This document shows, one piece after another, positions 1-64,000 of a stretch of DNA of 64,000 nucleotides. The stretch covers positions 62,001-126,000 of the forward strand of contig OY848918.1 in the NCBI GenBank assembly GCA_963693285.1, written 5' to 3'. The notes under the pieces are model-generated. The model made no database searches. It had not been told where the DNA came from and saw only the letters and a program-made list of their open reading frames with translations. How positions within the stretch are numbered: the first letter of the stretch is position 1; the number at the start of each line of letters is the position of its first letter. Made by a program: the position numbers and the translations under genes. The DNA is from Xestospongia muta (Eukaryota > Porifera > Demospongiae > Haplosclerida > Petrosiidae).

Positions 1-102
1 ATGTAATGAACAATAATGTTTTACTTTTATAGTATATTAAAATTAAATCAACACGCTTGTATATTGTCTTTTAAAAAATCAGTTTGAAATGAATTTGTCA
101 CA

Positions 103-627
103 TTAGACACAAAGTAGTTTCATCTCAACAAATCGTTGAGAAGTTGTATACCAAATAATACCTCTAGAAGTATCATTACCATAGCAACCATTTAAGTTAG
201 AGTGATGGCAGCCATTATACCACCATGCACCAGTATAATGAATAGCACAATTACCATTCCATTGATCATTATCATTGTCTTTAGTAGTAAACTTTGAGAG
301 ATGATGGTATGCAAGAGCATCTATAACAGTACCACTATATCCAGATACATGGAGAGTATAATCAGTGGTAGAACCACCTATGTAAAAGGTAGAGTAACTA
401 ACATATGCACTGTTACCATCTTTATCTCTCATATCAACTCTTAGTTTTGTAGATACACTTCCATTAGCTAAACAATGGAGTTTACTAAGTCCTAACCAAT
501 ATTCTCCTGAGGTATTTCCAAAACCATGAACATAATTAGTCCAGTTGCGATAGAAGTCAACAGAGCCATCCATTCTTCTTTGAAAGACAGTCCATCCACC
601 ACCGTCAGTCTCCATGTCACAATAGCC
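103..627 (-). CDS. Fibrinogen C-terminal domain protein, last exon (partial)
   Basis: The last exon of a fibrinogen-related (FReD) protein. The exon opens after a TAG acceptor (reverse complement of 628-630) with GYCDMETDGGGWTVFQRR, the classic start of the FReD fold. It continues through an NGN/CAIHYTGAWWYNGCH segment with the conserved Trp and Cys residues and ends MKLLCV then stop. Such domains are secreted or extracellular lectin-like modules that bind carbohydrate or N-acetyl groups, as in ficolins and tachylectins. About 174 residues are present, slightly short of the usual 200-220, so the first strands should lie on an upstream exon. I could not fix that exon in 640-765. Several NxS/T sites suit an extracellular protein. 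No disabling change is seen. Confidence 0.8.
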   Translation of the reverse strand, partial: GYCDMETDGGGWTVFQRRMDGSVDFYRNWTNYVHGFGNTSGEYWLGLSKLHCLANGSVSTKLRVDMRDKDGNSAYVSYSTFYIGGSTTDYTLHVSGYSGTVIDALAYHHLSKFTTKDNDNDQWNGNCAIHYTGAWWYNGCHHSNLNGCYGNDTSRGIIWYTTSQRFVEMKLLCV

Positions 628-765
628 CTATACAACGTATAGAGATGAAGATTACTTTTGCTAAAAGACTTATCTTGTACCTTAAAAGGTGACATGTTGT
701 CAGGTTTAAGAGAATTGATATCACTCTCAAGTATCAAGACAGTCCAGATAATGTGCTTCAGACAT

Positions 766-1548
766 ATAACACCACCTCTTTTTCAGATAACATCACTTTT
801 TGGAATGAATTTTGATTGCTTCTTCTATGTTAGCTCCCTACATGATATGTCCAATGTACTGTAAACGTATTAATAGTACTGTTTATGTCATACTGCATAG
901 CTACTTGTAGATTTGGTTGGTTGTTTTCAGAAGATTTGGACAATCCACATTTTAGACATTGTATTATGTTAAATATACATTATATGTACATATGTGTTCT
1001 TACTAGTAGTAGTTATTGTAGTATCAGTTAATTTGTGTACACTGATGTCACTTATGATAAATTAATATATCAAAAGTACTAATATTGACTATAAATACCT
1101 CTCTTCAATTTGAAGAAGAACTTAGTAAGAAACTCATGGATATCTTCCTGATCACCTGGAGACCAGTGTGAAATGAATTCTATAAAATATGTAATTTACT
1201 TCATATTAGTTTTGTGACTTTTGTCCATTACTGTTCAGTTGATTGTAGATCTCTATTGGTTGTATCACCTTAGCCCCTTCCTGTATGCAGAGATTCTTCA
1301 ATCTTTTTGTCAAACATATACAGCATAATGTAGCTAAGAGTACATTTATATCATTATTAAATTGATAATAACAATTCTTACAACATTCTTTATGTTTATT
1401 TATATATTCTTGTAGGAGAGGAATATGAAGGATTGTCTGAAGAGTTACATTTACAAAGCAAGTATTTCCTAGATTTGTTAATCCTGAGGGGAGACTTGAG
1501 CCATCACAGCTCTCAGTAATCCAAACTGAGCACGGTATCATGTACAAT
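766..1548 (-). pseudogene. USP-type ubiquitin protease, N-terminal fragment (copy 1)
   Basis: Reading leftwards, the exon near 1548-1206 carries the catalytic Cys box GLTNLGNTCFVNVTLQ of ubiquitin-specific proteases. The exon near 1174-1093 carries HWSPGDQEDIHEFLTKFF, matching the QQDxHEF box. A third exon-like stretch near 850-775 matches a better preserved one at 54545-54620. The block is a duplicate of 54540-55430, and both copies sit head-to-head with a kelch-kinase gene (A and F). Here the homology stops at about 766 and is followed by the unrelated fibrinogen gene, so the His box is missing. The remaining boxes look intact, but a protease without its catalytic His cannot work. Conserved USPs remove ubiquitin from substrates in the cytosol or nucleus. 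Confidence 0.65.
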
Positions 1549-1662
1549 ATGTTTTATTACTTGTTTATTATTCATTGAAAATGTCCAATAGTATATAATG
1601 AAAGACCACGCCCATTGTGAAATTAAGGGCTTGTTCCTCCGCCTAGGAGCAATCTAGAAAAG

Positions 1663-4600
1663 ATGGCTACATCTAGATCAGGTCTGACTACATTATTATA
1701 ATAGTTATCTATTGTTATGTGTGTATATGTCATGTTCTACAGATTATTATGTACCTACAAAGAGGTACTTACACTCCACACATATAGTGGGTGACTACCT
1801 CTACATGTGGGGTGGTAAGATAGATCGTCTCCCTAGTGTACATGATAATGAAGTCAAACGGAGGATGACCACTGTTATTGAGTTATTTCACTTACCAACT
1901 GGTAGGTGGGAACAACGACCTACCAATGGAAAACCTCCACTGGGTGTCTTTAGATATGCCTCAACAGTTATCAGTAACAGGATCTACTACTTTGGAGGAC
2001 GTTGTAATCATGGCAAGTGTCGTCATAATAGTCTCAACTCATTAATAACAGATTCACTTACATAGAATGAACTGTTCCCAACTAATCCAAGTATGGGTCC
2101 AATGATGAAGTCAGGCTGTGGGATGATATCTCTTACATTCAATAAAGTGGATTATCTACTGGTAGTTTGTGGTATTGGTCCACGCCCCACCTCTCCACAA
2201 CCTGGTGCTCAGTATAATGATAGTGGTAATGTTCGTACTAATGAGCACCACTACTATCAGTTATCCAGTGGTAAGAAGATCAATATATCATGTTATCAAT
2301 ACATTATACATCAAGTACAATTTTATAACTGTTTGTATTTCAGGTCAGTGGATAATACCAGACATCAGTGGAGAACGCCCACCTCTTTGTAGTAGCTTCA
2401 CTCTTACATCACTACCATATAACAGAGCTCTGTTGTTTGGTGGTTATACTCCTAATAGTTGTGTTAACACTGTGTATATTGCTCAGTGTACAAAGACTGC
2501 AGTGGTGAGTACAATATGTACTAAGTTAAAGTATTTAGTTACTGTATAATATTGTGGAGTAATCAAGTTTAAAGTTTGAGAATGTTGAATGAACTAAATT
2601 TAGAGTATAGTGTCTTTATATTATTATTAGGAACTGTTTTATTAATGAACAAGTGATTCAATGTTTGTTAATATTTCTTTAGTCAACTTAGAGGTTATAG
2701 TAATAACTGAAACATTCCTATAGTCAACTATAGTGATACCATATTTCCTTGACTAAATGTCACTCTTGAATAGTAGCCTCCCTTTTTGTATATCAACGAT
2801 GATGACCTTGAATAAATGCTGTAATGCCTGCTTAACAAAATTGTCTATTACTAAGTTGTTCTGTCTAAAAATGAACAACACAAAAAAATTTCATTTTTAA
2901 AAAATCTTTTATCAGTCATTAAATAGCTGTAGTTTGATAAAGTCCTTAAACAATTGAGTTGACAAAGATGTAATATTTACTTAAAACTCCTGTCAAAGCT
3001 TGATCTATCATTTACTAACTGATATACAAAGTTTGAAGCTATTGTTTATCAGGAATGTTCATAATCACTTCTAATTCTAGAAAATTTAATGATTCACAAT
3101 TATATTTTAAATACTGTCCTTGATTAGACAATGTCCTCAAATAGTAAATTTTCCTGTTGTTGATGAATATTGAAATAGATGTCCCAGGTCTTATTGAAGG
3201 AAATATGGTAACTAAATTAAAATCCACATAAAGTATAAAATGAGCAATATTCTTAAACATTTCCCAGTATACAGTATTAATTACTGCTATGTTAATTGTA
3301 TAATATGTTAACTTGAGTATTATCTACCCAGCACTGGGAGAAGATAAGTGAACCACTTCCCAAATCAGTGAATTGGCCTCAGAGTAGATGTTATCATGCT
3401 ACCACTATTATCAGTGACCTACATGTGATAATGGTGGGTGGAATAGATGAGTCATATAAGATTATTGCTGACAGCTGGTTATTTAACATTGATACAAAGA
3501 CATGGACAAAGGTTAGTTACTAGTTATCATGTGACCTAACTCTAACACAAAGTGAGTTAATGTCTATGATCTACAGTATGAGGGGACATAATAAAGTGTG
3601 ACTATTTAAACTTTGACCTCTGAAAATAACTCTCATCTATAGATAATTTATAATTAATAATAGTTATTGTTTTTTATGAGCTGGTTTTATAACTGTAGTC
3701 CTGACACTATAGTATGTTAACATTTATGATAGTATAGTCTTTTGATATATCTGATTTGTTTATAGTTGTAATTCAGTTATTAAAGACTGTATATAAGTAC
3801 TTATGTTCATGTTTTAAGTCTTGTAACATGTCAACTCTACCAGTTGATACAAAGTTATAGTCTGTTACTAGAGTGCATGTATCCACTGATGTTACATGTA
3901 TAATGACTAGTTTTGTAGTAATATCATAACATCATTATTATAATGTCATATAGTACAATATATTCCATCTTATAGCTCACTATACCAGAGTCAGTGACTA
4001 AGAGAAGGAGCCACTCCCTCTCAGTATGGAATGTGTCACCTACCACTGTCTGGGTAGTACAATTTGGAGGATTCTGTAGTGGTAAACTCAATGATACTAC
4101 AGTACTAGAACTTAGTAAGTACTGTCTATTGATGATAGTATTTGTTATATAGTACACACACACATTATCAGTATTATTACAGTATGATATAGGAGTGTTG
4201 ACACACTAACTGTTTGTATTACAAGCTAGTCTCATAACTCGATACTATTGTAACATACTATATCTCTCACTTTAGTATGTAATAATGACCAATGGTCTCT
4301 AGGAGATGTAATAACTAACCTGAGATCAACTGAAGAATATCAACTTAAGCTACAACAGAAGAGACAAGAAACATCTGTACAACCTTTTGTGAGACATGAA
4401 CAACCTCAACTTACTGTCCAATCTCCTACACATCATCAACCTTCTTCTTCATCATGTCAAGAGTCACAAGAGAAAGATAGAGAAATCCAACAATTAACAC
4501 AACAACTTGAAGTTACCAACAAAGAGCTACAAGATACCAAACAACAGCAGCTAGATTTGACAAGACCTCTTCAAGAGGACCTTCAAACAAAAGAAGGACA

Positions 4601-5624
4601 ACTAAATCAACTACATCGAGAAATTCAAGAGAAACAACAAACTCAAGCTACACTTCAACATGAACAAAGATTACTTCAAGAACAGCTACAGGATAGTCAA
4701 GAGAGGGAAAGAGTACTACGTCAAGAGTGTAATGACCTTCGTCGAGAACATGACAATATCGAACAAGATCTTCGTCAACAACTTCAAGAGTCAACCTCTG
4801 CTCTTCAACAAACACGTCAAGATAATGCCACTCTTCAACAAGAAGTTCAACAGTTACAAGAACAGTCTCACTGGGTAGTGAGGAAAGAGGAGATTGAGAT
4901 GACTGAGGAGATCCTTGGGAAAGGAGGTTGGGGAGAAGTCAAGGTGGCTAAATTTCGAGGCCTTAGAGTAGCTGCCAAATGTCTTCATGAAGTTATCCTG
5001 TCACCATATAACATATCAGTTTTTACAAGAGAAATGGAGATTGCTGCTCGAGTACGTCATCCTAATCTCCTTCAGTTCATAGGAGCCACTCGAGTGGGTA
5101 CTCCTATCATCCTATCAGAATTAATGCCAACAAGCCTTCGTAAAGAGCTAGAAACTGGTCCTCTTCCTTATCATGGTGTTTTAGCAATCAGTCAAGATAT
5201 AGCCTGTGGTCTCAACTATCTTCACCTCTTTAAACCAGACCCAATACTACATAGAGATGTCAGCACTGCTAATGTCCTTCTGCAGCCAATTAGTGGTGGG
5301 TGGAGAGCCAAGGTATCAGGCTATGGTTCAGCTAATCTTCAACCAATGATTGGTAGAACAGTCAATCCAGGTAATCCAGTTTATTCTGCTCCAGAAGCTG
5401 GTGTACCAAGAGACCATTCTCCTGCAATGGATGTTTACAGTTATGGTGTTGTCTTGGTTGAAATGATGATCTGTCGTATTCCTGAGGTAGCTCAGAGACA
5501 ATTTCATATTAACAGTATTCAACGACCAATGTTTAAAGCACTTATTGAACGATGTTTGAAGGAGAATCGTAGAGAACGTCCAACAATGTCTGAGATTATA
5601 AGATATTTCAATGAGACCATTTAA
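1663..5624 (+). pseudogene. Kelch-coiled coil-TKL kinase, copy A (nonsense codon)
   Basis: Six exons follow the family pattern: 1663-1681, 1743-2270, 2344-2504, 3332-3511, 3976-4114, 4276-5624. The total would be 791 codons. The start is MATSRS, shared by copies B, C and F. Exons 2-5 form a six-blade kelch propeller, the first half of exon 6 is a Gln/Glu-rich coiled coil, and the end is a TKL-like kinase (GKGGWGEV loop, VAAK Lys, HRDVSTANVLL catalytic loop, SAPEA). Damage seen directly: TGG of SLTWNELF is TAG at 2063-2065; the third GG pair is CG (LVVCGIG); and the DYG Asp is Gly (VSGYGSA). The kinase C-lobe is type 1, as in C and D. All splice sites and exon 6 are otherwise open, so the loss looks recent. 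A read-through or allelic explanation cannot be excluded. Confidence 0.85.
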
Positions 5625-6820
5625 TAGTAGACAATAATATAGTGTGTGTTACAATATTAGTAGTGAGTTATTATAATAGTTAGTTTAGTTATTGTATTAT
5701 GTGTGATCATTATAATAATATTACCATATTTGGACATTGCACTATCTCAAAGTTTCTATTCCTTTTGTGGTAGTATTTAGTAGTTTGTATATTACTGTTG
5801 TATTACTGTGTGACTAGTATTGAGTGTATTACCATATATGGACATTATGAACATAATTAGTATTACTTATGTATAATCTTTTGAGTGTGACCTTTTTCAT
5901 TTATTAATTTTATATTAACAAGTTATTATTTATAACATAATAAGTTGATTTTTAAAATGGTCCACCTCCTACTATGTCAAGATTTCATATGAATTGACTA
6001 CATTTATAAAGATGTCTTTGAACTTGTTGTTGTAGTAGCTTCAAAAAGATGGTTAGTTGTTATATATATTGTAGAATATCTCTTATCTGGAGACTGGTTG
6101 GTCTAGTTTGACTAGCTAGGGACACCTTCCTTTCATAGGATACAATACATATTACAACTTTTGATATTAGACACTGTCTTTAGTATAGAGGTGTCCTCAA
6201 TATAGAGATTGTATAATACACTAAAGTATTAGTATGGGACTAGAACAAGTGTTCTAAATATAGAGAGTGTCCTTACTGGGAGGTTCCACATTATTACATA
6301 ATATGTTTCACTTTTAGTCAAGCTACCACTTGTTACTATTGAGTCAGAAGGTCCAGTGGTTTCCATGGCAACACATACTCCACTACATTGTGGTTCACTA
6401 CCTGTATCAGTCTCGTTTGCCATTCATCATAAGTGGGTGTGGTTACTTTAGTAACTATGATGTAATATTGTCCTGTAGATGATCTAGTCTTCTTGATCCT
6501 ACAGGAGGTGAGATGTCATTATGTTCTGGTTTAGTGAGTTTTGTAGACAAAAATATGTTAGCTGGAGTGTATAAACTATGTAAACCACACCCCTTTATAT
6601 TACGCTCGCAAAATCTTTCAATAATTCTATTCTCTAACTTGTAAATTTATCAGTACAATAGCCCATGATTATGACAATGTAATATTATATAACAACACAA
6701 TATCATATCATAACAAAGTAATATGGTCTACTGTAACCTTGTTAATAACTAGTATTGATAATTATGTCATTCGTTGGTCAATATTATTACTAATTATTAA
6801 TTATCTTTATTATATTAGGG
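5625..6820 (+). repeat. Conserved 3' flank of the kelch-kinase unit (tail 1)
   Basis: This stretch after copy A recurs after B (16920-17880), D (38460-39010, shortened) and F (59405-60170). It holds an exon-like segment after a TTTTTAG acceptor near 6319 reading KLPLVTIESEGPVVSMATHT, and a second exon-like segment near 6480-6570 reading LLDPTGGEMS. In the B copy the first segment has a TGA, so the remnants are not all coding. I do not recognise the parent gene. A GTGTCC-rich stretch at 6180-6270 (GGTGTCCTCAATATAGAG) also recurs near 22430 and 30660. No complete gene is visible. Confidence 0.6.
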
Positions 6821-6821
6821 G

Positions 6822-6997
6822 GCAGGAGCATCCCAGAATGTCAAATCTCAAAATATCTAATAGTCAAAATTTCTAATTTCAATGAATGTGTGGAAGAAGT
6901 ACCAGTACTTACCTCAGGAGGACCAAGTCTTAGAGAAGAACTATTTAAAAAGAGCAGTCATGTCTATAGACTATTATACAAAGATTGAAAAGATTAG
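6822..6997 (+). pseudogene. CDK1-like exon 1 fragment (copy i)
   Basis: A leader reading MNVWKKYQYLPQ precedes an ATG at 6960 that starts [12 protein letters not shown], the N-terminus of CDK1/CDC2. Identity breaks immediately before the Gly-rich loop and the sequence switches to the FLYWCH-flanking block. The same leader and exon are complete at 17930-18140 and 49270-49452, so this is a truncated copy. Confidence 0.7.
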
Positions 6998-7099
6998 TTC
7001 CATTTCTACTACTCCCATTTTGTCTACTCCCACTTTGAGTACTTCATTATTCATTCTTTCATTCAAAAAGTACCTACTACGAACTGTCAGTTACCAGAG

Positions 7100-7253
7100 A
7101 TGGAGTTTGTAACCACAACTAGAGGAGCTCAAGCACTTATTCATGAAGGCTACGACTATGTTCTCAACAGGCGAGGTCGTGATGAGTGAATCTTTTGGAG
7201 ATGTACTAAGAGTCACTGTTGCAGTGGAGCACTGACTACAATCAATGATGAGA
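7100..7253 (+). pseudogene. FLYWCH zinc-finger fragment 1
   Basis: Translation from 7100 gives MEFVTTTRGAQALIHEGY, then YVLNRRGRDE, an in-frame TGA at 7187-7189, and IFWRCTKSHCCSGALTT. This fits the FLYWCH signature (F..T.RG...L...GY.Y....  ..FWRC....C.A...T). FLYWCH domains occur in DNA-binding proteins and Mutator-like (MULE) transposases. About 260 bp around it is duplicated at 11385-11640 with the same in-frame stop position (TAA there). A transposon origin is inferred. Confidence 0.6.
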
Positions 7254-7281
7254 TTGTATTCAGCAGAGCTTAATTTTACAG

Positions 7282-7701
7282 TATCGTCACCGTGGTTACC
7301 CATTAGCTCACTGTGACGGTACTGCTGAGGAAATTATTAAGCAGTACAATGGTAAATCTATGTTAGAATATTGTCATTCTGTTTGTCCATCTTTCTGGCT
7401 GTCTATATGCATCTATTTTTTGTAAAAATATTAAAATTGTACACATGTATCTCTTTGTCTACAGGTGAACTTGATATGGTAGTTATTGGTGCTGGTACAG
7501 ATGGTACTGTTACTGGTATTGGAAGGAAAAGGAAAGAGGAGATGCCAAATGTTATAGTAGAAAGTATGACTCATTCAAAGCCCTCCATCATTTGTCAGTA
7601 GGTTATTGGTGTGGATCCTATAGGCTCTATATTAGCTGAACCTGAAGAATTAAATAAGACATCAATTACTTTTATCAGGTAATTTAGTGTTTTCACTGGC
7701 T

Positions 7702-7752
<51 letters not shown>

Positions 7753-8695
7753 GGGTGGAATGTATTAGTTATGATTTTATACCCACTATCCTTGATGGAT
7801 CAGTTGTTGATAAATGGTATAAAACAGGAGATGGTGGAAGTTTTGACTTTGCTCGACTTATCAAAGAAGAAGGACTATTGTGTGGTAAGTAGATGCATGC
7901 TCTTAAATAATGTAAAGCAATTTTTAATGTAGTAATTATGAGCTCACAAACTTTAAAAGTAGTCTTATATGTATTCCTCCTACTCACATGTAGGTGGGTC
8001 TAGTGGTAGTGCTGCGGCTGCTGCTGTAAAAGCTGCTCAGAAGCTACAAAAAGGCAACATTGTGTAGTTCCTTTACCAGACTCTGTCAGAAATTACGTGT
8101 CAGTATATTATACAGTATATGTCCGTATATTATATAGTATATTTATATACAATGTATTAGAAGATACAATAGACTTTTGTCTAGTAAAGTTATTACCTGT
8201 AATACTTCATCATAACATTGATGTTTTTTATTATGATAGGACCAAATTTATCAACAATGACTGGATGGTTGATAAAGGATATATGGAGTCATCTATACCT
8301 GAAAAAGATAAATGGTAATAATAAATTTTATTGACTAGGTATTTATTGTCCAATACACTACCTTCTCTCTGTTAGGTGGTGGAAACAACCTATAAGTGTC
8401 CTACAAATATGTCCTTCAATAACAGTTCAATCTGATGTGTCTTGTAGTGATACTCTTAAGATGTTAGGATCTGAAGCTATTGATCAAATGCCAGTAGTAG
8501 ACAAGAATGGGTATATATCACACTCACTATTTGATAATAGTATCATATATATACATATGATAAATGTAATATATTGTACTTATTTCTTTATCTATTACTA
8601 GCGATGTAGTGGGTGTGGTCACACTGACTAATATGACATCTAAAATGTTAAAAGGTACTGTAACTTCCTCAGAACCAGTTACTAAAGTCCTCTAA
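7282..8695 (+). pseudogene. CBS: Cystathionine beta-synthase fragment, degenerate
   Basis: Seven ordered exon remnants match the middle and C-terminal part of cystathionine beta-synthase, the PLP enzyme that condenses serine and homocysteine. They read RGYPLAHCDGTAEEI (7282-7351), GAGTDGTVTGIGRK plus VIGVDPIGSILAEPEE (7465-7678), [18 protein letters not shown] (7769-7884), GGSSGSAAAAAVKAAQ then PLPDSVRNY (7994-8098), TKFINNDWMVDKGYM (8240-8314), and two CBS-domain exons (8376-8511 with DQMPVVDKNG, 8602-8695 with GVVTLTNM). The N-terminal PLP-lysine exons are absent. A TAG follows SIICQ in exon 2, a frameshift lies before PLPDS, and a stop ends the last exon early. The glycine-rich TGGT loop reads TDGT. 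Confidence 0.85.
7703..7752 (+). repeat. (CT)n microsatellite
   Basis: A run of about 25 CT units lies in an intron of the CBS remnant, just before a splice-acceptor-like stretch. Similar CT tracts precede CDK1-like exons at 12040-12065, 18391-18434, 25239-25262, 49710-49735 and 49818-49866, where they act as polypyrimidine tracts. Confidence 0.9.
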
Positions 8696-8699
8696 AAAC

Positions 8700-9221
8700 A
8701 ATTTGAAATGGTCATCAATATTGTTAGAATTGTAATGATTGATATAATTCTCTTAGTTGGATATTGCTACTCAATTGGGTCATCTCTCATAGACTTTGTG
8801 TAGATTTGAATTTTGTTATTTATCATTTGAATAATCAACTAATAAATTAATCTAGACCACTTATATAATGTTATTGTAATATTAGTTTGATCAACAATGA
8901 ACATTATGTTAACACTATATTGACAACACACTATGAGTACATTATTGTTAATGTGCAGCTAAGTATGTTATCACATAATGTGATTTAGTGATAACACTGA
9001 AGCCATTAAAAATCAATATTATTAAAATTTATATAAAGTTATTAACATTATATTAGCACCATATTAAGAACATACTATATGTGAGTACATTATCGCTAAT
9101 GTACAGGTAGGTATATTATCACATAATGTGGTTTAGTAATAACATTGCAAACTACTACTGTTTTTATAAAAGTGCACTTGTTTGTCCATATACCAAGAGA
9201 GAGAGAGAGAGAGAGATTAAA
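8700..9221. repeat. Intergenic; imperfect tandem duplication of about 135 bp
   Basis: Two diverged copies lie at about 8907-9003 and 9040-9147. Shared words include GAGTACATTAT, CTAATGTACAG and TATTATCACATAATGTG. No coding signal is seen. A short (GA)n tract at 9195-9215 lies just before the start codon of the next gene. Confidence 0.6.
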
Positions 9222-11119
9222 ATGAAGCTACTCTGCAGTCTCCTGTTACTTTCAGTCTGTAAGTTGTTCACTAACTAGTAACCAAGTAATGTAATATTAT
9301 TTTCTCCAACAGTGATTTCTGTATTTTTTACTAAGATTGCCAATGGTCAGCTTTCTACATACGGAGTTCATTTCTATGTTGGTATACTGAGGTCAAATTG
9401 GCATTATACAAGAAAACTCACCATTACAACACTATCAGTCCAACCAGTTAACTTCACAGTAGAGATAGGTATTGGGTGGAACCACAGTAGTACAGGTTGG
9501 TACTACACTGGTAATGTATCTGTTGATAGTCCTGCTCTTGTAATACTACCTAATAATGTTGTACCACGTCATGGAAATTATTCTGAACGATTCAAAGGAA
9601 TTCATATCTATTCCAATGATGACAACACTTCTATATCAGTTGTTGTGATGTCTGTGGGTTATGAATTGAATGCTGAATACTTAGCATATCCATACATCAA
9701 TATGGGACTACAACGATATGAATATTACGTGGTATCAATAGATAGCTGGTGGGGAGACCAGAGTCTGTTTCTTTTAGTTGGAAATGAGGACAACACTATT
9801 ATAACTATTGTACCTACACAGATAATAAAGGTTCCAAAAGACCCTCAAAATCCAAGCAACCCAACTACAATTATCAATGCTGGCAATACCTATACTATTA
9901 CACTACATTTGATGCAAACACTTCTGATTGGAGCTCAAGATGATGTAACTGGTACTCAAATTATTTCAAATAAACCTTTAACAGTTATTAGTGGACATGA
10001 GTGTGGTATACTGTCAACTGAACAATGGTGGTGGGATTTGTACACCTCACGAATTCCGTATTTTTGGAGGTGGGGAGGATATTGTGATTATGTAACAGAA
10101 CAAATCCCTCCAACAGTGACTTGGGGTATAAAGTTCCTCCTTGTACCATTTCCTGATGCATCAGTGCAGCACTATACAAAGATTGTGGCCTCTGAAGGAA
10201 AAACTACTATCACTCAAACTTGTAACAATACATTAATTAATACAACATTTTTGACATTTCCTGGTGACTGGAACTTTACAAAAGCTTACATTGATCCAGT
10301 TACCTATTGTACCATTGAATCTAATAAACCGATACTTGTATCTCAACTTGTTTCAGAAGGACATGTAAGACGCTCCTATTATAACTTTTCATACCTACAT
10401 GAAACACTGAGTGTGATACCTCCTATAGAACAGTACATTAACAAAGTAGTCTATGTACCACTGAATACTTCATTGACTAACTGGTATGATCATCATTACA
10501 TTCAAATTGCAACAACTAACACAACTGATGTTCTATTAGATGATAAACGTAATAACTGGGACTGGGAACCTATTCATGGTTATAATGGTGACATTATAGG
10601 ATATGGAACAGTTCATGAGTTTGATGACATTCTACCTCATGTTTTATGTCACACTGATATTACTGCTGGTCTTAGTGTAATTGGATATGGAAGTATGAAA
10701 TACTATCATTCTTCCAATGCACAAGGATATACATACTTAACAGGAATGAATCTAAACATTATCAATACAGGTTTGTCCAATAATGTTATCTCTATTTATC
10801 TCTCATTATTGTTACTAATATAATAATAATAATAAACTAATGAGTTGAGCTGAAGGTGTCCTTCAACTCAACTCAAGTAAGTTAATTATTTATAGATTGT
10901 TTTCAATATTAAATTGAAAATATCAATTCTTATATGTTATTATTTTATTACCTACAACGATCAACAGATGATGATTATCTTGGTGTTATTATTGGAGTTT
11001 TAGTAGGTCTTGGAGTACTACTACTTGTCATAGTGATAATAGTTTTAGTGGTAGTACTGGTGCTGAGAAGGAAGACCTCTAAAATATCTGTTGACTCTAA
11101 AGATCTAGAGATAACTTAA
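9222..11119 (+). CDS. IgGFc-binding-domain membrane protein
   Basis: Exons are 9222-9258 (MKLLCSLLLLSV, signal peptide), 9313-10770 and 10968-11119. The large exon matches the IgGFc-binding (FCGBP N-terminal) domain: VEIGIGWN, then ISNKPLTVISGHECG, VTEQIPPTVTWGIKFLLVPF and SNKPILVSQLVSEG, the repeated 'S-N-K-P-h-h-V' pattern of this family. Many NxS/T sites suit an extracellular role. Splicing CAG|GTTTGT to CAACAG|AT joins INTDDDYLGVIIG to a strong membrane span (VLVGLGVLLLVIVIIVLVV) and a short basic tail, giving a type I membrane protein of about 548 aa. If the last intron is kept, the reading ends at 10823 with a different hydrophobic tail (SIYLSLLLLI). Relatives are mucin-associated or surface recognition proteins; the ligand here is unknown. 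It is the only unrelated intact gene in this stretch. Confidence 0.85.
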
Positions 11120-11384
11120 GATGAGTGATCAATTTTCAGAACAATTAGACAAAAAGTGATTAACAATAAATACATTACATTTAAAGACTGTACTGTGGTT
11201 TTGTACTTTATTATGATTGGTCTTTACATATTTACAAGTTAAATAAAGAGCTATTAAATTTGCTATTTTTTGTGCTGCATCTTCATTAATTCCCAATTTT
11301 TGAATAAACTATCATTTGTAATATCATGTTTTCATATTTTGTTACTTCTTGACAGTTACAGCAATATATTATGGTTAGTTCTGC
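11120..11384. other. 3' flank of the IgGFc-like gene
   Basis: Noncoding. AATAAA-type signals occur near 11166 (AACAATAAATAC) and 11240 (TAAATAAAGAG). Nothing else is recognised. Confidence 0.5.
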
Positions 11385-11640
11385 TGGCATAGTGCCATTT
11401 CTACTACTCCCACTTTGAGTGCTTCATTATTCATTCTTTCATTCAAAAAGTACCTACTACGAACTGTCAGTTAACAGAGATGGAGTTTGTAACCACAACT
11501 AGAGGAGGTCGAGCACTTATTCATGAGGGCTACAAGTATGTTCTCAACAGGCGAGGTCGTGATGAGTAAATCTTTTGGAGATGTGCTAAGAGTCACTGTT
11601 GCAGTGGAGCACTCACTACAATCAATGACAAGATTTGTTT
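11385..11640 (+). pseudogene. FLYWCH zinc-finger fragment 2
   Basis: Near-identical to 6999-7260. The coding part starts at 11480 (MEFVTTTRGGRALIHEGY) and has a TAA after RRGRDE, then IFWRCAKSHCCSGA. Both copies are broken at the same codon by different stop codons (TGA versus TAA). The CBS remnant and the IgGFc gene lie between the two. Confidence 0.6.
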
Positions 11641-11837
11641 AGTTTTTCAATAGTATAGAAAGTATACCTCATCTCTGTCTGTGACATACAATTAGCTAAT
11701 GCTATGGTATTTAATTAATTCTTTTAATCATAGGGGTTAGTGTTATTATCCTCATCATTAGATTCACAGTTTCGAGGGTCGACATCTTTTATAAGGTAAG
11801 TCTTCAGTTATACTATATCTCTTACTTGTTATAAAGG
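11641..11837. repeat. Short duplicated noncoding block
   Basis: The stretch TTAGTTTTTCAATAGTATAGAAAGT at its left end recurs near 22995 and 33860. The part 11690-11790 (GTTAGTGTTATTATCCTCATCATTAG) recurs at 24630-24730. Both times it leads into a CDK1-like pseudogene. Confidence 0.6.
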
Positions 11838-13123
11838 CTAGTCATAAAGTCACTGGTACGTTTGTGGTCTTGAAGAAAATATGTCTTGAGAGTGAGGAAG
11901 GTATGTCCAGTACAGCTATTAGAAAGATTTCGATATTAAAGGAAGTTTAATAACCTAATGTTGTGACGTAAGTAAGAGTGTGCGTGTGTATGTGTATTAT
12001 TAAGTAAGCAAAATGTCCTGATATAATGGCTCAAAATAATCTCTCTCTCTCTCTCCTTCTCTCTCATAGAGACTCAAGGAAATAATCCATCAAGATTCTA
12101 AGTTCTATCTTATTTTTGAATTCATAAGTATGGACTTAAAGAAATATCTTGATACTATTCCAGCTGGACAGTATATTGATCCAGTATTACTAAAGGTTGT
12201 AATGGATACATGATTTAATAGATGGATACATGGATTGACAAATGGATACATGGATGAATAGATAAATGGATTAATAGATAAACATATAACTGAATGGATG
12301 GATGTATGGATCAATGGATGGACATACAGATACCAATCTACAATGAACATACATTATAGTAGTCATATCCATTGTAGATGTTCTATTATTAATATTATTA
12401 TTTACTTCATTATTTCTTATATTTATAGAGTTATACTTACCAGATCATCAAAGGTACAGTTTTCTGTCATTGTTGAGGTATTATTCATCTTGACTTAAAA
12501 CCACAAAACCTGTTAATTGATGCCAAAGGTGCTATTAAACTGGCCAATTTTGGACTTTGACGAGCCTTTAGTATACTAGTTCGTGCATACATCCATGAGG
12601 TATCACTCTCTCTCACTCACTCACTGTAACACTGTGGTACAGGGCCCCTGAAATCTTACTTGGTTCATCACAATATTCTTGTCCCATTGATGTGTGGAGT
12701 ATAGCTTGTATATTTGATGAAATGTCTAATAAAAAACCTTTGTTTCAAGGAGACTCTGAAATTGATCAACTCTTCCAAATTTTCAGGTTTTATAAACTGG
12801 TTTAACTAGTTCCACTGTAGGATTTTGGGCACACCTAATAATATAACATGACCTAATGTAACAAAACTACCAAACTTTAAACCAAATTTTCCTAAATGGA
12901 TTGGTAAGGCTATAAAACAAGTTTGTCCTCAACTTGATGCAGCAGGCTGTGACCTATTAATGGTAAGTTATTGTTGAGTGATCCTTTTAATTCTAGTTGT
13001 ATTTAATATCAGGAAATGTTGGTTTATAATCCTGGGAAGAGAATGTCAGCAAAGACTGCTACACAACATCCTTATTTCAGTGATTTAGACAAGTCAGGTC
13101 TACCTGATACAGTGCAGTCTTAA
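11838..13123 (+). pseudogene. CDK1-like kinase pseudogene (copy ii, most complete)
   Basis: Ordered exon remnants cover most of a CDK1/CDC2 kinase. They are [19 protein letters not shown] (11838-11966), [18 protein letters not shown] with [12 protein letters not shown] (12071-12195), [12 protein letters not shown] plus LDLKPQNLLID and LANFGL (12430-12600), [18 protein letters not shown] with [12 protein letters not shown] (12627-12786), ILGTPNNIT and FPKWIGKAIKQVCPQLD (12820-12962), and a last exon ending at the TAA 13121-13123. Exon 1 (Gly loop) is missing here. The catalytic loop reads HLD instead of HRD and DFG is NFG. Stops occur after EV, FCHC, FGL and NIT. It lies about 200 bp upstream of kelch-kinase B. 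AATAAA signals near 13210 match the ancestral 3' end. Confidence 0.85.
12201..12325 (+). repeat. ATGGATACATGG-type minisatellite
   Basis: Degenerate tandem units of ATGGATACATGG / ATGGATGAATAG lie in the CDK1 pseudogene intron after the third remnant. Paralogous arrays are at 24833-24955, 18569-18640 and 50008-50055; in the last two the array ends at a rearrangement junction. Confidence 0.8.
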
Positions 13124-13329
13124 GAAGATGTTATACAGTACTATTTTATGTCTCATTAACTGTATACTGTATTAAGACACACTAATACATGTGAATGGAA
13201 TAAGTTCTAATAAATAAAATGACTTGTATATTCTAAGATTACTTGTTTTATGATGGAACTTGTAAGTAGTGAGTTATCCTCAATTAAAATAAGTGAGAGG
13301 TTCTTATTAAGGGCGTGTCTGTAGAAAAG

Positions 13330-16300
13330 ATGGCTACATCTAGATCAGGTTTGACTACATTATTATAATAGTTATCTATTGTTATGTGTGTGTGTGTGTC
13401 ATGTTCTACAGATTATTATGTACCTACAAAGAGGTATGGTCACTCTACACATATAGTGGGTGACTACCTCTACATGTGGGGTGGTTATATAGATGGTCTC
13501 CATGGAGTACATGATAATGAAGTCAAACGGAGGATGACCTCTGTTATTGAGTTATTTCACTTACCAACTGGTAAGTGGGAACAACGTCCTACCAATGGAA
13601 AACCTCCACTAGGTGTCTGGGGCTATGCATCAACTGTTATCAGTAACAGGATCTATTACTTTGGAGGACGTTGTAATCATGACCAGTGTCGCCATAATAG
13701 TGTCAACTCATTAATAACAGATTCACTTACATGGAATGAACTGTTCCCAACTAATCCAAGTATGGGTCCAATGATGAAGTCAGGCTGTGGGATGATATCT
13801 CTTACATTCAATAAAGTGGATTATCTACTGGTAGTTGGTGGACATGGTCCATGTCCCACCTCTCCACAACCTGGTGCTCAGTATAGTGATGCTTATAGTG
13901 GTAATGTTCGTACTAATGAGCACCACTACTATCAGTTATCCAGTGGTAAGAAGATCAATATATCATGTTATCAATACATTATACATCAAGTACAATTTTA
14001 TAACTGTTTGTATTTCAGGTCAGTGGATAATACCAGAAATTACTGCAGAACACCCACCTCCTTGTTTTGGCTTCACTCTTACATCACTACCAAATAACAG
14101 AGCTCTGTTATTTGGTGGTTATACTCGTAATGGTCGTGTTAACACTGTGTATATTGCTCGGTGTACAAAGACTGCAGTGGTGAGTACAATATGTACTAAG
14201 TTAAAGTATTTAGTTACTGTATAATATTGTGGAGTAATCAAGTTTAAAGTTTGAGAATGTTGAATGAACTAAATTTAGAGTATAATGTCCTCAAATAGTA
14301 AATTTCCCTCACTGTAAAAATTGATTTGTTGATTTAACTAATATATTGTTATACAGGTTGCAAACTTAGTATGATGTAAAAGTTAACATAATACTGTTTT
14401 TATTTAGTGCATAAACAGTAGTACGTTAGTAATAAAAACAGTGTTATGTTTACTTTCACATCATATTAAGTTTATTACATGTAACCTGTATAACAATATA
14501 TTAGTTAAATCAACAAATCAATTTTTACAGTGCTGTTGTTGATGAATATTGAAATAGATGTCCCAGGTCTTATTGAAGGAAATATGGTAACTAAATTAAA
14601 ATCCACATAAAGTATAAAATGAGCAATATTCTTAAACATTTCCCAGTATACAGTATTAATTACTGCTATGTTAATTGTATAATATGTTAACTTGAGTATT
14701 ATCTACCCAGCACTGGGAGAAGATAAGTGAACCACTTCCCAAATCAGTGAATTGGCCTCAGAGTAGATGGCGTCATGCTACCACTATTATCAGTGACCTA
14801 CATGTGATGATGGTGGGTGGATTTGGTATGAGTACTTCTGACAGCTGGTTATATAACATTAATACAAAGACATGGACAAAGGTTAGTTACTAGTTATCTT
14901 GTGACTTAATTCTAACACAAAGTTAGTTAATGTCTATGATCTACAGTATGAGGGGACATAATAAAGTGTGAGTATTTGAACTTTTACCTCTGAAAATAAC
15001 CCTCATCTATAGAAAATTTATAATTAATAATAGTTATTGTTTTTCATGAGCTGGTTTTATAACTGTAGTCCTGACACTATAGTATGTTAACATTTATGAT
15101 AGTATAGTCTTTTGATATATCTGATTTGTTTATAGTTGTAATTCAGTTATTAAAGACTGTACATAAGTACTTATGTTCATGTTTTAAAGTCTTGTAACAT
15201 GTCAACTCTACCAGTTGATATAAAGTTATAGTCTGTTACTAGAGTGCATGTATCCACTGATGTTACATGTATAATGACTAGTTTTGTAGTAATATCATAA
15301 CATCATTATTATAATGTCACTATATTCCATCTTATAGCTCACTATACCAGAGTCAGTGACTAAGAGATTTGGCCAGTCCCTCTCAGTATGGAATGTGTCA
15401 CCTACCACTGTATGGGTAGTACAATTTGGAGGAAGAACAAGTTTAGGGAAGGGATCTGAACTCAATGATACTACAGTGGTAGAACTTAGTAAGTACTCTC
15501 TATTGATGATAGTATTTGTTATATAGTACACACACACATTATCAGTATTATCACAGTATGATATAGGAGTGTTGACACACTATCTGTTTGTATTACAAAC
15601 TAGTCTCATAACTCAATACTATTGTAATATACTATACTCTCACTCTAGTATGTAATAATGACCAATGGTCTCTAGAAGATGTAATAACTAACCTGAGATC
15701 AACTGAAGAATATCAACTTAAGCTACAACAGAAGAGACAAGAAACATCTGTACAACCTTTTGTGAGACACGGACAACCTCAACTTACTGTCCAGTCTACA
15801 CGTCTTCAACCTTCTTCTTCATCACGTCAAGAGTCACAAGAGAAAGATAGAGAAATCCAACAATTAACACAACAACTTGAAGTTACCAACAAAGAGCTAC
15901 AAGATACCAAACAACAGCAGATAGATGTGACAAGAGCTCTTCAAGAGGACCTTCAAACAAAAGAAAGACAACTAAATCAACTACATCGAGAACTTCAAAA
16001 GAAACAACAAACTCAAGCTACACTTCAACATGAACAAAGATTACTTCAACAACAGCTACAGGATAGTCAAGAGAGAGAAAGAGTACTATGTCAACAACTC
16101 CAAGAGTCAACATCTGCTCTTCAACAACAAGTTCAACAGTTACAAGAACAGTCTCACTGGGTAGTGAGGAGAGAGGAGATTGAGATGACTGAGGAGGTCC
16201 TTGGGAAAGGAGGTTGGGGAGAAGTCAAGGTGGCTAAATTTCGTGGCCTTAGAGTAGCTGCCAAATGTCTTCATGAAGTTATCCTGTCACCATATAACAA

Positions 16301-16919
16301 ATCAGTTTTTACAAGAGAAATGGAGATTGCTGCTCGAGTACGTCATCCTAATCTCCTCCAGTTCATAGGAGCCACTCGAGTGGGTACTCCTATCATCCTA
16401 TCTGAATTAATGCCAACAAGCCTTCGTAAAGAAATTGAGAAGTCTCTGCTAACACGACCTCAAATGATCAGGATTGCCCAAGACATATCTGCTGCACTAA
16501 ACTATCTTCATCTCTGGCAACCACACCCTATACTACATCGTGATGTTAGTAGTCCTAATGTCCTCCTTGAACCATCTGGTAGTGGAATGTGGAAGGCTAA
16601 ACTCTCTGATTATGGCTCAGCTAATCTTGTTCAAAGTATCTCAGCTAATAGTGTAGCTCCTGGTAATCCTTTCTATTCTGCACCTGAAGCTCCTTTTCCT
16701 GATCAACATTCTCCAGCAATGGATGTCTTTAGTTTTGGTGTTCTACTAATGGAGATCATCCTACGTCAACCTCCTGCTTCTAAAACAGCTGACAAAATGA
16801 CTCAATCAGAGACTATCCATTGGCCAGCTATGAAACGTCTTGTTCAGAGGTGTATCTCTCATGACAGTCAAGTTCGTCCATCTATTTCTCAAGTACTTAC
16901 TTACCTTGAACATATGTAG
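13330..16919 (+). CDS. Kelch-coiled coil-TKL kinase, copy B (intact)
   Basis: Exons are 13330-13348, 13412-13945, 14019-14179, 14711-14881, 15338-15488 and 15649-16919; all junctions keep frame and give 768 aa. Residues 1-344 form six kelch blades, each with R/V-x-x-[HYF]-[ST/A] about 16 residues before a GG pair. Residues about 407-517 form a Gln/Glu-rich coiled coil that could oligomerise the protein. Residues about 525-768 are a kinase: GKGGWGEV loop, VAAK (Lys 550), HRDVSSPNVLL (Asp 643), SDYGSAN (Asp 665), YSAPEA. DYG replaces DFG, and Ser replaces the Lys/Ala of HRDLK/A, so substrate class is uncertain; TKL is the best fit. No signal peptide or TM is seen, so it is probably cytosolic. 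The C-lobe is type 2, as in F. Intron 3 is about 600 bp shorter than in A and carries a miniature transposon. Confidence 0.88.
14310..14532. mobile_element. CACTG-ended miniature element in intron 3 of copy B
   Basis: A 223-bp insertion with long terminal inverted repeats (CACTGTAAAAATTGATTTGT and its complement; inner arms also pair, e.g. TTGTTATACAGGTT). The other copies read CCCTGTTG across this site; here it is CCCT[element]CTGTTG, so a 2-bp CT duplication flanks it. It is noncoding and a nonautonomous DNA transposon. The superfamily is uncertain (2-bp target site, CACTG ends). Confidence 0.85.
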
Positions 16920-17929
16920 TTTATCCACTATACATGTAAGTACTTCATTTAGTATAATCCTCCTATAATGTACTATGACTATTATATTATTTAGTAGTTT
17001 GTATATTACTGTTGTATTACTATGTGACTAGAATTATTATTAGTATTGAGTGTATTACCATATATGGACATTATGAACATAATTAGTATTACTTATGAAT
17101 AATCTTTTGAGTGTGACCTTTTTCATTTATTAATTTTATATTAACAAGTTATTATTTATAATATAATAAGTTGATCTTTAAAATGGTCCACCTCCTACTA
17201 TGTCAAGATTTCATATGAATTGACTACATTTATAAAGATGTCTGTGAACTTGTTGTTGTAGTAACTTCAAAAAGATGGTTAGTTGTTATATATATTGTAG
17301 AATATCTCTTATCTGAAGACTGGTTGCATTGGTTTAGTTTGACTAGCTAGGGACACCTTCCTTTCATAGGATACAGAGGTGTCCTCAATATAGAGATTGT
17401 ATAATCCACCAAAGTATTAGTATGGGACTAGAACAAGTGTCCTAAATATAGAGGGTGTCCTTACTGGGAGGTTCCACATTATTACATAATATGTTTCATA
17501 TTTACTCAAGTTACAAACTGTTACTATTGAGTGAGAAGGTCCAGTGGTTTCCATGGCAACACATATTCCACTACATTGTGGTTCCCTACCTGTATCAGTC
17601 TCGTTTGCCATTCATCATAAGTGGGTGTGGTTACATTAGTAACTATGATGTAATAATGTCCTCTAGATGGTCTAGTCTTCTTGATCCTACAAGAGGTGAG
17701 ATGTCACTATGTTCTGGTTTAGTGAGCATTGTAGACAAGAGTATGTTAGCTGGAGTGTATAAACTAGGTAAACCACACCCACTACCACACCCCTTTATAT
17801 TACGCTTGCTAAATCTTTCAATAATTCTTTTTTCTAACTTGTAAATTTGTCAGTACAACAATTCATGATTATCTAATATTATATAACAACGTTATTATTA
17901 CTAATTATTAATTATCTCTATTATATTAG
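16920..17929 (+). repeat. Conserved 3' flank of the kelch-kinase unit (tail 2)
   Basis: Homologous to 5740-6820. The exon-like segment near 17515 has a TGA after TVTIE, so here it is not coding in that frame. The segment near 17680-17765 (LLDPTRGEMSLCSG, then VSIVDKSMLAGVYKLG) is open and ends at a GTAAAC donor. No gene recognised. Confidence 0.55.
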
Positions 17930-18391
17930 GGGGCAGAAGCATCCCAGAATGTCTAATCCCAAAACTTCTACTAGTCAAAATGTCTAATTCAATGAATGTG
18001 TGGAAGAAGTACCAGTATTTACCTCAGTAGGACCAAGTCTTAGAGTAAGAAACTATTTAAAAAGAGCAGTCATGTCTATAGACTATTATACAAAGATTGA
18101 AAAGATTGGAGAAGGGACTTATGGTATCATTTACAAGGTAAGTCTTCAGTCACACTATATCTCTTACTTGTTATAAAGGCTAGACATAAAGTCACTGGTA
18201 AGTTTGTGGCCTTGAAGAAAATATGTCTTGAGAGTGAGGAAGAAGGTGTCCAGTATATTAGAGAGATTTTGATATTGAAAGAAGTTTAACATCATAATGT
18301 TGTGATGTAAGTGAGAGTGTGTGTGTGTGTGTATTGCGAAGTAAGCAGAATGACATTTATACATTGATAGAATGGTTCAAAATAACCTTAA

Positions 18392-18437
<46 letters not shown>

Positions 18438-18566
18438 CAGACTCAAGGAAATAATCCATCAAGATTCTAAGTGCTATCTTATTTTTAAAGTCATGAGTAT
18501 GGACTTAAAGAAATATCTTGATACTATTCCAGCTGGACAGTATATTGATCCAGTATTACTAAAGGT
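17930..18566 (+). pseudogene. CDK1-like kinase pseudogene (copy iii, 5' half)
   Basis: Exon 1 is complete from ATG 18072: [20 protein letters not shown] then YK|GTAAGT, with the CDK Gly loop and inhibitory Thr-Tyr pair. Exon 2 (about 18181-18307) reads [21 protein letters not shown], including the VALKK Lys, but has TAA after LKEV. Exon 3 (18441-18566) reads [18 protein letters not shown], then [16 protein letters not shown]. The copy stops in the following minisatellite, where an unrelated piece of the RSPH1 gene begins. CDK1 drives mitotic entry; this copy lacks the catalytic loop and is dead. Confidence 0.85.
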
Positions 18567-18568
18567 AG

Positions 18569-18643
18569 TAATGGATACATGATTTGATACATGGATACAT
18601 GGATTGACAAATGGATACATGGATGAATAGATAAATGGATTAA
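18569..18643 (+). repeat. Minisatellite truncated at a rearrangement junction
   Basis: ATGGATACATGG-type units as at 12201-12325. After GGATTAATAGCT the homology to the other arrays ends and the sequence becomes the RSPH1 3' flank. Confidence 0.75.
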
Positions 18644-18962
18644 TAGCTGATAGGAGTCTCCTCTTATTTAGAGTGAAGACGTTGAACAAGATAATGAAGA
18701 TGATGAAGAAAGTCAAAAGCTTGTACCAAGATGGCGAGGTGGACAAGTTAACCCTGTAGCATGACCTGATATATTTACTATGTATTATAATTATCTCATA
18801 GTAATTTTTGTCCACTGAAAATATGTCCTAAGATGAGATATCTCAAGATAACTTTTATCCTAAGATAAAATATATCAGACAAGATATTTCAAAATCAATT
18901 TCTATGTTAAGACTAATAATTAAAGTAGATAAACTATTGTAAGTTATTTATGTTAGACAAAA
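18644..18962 (+). pseudogene. RSPH1-like last exon and 3' flank, duplicated fragment
   Basis: An acceptor (TTTAG) at 18667-18671 is followed by [20 protein letters not shown], then [10 protein letters not shown] and TGA (18762-18764). This matches the last exon of the intact gene at 61144-61236 with one clear change (D for E). The following 200 bp match 60950-61143 in reverse orientation, including the ATCTTAGGATAAAA motif. No other exon is present, so it is an isolated fragment. Confidence 0.85.
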
Positions 18963-19084
18963 ATGTATTATAATATGTACTTTACATCTAAGAAGACAAA
19001 ACAAAATACATCATAAGTCTAACACAATCCATACTCAATACAACAATAGCTTCATTAACAGACTACATTACATTAAATATTATT
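18963..19084. repeat. Inverted copy of 50055-50165
   Basis: The stretch from ACTTTACATCTAAGAAGACA to AAATATTATTTCATG appears as its reverse complement at 50055-50165. At that site it also directly abuts a broken minisatellite. Confidence 0.75.
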
Positions 19085-20111
<1,027 letters not shown>

Positions 20112-20346
20112 TGAACACCACGTGGTTGTATCATCGACCACCGCCCACTTTATTATAGTACTATACGAAGTTAGGAGAGGAAGGTAATAAAATTAATAGG
20201 GGTTTACCATAATATCATATTTTATTTTTTGTAGGTTGTCTCTATTATTTTATCTTATTTAAAAGAATTAAAATAAAGTTAGTACAATATTATACACAAT
20301 GTGTACAATGATCAGTGTATTAATAATTTAGTAAAGTCATTGAACA

Positions 20347-20662
20347 ATGGCAGACTCTGTTATCTATTTGGATTATAATGCAACTACTCCATTAGCTCCT
20401 GAAGTAATAAAAGTAATTACTCAATCATTACAGGAGCACTGGACTAATCCCAGTAGTAGTTATGGTACATAATGAACATTATATTAATATTTATAATATT
20501 ATTGTCTTCAGATAAAGTCTCTAAACTAGCCATTAAAAATGCCAGAGAGCAGATTGCTAACATGATCAACAGTTCAACTGAAGGTAAGTAGATTATTAAT
20601 GTTATATAACAATTATAATAATTTAATAGATGTTGTATTTACTTCTGGAGGTACAGAGGTAG
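20347..20662 (+). pseudogene. SCLY: Selenocysteine lyase / NifS-like N-terminal fragment
   Basis: Three exon pieces: 20347-20464 (MADSVIYLDYNATTPLAPEV then WTNPSSSY), 20512-20583 (KLAIKNAREQIANMI) and 20630-20662 (VVFTSGGTE). LDYNATTPL, NPSSS and FTSGGTE are landmarks of the class V PLP-dependent aminotransferase fold, and the set resembles selenocysteine lyase more than mitochondrial NFS1. The gene stops right after GGTE, well before the PLP-lysine, and Na+/K+-ATPase sequence on the other strand follows. The pieces that remain have no stops. Confidence 0.75.
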
Positions 20663-20731
20663 TCTATTGTCGGTAATTGATGTTATTATTATTAATATAA
20701 TAATGTACTGACTATTGTCGTTAAACTACTA

Positions 20732-22277
20732 GCATACCAGGACTTATAATACCAACACAGCGAGCAATAGCTTTAGCAGTAATAGGATGATCACCAGTCA
20801 CCATAATCACCTAGGTACAATATATATGTATATTATATTATATATGATTGTACTGACTTTAATTCCAGCTGTCCTACATTTAGATACAGCTTCAGGAACA
20901 TTAGATCTTGGAGGATCAATCAGTGATACTAACCCAACAAAACAAAGTCCATCTAATGGAAAATTAACCTACAAATAAACTTGATAACAACTGTAACAAT
21001 AATAGTTAATTAAATATTAATTAATAAATTAATTCCACCTTTCATCACTAGTAAATAACCTCTAGTACTTGGGTTATCATGAATTGAGACCTATATTATA
21101 TAATATATATTATATTATATATATTATATTATATTATGTTATATTATATAATATATATTATATTATATTATATTATATTATATTACATGTATTCTAATGT
21201 AACAGTATATTTGAGAGCTAACTTGAAATTTATTTGTGGAATTAAAAGGTATCTCTACTACTTTAGGATGACTGTCTCTCAAATCTTCAGCATTACCAAC
21301 TTCTAATTCAAAACATTTTAGAAGAGCTGATTCAGAAGCATCTCCACAACATTCCCTTAACAGAAGATGACCCCTGTTATTAATGAGTATTAACTAACTT
21401 GTCTAATATATTAACTGTCTCTTGTCCTTCTTTGAAATATGCTCTGTTACATAACCCAATAATTCGAGCTAATGCATTCCATGTTGGAGTTGGTTCCTAC
21501 TATAATAATGAACTATATTATATAATTACATGGAACTTACTCTTCTAGTATGTTCAGGATGGAGTGGATTTTCATCAGTATTAGCACCCCATATACTGCC
21601 ATCAAACCACATATGTGCTATTTTATATTGTCATAATGAGTGTAGGCGTTAAAATACTTACCAACTGTCATTCTGTTCTGAGTCAATGTTCCAGACTTAT
21701 CAGAGCATATCACAGATGTAGAACCAAGTGTTTCCACAGCCTCCAAGTTACAAACTAAACAGTTTTTCAACCTCATTTGTTGAGCAGTTAACTTGAGACA
21801 AACCTGTAGTACACCTTTATCATAAAGACTATTAATTAAATGCATAATAATGTACAGTGACTGTAGCTATTAGTCCTTCCGGTACATTAGCCACAATGAT
21901 ACCAATAAGAAATGCAACAGCATCAAGCCAGTAATAACCCAGTATAAGGCCAATAGTAAAAAAGGAGACTCCTAATATCACTGCTACCACTGAAATGATA
22001 GTAATAAAGTGATGAATCTCTATAGCTATAGGTGTTTCTACAGGAAAAGGAAGGAGGTATATGATCAAAGAATCATAACCCTAGCTTTATATTGTAATAT
22101 ATAATATATACCACCTGCTCTCAAGTTGACAAGTTGCTCACAAGTGGCCACACCTGCCACTACATTAATATTACCTTGTCGTAGAAAATGACTGGTCATG
22201 TTCTAAACATTAATGTGAACTTCATTCTAATAACTTACTTTCCTGGACAAGTTTCTTGTTTCTAATGGATTGTCATG
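20732..22277 (-). pseudogene. Na+/K+-ATPase alpha subunit, internal fragment
   Basis: Exons in order from right to left: NPLETRNLSRK (about 22277-22243), [14 protein letters not shown] with [16 protein letters not shown] (about 22047-21857), [17 protein letters not shown] with [16 protein letters not shown] (about 21810-21663), AHMWFDGSIWGANTDENP (21615-21545), [18 protein letters not shown] (about 21500-21400), [15 protein letters not shown] with [14 protein letters not shown] (21370-21228), VSIHDNPSTRGYLLVMKG (21091-21039), [19 protein letters not shown] (20970-20873), and [16 protein letters not shown] (20815-20732). The phosphorylation motif is DKSGT instead of DKTGT. Both protein ends are missing, so no pump can be made. 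It covers membrane helices 3-4 and most of the catalytic loop. Confidence 0.85.
21095..21190. repeat. (TATAT/TATTA)n low-complexity tract
   Basis: About 95 bp composed almost only of TATATTA units, in an intron of the ATPase fragment. Confidence 0.9.
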
Positions 22278-23080
22278 TCTATAGTGGATACTAGAGTAGT
22301 GTAGTGTGACAGTCTGAATCTTAGGTCATATACTTAATGTTTAAGGTTTAGGATCAGTATTAATATATGATGATCTTGGACTGTCCCACTGAGCTTCTGT
22401 AGGACACTGTCATTAGTAGAGGTGTGTCCTCAATATAAAGGTCACTAAAGTATTAGTATGGGACTAGAACAAGTGTCCTGAACTTCAAAGTATTAACATA
22501 TTCCAGTTTTTATTGCCAAGAGGTAGAGGTGTTTTAATTCTCATATAATAAGATGGTGCTGTCCTTGTAGTTAAAGATGAACATTCAATTATATGAGGTA
22601 TATTATAGGAACATGGAGTGAGATTCTAAAATTAAATACATTTAATAAAAATTATAAGTAAATTATATATAAATTACTTGTTCCCTGTCCTGATTAGTAA
22701 GATAAATCCATAAATTTGTGGTCGTAATTGGAGGGGTTTTACCTGTTACCATGACAACACTACCAATTTAAGCATAGTAATAAAGGTCATACTTTTAATG
22801 TGATGGGTTGATATCCAACATAATGGACCTTTACTACTTAAAGAAGATGGTCAGACATTATAGGTACAGGGAGAAGGTGTTGCTATTAGTTCCAGAGAGA
22901 GAGGTAGGCCATGAGACCAAGTATTGTCTTAAACCTTAAACTATAATCCTCTAAAGATATTTCACTATTTTACTTACCAATATAACAAGGTTTGTTTAGT
23001 TTTTCAATAGTATAGAAAGTGTAGGAGTTGAGGTTACTATAGAGACAAAAATACATTGTTAACAATGGTCTAATTAATTG
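22278..23080. repeat. Dispersed duplicated block with exon-like piece
   Basis: The left part (22290-22770) recurs at 30520-30990, and a section of it again at 30290-30500. The right part (22845-23060) recurs at 33710-33930. On the - strand a small exon-like reading (LTPCSYNIPHIIECSSLTTR then PLPLGNKNWN) lies near 22620-22510. It is followed after an intron by a piece near 22735-22680 (KTPPITTTNLWIYLTNQDRE). I do not recognise the source gene. Confidence 0.55.
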
Positions 23081-23149
23081 AATCTATTAATTTTATTGCT
23101 AATAAATAAAAGCAAGAATTTTTGTTAATTAAAGATAGTTAGCAGATAA

Positions 23150-23240
23150 ATAGTCAAATCTGATTGGTCGAGGACTTGAAGTATATAAAGAACTGTGCTC
23201 AAATTTTTTCATTACTTGTCCAAGTTAGTTTGTAAGGAAG
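23150..23240 (+). promoter_or_regulatory. Possible CCAAT/TATA core promoter
   Basis: ATTGG (inverted CCAAT) near 23163 and GTATATAAAG at 23181-23190 lie about 20 bp apart, followed by CTTGTCCAAGTTAG. The same TATA and downstream stretch recurs at 34365-34415 just ahead of copy D. No clear downstream gene is attached at this site. The duplication of the motif plus context is seen; promoter function is inferred. Confidence 0.35.
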
Positions 23241-23539
23241 ATGGTGTCCTTTTTGCTGTGAAACTAACTATACTCTACACTACAATGTCTACCTCATATC
23301 TAAAGAAACCTTCTCTCTCATTTACCGAGTCAGTTTTAAGACAATCCTTTGAGGTCTCCTAGCTGGTCGTCCATTAGGAGTCAGTGAACACAATCTATCT
23401 CTAAAGAACTGATGCTCCTCCATTACCAGCCCCACCTAGCCTCGTACCCAGGCTAAACGCCTGGTAACTACTGTTTGCGCATGCGTTTAATTTCCACAGA
23501 TTTCTTGAAAAATAGTATACTCTAGGAATCCTCCGTCAA

Positions 23540-23881
23540 CTATGACGTCAAAATCTTTAACCTCAATGTTAGATTAATTGTGATGGCTACTTGTAGTACT
23601 GATAGAAACTTTTCTGCTGATCCACTGTATGCTCTAAAGAAGCTAGGAACCAGCTGTTTGAATGGCTCTAAGTCTGTAAGAGATTTCTCTATAGACACAA
23701 TTCGAAGTTTGCACTTAATACAAATATATAAAGAGAGACCATGATCTCTCGAAACGATAACATCAAGCAAAGAAGTTATTCTAGAAACCCAGTTGTTTTG
23801 CATCCCAACAGCACTGGACAAATTTGTTGCTCTTTTGGCTTCCACTAAATCACTGCATAACCAACAAACTTGACTAGCCAT
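23540..23881 (-). CDS. ZAD-like zinc-binding protein inside a TIR element
   Basis: A 113-aa reading starting MASQVCWLCSDLVEAK with CxxC near residue 6-9 and a second CxxC (YICIKCKLR) near residue 55-58, spaced as in zinc-finger-associated (ZAD) domains. The middle has alternating hydrophobic residues and a helix-like end (VSIEKSLTDLEPF). It lies entirely between the terminal repeats of the outer element, so it is probably cargo or a captured DNA-binding module. No finger array follows. Whether it is expressed is unknown. Confidence 0.55.
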   Translation of the reverse strand: MASQVCWLCSDLVEAKRATNLSSAVGMQNNWVSRITSLLDVIVSRDHGLSLYICIKCKLRIVSIEKSLTDLEPFKQLVPSFFRAYSGSAEKFLSVLQVAITINLTLRLKILTS

Positions 23882-24033
23882 GCTTAAACTCGTGTAGTGA
23901 ATGAAACATCATCATTATAAATCCAGCCCATCGCTTCGTCATTTAATTGAAAAAGTAGTAATTATGATGTCAACATGTTTCAATAATTATGCGCATGCGC
24001 AAGCAGTAGTCACCAGGCGTTCTACTCTTTACT

Positions 24034-24506
24034 TAGTCTAGCGAGCTAGACCCTCCTCCTTTTTGATAAGCTGATGGTCGGAGGAGGGTCTAGAAGCGAA
24101 CTAGGCTTACTGCCCCATTGGAATGTGGGGCAGTACCGCAATGTTTACATAGTGGTTATAAACTGTTATTACAACTGCCACGTGAAGGGTTTTCTTGGAG
24201 GGATTCCAAGTTGACGAAAATACCACTTTCCTATATTAGTTAACTGCCGCATTCCATTCTTTTCATGGGTGTAGAGTCGATAGCGTAGCACTTCAGCTTC
24301 CAATATAGAAGGACAACAAACACAAAAACAACTCTTGGGTTCACCTGGCAGTTGTAATAACAGTTTATAAGTTAACCACTATGTAAACATTGCGGTACTG
24401 CCCCACATTCCATACATTCCAATGGGGCTGTAAGCCTAGTTCGCTTCTATACCCTCCTCCGACCATCAGTTTATCAAAAAGGAGGAGGGTCTAGCTCGCT
24501 AGACTA
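24034..24506. mobile_element. Nested miniature TIR element (inner)
   Basis: A 473-bp element inserted in the right arm of the outer one. The ends TAGTCTAGCGAGCTAGACCC and complement are perfect, and pairing runs about 150 bp inward (CCTCCTCC..., CATTGGAATG, GTTTACATAGTGGTTATAAA). Exact 9-bp direct repeats CTCTTTACT flank it (24025-24033 and 24507-24515). No coding capacity. The terminal palindrome CTAGCGAGCTAG is unusual. Confidence 0.88.
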
Positions 24507-24629
24507 CTCTTTACTATATAGAACGCCTGGGTACAAGGCTACTGCCCCACCTAACTAAGACCACAGCTATTTGTGATGACAGCGTCTTGTCTCTGAACTA
24601 GAAAGCACTTCACATCAACTAGAATTAGC

Positions 24630-25542
24630 TAATGCCGAGGTATTTAATTATCTATTTTAATCATAGGAGTTAGTGTTATTATCCTCCTCATTAGATTCAC
24701 AGTTTAGAGGGTCATCATCTTTTATAAGGTAAGTCTTCTATCTTATTTTTGAATTCATGAGTATGGACGTAAAGAAATATCTTGATACTATTCCAGCTGG
24801 ACAGTATATTGTCCAGTATTACTAAAGGTAGTAATGGATGCATGATTTGATAGATGGATACATGGATTGACAAATGGATACATGGATGAATAGATAAATG
24901 GATTAATAGATAAACATATAACTGAATGGATGGATGTGTGGATCAATGGATGGACATACAGATACCAATCTATAATGAACATACATTATAGTAGTCATAT
25001 CCATTGTAGATGTTCTATTATTAATATTATTATTTACTTCTTTATTTCTTATATTTATAGAGTTATACTTACCAGATCATCAAAGGTACAGTTTTCTGTC
25101 ATTGTCGACGTGTTATTCATCATGACTTCAAACCACAAAACTTGTTAATCGAAGCCAAAGGTGCTATTAAACTGGCCAATTTTGGACTTGAATGAGTCTT
25201 TGGTATACCAGTGTGTGCATATACCCATGAGGTACCACTCTCTCTCTCTCTCTCTCTCTCTCTGACTCTTTTTTAAATTACACAGGTAGTAACACTGTGG
25301 TACAGGGCCCCTAAAATCTTACTTGGTTCATCACCACAAGTTTGTCCTCAACTTGATGCAGCAGGCTGTGACCTATTAATAGTAAGTTATTGTTGAGTGA
25401 TCCTTTTAATTCAAATTGTATTTAATATCAAGAATTGTTGGTTTATAATTCTAGGAGAGAGTGTCAGCAAAGACTGCTATACAACATCCTTATTTCAGTG
25501 ATTTAGACAAGTCAGATCTACCTGATACAGTGCAGTCTTAAG
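24630..25542 (+). pseudogene. CDK1-like kinase pseudogene (copy iv)
   Basis: Remnants: [21 protein letters not shown] (24740-24823; a small deletion after QYI breaks frame), [20 protein letters not shown] with [10 protein letters not shown] and LANFGLE then TGA (25060-25195), GIPVCAYTHE (about 25200-25232), VTLWYRAP (25287-25330), QVCPQLDAAGCDLL (25335-25381) and the terminal exon to the TAA 25540-25542. The HRD motif is HHD and DFG is NFG. A deletion removes the exon between SS and QVCPQLD that copy ii still has. It lies about 200 bp before kelch-kinase C, as copy ii lies before B. Confidence 0.82.
24833..24955 (+). repeat. ATGGATACATGG-type minisatellite
   Basis: Nearly identical array to 12201-12325, at the same intron position of the CDK1 pseudogene. 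Confidence 0.8.
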
Positions 25543-25748
25543 AAGATGTTATACAGTACTATTTTATGTCTCATTAACTTTATACTATATTAACACACAC
25601 TAATACATGTGAATGGAATAAGTTCTAATAAATAAAATGACTTGTATATTCTAATTATTACTTGTTTTATGATGGAACTTGTAAGTAGTGAGTTGTCCTC
25701 AATTAAAATAACTGAGATGCTCTTATTAAGGGCGTGTCTGTAGAAAAG

Positions 25749-28700
25749 ATGGCTACATCTAGATCAGGTTTGACTACATTATTATAATAGTTATCTATTG
25801 TTATGTGTGTGTGTGTGTCATGTTCTACAGATTATTATGTACCTACAAAGAGGTATGGTCACTCCACACATATAGTGGGTGACTACCTCTACATGTGGGG
25901 TGGTAAGATAGATGGTCTCCCTAGTGTACATGATAATGAAGTCAAACGGAGGATGACCTCTGTTATTGAGTTATTTCACTTACCAACTGGTAGGTGGGAA
26001 CAACGACCTACAAATGGAAAACCTCCACTGGGTGTATTTAATTATACCTCAACTGTTATCAGTAACAGGATCTACTACTTTGGAGGGCATTGTAATCATG
26101 ATGAGTGTCGTCATAATAGTCTCAACTCATTAATAACAGATTCACTTACATGGAATGAACTGTTCCCAACTAATCCAAGTATGGGTCCAATGATGAAGTC
26201 AGTCTGTGGGATGATATCTCTTACATTCAATAAAGTGGATTATCTACTGGTAGTTGGTGGAGTTGGTCCACATCCCACCTCTCCACAACCTGGTGCTCAG
26301 TATAGTATTGATTATGGTGATAATGTTCGTACTAATGAGCACCACTACTATCAATTATCCAGTGGTAAGAAGATCAATATATCATGTTATCAATACATTA
26401 TACATCAAGTACAATTTTATAACTGTTTGTATTTCAGATCAATGGATAATACCAATAATTAGTGGAGAACGCCCACCTCCTTGTCATCGATTCACTCTTA
26501 CATCACTACCAAATAACAGAGCTCTGTTATTTGGTGGTAGGACTCCTAATGGTCCTGTTAACACTGTGTATATTGCTCAGTGTACAAAGACTGCAGTGGT
26601 GAGTACAATATGTACTAAGTTAAAGTATTTAGTTACTATATAATATTGTGGAGTAATCAAGTTTAAAGTTTGAGAATGTTGAATGAACTAAATTTAGAGT
26701 ATAGTGTCTTTATATTATTATTAGGAACTGTTTTATTAATGAACAAGTGATTCACTGTTTGCTAATATTTCTTTAGTCAACTTAGAGGTTATAGTGATAA
26801 CTGAAACATTCCTATAGTCAACTATAGTGATACCATATTTCCTTGACTAAATATCACTCTTGAACAGTAGCCTCTCTTTGTGTATATCAATGAAATTGAT
26901 GATGACCTTGAATAAATGCTGTAATGTCTGCTTAACAAAATTGTCTATTACTAAGTTGTTCTGTTTAAAAGTTAACAACACAAAAATAAATTTTATTTTT
27001 TAAAAATCATTTATCGGTCATTAAATAGCTGTAATTTGATAAAGTCCTTAACAATTGAGTTGACAAGGAGGTAATATTTACTTAAAACTCCTGTCAAAGC
27101 TTGATCTATCATTTACTAACTGATATACAAAGTTTAAAGCTATTGTTTATCAGGAATGTTCATAATTACTTCTAACTCTAGAAACTTGAATGATTCACAA
27201 CTATATTTTAAATACTGTCCTTGATTAAACAATGTCCTCAAATAGTAAATTTCCCTGTTGTTGATGAATATTGAAATAGATGTCCCAGGTCTTATTGAAG
27301 GAAATATGATAACTAAATTAAAATCCACATAAAGTATAAAATGAGCAATATTCTTAAACATTTCCCAGTATACAGTATTAATTACTGCTATGTTAATTGT
27401 ATAATATGTTAACTTGAGTATTATCTACCCAGCACTGGGAAAAGATAAGTGAACCATTTCCCAAATTATTGAATTGGCCTTGGAGTAGCTACCACTATTA
27501 TCAGTGGCCTACATGTGATGATGGTGGGTGGACTTGATACATCATTAAATGCTATTGCTGATAGCTGGTTATTTAACATTGATACAAAGATATGGACAAA
27601 GGTTAGTTACTAGTTATCATGTGACCTAACTCTAACACTAAGTGAGTTAATGTCTATGATCTACAGTATGAGGGGACATAATAAAGTGTGACTATTTGAA
27701 CTTTGACCTCTGAAAATAGCCGTCATCTATAGAAAATTTATAATTAATAATAGTTATTGTTTTTTTGACCTGGTTTTAGAACTGTAGTCCTGACACTATA
27801 GTATGTTAACATTTATGATAGTATAGTCTTTTGATATATCTGATTTGTTTATAGTTGTAATTCAGTTATTAAAGACTGTACATAAGTACTTATGTTCATG
27901 TTTTAAAGTCTTGTAACATGTCAACTCTACCAGTTGATACAAAGTTATAGTCTGTTACTAGAGTACATGTATCCACTGATGTTACATGTATAATGACTAG
28001 TTTTGTAGTAATATCATAACATCATTATTATAATGTTATATAGTACACTATATTCCATCTTATAGCTCACTATACCAGAGTCAGTGACTAAGAGATGGGG
28101 CCAGTCCCTTTCAGTATGGAATGAGTCACCTACCACTGTATGGGTAGTACAATTTGGAGGAATTAAAAATTTTGATAAATTTAATGATACTAAAGTGATT
28201 GCATTTAGTAAGTACTGTCTATTGATGATAGTATTTGTTATATAGTACACACACACATTATCAGTATTATCAATGTATAATATAGGAGTGTTGAGACACT
28301 AACTGTTTGTATTACAAACTAGTCTCATAACTCAATACTATTGTAACATACTATATCTCTCACTGTAGTATGTAATAATGACCAATGGTCTCTTGGAAAT
28401 GTAATAACTAACCTGAGGTCAACTGAAGAATATCAAGTTAAACTACGACATAAGGGACAAGAAACATCTGTAAAACGTTTTGTGAGACATGGACAAAAAA
28501 AACTTACTGTCCAATCTCGTACACATCTTCAACCTTTTTCTTCATCACGTCAAGAGAAAGATAGAGAAATCCAACGATTAACACGACAACTTGAAGTTAC
28601 CAACAAAGAGCTACACGATACCAAACAACAGCAGATAGATTTGACAAGAGCTCTTCAAGAAGACCTTCAAACAAAAGAAAGACAACTAAATCAACTACGT

Positions 28701-29780
28701 CGAGAACTTCAAGAAAAACAACAAACTCAAGCTACACTTCAACATGAACAAAGATTACTTCAACAACAGCTACAGGATAGTCAAGAGAGGGAAAGAGTAC
28801 TACGTCAAGAGTGTGATGACCTACACCGAGAACATGATGAATATCGTCAACAACTCCAAGAATATGATAATATTGAACAAGATCTTCACCAACAACTCCA
28901 AGAACGTGACAATATCGAACAAGATCTTCATCAACAACTCCAAGAGTCAACCACTGCTCTTCAACAAATACGTCAAGCCAATGTCACTCTTCAACAACAA
29001 GTTCAACAGTTACAAGACCAGTCTCACTGGGTAGTGAGGAGAGAGGAGATTGAGATGACTGAGGAGATCCTTGGGAAAGGAGGTTGGGGAGAAGTCAAGG
29101 TGGCTAAATTTCGTGGCCTTAGAGTAGCTGCCAAATGTCTTCATGAAGTTATCCTGTCATCATATAACGTATCAGTTTTTACAAGAGAAATGGAGATTGC
29201 TGCTCGAGTACGTCATCCCAATCTCCTCCAGTTCATAGGAGCCACTCGAGTGGGTACTCCTATCATCCTATCTGAATTAATGCCAACAAGCCTTCGTAAA
29301 GAGCTAGAAACTGGTCCTCTACCATATCCTGCTGTTCTGACTATCAGTCAAGATATAGCCTGTGGTCTCAACTATCTCCACCTCTTTAAACCAGACCCAA
29401 TACTACATAGAGATGTCAGCACTGCTAATGTCCTTCTTACGCATGGGCAATGCGGCTGGAGAGCCAAGGTATCAGACTATGGTTCAGCTAATCTTCAACC
29501 AATGATTGGTAGAACAGTCAATCCAGGTAATCCAGTTTATTCTGCTCCAGAAGCTGGTGTACCAAGAGACCATTCTCCTGCAATGGATGTTTACAGTTAT
29601 GGTGTTGTCTTGATTGAAATGATGATCTGTTGTATTCCTGAGGTAGCTCAGAGACAACTTCATATTAGCAGTATTCAACGACCGACATTTAAAGCTCTTA
29701 TTGAACGATGTTTGAAGGAGAATTGTAGAGAACGTCCAACAATGTCTGAGATCATAAGAAACTTCAATGAGACCATTTAA
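25749..29780 (+). pseudogene. Kelch-coiled coil-TKL kinase, copy C (11-nt deletion)
   Basis: Exons are 25749-25767, 25831-26364, 26438-26598, 27433-about 27600, 28066-28207 and 28369-29780. Compared with the other copies, exon 4 lacks 11 nt between GAGTAG and CTACCACT (near 27489). This shifts the frame and reaches TGA at 27535-27537, and also removes the variable pair of the fifth blade. Everything else is open. The coiled coil is the longest in the family because of extra units (DNIEQDLHQQLQE repeated in tandem, 28861-28950). The kinase has type 1 C-lobe with HRDVSTANVLL and an intact SDYGSAN. The truncated product would keep four blades and no kinase. Possible rescue by skipping the 169-nt damaged exon would itself shift frame. 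Confidence 0.85.
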
Positions 29781-30020
29781 TAGTAGACAATAATATAGTG
29801 TGTGTTACAATATTAGTAGTGAGTTGATTATAATAGTTTAGTTATTGTACTCTGTCTGATCATTATAATAATATTACCATATTTGGACATTTTGTAGAGA
29901 AGAACTGAATGTATGAAGTATTAACTGTAAATATAATAGTGTTTTATTTATAGGTTTAAAATTACTGTTAATAAAATCAATACATTTAAAAATATCAAAA
30001 GTTTTATACTCTAGATATTG
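29781..30020. other. 3' flank of copy C
   Basis: The first 110 bp match the flank after copies A and D (ATTACCATATTTGGACATT). Homology stops near 29893 and new sequence leads into the Death-like remnant. Nothing else is recognised. Confidence 0.5.
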
Positions 30021-30324
30021 AAGATATATTAGCCCATAAACCAAAACAAAGTGATATTGTTTATTTTCTACTTGAAATTAAAAATGATTGGGAAAAAAAT
30101 AGGTACTGCATTGGATGTCCATTCAAGTGTTTATGTGGTCTACAACATAGTAAAATTAGTAATGAAGACAACAGAGTCAAACTTATTAGAGCGATTAGAT
30201 GCTGGCTGGATTCTATGTCAACAGAGACCACATGGAATGTAATTATCAAGATAATTGAGGGACCTATTGTAAATCATTGTACAGCTGGAATGAAGATTCG
30301 TAAATTTCTTTCTCAATTATATGA
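30021..30324 (+). pseudogene. Death-fold domain exon, frameshifted
   Basis: After an acceptor (CTCTAG) the reading is IEDILAHKPKQSDIVYFLLE, then DWEK; with a frame change IGTALDVHSSV, then back to LQHSKISNEDNRVKLI, CWLDSMSTETTWNVIIKIIE and GPIVNH. The spacing of Trp, IGxAL, L, SxxxxxxKL, WLDS and TW fits Death-like domains found in sponge signalling proteins. The A7 run at 30088-30094 is the likely indel site, with a compensating shift about 35 bp later. Shorter relatives lie near 39022-39050 and 39657-39777. The parent gene is unknown. Death domains make homotypic contacts in apoptosis and immune signalling. Confidence 0.6.
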
Positions 30325-31024
30325 GGTATATTATAGGAACATGGGGTGGGATTCTAAAATTAAATACATTTAATAAAAATTATAAGTAAATTATATATAA
30401 ATTGCTTGTTCCCTGTCCTGATTAGTAAGGTAAATCCATAAATTTGTGGTCGCAATTGGAGGGGTTTTACCAGTTACCATGACAACACTACCAATTTAAG
30501 CATTGCATTACTACATTGGATACTACAGTAGTATAGTGTGACAGTCTGAATCTTAGGTCATATACTTAATGTTTAAGGTTTAGGATCAGTATTAATATAT
30601 GGTGATCTTGGACTGTCCCACTGAGCTTCTGTAGGACACTGTCATTAGTAGAGGTGTGTCCTCAATATAAAGGTCACTAAAGTATTAGTATGGGACTAGA
30701 ACAAGTGTCCTGAACATCAAAGTATTAACATGTTCCAGTTTTTATTACTAAGAGGTAGAGGTGTTATAATTCTCATAGAATAAGATGGTGCTGTCCTTGT
30801 AGTTAAAGATGAACATCCAATTACATGAGGTAAATTATAGGAACATGGAGTGGGATTATAAAATTAAATACATTTAATAAAAATTATAAGTAAATTATAT
30901 ATAAATTACTTGTTCCCTGTCCTGATTAGTAAGGTAAATCCATAAATTTGTGGTTGCAATTGGAGAGGTTTTACCTGTCACCATGACAACACTATCAACC
31001 CAAGCATAATAACAAGGTCATACG
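30325..31024. repeat. Duplicated block related to 22278-22770
   Basis: Two partial repeats of one segment (about 30325-30500 and 30815-31005) flank a copy of the GTGTCC-rich stretch. Shared words: TTATAGGAACATGG, CTTGTTCCCTGTCCTGATTAG, CCATGACAACACTA. No intact gene is seen. Confidence 0.6.
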
Positions 31025-31182
31025 TTTATGTAGTTCTCAAAAAAACATTTAGACTGATTTATATGTTGATGACATAAATATCTTTTAAAAATACAGTTTG
31101 ATGTGTAGAATGTAATACAGAGAATTAACAGAAATTTATCAAATTGATACAGTTTCACATTCAAATTCATAAATATAATAAT
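31025..31182 (+). repeat. Fragment of the USP pseudogene intron
   Basis: TTATGTAGTTCTCAAAAAAACATT and GATGACATAAATATC match 40388-40545 of the USP remnant. Only intron and a few exon bases are present. Confidence 0.6.
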
Positions 31183-32425
31183 TCCATGTAGAGATTGGGT
31201 TGCTGGGAGGAGCATATGCAGTACAATCAAGTAAATTGAGATGATGCTTTTGACCACATAGAGACTCTATAACTATATATTACATAATAAGTTATATCAT
31301 AACTCACCTCCACCTACAAATCCAAGTTGGCAACATGCTACTTGTGCTTCATCACTATCAAAGTTAGTTGAACAGATAGGAAACCATGTGTCATTTGAGA
31401 AAATAAAGAGTTGTCCATTGTCTTTAACACCAGGATTAACTTGTATATCTAATGTACCATCAGTACATTGATCATGAGCTATAAGAAATGAGAGCATTTC
31501 AGATAATTAGTAAACCTAGCATGTCATAAAACTACAATTTCTTTGTTCATGAATAAGTTATATTAACAATAACAGCACTTAAATAAAACAATGTGTTATA
31601 CTGGTAATTACCTTCATTCTTTATAACTTGTGATAAAACTATTGACATAAGAGAAGGTCATAGAAATGTCTTCATATCAAAAAATGGTAGACAATACTCA
31701 AATCTTTAATGATATGGCCTTACTTACTAAAAATAACTATATATACAATTATAAATGACTTTATCTAGTCAATGAACAATAAACTTAGTCAAGACTAAGG
31801 GCTTGGCAATTTTAGCTATTTGTCCATCACAGGAAGTGCATACTTCAATGTGAAATTAATACTATACCCTAGACCCAAAAATTTAAACTAATCATGTTTA
31901 CTTCTTGTACACAGTTTCTGTGTCATATGAATTAACCATATCACACTCTTATTAAGGTGTTAATTAACTCCCAATATCCTGTATTTTTAAACTTCTCATC
32001 CAATTATTAAGCCTAATTGCTTTATTTTCGTTGCAGTTCCTGTGTGATAAAAATTAACCACACAAACACTTTTGGTAAGGTGTTAATTAACTTAGACATC
32101 CTGTATTTTTTAACTTCACATCCTGTTCTTAAACGGGGAAATCCTATGAAGTACAATTTGTTTCTGTCAGCAATTCTTTGATGTATTAAGTAACATACAT
32201 GAAATATGTTATTTACAATCTCTAGATAAAATTCAAAATAATATTACTAACACATACTTAATATCAATTCACTTAGAATTCATAATTAATCAATCATATT
32301 AGTTATTTATATTTAGTACATTTATTATCATTATCACATGACAATAAATCATGTTGTTGTCAGATATTACTTCCTGTGATGTCATTATGATCAAATTGAC
32401 TGCCAATAAATCCTAAATAAACCTA
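31183..32425 (-). repeat. Segmental duplication 1, with an SRCR exon
   Basis: This block matches 43870-45705 in the same orientation with very few differences. The second copy has about 580 bp extra (43937-44515). The left part holds the SRCR exon described separately; the rest is noncoding, with an internal tandem duplication around 31945-32130 (GGTGTTAATTAAC ... CATCCTGTATTTTT twice). Confidence 0.8.
31304..31478 (-). CDS. SRCR-domain exon (partial gene)
   Basis: The - strand reading AHDQCTDGTLDIQVNPGVKD then GQLFIFSNDTWFPICSTNFD and EAQVACCQLGFVGGG lies between splice-like sites. It matches the first half of a scavenger receptor cysteine-rich domain (pattern W..IC...F...EA.V.C.QLGF). SRCR domains are extracellular recognition modules common in sponge receptors. 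The second half and the rest of the gene are not visible here, so this is either an isolated exon or part of a gene with long introns. A second copy is at 44583-44757. Confidence 0.65.
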
Positions 32426-32745
32426 TAATGTGAAGTAACTCTTGTATTGCTGATGAATTTACTTACAATGGAGCAGATGGTCTTTATATTGAAATGATGA
32501 AAGTTCTGCTTTGTTTGTTTTGCTGTCAGTCCTATGGAATGAAGTATAGACCATCAACATACATAATAACAAATGCTTACTGTTCTGAAAAATTAAATGA
32601 TTCATCAAGAGATGCATAACGTGATTTCATCCTTTGCTGTATAACAAAGTATATTAAATATAACAATTGTGTTTTAAACTTTAAATATTTATAACAGCAG
32701 GTTAGATGTAAATGCTTTTATACATACAATTACTTTATGTTCATA
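32426..32745 (-). other. Exon-like pieces, unknown
   Basis: On the - strand two short open pieces sit between splice-like sites: QQRMKSRYASLDESFNFSEQ (about 32640-32581) and TDSKTNKAELSSFQYKDHLL (about 32532-32468). They could be alternative 3' exons of the coiled-coil gene to the right. Not recognised. Confidence 0.3.
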
Positions 32746-32963
32746 TCAATAATTCTTTGGGGATTTCTTTGATACTTTTTCTGCTCCACTTGAGCTACTC
32801 ATGTTACTTCCAATGTCATCAATAATATTTTCAATTGAAGAAAGTTTATCTCCCAACAACTTTATTTCAGTGTTTTGGTCTTCTTGATATTTAGTGATAT
32901 TGGTGAGCTGCATTTCCCAACCAGAAATCTTCATTAATATCTTTTCTAAAAGTTGACCTGTTG
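32746..32963 (-). CDS. Coiled-coil terminal exon, unknown protein
   Basis: After a CAACAG acceptor the reading is QLLEKILMKISGWEMQLTNI, then TKYQEDQNTEIKLLGDKLSS and IENIIDDIGSNMSSSSG, ending KKSPKNY and stop. Heptad-like spacing of hydrophobics suggests a coiled coil with a Ser-rich basic tail. No upstream exon could be connected. Function unknown. Confidence 0.4.
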
Positions 32964-32970
32964 AGTAGTG

Positions 32971-33420
32971 TTTTCAGCTGTTTTAGTAGATCTAGAGCTA
33001 CACAGAAGACAAAATAATTGCTTATGGATCTGATAGAACTCTAAATACTTTTGTCCAGATCTTTATCTTGATGGTGTACTGTCAGTAACTACTTCTACAA
33101 CTGTAGAAGAAGAGAGGAATCATCCTGACATACTAACTGATATACCACCAATTATTTCCACCCCCTACTAATCATTTTGCCAATAACCCCATCTACTAAC
33201 CAACTAACATAGTCTTGTCATCACCCACATAATTACATGGATGTACACAAACTAATTATAGTCATACCTTATTACTTGGTAGGGACATGAGTATACATCA
33301 ACTATAATAGTGATGAGTCATCACCCACATAATTACATGATAACATAGTCTAATGTCATCACTTTGAAGGTACATAAGTATACATCAATCACAGTCCAAA
33401 ATGATAACTATATTTATATT
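32971..33420 (+). repeat. Duplicated block, copy 1
   Basis: 32971-33290 matches 33926-34235. A + strand exon-like reading, DLYLDGVLSVTTSTTVEEER then NHPDILTDIPPIIS, is open in both copies. The part 33195-33360 contains its own short repeats (CATCACCCACATAATTACATG twice). The source protein is not recognised. Confidence 0.6.
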
Positions 33421-33925
33421 TACCTCATGGTTTGTGATCTGCAATCTGTGCACTTCTAATTACGTGAATCTTCAATTTTAACCTATCATCACTTTATATA
33501 ACAACAAAAGAATCTGTGTACAGCATGTTATGGAATATTGTACAACAATTCTGTATTCAAATCTACATAACATTCAAAAATAGCTTACAAAGATATCAAT
33601 TATTATGTAGAGTCTGTATTTTGGTAAGTCTGTATATCAGACTGTATATGAGTCATATCATGACTATGTATAACATAGAATACAGCAATAGTTCATGTAG
33701 TGTTAAAGAAGATGGTCAGACATTATAGGTACAGGGAGAAGGTGTTGCTATTAGTTCCAGAGAGAGATGTAGGCCATGAGACCAAATATTGTCTTAAACC
33801 TTAAACTATAATCCTCTAAAGATATTTCACTATTTTACTTACCAATACAACAAGATTTGTTTGGTTTTTCAATAGTATAGAAAGTGAAGGAGTTAAAGTT
33901 ACTATAGAGACAAAAATACATTGTT
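33421..33925. other. Intergenic, partly duplicated
   Basis: 33710-33920 matches 22845-23060. The rest (33421-33705) shows no coding signal that I can support. Confidence 0.5.
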
Positions 33926-34235
33926 AACAGCTGTTTTGGTAGATCCAGAGCTACATAAAAGACAGAATAATTACTTATGGATCTGATAGAACTCTAAATA
34001 TTTTTGTCCAGATCTTTATCTTGATGGTATACTGTCAGTAACTACTTCTACAACTGTAGAAGAAGAGAGGAATCATCCTGATATACTAACTGATATACCA
34101 CCAATTATTTCCACCACTACTAATCATTTTGCCAATAACCCCACCTACTAACCAACTAACATAGTCTTGTCATCACCCACATAATTACATGGATGTACAC
34201 AAACTATAATTATAGTCATACCTATTACTCGGTAG
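33926..34235 (+). repeat. Duplicated block, copy 2
   Basis: Matches 32971-33290, with the same open reading DLYLDGILSVTTSTTVEEER. It ends at the 101-bp hairpin element, which interrupts the shared sequence ACTTGGTAGGGACAT of copy 1. Confidence 0.75.
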
Positions 34236-34336
34236 TAGTCAAGGCGTGGCCTGACCCTCGCGTGCCGGAGGATCAGGAAAACTACGCATACTAAACTTGT
34301 TCTGCTGCACGCGAGGGTCAGGCCACGCCTTGACTA
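34236..34336. mobile_element. 101-bp hairpin transposable element with 9-bp TSD
   Basis: The ends TAGTCAAGGCGTGGCCTGAC... pair perfectly over about 29 bp with the complement at the right end. The loop is about 40 bp. Flanks ACTCGGTAG (34227-34235) and ACTCGATAG (34337-34345) match 8 of 9. Copy 1 of the host block (33273) gives the empty site. It is GC-rich against an AT-rich background. It looks like a MULE-type miniature element. Confidence 0.85.
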
Positions 34337-34354
34337 ACTCGATAGGGACATTAT

Positions 34355-34501
34355 TGGGAGACGTATTGAAGTATATAAAGAACTCCACTCAAATTTTTAT
34401 CATTTCTTGTCCAAGTTAGAACTTGTAAGTAGTGAGTTGTCCTCAATTAAAATAACTGAGAGGTTCTTATTAAGGGCGTGTCTGTAGAAAGGTGGCTACA
34501 T
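34355..34501 (+). promoter_or_regulatory. Putative 5' region of copy D
   Basis: GTATATAAAG at 34371-34380 followed by CTTGTCCAAGTTAG repeats 23181-23240. From about 34423 the sequence (TTGTAAGTAGTGAGTTGTCC) matches the region just upstream of exon 1 in B and C. The homology to B and C is seen; promoter activity is inferred. Confidence 0.35.
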
Positions 34502-34528
34502 TCAGATCAGGTTTGACTACGGTATTAT

Positions 34529-35093
34529 CAGGGGGGTAGGAAGATTGTTTCTACAAGGGGTGCTATAGTGATTCTGAAATTTTTTTAAGTGTATATAGAC
34601 AATAATGTTTACAATATTCAAGAGTTTCAATAATTGTTCAATTATTAAACTGTTATCTTTCCAAAGTAATTTACACGTCTTTGATTGACAGATGTAAAAG
34701 CTGTAGCTACTTCATCAGTTTTTTCATCAAATTCATCAAGTTCATCAGTTTTTTCAGAGTGAATATGCAATAAAAATAAATTGTTCAGCCGATTATCAGT
34801 CATCGTACTTCGGAAGGTATGTTTTAATTCTTCTTAGACAAAAAATGATCTTTCTGCTGTTGCACTTGTAACTGGGACAGAGAAATAGATTATTCCAGCT
34901 ATCAAATCACAATCACATGTTTCCACCTATGCTTTGATGCTAGTGCAACAGTCACACTTCAGTAAATTACATTAATTTTTTATTGCCACATTATTATTAA
35001 TCAGTCAAGAGCATAAAAAAAATTAAAGTACACAAAGTGACAAAACAAGAGGTGCTACAGCACCCCTTGCTCCCCCCCCTTCTTACCCCTATG
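34529..35093 (-). mobile_element. hAT-family transposon remnant in intron 1 of copy D
   Basis: A 565-bp insertion with imperfect inverted ends (CAGGGGGGTAGGAAG / CATAGGGGTAAGAAG) and ATTAT on both sides. On the - strand it codes the hAT C-terminal dimerisation region: DLIAGIIYFSVPVTSATAER then SFFV, a TAA, EELKHTFRSTMTDNRLNNLF, LLHIHSEKTDE and VATAFTSVNQRRVNYFGK (about 34908-34655). ATAERSF, RSTM and RLNNL are hallmark residues. The rest of the transposase is absent, so this is a deleted, dead copy. The 5-bp duplication is shorter than the usual 8 bp of hAT, perhaps through decay. Confidence 0.82.
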
Positions 35094-35742
35094 ATTATAA
35101 TAGTTATCTATTGTTACATGTGTGTGTGTCATGTTCTACAGGTTATTATGTACCTACAAAGAGGTCTGGTCACTCCACACATATAGTGGGTGACTACCTC
35201 TACATGTGGGGTGGTAATATACATGGTCTCCCTAGAGTACACAATAATGAAGTCAAATGGAGGATGACCTATGTTATTGAGTTATTTCACTTACCAACTT
35301 GTAAGTGGGAACAACAACCTACCAATGGAAAACCTCCACTGGGTGTCTATGATTATGCCTCAACTGTTATCAGTAACAGGATCTACTACTTTGGAGGCGA
35401 TTGTAATCATGACCAGTGTCATCATAATAGTCTCAACTCATTAATAACAGAGTCACTTACATGGAATGAACTGTTCCCAACTAATCCAAGTATGGGTCCA
35501 ATGATGAAGTCACACTGTGGGATGATATCTCTTACATTAAATAAAGTGGATTATCTACTGGTAGTTGGTGGTATTGGTCCATCTCCCACCTCTCCACAAC
35601 CTGGTGCTCAGTACAATAATGCTTATAGTGGTAATGTTCGTACTAATGAGCACCACTACTATCAATTATCCAGTGGTAAGAAGATCAATATATCATGTTA
35701 TCAATACATTATACATCAAGTACAATTTTTTAACTGTTTGTA

Positions 35743-35978
35743 CTCTATAAAAATTGATTTGTCATTTTAACAACTAATTTGTATCTGAAAGGAAGGACTA
35801 CTATGCATGGAATGTAGAATTTTTGTGAATTTCTCTCTGTGTAATATATTGGTATGTTATGCTATTACAAAGCAACAAATTATACAGTGAGTAATTCATG
35901 AAAATTCTAGATTCCATAGTAATCCAACTATGTAAAGTACAAATTAGTTGTTAAGACAACGTATTAATTTTTACAGTG
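35743..35978. mobile_element. CACTG-ended miniature element in intron 2 of copy D
   Basis: A 236-bp hairpin-like insertion. The left arm (CTCTATAAAAATTG..., AACAACTAATTTGTA, GGACTACTATG, GAATTT) pairs almost end to end with the right arm (CACTGTAAAAATTAA when complemented). The intact site in other copies reads TTTGTATTTCAG; here TTTGTA[element]TATTTCAG, a 2-bp TA duplication. It sits 8 bp before the exon 3 acceptor without destroying it. Confidence 0.85.
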
Positions 35979-37529
35979 TATTTCAGGTCAGTGGATAATA
36001 CCAGACATCAGTGGAGAACGCCCACCTCCTTGTTATAGCTTCACTCTTACATCACTACCAAATAACAGAGCTCTGTTATTTGGTGGTGATACTCCTAATG
36101 GTACTGTTAACACTGTGTATATTGCTCAGTGTACAAAGACTGCAGTGGTGAGAACAATATGTACTAAGTTAAAGTATTTAGTTACTGTATAATATTGTGG
36201 AGTAATCAAGTTTAAAGTTTAAGAATGTTGAATGAACTAAATTTAGAGCATAGTGTCTTTATATTATTATTAGGAACTGTTTTATTAATGAACAAGTGAT
36301 TCACTGTTTGTTAATATTTCTTTAGTCAACTTAGAGGTTATAGTGATAACTGAAACATTCCTATAGTCAACTATAATGATACCATATTTCCTTGACTAAA
36401 TGTCACTCTTGAATAGTAGCCTCCCTTTTTGTATATCAATGAAATTGATGATGACCTTGAATAAATGCTGCAATGTCTGCTTAACAAAATTGTCTATTGC
36501 TAGGTTGTTCTCTCTAAAAACAATGAATAAAAAAAAAAAAAAATCTTTTATCAGTCATTAAATAGCTGTAGTTTGATAAAGTCCATAAACAATTGAGTTG
36601 ACAAGAAGGTAATAATTACTTAAAACTCCTGTCAAAGCTTGATCTATCATTTACTAGCTGATATACAAAGTTTAAAGCTATTGTTTATCAGGAATGTTCA
36701 TAATCACTTCTAACTCTAGAAACTTTAATGATTGACAATTATATTTTAAATACTGTCCTTGATTAGACAATGTCCTCAAATAGTAAATTTTTCCTTTGGT
36801 GATGAATATTGAAATATATTTCCCAGGTCTTATTGAAGGAAATATGGTAACTAAATTAAAATCCACATAAAGTATAAAATGAGCAATATTCTTAAACATT
36901 TCCCAGTATACAGTATTAATTACTGCTATGTTAATTGTATAATATGTTAACTTGAGTATTATCTACCCAGCACTGGGAGAAGATAAATGAACCACTTCCC
37001 AAATCAGTGATTTGGCCTCAGAGTAGATCTAGTCATGCTACCACTATTATCAGTGACCTACATGTGATGATGGTGGGTGGACGTCCTAGAACTATTGCTG
37101 ACAGCTGGTTATTTAACATTGATACAAAGACATGGAGAAAGGTTAGTTACTAGTTATCATGTGACCTAACTGTAACACAAAGTGAGTTAATGTCTATGAT
37201 CTACAGTATGAGGGGACATAATAAAGTGTGACTATTTGAACTTTGACCTCTGAAAATAACCCTCATCTATAGAAAATTTATAATCAATAATAGTTATTGT
37301 TTTTTATGACCTGGTTTTATAACTGTAGTTCTGACACTATAGTATGTTAACATTTATGATAGTATAGTCTTTTGATATATCTGATTTGTTTATAGTTGTA
37401 ATTCAGTTATTAAAGACTGTATATAAGTATTTATGTTCATGTTTTAAAGTCTTGTAACATGTCAACTCTACCAGTTGATACAAAGTTATAGTCTGTTACT
37501 AGAGCACATGTATCCACTGGTGTTACATG

Positions 37530-38030
37530 CACTGAAAAAAGCATTTTGTCTTTTAAACTGAAGTATTCGTTACCACAGTTTCATAAGTATAATGTAAATC
37601 CATACTAAGTTGCTACAAAGCCAAAACCAGTGTAACTTAATATGTATAATTGGCTTTTTACATATTGAGTTAGACCAAAACTGGTCTAACTCAATATGTA
37701 AAAGCCAATTAGAAGCCAAAAAGTACTCTTTGTAGTTTATGTCCATTGACAGAAACCATATTGAACAGGTATATATACTAATTCAACTTAACTAACTGGA
37801 TTAGTTTCAGTCAAAATAGTATCTGCTTATAGCTTCAATTGAAGCCATGATCAATTACTATAGCAAAGTGTATGTTAAAGCAATGTGGTTGTAGATGCAG
37901 CTAGTTGGCTTTATACATATTAAGTTACACTAGTTTTGGCTTTGTAGCAACTTAGAATGGATTTACATTATACTTATGAAACTGTGGTAACGAATACTTC
38001 AGTTAAAATGACAAAATGCTTTTTTCAGTG
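37530..38030. mobile_element. CACTG-ended miniature element in intron 4 of copy D
   Basis: A 501-bp insertion with ends CACTGAAAAAAGCATTTTGT and its complement. Long subterminal pairing includes GAAGTATTCGTTACCACAGT and TTGCTACAAAGCCAAAAC, and a second hairpin lies in the middle (GAGTTAGACCAAAACTGGTC). Other copies read GTTACATGTATAATG; here GTTACATG[element]TGTATAATG, a 2-bp TG duplication. No coding capacity. Confidence 0.87.
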
Positions 38031-38119
38031 TGTATAATGACTAGTTTTGTAGTAATATCATAACATCATTATTATAATGTCATATAGTACACTATATTCC
38101 ATCTTATAGGTCACTACAT

Positions 38120-38153
38120 AACTGTAAACATCCTGCAATGGATGTTTACAGTT
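38120..38153. repeat. 14-bp perfect inverted repeat at a deletion junction
   Basis: AACTGTAAACATCC (38120-38133), 6-bp spacer, GGATGTTTACAGTT (38140-38153). The right arm is native kinase sequence present in A and C. The left arm is new and lies exactly where exon 5 stops and the kinase tail begins. Confidence 0.9.
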
Positions 38154-38335
38154 ATGGTGTTGTCTTGATTGAAGTGATGATCTGTTGTATTCCTGAGGTA
38201 GCTCAGAGACAACTTCATATTAACAGTATTCGACGACAAGCGTTCAAAGCTCTTATTGAACGATGTTTAAAGGAGAATCCTAGAGAACGTCCAACAATGT
38301 CTGAGATCATAAGAGACTTCAATGAGACAATTTAA

Positions 38336-39019
38336 TAGTAGACAATAATATAGTGTGTGTTACAATATTAGTAGTGAGTTGATTATAATAGTTAGTTTAG
38401 TTATTGTACTATGTGTGATCGTTATAATAATATTACCGTATTTGGACATTTCACTATCTCAACCTCCTACTTCTAAAACAGCTGACAAAATGACTCAATC
38501 AGAGACTATCCAGTGGCCAGCTATGAAATCTCTCATTCAGAAGTGTATCTTTCATGAGAGTCAAGTTCGTCCATCTGCTTTTCAAGTACTTACTGACCTT
38601 TTGCATGTTACGCTAAACTATTACTATAGGACTAGAACAAGTGTCCTAAATATAGAGGGTGTCCTTACTGGGAGGTTCCACATAATTACATGATATATTT
38701 CATTTTTAGTCAAACTACCAACTGTTACAATTGAGTCAGAAGGTCCAGTGGTTTCCATGGCAACACATACTCCACTACATTTTGGTTCACTACCTGTATC
38801 AGTATTGTTTGCCATTCATCATAAGTGGGTGTGGTTACATTAGTAACTACGACGTAATATTGTCCTCTAGATGGTCCAGTTTCTTTGATCCTACAGGAGG
38901 TGAGATGTCACTATGTTCTTGTTTAGTGAGTATTGTAGTCACTGACAAGAATATGTTAACTGGAGTGTATATACTAGGTAACCACACCTGCCACCACACC
39001 CCTTTATAATTGTAGAATA
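38336..39019 (+). pseudogene. Remnant type 2 kinase C-lobe and tail after copy D
   Basis: From about 38457 the reading SQPPTSKTADKMTQSETIQW, then PAMKSLIQKCIFHESQVRPS and AFQVLTDLLH, matches the end of the type 2 kinase of B and F. It is about 120 bp after the type 1 stop codon and separated by noncoding flank. From 38625 the sequence joins the common tail block (exon-like KLPTVTIESEGPVVSMATHT). This shows that both C-lobe types have sat in tandem. Confidence 0.8.
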
Positions 39020-39861
39020 TAATAATGAAGACAACAGAGTCAAACTTCACTATATAAACATAAACAAATACAGTGTTAATATTGTATTATTGAAGTATAC
39101 ATCAGATATAACCTGTAGTATTCTATTAATATCCTCTGTTGTATATTATATGTATTGATACATTATACACTATGTGTGATACAATAGTGTATAACAGTTA
39201 TATACATACATGTATACCATGTGTATATAACATGAGTATACTATCTGTATAACATAGTATATATAGGATATACAGTATTTATACTAGAGGTATAGTCTAT
39301 AGAGTATAAATAGTATATCTTTAAATAATATCCTCCAATAATATTTACAATTGTACATATATATTGATATTACATTAGATTAACATGAAAAATCAAGTTA
39401 TTTTAATAAATAAAGATAAACCTAACAATTTAATGATGTAACTATCAATTAATACATGTACAAAATATTAAATTAAATGTTTCATATTAAGTTATTTGAG
39501 GTGAATCAGTTACTGAGCTTTCATTTCATGACATCATCCATTCTTTCACTTCTTCAAGGTGTGGACATTTGCTCCTAGCACTTGAACCTTTTGTGGATGT
39601 TTAGATAGACGAAATGATCAAAGGTCTAGTTCATTCATAAAATACTGGTCTAATATTTATTAGAGTGATTAGAAGCTGACTGGATACTATGTCCACAGAG
39701 ACCACATGGAATATAATTATCAAGGTAATTGAGGGACCTATTGTAAATCATTGTACAACAGGAATGAAGATAGACATGGTGACTACATACACTATGAATA
39801 ATATAATATTTTACGAGATTGTAGTAATAAAACGTTAAGACATTAGTGTAAGATTAAAAGA
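39020..39861. other. AT-rich intergenic with Death-domain scraps
   Basis: 39022-39050 (NNEDNRVKL) and 39657-39777 (WLDTMSTETTWNIIIKVIEG apart from one TGA) repeat parts of the Death-like exon at 30021-30324. 39130-39320 is a TATA-rich stretch with many short inverted repeats. No complete gene. Confidence 0.5.
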
Positions 39862-41105
39862 ATGGATTACAATGACGATTTTTCTAAAGTTCCTGCTACT
39901 TGTCAAAATATCAAAATGTTTCCTGAAGTTGGAATTGGACTACATAATCTGGGAAATACATGTTTTATAAATACAACAGTACAAACACTGATATGTTGCC
40001 CAGACTTTCATAGATACTTGATGTCACGTAAAGAAAGTGGTATGTAACTTTAACATTTTTGTCAATTGTACATTGAATTGACTGTCTTTATTTCAAGAAT
40101 ACACAGGTATATTTTACATGATGTGTGTGTACTAAAAAAACAAAGGAAGAATTACAAAATAGTTCAACTTCAATTGCTCCAAAGTAGTTGTACAAAAATA
40201 GTAAGTTATAATATACAATATTACTATGAATTATCTTTCCAAAGAAATATTACCACATTGACAGTTTAACAATCAAGATGATGTCCATGAACTTCTACAT
40301 GGAATTCTTAAGAGCCTAGAAGATGTAGACATTAGGTAATTATTATTTTCAAATGATAATATAACAAACAATATTAATATAATGTTTTATGTAGTTCTCA
40401 AACAAACATTGACATTGAGACTGCAGGTAAGTAAATGATTTATATGGTGATGACATAAATATCCTTTAAAAATACAATTTGATGTGTAGAATGTAATACA
40501 GTAAAATGAACAGTAACTTATCAGTCTCACATTCAAATTGATACACAGGTTGGTTTAATGACAACAACTTGTTGTGTTGAAGTAATTGTTTTCAAAGTGA
40601 CAATATACACAAAGATATTAGTGAAACTCACAAAGAAGAAATGTTGTCTCTTGATGATCTTGTATATTGTGAATGGTACATTTGGTAGTATTGTTGGACT
40701 GATAGAAATATATTCTCTATTAGATATAACAAAGATACTCAAGTTGCTTTGAAGCATGACATCTCCCACCTCCCATCAACACTAATAATTTACATCAGAA
40801 GGTAGATAAATTTATAAAATTTTAATGTTACCACTAAATTAAATATAAGGATTACCTGGAGACTACACATGCTAAGAAAGATAGTCAACATGTACATATT
40901 ACTGAGTCAGTGGAAGTCCATGATAAAAAGGTGTTTCTATCAATTGAAGTTATGTAATGACATAATCAACTTGTTCATATTAGGGAAACACAAACAATAT
41001 ACTCTGTCCTCCATTATTGTACACATTGTCTCTACTCCACAATCATGTCATTATGTGTCATATACTTGTACAGCTGAGGGATGGTATGAGTTAATGATGT
41101 ATTGG
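39862..41105 (+). pseudogene. USP-type ubiquitin protease remnant
   Basis: Exon 39862-40039 starts MDYNDDFSKVPATC and carries the Cys box GLHNLGNTCFINTTVQTL. Later pieces are MMCVxTKKTKEELQNSSTS with a frameshift (40100-40190), QFNNQDDVHELLHGILKSLE (about 40264-40336; TGA replaces the Trp just before it), DISETHKEEMLSLDDL (about 40610-40665), ALKHDISHLPSTLIIYIRR (40748-40803) and a last exon with YTLSSIIVHIVSTPQSCHYV then SYTCTAEGWYEL (about 40995-41105). Box order and spacing follow the USP fold and the catalytic His region is visible. At least two stops and a frameshift argue for a pseudogene. It is a different subtype from the copies at 766-1548 and 54060-55308. Confidence 0.7.
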
Positions 41106-41175
41106 TAAGTTTTTAATTCAGTGTAAATATTATGAAATTTCATACTAGGTGACACGAACAGACCTGGCAAATGTT

Positions 41176-41830
41176 TTAACAAAACAAACATCTGTCAACT
41201 ACTGTAAACAGAGGTGACTGTAAGGTTTGATCAGCTTTCAAGTGTACTTCTCCTTTGAACTCTCTATTTTGTTGTCTGTTAATGTTTGACTTTCTCCAGA
41301 ATGGTAACACAATGTCATAGGTCATGTTAACATGCAATCTGACAGTTGATAAATCCTCAACAATGTTAGGACCAAAGGAAATCATGCCATTATCATAGAA
41401 CTGAAATAGAAATAAAACATTTTAAATGCTAATCTCATATCACCTCTTAGACAGTAAGCAAATATGCACTAATAAATAGTGTAATGTTACATATATTCAT
41501 GTTGTCTTTATATCAATGTCCTCATATTTTGTAATAATATACTATGTGTTACAGTACTCACTGTATCTACAATAATTATTAAATGACCAATCACCTTGCA
41601 TTGTACAGTAAGTACAATAAAGTACAGTGAATCCTTTTCCCTTAAATACTATATTAGAAGTAAATGACAAGTCTTTTATATTGACTTACATGTCCAATCA
41701 TTGCTGTACCAGTCCAAAGTGGTATGTTCACAGTAAGATTGAACAGAGCATTTCTAGCACCAATGCCAATTTCAACTAATGTTTTTGGCCGAAGAAAGTC
41801 TTTGGATAGAAATGAGAGAAAAGCTAGAAA
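41176..41830 (-). CDS. Unrecognised two-exon fragment, possible extracellular protein
   Basis: Exon near 41825-41690 reads PKTLVEIGIGARNALFNLTV then NIPLWTGTAMIGH, ending at a GTAAGT donor. Exon near 41402-41176 reads FYDNGMISFGPNIVEDLSTV, then RLHVNMTYDIVLPFWRKSNI and ends DRCLFC with a stop. Segments such as YDNGMISFG and the two NxT sites suggest an extracellular beta-rich domain, but I cannot name the family. The upstream side continues as a block duplicated at 43359-43555. It may be the 3' end of a larger gene broken by the insertion of copy E. Confidence 0.4.
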
Positions 41831-41990
41831 GAGAATTGTTTTAAATACTAATTCTAATAACTAAAAATGAAATAGGACATTTTATTAAAGTATATCAGTA
41901 AAAAGATTCCTAATATTATTATCATATGTACAAATAACTTGAAACTATTGATATATAACAAGACTATTAAAGATGACACTCACATACATG
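41776..41990. repeat. Direct repeat, left copy flanking kelch fragment E
   Basis: GTTTTTGGCCGAAGAAAGTC..., TGGATAGAAATGAGAGAAAA and the following 170 bp match 43359-43555 with a few differences. Together they bracket about 1.4 kb that includes kelch fragment E. Confidence 0.8.
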
Positions 41991-42266
41991 TGTTATGAAT
42001 CTAAATAGAATTCATAAGGTGACAAATCAGTTAGGTTACAAATAAAGTACATAGGATATAAATTAAATTAATCTGGTTGTATAGTTTATAATTATAAAAA
42101 GTGAATGTGTGGTACAAAACATCACCAACAGTACTTCTCAATCGAATTTTTTAAGCATATTAATATCAACAAATTTAGTCATACAATGGTGCTCATAATT
42201 CTTACTGTTATAACAGTACAGTTATGTTCCTTGTTGTGATAGACATATAGAGTCAGTTACATTAAT
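41991..42266. other. Intergenic
   Basis: No coding or repeat signal that I can support. It links the left direct repeat to kelch fragment E. Confidence 0.4.
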
Positions 42267-43358
42267 ATTATTATTAGGAACTGTTTTATTAATGAACAAG
42301 TGATTCACTGTTTGTTAATATTTCTTTAGTCAACTTAGAGGTTATAGTGATAACTGAAACATTCCTATAGTCAACTATAGTGATACCATATTTCCTTGAC
42401 TAAATGTGACTCTTGAATAGTAGCCTCCCTTTTTGTATATCAATGAAATTGATGATGACCTTTAATAAATGCTGTAATGTCTGCTTAACAAAATTGTCTA
42501 TTACTAAGTTGTTCTGTCTAAAAACGATGAATAAAAAAGAATTTTTATTTTATAAAAATCTTTTATCAGTCATTAAATAGATGTAGTTTGATAAAATCCT
42601 TAAACAATTGAGTTGACAAGGAGGTAATATTTACTTAAAACTCCTGTCAAAGCTTGATCTATCATTTACTAACTGATATACAAAATTTAAAGCTATTGTT
42701 TATCAGGAATGTTCATAATCACTTCTAACTCTAGAAACATAATGATTGACAATTATATTTTAAATACTGTCCTTGATTAGACAATGTCTTCGTTTAGTAA
42801 ATTTCCTTGTTGTTGATGAATATTTAAATAGATGTCCCAGGTCTTATTGAAGGAAATATGGTAACTAAATTAAAATCCACATAAAGTATAAAATGAGCAA
42901 TATTCTTAAACATTTCCCAGTATACAGTATTAATTACTGCTATGTTAATTAAATAATATGTTAACTTGAGTATTATCTACCCAGCACTGGGAGAAGATAA
43001 GTGAACCACTTCTCAAATCAGTGAATTGGCCTCAGAGGAGATATGGTCATGCTACCACTATTATCAATGACCTATATGTGATAATGGTAGGTGGATATCC
43101 TACTAATATTGCTGACAGTTGGTTATTTAACATTTATACAAAGACATGGACAAAGGTGAGTTACTAGTTATCATGTGACCTAACTCTAACACAAAGTGAG
43201 TTAATGTCTATGATCTACAGTATGAGGGGACATAATAAAGTGTGACTATTTGAACTTTGACCTCTGAAAATAACCCTCATCTATAGAAAATTTATAATTA
43301 ATAATAGTTATTGTTTTTTATGAGGTGGTTTTATAACTGTAGTCCTGACACTATAGTA
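42267..43358 (+). pseudogene. Kelch-kinase fragment E (introns 3-4 with exon 4)
   Basis: Homologous to 2618-3717 of copy A. It holds one complete exon 4 (42985-43155): HWEKISEPLLKSVNWPQRRY, then GHATTIINDLYVIMVGGYPT and ADSWLFN, ending at a GTGAGT donor. The reading is open, with its own variable pair (YG) and post-GG residue (Y). No other exon is present, so it is an isolated one-blade cassette. Confidence 0.88.
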
Positions 43359-43869
43359 CGTTTTTGGCCCAGGAAAATCATTGGATAGAAATGAGAGAAA
43401 ACCTAGAAAGAGAATTGTTTTAAATACTAATTCTAATGACTAAAAATGAAATGCGACATTTTATTAAAGTATATCAGTAAAAAAGATTCCTAATATTATT
43501 ATATGTACAAATAACTTGAAACTATTGATATATAACAAGACTATTAAAGAATTGTTTTAAATGTCAATGAAAGTGGTATTAGTTTGTTGATTAGTGGCTA
43601 ATAGTAACTCTGTAAATGAAAAGAATTATTGATTGAATAAGAAGAGTACATTATGTGCAAATTAGTACATTTAGTTCATACTGTACTAGTTACAAAATAT
43701 GGACTCAGGAGGCAATAAAGGCTAAAATACTGACTGAAGATACAGTAATAATTTTAAGAACAATTTTAATATTAATAAGAATTAAGTTAATGTTTCTAAG
43801 CTAATGCAACTGATTTAGACAATAGACTGTTGGATGTTTTATTAAAAACAGCTGCATAAATTAATAGGT
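43359..43869. repeat. Direct repeat, right copy, and intergenic
   Basis: 43359-43555 repeats 41776-41990. 43556-43869 is AT-rich with no supported feature. Confidence 0.65.
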
Positions 43870-45705
43870 AGAATATAATATTTCCATGTAGAGATTGGGT
43901 TGCTGGGAGGAGCATATACAGTACAATCAAGTAAATAGCTGTCCACCTTGTGCCCATTACATATTCTAGCTACAAATTTGCTGATATGTAGACTCCTGCA
44001 AATCTTTTTCCTCTTTTTTATACAACACATATATTGAGCTAAATGCTAGTCAGGTGTGGTCTTTGATATATTTATATGATTTATGTGATGTAGGAGGAGG
44101 GACAGAGACACTATGTCCACCCCTTTAGAATCTTGCTCTGCAGCATTAATAAATATATTTTTAAATTATTTATTTACAATTCACACCTTTGTGTCATTCT
44201 ATTATGTAATAATCATGCCATCCAGAAAAAGACCAGGTTTAAACAGTTACAATAATTTGTTTAATTATAATTATTGTATGAACTTGGTACTATTAGTACA
44301 CCCTATCCACTTTGCCTCCCTTGGTTCAGAAACCTAGATGTGTCCTGGATTGTATACATGTCTTTTAAAATTAGCATGTGCCTATACATTAGTCCTATTT
44401 AGACAATTTATCTTTAAACCATGATTATAAAAAAACTTATAACTTGATTTATTACTTAATACCAGCAAAACAAAATCGACATATAGCAAAACTTCAATCA
44501 TATACCATTAATTATTGAAATGATGCTTTTGACCACAAAGAGACTCTATAACTATATATTACATAACAAGTAATATCATAACTCACCTCTACCTACAAAT
44601 CCAAGTTGGCAACATGCTACTTGTGCTTCATCACTATCAAAGTTAGTTGAACAGATAGGAAACCATGTGTCATTTGAACAAATAAAGAGTTGTCCATTGT
44701 CTTTAACACCAGGATTAACTTGTATATATAATGTACCATCAGTACATTGATCATGAGCTATAAGAAATGAGAGCATTTCAGATAATTAGTAAACCTAGCA
44801 TGTCACAAAACTACAATTTCTTTGTTCATGAATAAGTTATATTAACAATAACAGCACTTAAATAAAACAATGTGTTATACTGGTAATTACCTTCACTCTT
44901 TATAACTTGTGATAAAACTATTGACATAAGAGAAGTTCATAGAAATGTCTTCATATCAAAAAATGTTAGACATTACTCCAATCTTTAATGATATGGCCTT
45001 ACTTACTAAAAATAACTATATATACAATTATAAATGACTTTATCTAGTCAATGAACAATAAACTTAGTCTAGACTAAGGGCTTGGCAATTTTAGCTATTT
45101 GTCCATCACAGGAAGTGCATACTTCAATGTGAAATTAATACTATACCCTAGACCCAAAAATTTAAACTAATTGTGTTTACTTCTCGTACACAGTTTCTGT
45201 GTCATATGAATTAACCATATCACACTCTTATTAAGGTGTTAATTAACTCCCAACATCCTGTATTTTTTTAAACTTCTCATCCTATTATTAAGCCTAATTC
45301 CATTTATTTTCGTTGCAGTTCCTGTGTGATAAAAATTAACCATACAAACACTTTTGGTAAGGTGTTAATTAACTTAGACATCCTGTATTTTTTAACTTCA
45401 CATCCTGTTCTTAAACGGAGAAATCCTATGAAGTACAATTTGCTTCTGTCAGCAATTCTTTGATGTATTAAGTAACGTACATGAAATATGTTATTCACAA
45501 TCTCTAGATAAAATTCGAAATAATATGACTAACATGTACCTTATATCAATTCACTTAGAATTCATAATGAATCAATCATATTAGTTATTTATATTTAGTA
45601 CATTTATTTTTATTATCACATGACAATAAATCATGTTGTTGTCAGATATTACTTCCTGTGATGTCATTATGATCAAAGTGACTGCCAATGAATCCTAAAT
45701 AAACT
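43870..45705 (-). repeat. Segmental duplication 2, with an SRCR exon
   Basis: Matches 31183-32425. Extra sequence at 43937-44515 has no counterpart in copy 1 and no clear terminal repeats or coding signal, so either an insertion here or a deletion there is possible. Confidence 0.8.
44583..44757 (-). CDS. SRCR-domain exon, second copy
   Basis: Same exon as 31304-31478 with only a few substitutions (LDIQ to LYIQ, FIFSND to FICSND, VGGG to VGRG). Open between splice-like sites. One change adds a Cys and one replaces a Gly, which may matter for the disulphide-rich fold. It is partial and no neighbouring SRCR exons are visible. Confidence 0.62.
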
Positions 45706-46830
45706 GAAGCTTAATCTCAGCACTTTGCAATCATTGATAACACATATTACATTAAGACACTACAAAGGCTACTCTGATTCATATCCAAGACAGAATGAAA
45801 TCATATCACTTATATGACATTGTATTGTTACTATCTAACTTTTCTAATAATGATTAGATGAGGAAAAATTAGATGAAACTTCAACTTTGGATAAACAAAA
45901 GAAATAAAATCATCAGAGGATTGGTGAAAAAAAGTCTGGGATTGAATGAGAAAAGCATAAATTTAAAGACTTAGAGGATTTACTGTTAGATAATGCACAT
46001 GGGAAAATAAACGACAGTTCATTGACTCAAGGTCATGCATGCTGAACAGAGGGACAAGTCGTGAAAACTGACAGAATGACATCATCAGCATAAAGAAAGG
46101 AGTAATGTGTAGTAGAAGAAAGAAACATTTATAGATACCATTGATATACTAGAGAAAACAGAAATAATAAATGTTATACTGTAAAGATATGATGACAAGT
46201 ACAGTGATATCTCCTTAAACATTTTGTATTATTGTAATAGAGCCAGGTACTTGATTTATAATAAACTTTACTTGAAATAAGGAATAGTGACCGAAACACA
46301 ACAATAACATTACAGAAACAGAGCATAGTAAAGGACTTAGAATATTCCAGAACAAATGTACAGAAATAAAAATGGAACAATACAGAACACCTCAGAAATA
46401 GAATCATTATTAGCACCAAATGATAATTTCTTACAAAACCAGTTATCTATAGCTTGACTGGTCAAGTCCTGATGACAATGAGTATCTGTTGCTATATACC
46501 GTTAAGGATTTTGAATATCAAATGAAGGAATATTGAACTGAAGTGTGAGTGGTCAGTGTAGTGGAAACAAATTTACTTCCAGGATGGCCTATATTAAAAC
46601 GTTTAAATATTCCCACAAGTGGCTAAACACTTTATCCATTCTAAATTTTCCTTTAGAAGTTTGTTAGATACTAGTTCCTCTAGTTCCAACCTAGGATATT
46701 CGCTATAGTATAAATGACTTTTGCTGATTGTATAATATATTCAAAAGACATTCCAATAAAAAACAATCAAAAATATATTAATAAACAAAAGATTAATAAT
46801 CCATGAAAATAACATTATTTGAATTTTTTC
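45706..46830. other. Intergenic with a possible non-LTR reverse transcriptase scrap
   Basis: No gene recognised except a - strand reading HYSFLYADDVILSVFTTCPS (about 46110-46030; YADD complementary to 46081-46092), which resembles the catalytic YxDD motif of non-LTR retrotransposon RTs. It is followed by a stop. The rest of the stretch has no supported feature. Confidence 0.4.
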
Positions 46831-46837
46831 TTCTCAC

Positions 46838-49105
46838 AGCTCAGATGATTCCTCATCAGTGGTGCTCCTATAATGTGTAATAAATAAAATGTTACATTAA
46901 CAAAACAGATTATATATAAATATGACTTAACCTTTCTGTTCTTCTACTTCTAATGTGAACTGATTGAGGTCAATATAGTATTCTTTAGTTTTTCCATTTG
47001 ATATCCTTCCTGTAACATTTTAAACAAACTCAATGGAATAATCCGTCCATATATGGAACCTTTCAACCACTAAATATTTACCAACATGTGACTCTATAAG
47101 ACCACTATATAATATACCAGAAAAAATGTTCATTAGTCAAGTGAAACATTTTAAAAACTAATTTACCACATCGGTTTTTTCTGAGAATATTTCATCATCA
47201 ATGCTCTCAATTACCATCCATTTGATAGGCAGTTTAACTCCATTATCTTGTCTGAAGTACATCTTTTCATACAAACTTTTGGAAAGTCCAAAGTTTGAAA
47301 CCTTAATGATGCCTTGATGATCAATCCTATATCAAGAACACTTACATTAAAAACAATTGACTAGTGAGTGTTTGTGAATGATAATCTCTCCATAGATCCA
47401 TTGGCATCAGTCTTGTTGTGATCAGCTCTTCTTATTAGTGTTTAAAATTACAATTAACTATTAACTACTGTTGTAATGATTAGAATTAGAATTGATCTCT
47501 ATGTATTAGACCATCTGAAGACTACCAATAGAATTAATTTAAAAATATACCAATTTAATTAGCTCAGTAAAATTTACAAGACTTAATTTTTAAAAGGAAA
47601 TGATCTTCAAAGTTTTTAGGCAAGAGATGATTTCTTCTGCCTTCATGATATTGCCTTCTTGGCTAAAACTCTTTTTTCTGAAGGTCATGAATAGTTTGCA
47701 CTTTTCTATTTAAATATAATAACTTCACAATTAGTCTGTTGTAACTGAAAATATAATTACAATTATTTTAAATTGCTAATAAATTACTAATTAATTAAAA
47801 TTAGAATTACAACAAGCCTGAACAGTATATCAGTGTGTTTAGATCACTAAAACTGATCAATGATTGCAAGAATCAACTTACATGCAATTTCTTGATGCTA
47901 AATCTCTGTGTAGAAGGTTCTGTTCGGCTATATATTCCATACCTTTAGCTATTTGTAGACACTTGGACAGTAGTTGAATTTAAATTTTTTTTCTGTCTAA
48001 ATTATTGGAAGAGTTAAAGTTACAGTACATTCGTTTGTACTAGGTTATTTCACACCTTCTTCATCTGATAGTACTACTAGTGTTGTTCAGTTTCTTTTCA
48101 AATATCTTAACAAGTCACTTTCTAAAAATAAACAAATGATCATTTTTTCATTTAGCCTAATTATTACATAAGATGATTGTTAAAATTTTTAGTTACTATT
48201 GGAATGATGTACATAGAGTGTCTAAAGTAATTGAAGTTATGTAGACTGCATTTATAATTTTGGAATCAGTTTAAATTAGAATTTATGTTTAAATTACTGC
48301 ATTCCAACTACAAAGACAGTAGTAACAGTTTTATTCCATTCTATAAAACATGTTTTGCCTGAAAATGTCTTAATTTATTTATAAGAAATATGAAATGTAT
48401 GACATTTTAACATGTGATGTCATGTTACATGTGTTAGTGATAATCAAAGCCATGAAACAATTTACAATAAATGTAAAGTATACGTATAAATGAAAATTTG
48501 GAGTAACTATAGTCTATAGGTTTCGTAACTGCTACATATGTAGCTATATATTTTTCTCAACTATATATATATATATATAGGGTGGAGGAACATATTTGAA
48601 TTTGGAGGGAGGGACCCAAAGGAGGGGGTTTGGGGGGTCACGGCCCCCCAGAAGCTGAGGAGTGTTTTTGCTTTTAATCCCTTAAATACACATCAATTTT
48701 GATGTAATTTCATATAATATGAATGTGGTAAATACCCAATTGCCACAATTATATTATAATTACAATGAGTGTTTTTCATTGTTCTCTACATATTACATAC
48801 TTCAGTGTAAAAATTTTGGGAGGCACAATCAGCATGTTATAATTTGGGGGGGGGGGCACGTGCCCCTGGTGCCCCATAGGTTCCTCCATCACTGTATATA
48901 TATATATATATATATATAGTACAATGTTACTCAAAGATACCTCTCATATATGGAAGTATATATAAAAGGTGCAGGACCAGCATCAAGACAGGCTCCTTCA
49001 AGTGTCATTACATTGAAGTGATTTAGTTGTTTCATTTTAAGACTCTCAGCTAATAAATCATTGATATCATCATGAGAATAAGTACCCATAAGTTGAAATA
49101 AGATA
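46838..49105 (-). pseudogene. Receptor tyrosine kinase fragment
   Basis: Right to left: helix-C region DDINDLLAESLKMKQLNHFN then VMTLEGACLDAGPAPF (about 49070-48940); catalytic loop [20 protein letters not shown] then [18 protein letters not shown] (about 47978-47883); activation loop IIKVSNFGLSKSLYEKMYFR, then LPIKWMVIESIDDEIFSEKT (about 47333-47168); YYIDLNQFTLEVEEQ (about 47010-46932); and a tail TTDEESSEL with a stop near 46838. HRDLAxRN plus IKWM is diagnostic of tyrosine kinases of the RTK group. DFG is NFG and the whole C-lobe after SEKTDV is missing, as is the Gly-loop/Lys exon. A 315-bp element sits in one intron. Probably dead; a pseudokinase is possible but less likely. Confidence 0.75.
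48583..48897. mobile_element. G-rich insertion element between TA tracts
   Basis: Ends GGTGGAGGAACA and GGTTCCTCCATCAC form short inverted repeats. The inside has runs GGGGGGTCACGGCCCCCC and a G12 run with GGCACGTGCCCC, far richer in G than the surroundings. It lies between TATATA tracts (48563-48580 and 48896-48918), so a target duplication cannot be read. The layout resembles nonautonomous hAT elements; this is inference. Confidence 0.6.
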
Positions 49106-49269
49106 TTATCATTGTATGCATATATTTGATATAAAATAAATAACAAACTGTCAAGCAAACAAATAAATTATATGCTTTAAATATCATTTCTAATCATACA
49201 TTTGTCATCATAGTGTCATAACTGCACTTTTTAGTTTCAGTTCTATTGTTTGTGATTATTTACTCACTA

Positions 49270-49815
49270 ATCCCAAAACATCTAATAGTCAGAATGCTAA
49301 TTTCAATGAATGTGTGGAAGAAGTGCCAGTACTTACCTCAGTAGGACCATGTCTTAGAGAAGAAACTATTTAAAAAGAGCAGTCATGTCTATAGACTATT
49401 ATACAAAGATTGAAAAGATTGGAGAAGGGACTTATGGTATCATTTACAAGGTAAGTCTTCAGTCACACTATATCTCTTACTTGTTGTAAGGGCTAGTCAT
49501 AAACTCACTGGTAAATTGGTGGCTTTGAAGAAATACGTCTTGAGAGTGAGGAAGAAGGTATGTCCAGTACAGCTATTAGAGAGATTTCGATATTGAAGGA
49601 AGTTCAACATCATAATGTTGTGACATAAGTGAGAGTGTGTGTATGTGTGTATTGTGAAGTAAGCAGAATGACATTTATTCATTGATAGAATGGTTCAAAA
49701 TAACCTCAACTCTCTCTCTCTCTTTCTCTCTTTCTCGGACAGACTAATGTTATCACGCGAGTGTGTTGTGTGTGTATTGTGAAGTAAAATGTCCTGATAG
49801 AATGATTCGAAATAA

Positions 49816-49870
<55 letters not shown>

Positions 49871-49997
49871 CAGACTCAAGGAAATAATCCATCTAGATTC
49901 TAAGTTCTATCTTATTTTTGAATTCATGAGTATGGACTTAAAGAAATATCTTGATACTATTCCACCTGGACAGTATATTGATTCAGTATTACTAAAG
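49270..49997 (+). pseudogene. CDK1-like kinase pseudogene (copy v, 5' half)
   Basis: Leader and exon 1 are as in copy iii, with ATG at 49385 and [20 protein letters not shown] at the end. Exon 2 (about 49496-49627) begins [12 protein letters not shown] but one A is missing (AAGAAATACG), shifting the frame through the ESEEEG/REIS region. Exon 3 (49874-49997) is open: [18 protein letters not shown] then [16 protein letters not shown]. The intron between has a small internal duplication of the GTGTGT/CT-tract stretch. The copy ends in a broken minisatellite at about 50055. Confidence 0.83.
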
Positions 49998-50054
49998 GTA
50001 GTAATGGATACATGATTTGATAGACAGATACGTGGATTGACAAATGGATACATG

Positions 50055-50280
50055 AAATAATATTTAATGTAAGGTAGTCTGTTAATGAAGCTATTGTTGT
50101 ATTGAGTATGGATTGTGTTAGACTTATGATGTGTTTTGTCTTGTCTTCACAGATGTAAAGTACATATTTCAATACATTCAGAAGTGAGAGGATGTTTGAT
50201 GTTAACACAGGTCCTATTGATTGTAAGTAAATTATTGTAATTGTATATTTGGAACAAAGACTATTGAAAGACAAAACATG
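50055..50280. repeat. Inverted copy of 18963-19084 and flank
   Basis: 50055-50165 is the reverse complement of 18963-19084. It begins exactly where the minisatellite stops (CAAATGGATACATG). The following 100 bp have no supported feature. Confidence 0.7.
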
Positions 50281-52420
50281 TTTAATTTATATATTCTTTG
50301 GTTTGATAAATGTACCAGTGATACCACTCTGCACATAGTCACATGAAACATTGTTGCATAATTTACAGGTCCATTCACATTTCGTTTCATTTACTATATC
50401 AAAAAACATATAAAATAATTCATTACATTGTATATTTTGATATATCTCTCCGTAGTAATTCATATCAGACATGATCAGTGAAATAATACTTCACTTCATT
50501 ATGGTATTGTCATTGATTTCATCTCGTAATGATTTTAAAAGACCATTTATTGTAATTATACTTTGTCCATGTTGTGACAGGTTTCAATACTTCTTTGATT
50601 GAAAGTCATGGCTAGAATTTCTATGGGACAAGAATTATATATAGTGTAGTAACAAATTGTTTATTGTTCATAGTGTCAACTATTATCCTCATACAACAGC
50701 TTTTCATTATTTACAATTTTAATATGATTATCACATCTAAAATATGTGTATATACAGTGTTTATATAAAATAACTATGTGAGTTACTACTACCTATAACT
50801 GAATTAGGTAAATTGAGTGATTGGAGTTTAATAGATGTGACTGTTTTAACTCATGTTTTTGTTTGTCAGTTTGTTTAGCTATTTTTGTTGATGGAGTTTT
50901 ATGATGTTTTGAGTTGAGAAGAATGGTTTTGTGGAGATAGTACTTTGTTTGCTGGTTCATTTGATATATCCTGTTAAACCTAGATGATATTTCTATTATT
51001 GACTTCAACAAGATTTAATACTGCTCTTATATTCTTTCTTACATGTTGCAGGATATCTTCATCTGTACATTGATCTAATAAGGTATATAGATGATCCATA
51101 TCTCTTTGTATGTCTTCTTTCATGGCAGCTGTTGTAGTGTATTCACCTAAGACTTTTATATTATGGAATATTTCCTCATTCCAAACATTGAGTGACTTCA
51201 TAGAGACATTTAATGGTTCTACTGGAATATGATTCAGGTGAGAGTTTATACACTTATAACAAGGTGAATATGTTTACACATTGTTACATTGAGAAGAGAG
51301 TTGGGACATGTAAATGTATACTCATGTATACAAACATTGCATTCCTTGTAATGCATGTGGCAATTTTGACAAATTGTTGATTTTTGAAGGTGTAGTGGTT
51401 TTCAGGTTTTGATTGTGATATTTGTAAGTGTCCAAGTTGTTTGTCATGATCATAGTGTGTGTCACATAGTTCTACTCTAATTAATTTAGTGTGCTTGTCA
51501 CTTTTAAGAGTTAAAGTTTCTGTGCAATGAGCATTTATCTTGTTTGTTCCTTGTGACTTCAGGATTCTCATACCAGTTGTTTCAATAATAAAAAAACCCA
51601 CTCCTGCTACAATAGAAGTAAATTATCCTCTTATCCATTGTTTCCTTTTTCTCTATAGCTCTTATGTAGGATGAGTCTGTTGGTACTTCCAGTTCTTCTT
51701 TCCACTGTGAAAACTCTGTAGAAGGTAAGGTTTAGTGCAATGAAAAAAATGTTATAGTTGTATTGTATTAAACACAGAGTGAACTATCCTTCATCACATG
51801 CAACTGTTAAAGATTAATTACAAGTAATTAATCTTATTTAGCAATAGTGATGTGTATTACAATACTGCAGTACATATATAAAACTTGTATAATTATTCAT
51901 AACAAACCTTGCATTGTTGAGAAATGTAATGTTTCTGTTTTGATATTGAAGTTAATTTTGTGATGCTCATTAAGATGTTGTCTTAGTTGTTTGATGTAAC
52001 AACAACTGAAGGTACATTCCTTTTCCTTGCACTTGATGGTATTTATTTCATTACCATCTTGGTTGTGTTTTTAATATGCATGTGAAGGCTTTGTTTGTGT
52101 TGGTATTGTTTCTTGTATTTAGGGCAAATGTTAATGTGAGGTAGTGATGATTTAGGAAGAGGAGATTTATTCTCTTTTCCTGATTTATTGGTAGAACTTG
52201 ATTTAAGAGAAAACAGTGTAATTTTATTGTTACTTCTATCTGTTAAAGTATTAGGAAGTTGTGACTGCTCATTAGATAAAGATTGAAGTAATGGACCATG
52301 CATATGAGTTGGATGTGCTTGTAATGGTTGTTTTGATATTTGAAAGTTTGATTTGTTTCCTTTTAAGTCTGAGATGACATTGGTGATGATGTTGGTGCTG
52401 CAGATTTTGACTTTTCCATT
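50281..52420 (-). pseudogene. Degenerate C2H2 zinc-finger gene region
   Basis: Several - strand readings suggest one decayed zinc-finger protein. A Ser/Lys-rich part (about 52303-52120, SLKSSSTNKSGKENKSPLPK) leads to ICPKYKKQYQHKQSLHMHIK, a C2H2-like finger whose second Cys is Tyr. After a frame change come KCKEKECTFSCCYIKQLRQH and LNEHH (about 52040-51970), a second finger. ICQNCHMHYKECNVCIHEYT (about 51370-51310) is a third Cys/His-rich piece in another frame. A small separate reading at 50287-50472 has CEWTCKLCNNVSCDYV. The frames do not connect without indels. Family beyond C2H2-like is not recognised. Confidence 0.45.
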
Positions 52421-53415
52421 GCTGCATTGCTATTGGAGTTCAGTCAGTCATCAGTATCACACCTAATGATAATAATAGTGTGATATTGGGCAAATTGTTA
52501 CATCAGCTGTATTATATTGTATACTGTATACAAAACTCACAATAACTTTAAGTTATGTAGTTCATGTAAAATTTCGTATCTAAATCTAGATATGTCCTCC
52601 TATTGTCTTATTATAATAATCAACACCTTTAATTTTTAATACCTGCTGAAAGGAAGGCTTTACTTTACTTAAATATATAGTGCCATCTTTAAGCATTTTG
52701 AAACAACTATAAAATGATTCACTATAGTCACCTTTATAGCAAGTCAGAACTATTCTTTTGAACTGGATTATTCTATACATTTACCATTATTTCATTATTA
52801 TTAATGACTGTCTTACCCAGTATAGATCTACCTTCCAATTAGTCCATTGAAATGACTCACTTTCTCTAACATATATCATTGACTTATGAATTGACTATAT
52901 GTACAATATTTAGGAATAATAGTTAGTTATGAGTTAACTTGTGCCACACTAACATGATTTCTTAAGATAGGAAAACCCAGATAATGGATTAAATGAATCA
53001 GTATAGTGGAGTGTCTTGCATTGAAAATCAACAACCTAGAATGTAAGGCATTTGAAACACCTTGACTGACATTTTGTTTAGATAATTGTAATAATAATTA
53101 TTATCAATAACAATAATAACTTTACATAACAATACTTACCATCATGGTCCAATGAGCCATTAGGTGTATAGGTACTACCCAGTAATGGTAGTCTTCAAAC
53201 ATTACTAACTATGAGCACATGTATACTAAATGTGACATGAAAGCAAGTCAACATATTGTACCTTTGTGTAATTGTTTTGAACAACATGATCAATGCCATG
53301 TTGTGATTTTAGTTGAAAGAAATATGATATCAGAGGCAAAACATAACAACCCTACAATAACATATATGAATTTGTTATTTAAATTTGACCTAATCACATT
53401 TACATGTGATTTTGT
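52421..53415. other. Intergenic or intronic, nothing recognised
   Basis: A short - strand reading at 52586-52780 (CYKGDYSESFYSCFKMLKDG) is open for 64 codons but has no recognisable family. Otherwise AT-rich sequence. Confidence 0.35.
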
Positions 53416-53880
53416 TCAGACTGTGAATACCTTATCATTGAGCCAGGAAGATGAATCATGTGTTTCTTCATGAACTTGTTTCAGACACTGTAACTGTTTA
53501 CCAGTGATTGATAGTGTTATGTGAAATGGCTGACTAAGACATTCCCAATTGACTGTACACATTATGTTGTTTGATTGTATTTCATCATAGTATTGTTTGA
53601 GATCTATATAGGACAAGATTATTTATTTAATGCATTGTAACTGACATTCATATACCATCCATTACTGGTAGTTTTGTTAATGTACCACATACATGTACTG
53701 ATAGAGCCCTTGTTTGCTACTATTTTCTTGTTTTAGCTCTTGTGCACATAGTAATGAGGCAAGTGCGTTTCTCTCTTTAATAACTGTTTCATCTCTGGTT
53801 GATAATTCTCTTAGAAGTTTATCAAATAGTTGTTTTTGAACATTAATAATTTCAGAAGACTGTCTTAGTGAATTCAAAAA
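53416..53880 (-). CDS. Hypothetical coiled-coil fragment, two exon-like pieces
   Basis: 53877-53677 reads MNSLRQSSEIINVQKQLFDK then LLRELSTRDETVIKERNALA, a helical, charged stretch consistent with a coiled coil. 53616-53416 reads NNIMCTVNWECLSQPFHITL then SITGKQLQCLKQVHEETHD. The two are on the same strand about 60 bp apart and may be neighbouring exons, perhaps of the zinc-finger gene to the left. No family recognised. Confidence 0.35.
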
Positions 53881-54039
53881 ATCACGAGAACTAATAAGGT
53901 GTATATAATATGTGTAAACTAGGTTAGTGTGGTTGAAATTATGTGGTATTTAAGTGATTGGGTTGGAAGGTGGTTTCACCATCTATTCGGGCTACCTTAA
54001 CACTTTTCTTTTGATATATCAGTATATAAGCCTGCTTTT

Positions 54040-55308
54040 GTAAGATCTCATCAAGATCCATGTGGTATACCTTGAAGTAATTATATTTTATTATCATCAC
54101 TTGTATAGCCTACCAAAGAGTCATCCATTTTGTACCACCTTTTGTTGTTTTAAAATGTAGCAAACATAATGACCTTGTGTACAAGATGGTCCAATGTGCT
54201 CTATCATTGCCACCAGGTCAAACATAACTGTAGCTCTCTAAATTGTACATGTTATGATAACTTGTAATTTTGCTTTAAGCACCTGTGGATCACAAAGACG
54301 TAATTCTTCAGAAAATAGTACTAGTGATGTACATTGTGCTTGGCCATTCTTCTAAAAGAATCTTTATATGTAATTTGTTCTTCATATATTTATTGTCAAA
54401 CAATGAGAAGAGTTTACCTTTGTAATTGAAGTATTAAAATAATGTCAATGAATACAGATCTTGTTTTTCTGTTGTTCAAGTTTGTTTGTCACATCTATTG
54501 TTGGTAATGGAACTAATTGAAAACGCATTAATCACATCAGATATCATACCCCCTCTTTTTCACGTAACATCACTTTTTGCAATGAATTTTTGATTGCTTC
54601 TTCTATGTTAGCTCCCTCAATGATATGTCCAATTTATTGTCAACATATTAATAGTAACTGTTAATGTCATACCTACATAGCTACTTGTAGATTTGATTGG
54701 TTGTTTTCAGAAGATCTGGACAATCCACATTTTAGACATTGTATTATGTTAAATATACATTATATATACATATGTGTTCTTACTAGTAGTAGTTATTGTA
54801 GTTTCAGTTAATTTATGTACACTGGTGTCACTTATGATTAAATTAATATATTATTAGTACTAATATTGACTATAAATACCTCTCTTTAATTTGAAGAACT
54901 TAGTAAGAAACTCATGGATATCTTTTGATCACCTGGAGACCAGTGTGGAATGAATTCTATAAAATATGTAATTTACTTCATATTAGTTTTGTCCATTACT
55001 GTTCAGTTGATTGTAGATCTCTGTTGGCTGTATCACCTTAGCCCCTTCCTGCATGCAGAGATTCTTCAATCTTTTTATCAAGCATATACAGCATAACGTA
55101 GCTAAGAGTACATTATATCATTATGATATTGACAATAACAATTCTTACTACATAATTTATGTTTATTTATATATTCTTGTAGGAGAGGAATATGAAGGAT
55201 TGCCTGAAGAGTTCCATTTGCAAACAAGTATTTCCTAGATTTGTTAACACTGAGGGAAGACTTGAGTACATCACAGCTCTCAGTAATCCAAACTGAGCAC
55301 AGTATCAT
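54040..55308 (-). pseudogene. USP-type ubiquitin protease (copy 2, frameshifted)
   Basis: Paralogue of 766-1548 that still has its 3' end. The Cys box region (about 55265-55170) reads VLTNLGNTC, then loses one nucleotide so the rest continues in another frame as ANGTLQAILHIPLLQEYI. The HEF exon (54960-54880) reads EFIPHWSPGDQ with a small deletion before HEFLTKFF. 54622-54545 reads GHIIEGANIEEAIKNSLQKV. The His box is DLVAMIEHIGPSCTQGHYVC then YILKQQK (about 54232-54130), and the end is MDLDEILQKQAYILIYQKK (about 54062-54008). It lies head-to-head with kelch-kinase F, the same arrangement as copy 1 with A. Confidence 0.75.
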
Positions 55309-55429
55309 GTGTATTATGTTTTATTACTTGTTTATTATTCATTGAAAATGTCAAATAATAATTTATGGGAGACCATGCCCATTGTGAAATTAAGTGCTTG
55401 TTCCTCTGCCTAGGAGCAATCTAGAAAAG

Positions 55430-58400
55430 ATGGCTACATCTAGATCAGGTTTGACTACATTATTATAATAGTTATCTATTGTTATGTGTGTGTGTGTCAT
55501 GTTTTACAGATTATTATGTACCTACAAAGAGGTATGATCACTCCACACATATAGTGGGTGACTACCTCTACATGTGGGGTGGTTATATAGATGGTCTCCC
55601 TCAAGTACATGATAATAAAGTCAAACGGAGGATGACCTCTGTTATTGAGTTATTTCACTTACCAACTGGTAAGTGGAAACAACGACCTACCAATGGAAAA
55701 TCTCCACTGGGTCTCTATAAATATGCCTCAACAGTTATCAGTAACAGGATCTACTACTTTGGAGGCTATTGTAATCATCACCAGTGTTGCCATAATAGTC
55801 TCAACTCATTAATAACAGATTCACTTACATGGAACGAACTGTTTCCAACTAATCCAAGTATGGGTCCAATGATGAAGTCAGGCTGTGGGATGATATCTTT
55901 TACATTCAATAAAGTGAATTATCTACTGGTAATTGGTGGATATGGTCCACGTCCCACCTCTCCACAACCTGGTGCTCAGTACAGTGACAAGGGAACACTT
56001 GGTGAAAATGTTCGTACTAATGAGCACCACTACTATCAGTTATCCAGTGGTAAGAAGATCAATATATCATGTTATCAATAAATTATACATCAAGTACAAT
56101 TTTATAACTGTTTGTATTTCAGGTCAGTGGATAATACCAGAAATTAGTGGAGAACGCCCACCTCCTTGTGATAGCTTCACTCTTACATCACTACCAAATA
56201 ACAGAGCTCTGTTATTTGGTGGTGATACTCCTGATGGTCCTGTTAACACTGTGTATATTGCACAGTGTACAAAGACTGCAGTGGTGAGTACAATATGTAC
56301 TAAGTTAAAGTATTTAGTTACTGTATAATATTGTGGAGTAATCAAGTTTAAAGTTTGAGAATGTTGAATGAACTAAATTTAGAGTATAGTGTCTTTATAT
56401 TATTATTAGGAACTGTTTTATTAATGAAAAAGTGATTCACTGTTTGTTAATATTTCTTTAGTCAACTTAGAGGTTATAGTGATAACTGAAACATTCCTAT
56501 AGTCAACTATAGTGATACCATATTTCCTTGACTAAATGTCAGTCTTGAATAGTAGCCTCCCTTTTTGTATATCAATGAAATTGATGATGACCTTGAATAA
56601 ATACTGCAATGTCTGCTTAACAAAATTGTCTATTACTAAGTTGTTCTGTCTAAAAGTTAACAACACAAAAAAGAAATTTCATTTTATAAAAATGTTATAT
56701 TTAAATTTTATTTTAAAAAATCATTTATCAGTCATTAAATAGCTGTAGTTTGATAAAGTTCTTAAACAGTTGAGTTGACAAGGAGGTAATATTTACTTAA
56801 AACTCCTGTCAAAGTTTGATCTATCATTTTACTAACTGATATACAAAGTTTAAAGCTATTGTTTATCAGGAATGTTCATAATCACTTCTAACTCTAGAAA
56901 CTTTAATGATTCACAATTATATTTTAAATACTGTCCTTGATTAGACAACGTCCTGAAATAGTAAATTTCCCTGTTGTTGATAAATATTGAAATAGATGTC
57001 CCAGGTCTTATTGAAGGAAATATGGTAACTAAATTAAAATCCACATAAAGTATAAAATGAGCAATATTTTTAAACATTTCCCAGTATACAGTATTAATTA
57101 CTGCTATGTTAATTGTATAATATGTTAACTTGAGTATTATCTACCCAGCACTGGGAGAAGATAAGTGAACCACTTCCCAAATCAGTGAATTGGCCTCAGA
57201 GTAGATATTTTCATGCTACCACTATTATTAGTGACCGACATGTGATGATGGTGGGCGGAGCTGGTACATCTGACAGCTGGTTATTTAACATTGATACAAA
57301 GACATGGACAAAGGTTAGTTACTAGTTATCATGTGACCTAACTCTAACACAAAGTGAGTTAATGTCTATGATCTACAGTATGAGGGGACATAATAAAGTG
57401 TGACTATTTGAACTTTGACCTCTGAAAATAACCCTCATCTATAGAAAATTTATAATTAATAATAGTTATTGTTTTTTATGACCTGGTTTCATAACTGTAG
57501 TCCTGACACTATAGTTTGTTAACATTTATGATAGTATAGTCTTTTGATATATCTGATTTGTTTATAGTTGTAATTCAGTTATTAAAGACTGTACATAAGT
57601 ACTTATGTTCATGTTTTAAAGTCTTGTAACATGTCAACTCTACCAGTTGATACATAGTTATAGTCTGTTACTAGAGTACATGTGTCCACTGATGTTACAT
57701 GTATAATGACTAGTTTTTGTAGTAATATCATAACATCATTATTATAATGTAATATAGTACACTATATTCCATCTTATAGCTCACTATACCAGAGTCAGTG
57801 ACTAAGAGATACGACCACTCCCTCTCAGTATGGAATGTGTCACCTACCACTGTATGGGTAGTACAATTTGGAGGATACTGTAGTGGTAAACTCAATGATA
57901 CTACAGTACTAGAACTTAGTAAGTACCGTCTATTGATGATAGTATTTGTTATATAGTATACACACACATTATCAGTATTATCACAGTATGATATAGGAAT
58001 GTTGATACACTAACTGTTTATATTACAAAGTAGTCTCATAACTCAATACTATTGTAACATACTATATCTCTCACTGTAGTATGTAATAATGACCAATGGT
58101 CTCTAAAAAATGTAATAACTAACCTGAGGTCAACTGAAGAATATCAACTTAAGCTACGACAGAAGAGACAAGAAACATCTGTACAACCTTTTGTGAGACA
58201 TGGACAACCTCAACTTACTGTCCAATCTCCTACATGTCTTCAACCTTCTCCTACATCACATCAAGAGTCACAAGAGAAAGATAGAGAAATCCAACGATTA
58301 ACACAACAACTTGAGGTTACCAACAAAGAGCTACAAGATTCCAAACAACAGCAGATAGATTTGACAAGAGCTTTTCAAGAGGACCTTCAAACAAAAGAAA

Positions 58401-59404
58401 GACAACTGAATCAACTACGTCGAGAACTTCAAGAAAAACAACAAACTCAAGCTACACTTCAACGTGAACAAAGATTATTTCAACAACAGCTACAGGATAG
58501 TCAAGAGAGGGAAAGAGTACTACGTCAAGAGTGTGATAATTTTCGTCAACAACTCCAAGAGTCAATATCTACTCTTCAACAAACACATCAAGATAATGTC
58601 ACTCTTCAACAACAAGTTCAACAGTTACAAGAACAGTCTCACTGGGTAGTGAGGAGAGAGGAGATTGAGATGAGTGAGGAGATCCTTGGGAAAGGAGGTT
58701 GGGGAGAAGTCAAGGTGGCTAAATTTCGTGGCCTTAGAGTAGCTGCCAAATGCCTTCATGAAGTTATCCTGTCACCATATAACATATCAGTTTTTACAAG
58801 AGAAATGGAGATTGCTGCTAGAGTACGTCATCCCAATCTCCTTCAGTTCATAGGAGCCACTCGAGTGGGTACTCCAGTCATCCTATCAGAATTAATGCCA
58901 ACAAGCCTTCGAAAAGAAATTGAGAAATCTTCACTAACACGACCTCAAATTATCAGGATTGCCCAAGACATATCTGCTGCACTTAACTATCTTCATCTCT
59001 GGCAACCACACCCTATACTACATCGTGATGTTAGTAGTCCTAATGTCCTCCTTGAACCATCTGGTAGTGGAATGTGGAAGGCTAAACTCTCTGATTATGG
59101 CTCAGCTAATCTTGTTCAAAGTATCTCAGCCAATAGCGTAGCTCCTGGTAATCCTTTCTATTCTGCACCTGAAGCTCCATTTCCAGATCAACATTCTCCA
59201 GCAATGGATGTCTTTAGTTTTGGTGTCCTACTAATGGAGATCATCCTACGTCAACCTCCTGCTTCTAAAACAGCAGACAAAATGACTCAATCAGAGACTA
59301 TCCAGTGGCCAGCTATGAAACATCTCGTTCAGAGGTGTATCTCTCGTGAGAGTCAAGTTCGTCCATCTATTTTTCAAGTACTTACTTACCTTGAACATAT
59401 GTAG
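55430..59404 (+). CDS. Kelch-coiled coil-TKL kinase, copy F (intact)
   Basis: Exons are 55430-55448, 55510-56049, 56123-56283, 57149-57313, 57780-57918 and 58080-59404. All phases match and give 782 aa starting MATSRSDYYVPTKRYDHS. Six kelch blades, a coiled coil of about 110 residues, and a kinase with GKGGWGEV, VAAK, HRDVSSPNVLL, SDYGSAN and YSAPEA. The C-lobe is type 2, nearly identical to copy B, including the REPEAT-free tail QVLTYLEHM. Its variable kelch residues form a set of their own (YD, YK, SG, DS, YF, YD; Tyr after four... of the six GG pairs counted in the findings). No signal peptide or membrane span. It is flanked on the left by the USP remnant and on the right by the common tail. 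Probably expressed and cytosolic; ligand and substrate unknown. Confidence 0.88.
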
Positions 59405-60170
59405 TTCATCCACTATACATGTAAGTAGTTCATTTAGTATAATCCTCCTATAATGTACTATGACTATTATATTATTTAGTAGTTTGTATATTACTGTTGT
59501 ATTACTGTGTGACTAGATTATTATTAGTATTGAGTGTATTACCATATATGGACATTATGAACATAATTAGTATTACTTATGAATAATCTTTTGAGTGTGA
59601 CCTTTTTCATTTATTAATTTTATATTAACAAGTTATTATTTATAATATAATAAGTTGATCTTTAAAATGGTCCACTTTCTACTATGTCAAGATTTCATAT
59701 GAATTGACTACATTTATAAAGATGTCTGTGAACTTGTTGTTGTAGTAGCTTCAAAAGATGGTTAGTTGTTATATATATTGTAGAATATCTCTTATCTGGA
59801 GACTGGTTGGTTTAGTTTGACTAGCTAGGGACACCTTCCTTTCATAGGATACAGTACATATTACAACTTTTGATATTAGACACTGTCCTTAGTATAGAGG
59901 TGTCCTCAATATAGAGATTGTATAATACACTAAAGTATTAGTATGGGACTGGAACAAGTGTCCTAAATATAGAGGGTGTCTTTACTGGGAGGTTCCACAT
60001 TATTACATGATATGTTTCATTTTTATATAGTCAAACTACAAACTGTTACTATTCAGTCAGAAGGTCCATTGGTTTCCATGGCAACATACACTCCACTACC
60101 CTACATTGTGGTTCACTACACATCTATGATATCTAATCTTCACTATCAACAATGGGACACAACATAATGT
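59405..60170 (+). repeat. Conserved 3' flank of the kelch-kinase unit (tail 4)
   Basis: Matches 16920-17600 and 5740-6420. The exon-like segment is damaged near 60045-60110 (KLQTVTIQSEGPLVSMAT then a 6-bp duplication CTACCCTAC). Similarity ends at about 60120. Confidence 0.6.
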
Positions 60171-61143
60171 AGAGGTAAGTGCTGTTTTCCACACAAAATC
60201 AAAAGTTAACAGAAAACTACCATCTAATAAGTGATATCTTTACCAAATAATCTTTGAGAAGAACAAGTGATAAAATGTAAATGATATTGTTAACTATTCT
60301 AGCCAGTATCATAAGTCCATAGCAAGTTCTAATGACTAATACAATTATTAACTATTCAATCAATATCAGAGCAGTAAATGTGATAACAACAACTTGAATT
60401 TACTGAGACTCAAATAGCCAAACCAAACAACATATAATAATACCACCTACACAAATGATTGTATTATTGGTATCATAAAATATGATGTACCTGATAGACA
60501 CTGATTAATATTCATAAAAAAAGTTTTAATGACAAGGAGCAACCCTATCATTTGTGATTTAAGAAATGAAGTAATTTAATGGATACCTTCATTAAACTAT
60601 TAATTTACATTTAAATAAATTGAAACATTTAAATATTCCGTATACTGTTATAAATAGTAGAAATGATCAAATATGATCCATACAAAGAGTGGTATCATAT
60701 TATTTATATGTCAATGTACCACATATAGTGTGTAACAATAAGACTATATGTTAGTATTGTAATAGTTACATCACTTAAGTTTTGTTCTACCTGTTGTTTT
60801 TGAGAAGTTAGTGTGGACTTTATATTTTTAGTTATTGTACTGTATTAATTGTGTGCTACTATTGTATGACAATATGTATTCAGAATATCTTAAATTAAAA
60901 TAAGTTTGTATTATTCAATAAGATCATTATTACTAATTGTTGTATTTTTATCTAACATAAATAACTTACAATAGCTTATCTACTTTAATTATTAGTCTTA
61001 ACATAGAAAGTGATTTGAAATATTTTGTCTGATATATTTTATCTTAGGATAAAAATTATTTTGAGATATCTCATCTTAGGACAAATTTTCAGTAGGACAA
61101 AAATTACTATGAGATAACTATAATACATAGTAAATATATCAGG
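60171..61143. other. Intergenic; 3' flank of RSPH1-like gene
   Basis: No coding signal. The right 190 bp (60950-61143) are duplicated at 18765-18962 in reverse orientation. This marks the change from the accessory region to compact housekeeping DNA. Confidence 0.5.
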
Positions 61144-62093
61144 TCATGCTACAGGGTTAACTTGTCCACCTCGCCATCTTGGTACAAGCTTTTGACTTTC
61201 TTCATCATCTTCATTATCTTGTTCAACCTCTTCACTCTAAATGAGAGGAGACCCCTATCATTTAGTACATCAATTACATTTCATTACTAACTGGTTTCTC
61301 CAGAACATAATCACCTAATTGTTGTACTCCAAAATCAAATGAGTATTTCCCTGCTCCATGAGGCTAATATATCACAATACACTTAATATAAATCACAATA
61401 GTATGTGTACCTGATCTCCAAGGAAATTCCCTTTATATTTATAGCTGGGAAAAATGAGTTCTCCTGTTCCCTCACGTCGTCCATTGACCCACTGTCCTAC
61501 ATACTGTATTGAGATAAAGTTTATCACATATGTCAATAATATTACCTGAGCTCCAGTTTGTTTGTATGTATATGTACCAGTACCATGACGTAGGTTAGTG
61601 TCCCATTCTCCCTCATATGTGTCTCCATTAACATAAGTGTATTTACCAATACCTTGACGAACATCATTATACCATTGACCTATCAATAATACATTATTGT
61701 TGTCATTTTATTGTTGTATCATCATTACCTTCATATAGAGATCCATCTGGATAATAAAATGTACCTTCTCCATGTTTTAAATTGTTTTCATATTGTCCAT
61801 CATAGCGAGCACCAGATTTAAACTTGTACAAACCCTAAATGTTCTCTATGAAGATAAATTTAAGCAAATATCACTTACTTGTCCATTTCTCTTGCCATCA
61901 ACATATTGACCTTTGTAAGTGTCTACATTTGGAAGGACTGCTAACCCTTGTCCATGACGTTCACCAGCTTCATTTCTCTCTCCTTCATAAGTCTACAAAG
62001 AGAACGTCAGTACTAGTATAGTATATTCTACTGTTGACTTACTCCTAAATTAGGTCCCTGATCTTCTCCTTCTTCAGATTCAACATCAGACAT
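61144..62093 (-). CDS. RSPH1: Radial spoke head 1-like MORN-repeat protein
   Basis: Seven exons, right to left: 62043-62093, 61879-61992, 61729-61834, 61546-61679, 61411-61503, 61292-61363, 61144-61236; frame is kept and gives 220 aa. It starts [17 protein letters not shown] and runs through MORN units such as [66 protein letters not shown] and [16 protein letters not shown]. It ends with an acidic tail and [13 protein letters not shown]. The EAGERHGQG start and the order of repeats match RSPH1, a head component of the radial spoke in motile 9+2 cilia. It is shorter than vertebrate RSPH1, lacking most of the acidic tail. All GT-AG junctions are clean and it looks functional. Confidence 0.93.
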
Positions 62094-62217
62094 GATTACT
62101 ATTACTTACAGTTGTTTTTTAATTGTGGTTACTATGGTAACATTGACCACCATGTTATAAATCAAATTTAATTTTATTCATATTCATTAATAATTAAATT
62201 ATTCATAGGATGTAACA
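62094..62217. promoter_or_regulatory. Probable bidirectional promoter between RSPH1-like and UROS
   Basis: Only 124 bp separate the two divergent start codons. No clear TATA or CCAAT box; the right half is AT-rich. Shared promoter use is inferred from spacing alone. Confidence 0.45.
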
Positions 62218-63272
62218 ATGAGTGAAGTAGTTTTATTAAGAACTAAGAAGGAACCTCATGATAATTATGAACAGGTAATACTACTCTCAAATGATAATCT
62301 ATATTGTCTTTACAGGTTCTTAGTCAAGTTGGTTACAATATACAATATATACCAGTATTAGAATTTAAGTTTATATCACAAAATGATTTGGAGGTGTGTC
62401 TAAAACAGTCTCATCAATTTGGTAGTACAGTTATTAGTTATATATTCTAATATTATTTTTAATACAGGATTAGTATTTACCAGTCAGACATCAGTACAGT
62501 CTATAGTAGCACAAGTTAATAATATAGGTACATTTAATATTGTCATCAGTGGTAGCCATTATAATGTCATTAGAAATATTTAAAGAAAGTTGGTCTCATT
62601 TACCAGTATTTGTAGTAGGACAAGCTACTGAAGAATGTGGTCAGTATTATTAGTACAATAGTTTCTAATAATTTGTATTATTTTAGTAAGGACACAACTT
62701 GAATTAGATAGAGTGTTAGGATCATCTGGTAATGTTGAATTATTGAGTGATGTCATTATTAAATGTGAGTTCATTTCTATATACACTATATTAGTTGTTA
62801 TTGTAGCTAGATCTCTTAATAATAAACCACTCTTATTTCCTTGTGGTAATTTACATAAAGAAACATTACCTCAACAACTACATGAAGCTGGTATTGGATT
62901 ACATTCTCTAACATGTTATGAAACATGTCCTCACTCACAACTTGATACAAATATTAGAACACTGGTTAGTATCTATCTATCTATCTTTTATCTCTTTATC
63001 TAGAACTGGAAGGATGGGACAAATGTTGTGTTTTTCAGTCCATCTGGTGTTCAATTTGCTTTTCCCATAATCCAGTCAACAGTACATGATATACACTCAC
63101 TAAATGTCAGTATATTATATAGTACATTATATTATTGATGTTAGTATTATAGTATTGTGCTATTGGACCCAGTACTGCTGAGGCTCTCTCTGCTGTAGGT
63201 ATATCACCAGTGGTAGCTAAAAAACCAACTCCACAAGAAGTACTAGCAATACTACAAACTATTAAACAATAA
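62218..63272 (+). CDS. UROS: Uroporphyrinogen-III synthase
   Basis: Eight exons: 62218-62274, 62316-62421, 62468-62527, 62574-62639, 62687-62764, 62807-62964, 63004-63105, 63153-63272; total 248 aa, close to the usual 260. It starts MSEVVLLRTKKEPHDNY. Family landmarks are YIPVLEFKF, GLVFTSQTSVQS, LPVFVVGQAT, KPLLFPCGNLHKETLPQQL, GIGLHSLTCYET, VVFFSPSGVQF, NYCAIGPSTAEAL and KKPTPQEVL. The enzyme closes and rearranges hydroxymethylbilane to uroporphyrinogen III in cytosolic haem synthesis. Introns are 40-50 bp. Intact, and ends about 40 bp from the convergent POLR3B stop codon. Confidence 0.94.
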
Positions 63273-63313
63273 ATTCATTTTTAATTCCACATAACTCATT
63301 AATGATTGAAGTA

Positions 63314-64000
<687 letters not shown>

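What the first reader, a model, noticed from the sequence alone, without database searches (positions are those of the whole stretch)
1743..57918. Hypervariable codons at the same two spots of every kelch blade, on a near-identical scaffold
Aligning copies A, B, C, D, F (and E for blade 5), framework and introns are almost constant. The differences cluster at (1) the two residues after the conserved R/V/C that starts each blade and (2) the residue just after each GG. Pairs (A/B/C/D/F): blade 1 YL/YG/YG/SG/YD; blade 2 FR/WG/FN/YD/YK; blade 3 SG/SG/SV/SH/SG; blade 4 SS/FG/HR/YS/DS; blade 5 CY/WR/deleted/SS/YF (E: YG); blade 6 RS/FG/WG/lost/YD. After GG: K/Y/K/N/Y, R/R/H/D/Y, I/H/V/I/Y, Y/Y/R/D/D, I/F/L/R/A (E: Y), F/R/I/lost/Y. 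In blades 1 and 2 the distance from the first residue to GG (16) equals that in human KEAP1, so these sites fall where KEAP1 has pocket residues such as Ser363, Arg380, Arg415, Tyr525, Ser555 and Tyr572. Aromatic and charged residues dominate. This looks like a propeller ligand face under diversifying selection, coupled to a coiled coil and a kinase: a candidate sensor or self/non-self recognition family.
Basis: partly seen in the sequence, partly recalled or inferred. Interest (0 to 1): 0.92.

Follow-up and report, generated by a model that had tools for sequence, protein, structure and literature searches.

The report
Sponge kelch-kinase receptors with hypervariable pocket
A sponge genome carries a large family of similar genes whose propeller-shaped sensor domain differs between copies mostly in the residues lining its binding pocket, which looks like an inherited repertoire of recognition receptors wired to kinase signalling.

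Summary
Confirmed, and larger than the window. The genome holds at least 152 matching kelch exons; I aligned 36 copies. The sites named differ in 74% of pairwise comparisons against 13% for the other kelch codons; in the 31 copies outside the window 17 of the 18 rank within the top 39 of 335 sites. Introns differ by medians of 2-4%. Silent T/C change in the same codons is low (pi 0.11 against 0.53/0.49 at positions 1/2), so residues are being diversified, not merely mutated. Site tests mostly agree. Of 27 highly variable positions, 22 lie in D-A/B-C connections, 5 beside them, 0 of 35 in opposite-face loops. Six of seven KLHDC2 degron-pocket residues fall on them. The same sites vary in Amphimedon queenslandica relatives. 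The kinase is under purifying selection; other kelch exons have Death or ZU5 domains downstream. Best reading: germline-encoded intracellular recognition receptors. Ligand, immune role and allelic diversity are not shown.

The parts
1663..5624 (+). copy A: exons 1663-1681, 1743-2270, 2344-2504, 3332-3511, 3976-4114, 4276-5624; kelch + coiled coil + type II kinase; one in-frame TAG in the first kelch exon
13330..16919 (+). copy B, intact 768 aa: exons 13330-13348, 13412-13945, 14019-14179, 14711-14881, 15338-15488, 15649-16919; kelch propeller, coiled coil, TKL-type kinase (type I C-lobe)
25749..29780 (+). copy C: exons 25749-25767, 25831-26364, 26438-26598, 27433-27601 (frame broken, blade 5), 28066 onward, 28369-29780; type II kinase
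35143..38600 (+). copy D, truncated: exons 35143-35675, 35987-36147, 36971-37141; no exon 4 match, only a kinase C-terminal fragment at 38459-38600
42985..43155 (+). copy E: isolated blade-5 exon (open frame, AG and GT at its ends)
55430..59404 (+). copy F, intact 782 aa: exons 55430-55448, 55510-56049, 56123-56283, 57149-57313, 57780-57918, 58080-59404; type I kinase
13435..13440 (+). copy B blade 1 hypervariable codons after R (sites e1:8, e1:9)
   Evidence: e1:9 positive and e1:8 not; coordinates read
13486..13488 (+). copy B blade 1 codon after GG (e1:26; aligns with KLHDC2 Tyr50)
13618..13623 (+). copy B blade 2 codons after V (e1:70, e1:71)
   Evidence: e1:70 positive and e1:71 not
13669..13671 (+). 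copy B blade 2 codon after GG (e1:87)
13783..13785 (+). copy B blade 3 codon after KS (e1:125; aligns with KLHDC2 Lys147)
13843..13845 (+). copy B blade 3 codon after GG (e1:146; aligns with KLHDC2 Tyr163)
14066..14071 (+). copy B blade 4 codons after C (e2:16, e2:17)
   Evidence: e2:16 on the global tree only
14120..14122 (+). copy B blade 4 codon after GG (e2:34; aligns with KLHDC2 Arg236)
14135..14137 (+). copy B blade 4 loop codon (e2:39; aligns with KLHDC2 Arg241)
14768..14773 (+). copy B blade 5 codons after R (e3:20, e3:21; align with KLHDC2 Ser269, Trp270)
14822..14824 (+). copy B blade 5 codon after GG (e3:38)
15368..15373 (+). copy B blade 6 codons after R (e4:11, e4:12)
   Evidence: global tree only
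15434..15436 (+). copy B blade 6 codon after GG (e4:33)
   Evidence: global tree only

Best explanation
A large, germline-encoded family of intracellular recognition receptors. A KLHDC2-type six-bladed kelch propeller presents about 17 hypervariable pocket residues plus variable B-C loops on one face of a fixed scaffold (shown from sequence and from the model of a relative). Each copy carries its own pocket and so probably its own ligand specificity (inferred). Ligand binding would bring together or reorient receptors through the Gln-rich coiled coil and so activate the conserved TKL-type kinase, which relays the signal (inferred). Related copies seem to plug the same propeller into Death or Death-ZU5 modules (adjacency in this genome; kelch and Death in one protein in A. 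queenslandica). Diversifying selection on the pocket acts while scaffold and introns stay alike across arrays on different chromosomes, through recent duplication and/or conversion (pattern shown, cause inferred). The most likely role is recognition of non-self: microbial or parasite proteins or peptides inside the cell. Allorecognition is the main alternative use of the same machine.
For: Core sites: piN 0.46 against framework 0.042; codon positions 1/2 pi 0.53/0.49, silent T/C at position 3 only 0.108; 15 of 18 core and 4 of 289 framework sites PP>=0.95 (global tree). Among 537 copy pairs core residues differ by 72-78% in every bin of intron divergence; in the 6 pairs with introns <1% apart, 77.5%. 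24 of 24 full kelch domains have different pocket strings, differing at 9-17 of 17 sites, spread as in column shuffles. One face: 0 of 35 A-B/C-D loop positions exceed 2 bits, 22 of 143 D-A/B-C positions do. 6 of 7 KLHDC2 degron-pocket residues coincide (p 1e-6). Residues at the sites are mostly Tyr, Ser, Gly, Asp, His, Asn, Phe, Arg, which resembles antibody paratopes (recalled). Kinase omega 0.16-0.43, HRD in 21 of 21 long frames; among the best PDB matches CTR1, TAK1, TNNI3K, IRAK4, RAF. Same sites variable in A. queenslandica. Death downstream of 17 of 152 kelch exons, 0.49 expected; 12 ZU5 hits downstream of kelch exons, about 0.2 expected. No membrane span or hydrophobic start by hydropathy of B and F.
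Against: No ligand, expression or functional data. No individuals compared, so allelic diversity is unknown. The trees behind the site tests are unreliable: four-gamete incompatibility is flat at all distances. On local trees only 11 of 18 core sites pass and 15 of 289 framework sites do too; by the stricter grid likelihood-ratio test (p<0.01) only 6 of 18 core sites pass on either tree; e1:8 and e1:71 do not pass the posterior test on either tree. Silent change is itself about twofold higher in core codons (0.108 against 0.048) and higher near them. Two close copies (C2:395777, C6:8481305) show no long kinase frame in the 8 kb held, and 55 of 152 kelch exons have neither kinase nor Death seen downstream. 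One kelch-motif gene in each of two other sponges went down, not up, after microbial signals (PMC6208332, passages); their relation to this family is unknown.
Confidence: 0.67

Rival explanations
1. Allorecognition or cell-identity code: the hypervariable pockets recognise polymorphic self ligands of the same species (fusion and rejection of sponge tissue) rather than microbes, as fungal HNWD WD40 propellers recognise HET-C alleles.
For: The closest analogue found in the literature, Podospora het-d/het-e, is a beta-propeller with hypervariable sites under diversifying selection that reads a self ligand (PMC12222747, passages). Pocket strings are all different (24 of 24).
Against: Over 150 kelch exons in arrays on several chromosomes are more than a single allorecognition locus would need; no transmembrane segment is apparent in B and F; no polymorphic partner is known.
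Confidence: 0.17
2. Targeted or locally raised mutation (hypermutation, or a templated diversifying mechanism) creates the codon variation, with selection only filtering it.
For: Core divergence is saturated and uncoupled from intron divergence (r=0.016); silent 4-fold diversity falls from 0.095 next to the codons to 0.023 at 12 or more codons (rho -0.21, p 0.024); within core codons, third-position changes that alter the residue are not enriched over silent ones (137 against 228 pairs).
Against: Silent third-position T/C change in the same codons (0.108) is about a fifth of positions 1 and 2, which a blind local mutator would not give. Adenine-templated change would leave third positions fixed and would not yield Trp or Met codons, yet third positions vary and both codons occur. 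The gradient also fits hitch-hiking with old pocket variants; the 2-fold sites show no significant gradient (p 0.21).
Confidence: 0.08
3. Relaxed constraint: the pocket has lost its function in these duplicates and drifts neutrally while fold residues are kept.
For: Some copies are broken: a stop, frame break or missing kelch exon in 5 of 36 (A, C, D, C2_11059, C2_385260), and two more without a long kinase frame.
Against: Drift cannot exceed the neutral rate: pocket positions 1 and 2 differ at about 0.5 against 0.03-0.06 in introns. 31 of 36 copies have no lesion in the kelch exons held, and the contrast is the same in these 31; the kinase is under purifying selection; the same sites vary in another species.
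Confidence: 0.03
4. Endogenous adaptor family: each kelch-kinase selects a different host substrate (as KLHDC2 selects C-degrons), and diversification reflects expansion of internal signalling rather than recognition of non-self.
For: Closest solved fold is a C-degron reader and the variable sites are its pocket.
Against: Saturated, independent pockets in copies with nearly identical introns suggest a moving target, unusual for conserved host substrates; Death/ZU5 neighbours hint at defence-type signalling.
Confidence: 0.1

Closest known systems
KLHDC2 (and KLHDC3/KLHDC10) kelch C-degron receptors
   Different: A pocket for C-terminal diglycine degrons in KLHDC2 (passages); here the pocket differs from copy to copy, and the propeller is joined to a coiled coil and kinase.
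KEAP1 kelch domain
   Different: BTB-kelch E3 adaptor with a conserved pocket (recalled); more distant than KLHDC2.
Fungal HNWD NLRs (Podospora het-d/het-e)
   Same: Beta-propeller sensor on a near-identical scaffold with a few hypervariable codons under diversifying selection at the predicted interaction surface, and concerted evolution (PMC12222747 passages).
   Different: WD40 repeats and an NLR core, variation among repeats within one gene and among alleles; here kelch blades, variation among paralogues, kinase or Death neighbours, in an animal.
Animal NLRs, including sponge NLRs
   Same: Large intracellular sensor families with signalling domains such as Death or CARD in sponges (PMC12909245, listing and passages).
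   Different: No NACHT or LRR model matches copy B; the word kelch does not occur in the main text of that sponge NLR paper.
Coral tachylectin-2
   Same: A putative coral immunity gene with high amino acid diversity and positive selection (PMC2880987, search listing; beta-propeller lectin recalled).
   Different: Not kelch; no kinase or Death module (recalled).

Membership tests
KLHDC2-type kelch propeller (fold) | Match to the KLHDC2/KLHL20/DRC7 kelch model | tested here: met
   PF24681 114 bits, cut-off 50, copy B
KLHDC2-type kelch propeller (fold) | Closed six-bladed fold superposing on KLHDC2 | tested here: met
KLHDC2 C-degron E3 receptor (function) | Conserved degron pocket (Arg236/Arg241/Ser269) | tested here: not met
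   These positions are hypervariable: e2:34, e2:39, e3:20
KLHDC2 C-degron E3 receptor (function) | Elongin/Cullin-2 binding | not tested
   No box search was run
TKL-type protein kinase | Kinase domain with catalytic motifs | tested here: met
   Pkinase 116.7 bits; HRD in 21 of 21 frames >300 aa; CTR1, TAK1, TNNI3K, IRAK4 among the best PDB matches; DYG in place of DFG in copy B read by eye. Assignment to TKL rests on these neighbours, no tree was made
NLR / HNWD receptor | NACHT or NB-ARC nucleotide-binding domain | tested here: not met
   None among the 14 Pfam families listed for copy B at E<=1
NLR / HNWD receptor | Hypervariable codons under diversifying selection on one propeller face | tested here: met
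   (works-like, not membership)
HNWD receptor | Allelic polymorphism and repeat-number variation | not testable with these tools
   One assembly only
Templated hypermutation (DGR-like) | Only template-adenine positions vary; other positions fixed | tested here: not met
   Third positions also vary (pi 0.257) and TGG/ATG codons occur; no reverse transcriptase or template was looked for

The most novel reading that the evidence does not exclude
An animal counterpart of an antibody repertoire built on a kelch propeller: a C-terminal-peptide (C-degron type) pocket converted into an anticipatory reader of foreign protein ends or peptides, with over 150 pockets per genome, exchangeable kinase or Death outputs, and a dedicated process (conversion-linked or templated mutation) that keeps scaffolds alike while renewing pocket codons, perhaps also somatically.
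Probability: 0.1. Interest if true: 0.97.

Novelty: new variant of a known kind. Interest (0 to 1): 0.86.

Why it matters
Large diversified receptor repertoires are known in vertebrates, plants and fungi, and as NLRs in invertebrates. A kelch-based one in sponges, with variation concentrated at the pocket and alternative kinase or Death outputs, would add a new recognition scaffold in an early-branching animal lineage. It would make testable how animals without antibodies tell symbionts, pathogens and neighbours apart. The map onto the KLHDC2 pocket also gives a direct way to look for ligands.

Tried and rejected
Linkage decay and a PHI-like test to show gene conversion tracts: flat (four-gamete incompatibility 0.27-0.41 at all distances; near pairs 0.298 against permuted 0.277), so conversion is neither shown nor excluded. 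Tree-based site tests on local trees gave fewer core (11 of 18) and more framework (15 of 289) positives than the global tree, and the stricter likelihood-ratio version passed 6 of 18 core sites; I rest the case on tree-free contrasts. Relaxed constraint and a simple hotspot were rejected for the reasons under rivals. CARD and COR-A hits were compared with the kelch arrays by eye only: none seemed to lie in them. A. queenslandica relatives bear CARD, ZU5 and Death in their UniRef names, but of 10 scanned Pfam found Death only in P0089, and COR-A, below its cut-off, in P0052 and P0089. Species naming failed: the RPC2 exon search gave no named sponge in the 120 rows listed of 452; all named rows among the 120 listed of 205 are A. 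queenslandica, at 30-53% identity, so I call the organism a relative of that sponge by inference. Papers: searches were seen as listings (one search lists 20 of 67), with passages of five papers read; no row reported a hypervariable kelch family in sponges. Many subscription papers and all bioRxiv preprints are outside that library.

Limits of the counts: the genome searches scored 150 of 188, 148 of 462, 150 of 1488, 150 of 179, 150 of 182, 150 of 261 and 52 of 52 candidates, so exon and effector counts are lower bounds. In one search, 14 of the 61 ZU5 rows were compared with 46 of the 152 kelch exons, the rest set aside by eye. The 'loop' class was chosen after seeing the data. Dropped before counting: one e1 and one e3 exon with a broken frame; sites with fewer than 15 copies; for the kinase exon, 10 of 36 copies not held and 5 with frames under 300 aa. 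The numbering offset for KLHDC2 (chain index + 12) was chosen because the letters of all six residues then agree.
Full report
Setting. The window is C2:62001-126000 of a 158.0 Mb, 28-contig genome. The best named relatives of the whole protein are Amphimedon queenslandica proteins at 46-47% identity over 99% of its length (P0004, P0007), so the organism is inferred to be a sponge related to, but not the same as, A. queenslandica; it could not be named.

Gene anatomy. Copy B is one 768-residue protein from six exons: a short start exon, four exons for six kelch blades, and one exon for a Gln-rich coiled coil and a protein kinase. Pfam gives KLHDC2-type kelch (114 bits) and Pkinase (117 bits). 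F is likewise intact (782 aa); A has one in-frame TAG, C a broken exon-3 frame, D is truncated, E is a blade-5 exon. Hydropathy of B and F shows no membrane span.

Scale. A search with the blade 1-3 exon scored 150 of 188 candidates, all 150 matching at E<=1.5e-34; two more appear only, giving 152 exons: 60 close copies (67-100% identity), mainly on C2:0-0.41 Mb and C6:6.8-8.5 Mb, and 92 distant ones (39-50% where one search lists them), mainly on C7, C6:2.2-2.4 Mb and C1. I held letters for 36 copies with the first kelch exon. Splice dinucleotides are kept at the exon ends that could be read. 31 of 36 show no stop, frame break or missing exon in the kelch exons held; the five others are A, C, D, C2_11059 and C2_385260. 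Two further copies (C2:395777, C6:8481305) show no long kinase frame in the 8 kb held.

Variability. Tyr and Ser lead the residues (128 and 93; then Gly 65, Asp 50, His 36, Asn 36, Phe 35, Arg 31).

Selection, not drift or a blind hotspot. Core piN is 0.461, loop 0.414, framework 0.042; framework piS 0.082. Introns i1-i4 differ by medians of 2.4-3.9% and means of 2.9-6.7%, the kelch exons by means of 8-12%, so the exons are more divergent than the introns. Inside core codons, positions 1, 2, 3 have pi 0.53, 0.49, 0.26, and silent T/C change at position 3 only 0.108 (framework 0.048). A stricter likelihood-ratio version passes 6 of 18 core, 1 of 28 loop and 1 of 289 framework sites (global tree). 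e1:8 and e1:71 fail the posterior test on both trees. The kinase exon is an internal control (21 copies): omega 0.82 in linker and coiled coil, 0.27 in the N-lobe, 0.16 and 0.43 in two C-lobe types (11 and 10 copies); 2 of 163 sites exceed 2 bits in type II and none in the other parts.

Decoupling. Across 537 pairs, core residues differ by 72-78% in every bin of intron distance; the six pairs with introns <1% apart differ at 77.5% of core and 6.4% of framework residues. These six were picked for low intron distance, which biases the contrast. Copies on C2 and C6 are as alike in introns (mean 5.7%) as copies within C6 (6.5%), and not much further apart than copies within C2 (4.1%). All 24 full kelch domains have different 17-residue pocket strings, with pairwise differences spread as in column shuffles (sd 1.77 against 1.48-1.91); adjacent codons are weakly associated (z 1.2-2.9). 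So the pockets behave nearly as independent draws on a shared scaffold. Silent 4-fold diversity is higher beside hypervariable codons (0.095) than 12 or more codons away (0.023; p 0.024), 2-fold sites not significantly: hitch-hiking with old pocket variants, or mild local mutation. Linkage tests were flat, so conversion is inferred, not shown.

Second species and other outputs. In 34 A. queenslandica relatives, 16 of the 18 homologous positions are among the 30 most variable of 326; e1:71 ranks 89. UniRef names among those relatives include Protein kinase, Death, CARD and ZU5. In the present genome, 80 of 152 kelch exons have a kinase exon within 7 kb downstream on the same strand, 17 a Death domain (0.49 expected), none both, 55 neither seen. 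Twelve of 14 ZU5 hits compared (of 61 listed) lie downstream of kelch exons, 9 of them just after a Death hit (read by eye). Whether these are single genes was not read.

Mechanism. Shown: variable pocket, fixed scaffold, conserved kinase, alternative neighbours. Inferred: ligand capture by the pocket, coiled-coil assembly, kinase relay, use against non-self. Podospora HNWD receptors are the nearest working model found (passages): same logic, different propeller and core.

Verdict. I rate it a new variant of a known kind (diversified germline receptors), with the caveat that function is inferred. No report of it turned up in the listings.

Noticed in passing
window 4276-5624, 15649-16919, 28369-29780, 58080-59404: The kinase exon comes in two C-lobe types (LRKEIEK/HRDVSSPN and LRKELETG/HRDVSTAN) on a shared N-lobe; silent diversity over the C-lobe is 0.37 with both types together against about 0.10 within a type, which suggests a past domain swap.
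   Followed up: partly
kelch introns i1-i4 of 36 copies: Introns (pi 0.028-0.056) are less diverged than exonic silent sites (piS 0.07-0.10 by Nei-Gojobori counts), also in the kinase exon; unexplained.
   Followed up: partly
window 12900-13130 and downstream of the copy at C2:1-7500 (L039): Pieces that look like CDK1-type kinase exons lie between kelch-kinase copies, apparently part of the repeated unit (read by eye).
   Followed up: no
window 103-627, minus strand: Open frame that looks like a fibrinogen-related domain (read by eye).
   Followed up: no
window 7100-8700: Exons that look like cystathionine beta-synthase (read by eye).
   Followed up: no
window 14083-14122 (second kelch exon of copy B and same place in other copies): A near-perfect palindrome of about 40 bases inside the exon (minus-strand hits of 85-92.5% in five window copies).
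   Followed up: no
G000 C5:6.2-6.9 Mb, C1:8.2-9.0 Mb, C6:0.80-0.91 Mb, C10:1.72-1.89 Mb, C12:1.51-1.66 Mb: Arrays of COR-A (ROCO-type) frames, many of about 700 residues, and 1488 first-look Death-domain candidates in the genome: other big expansions of signalling families.
   Followed up: no
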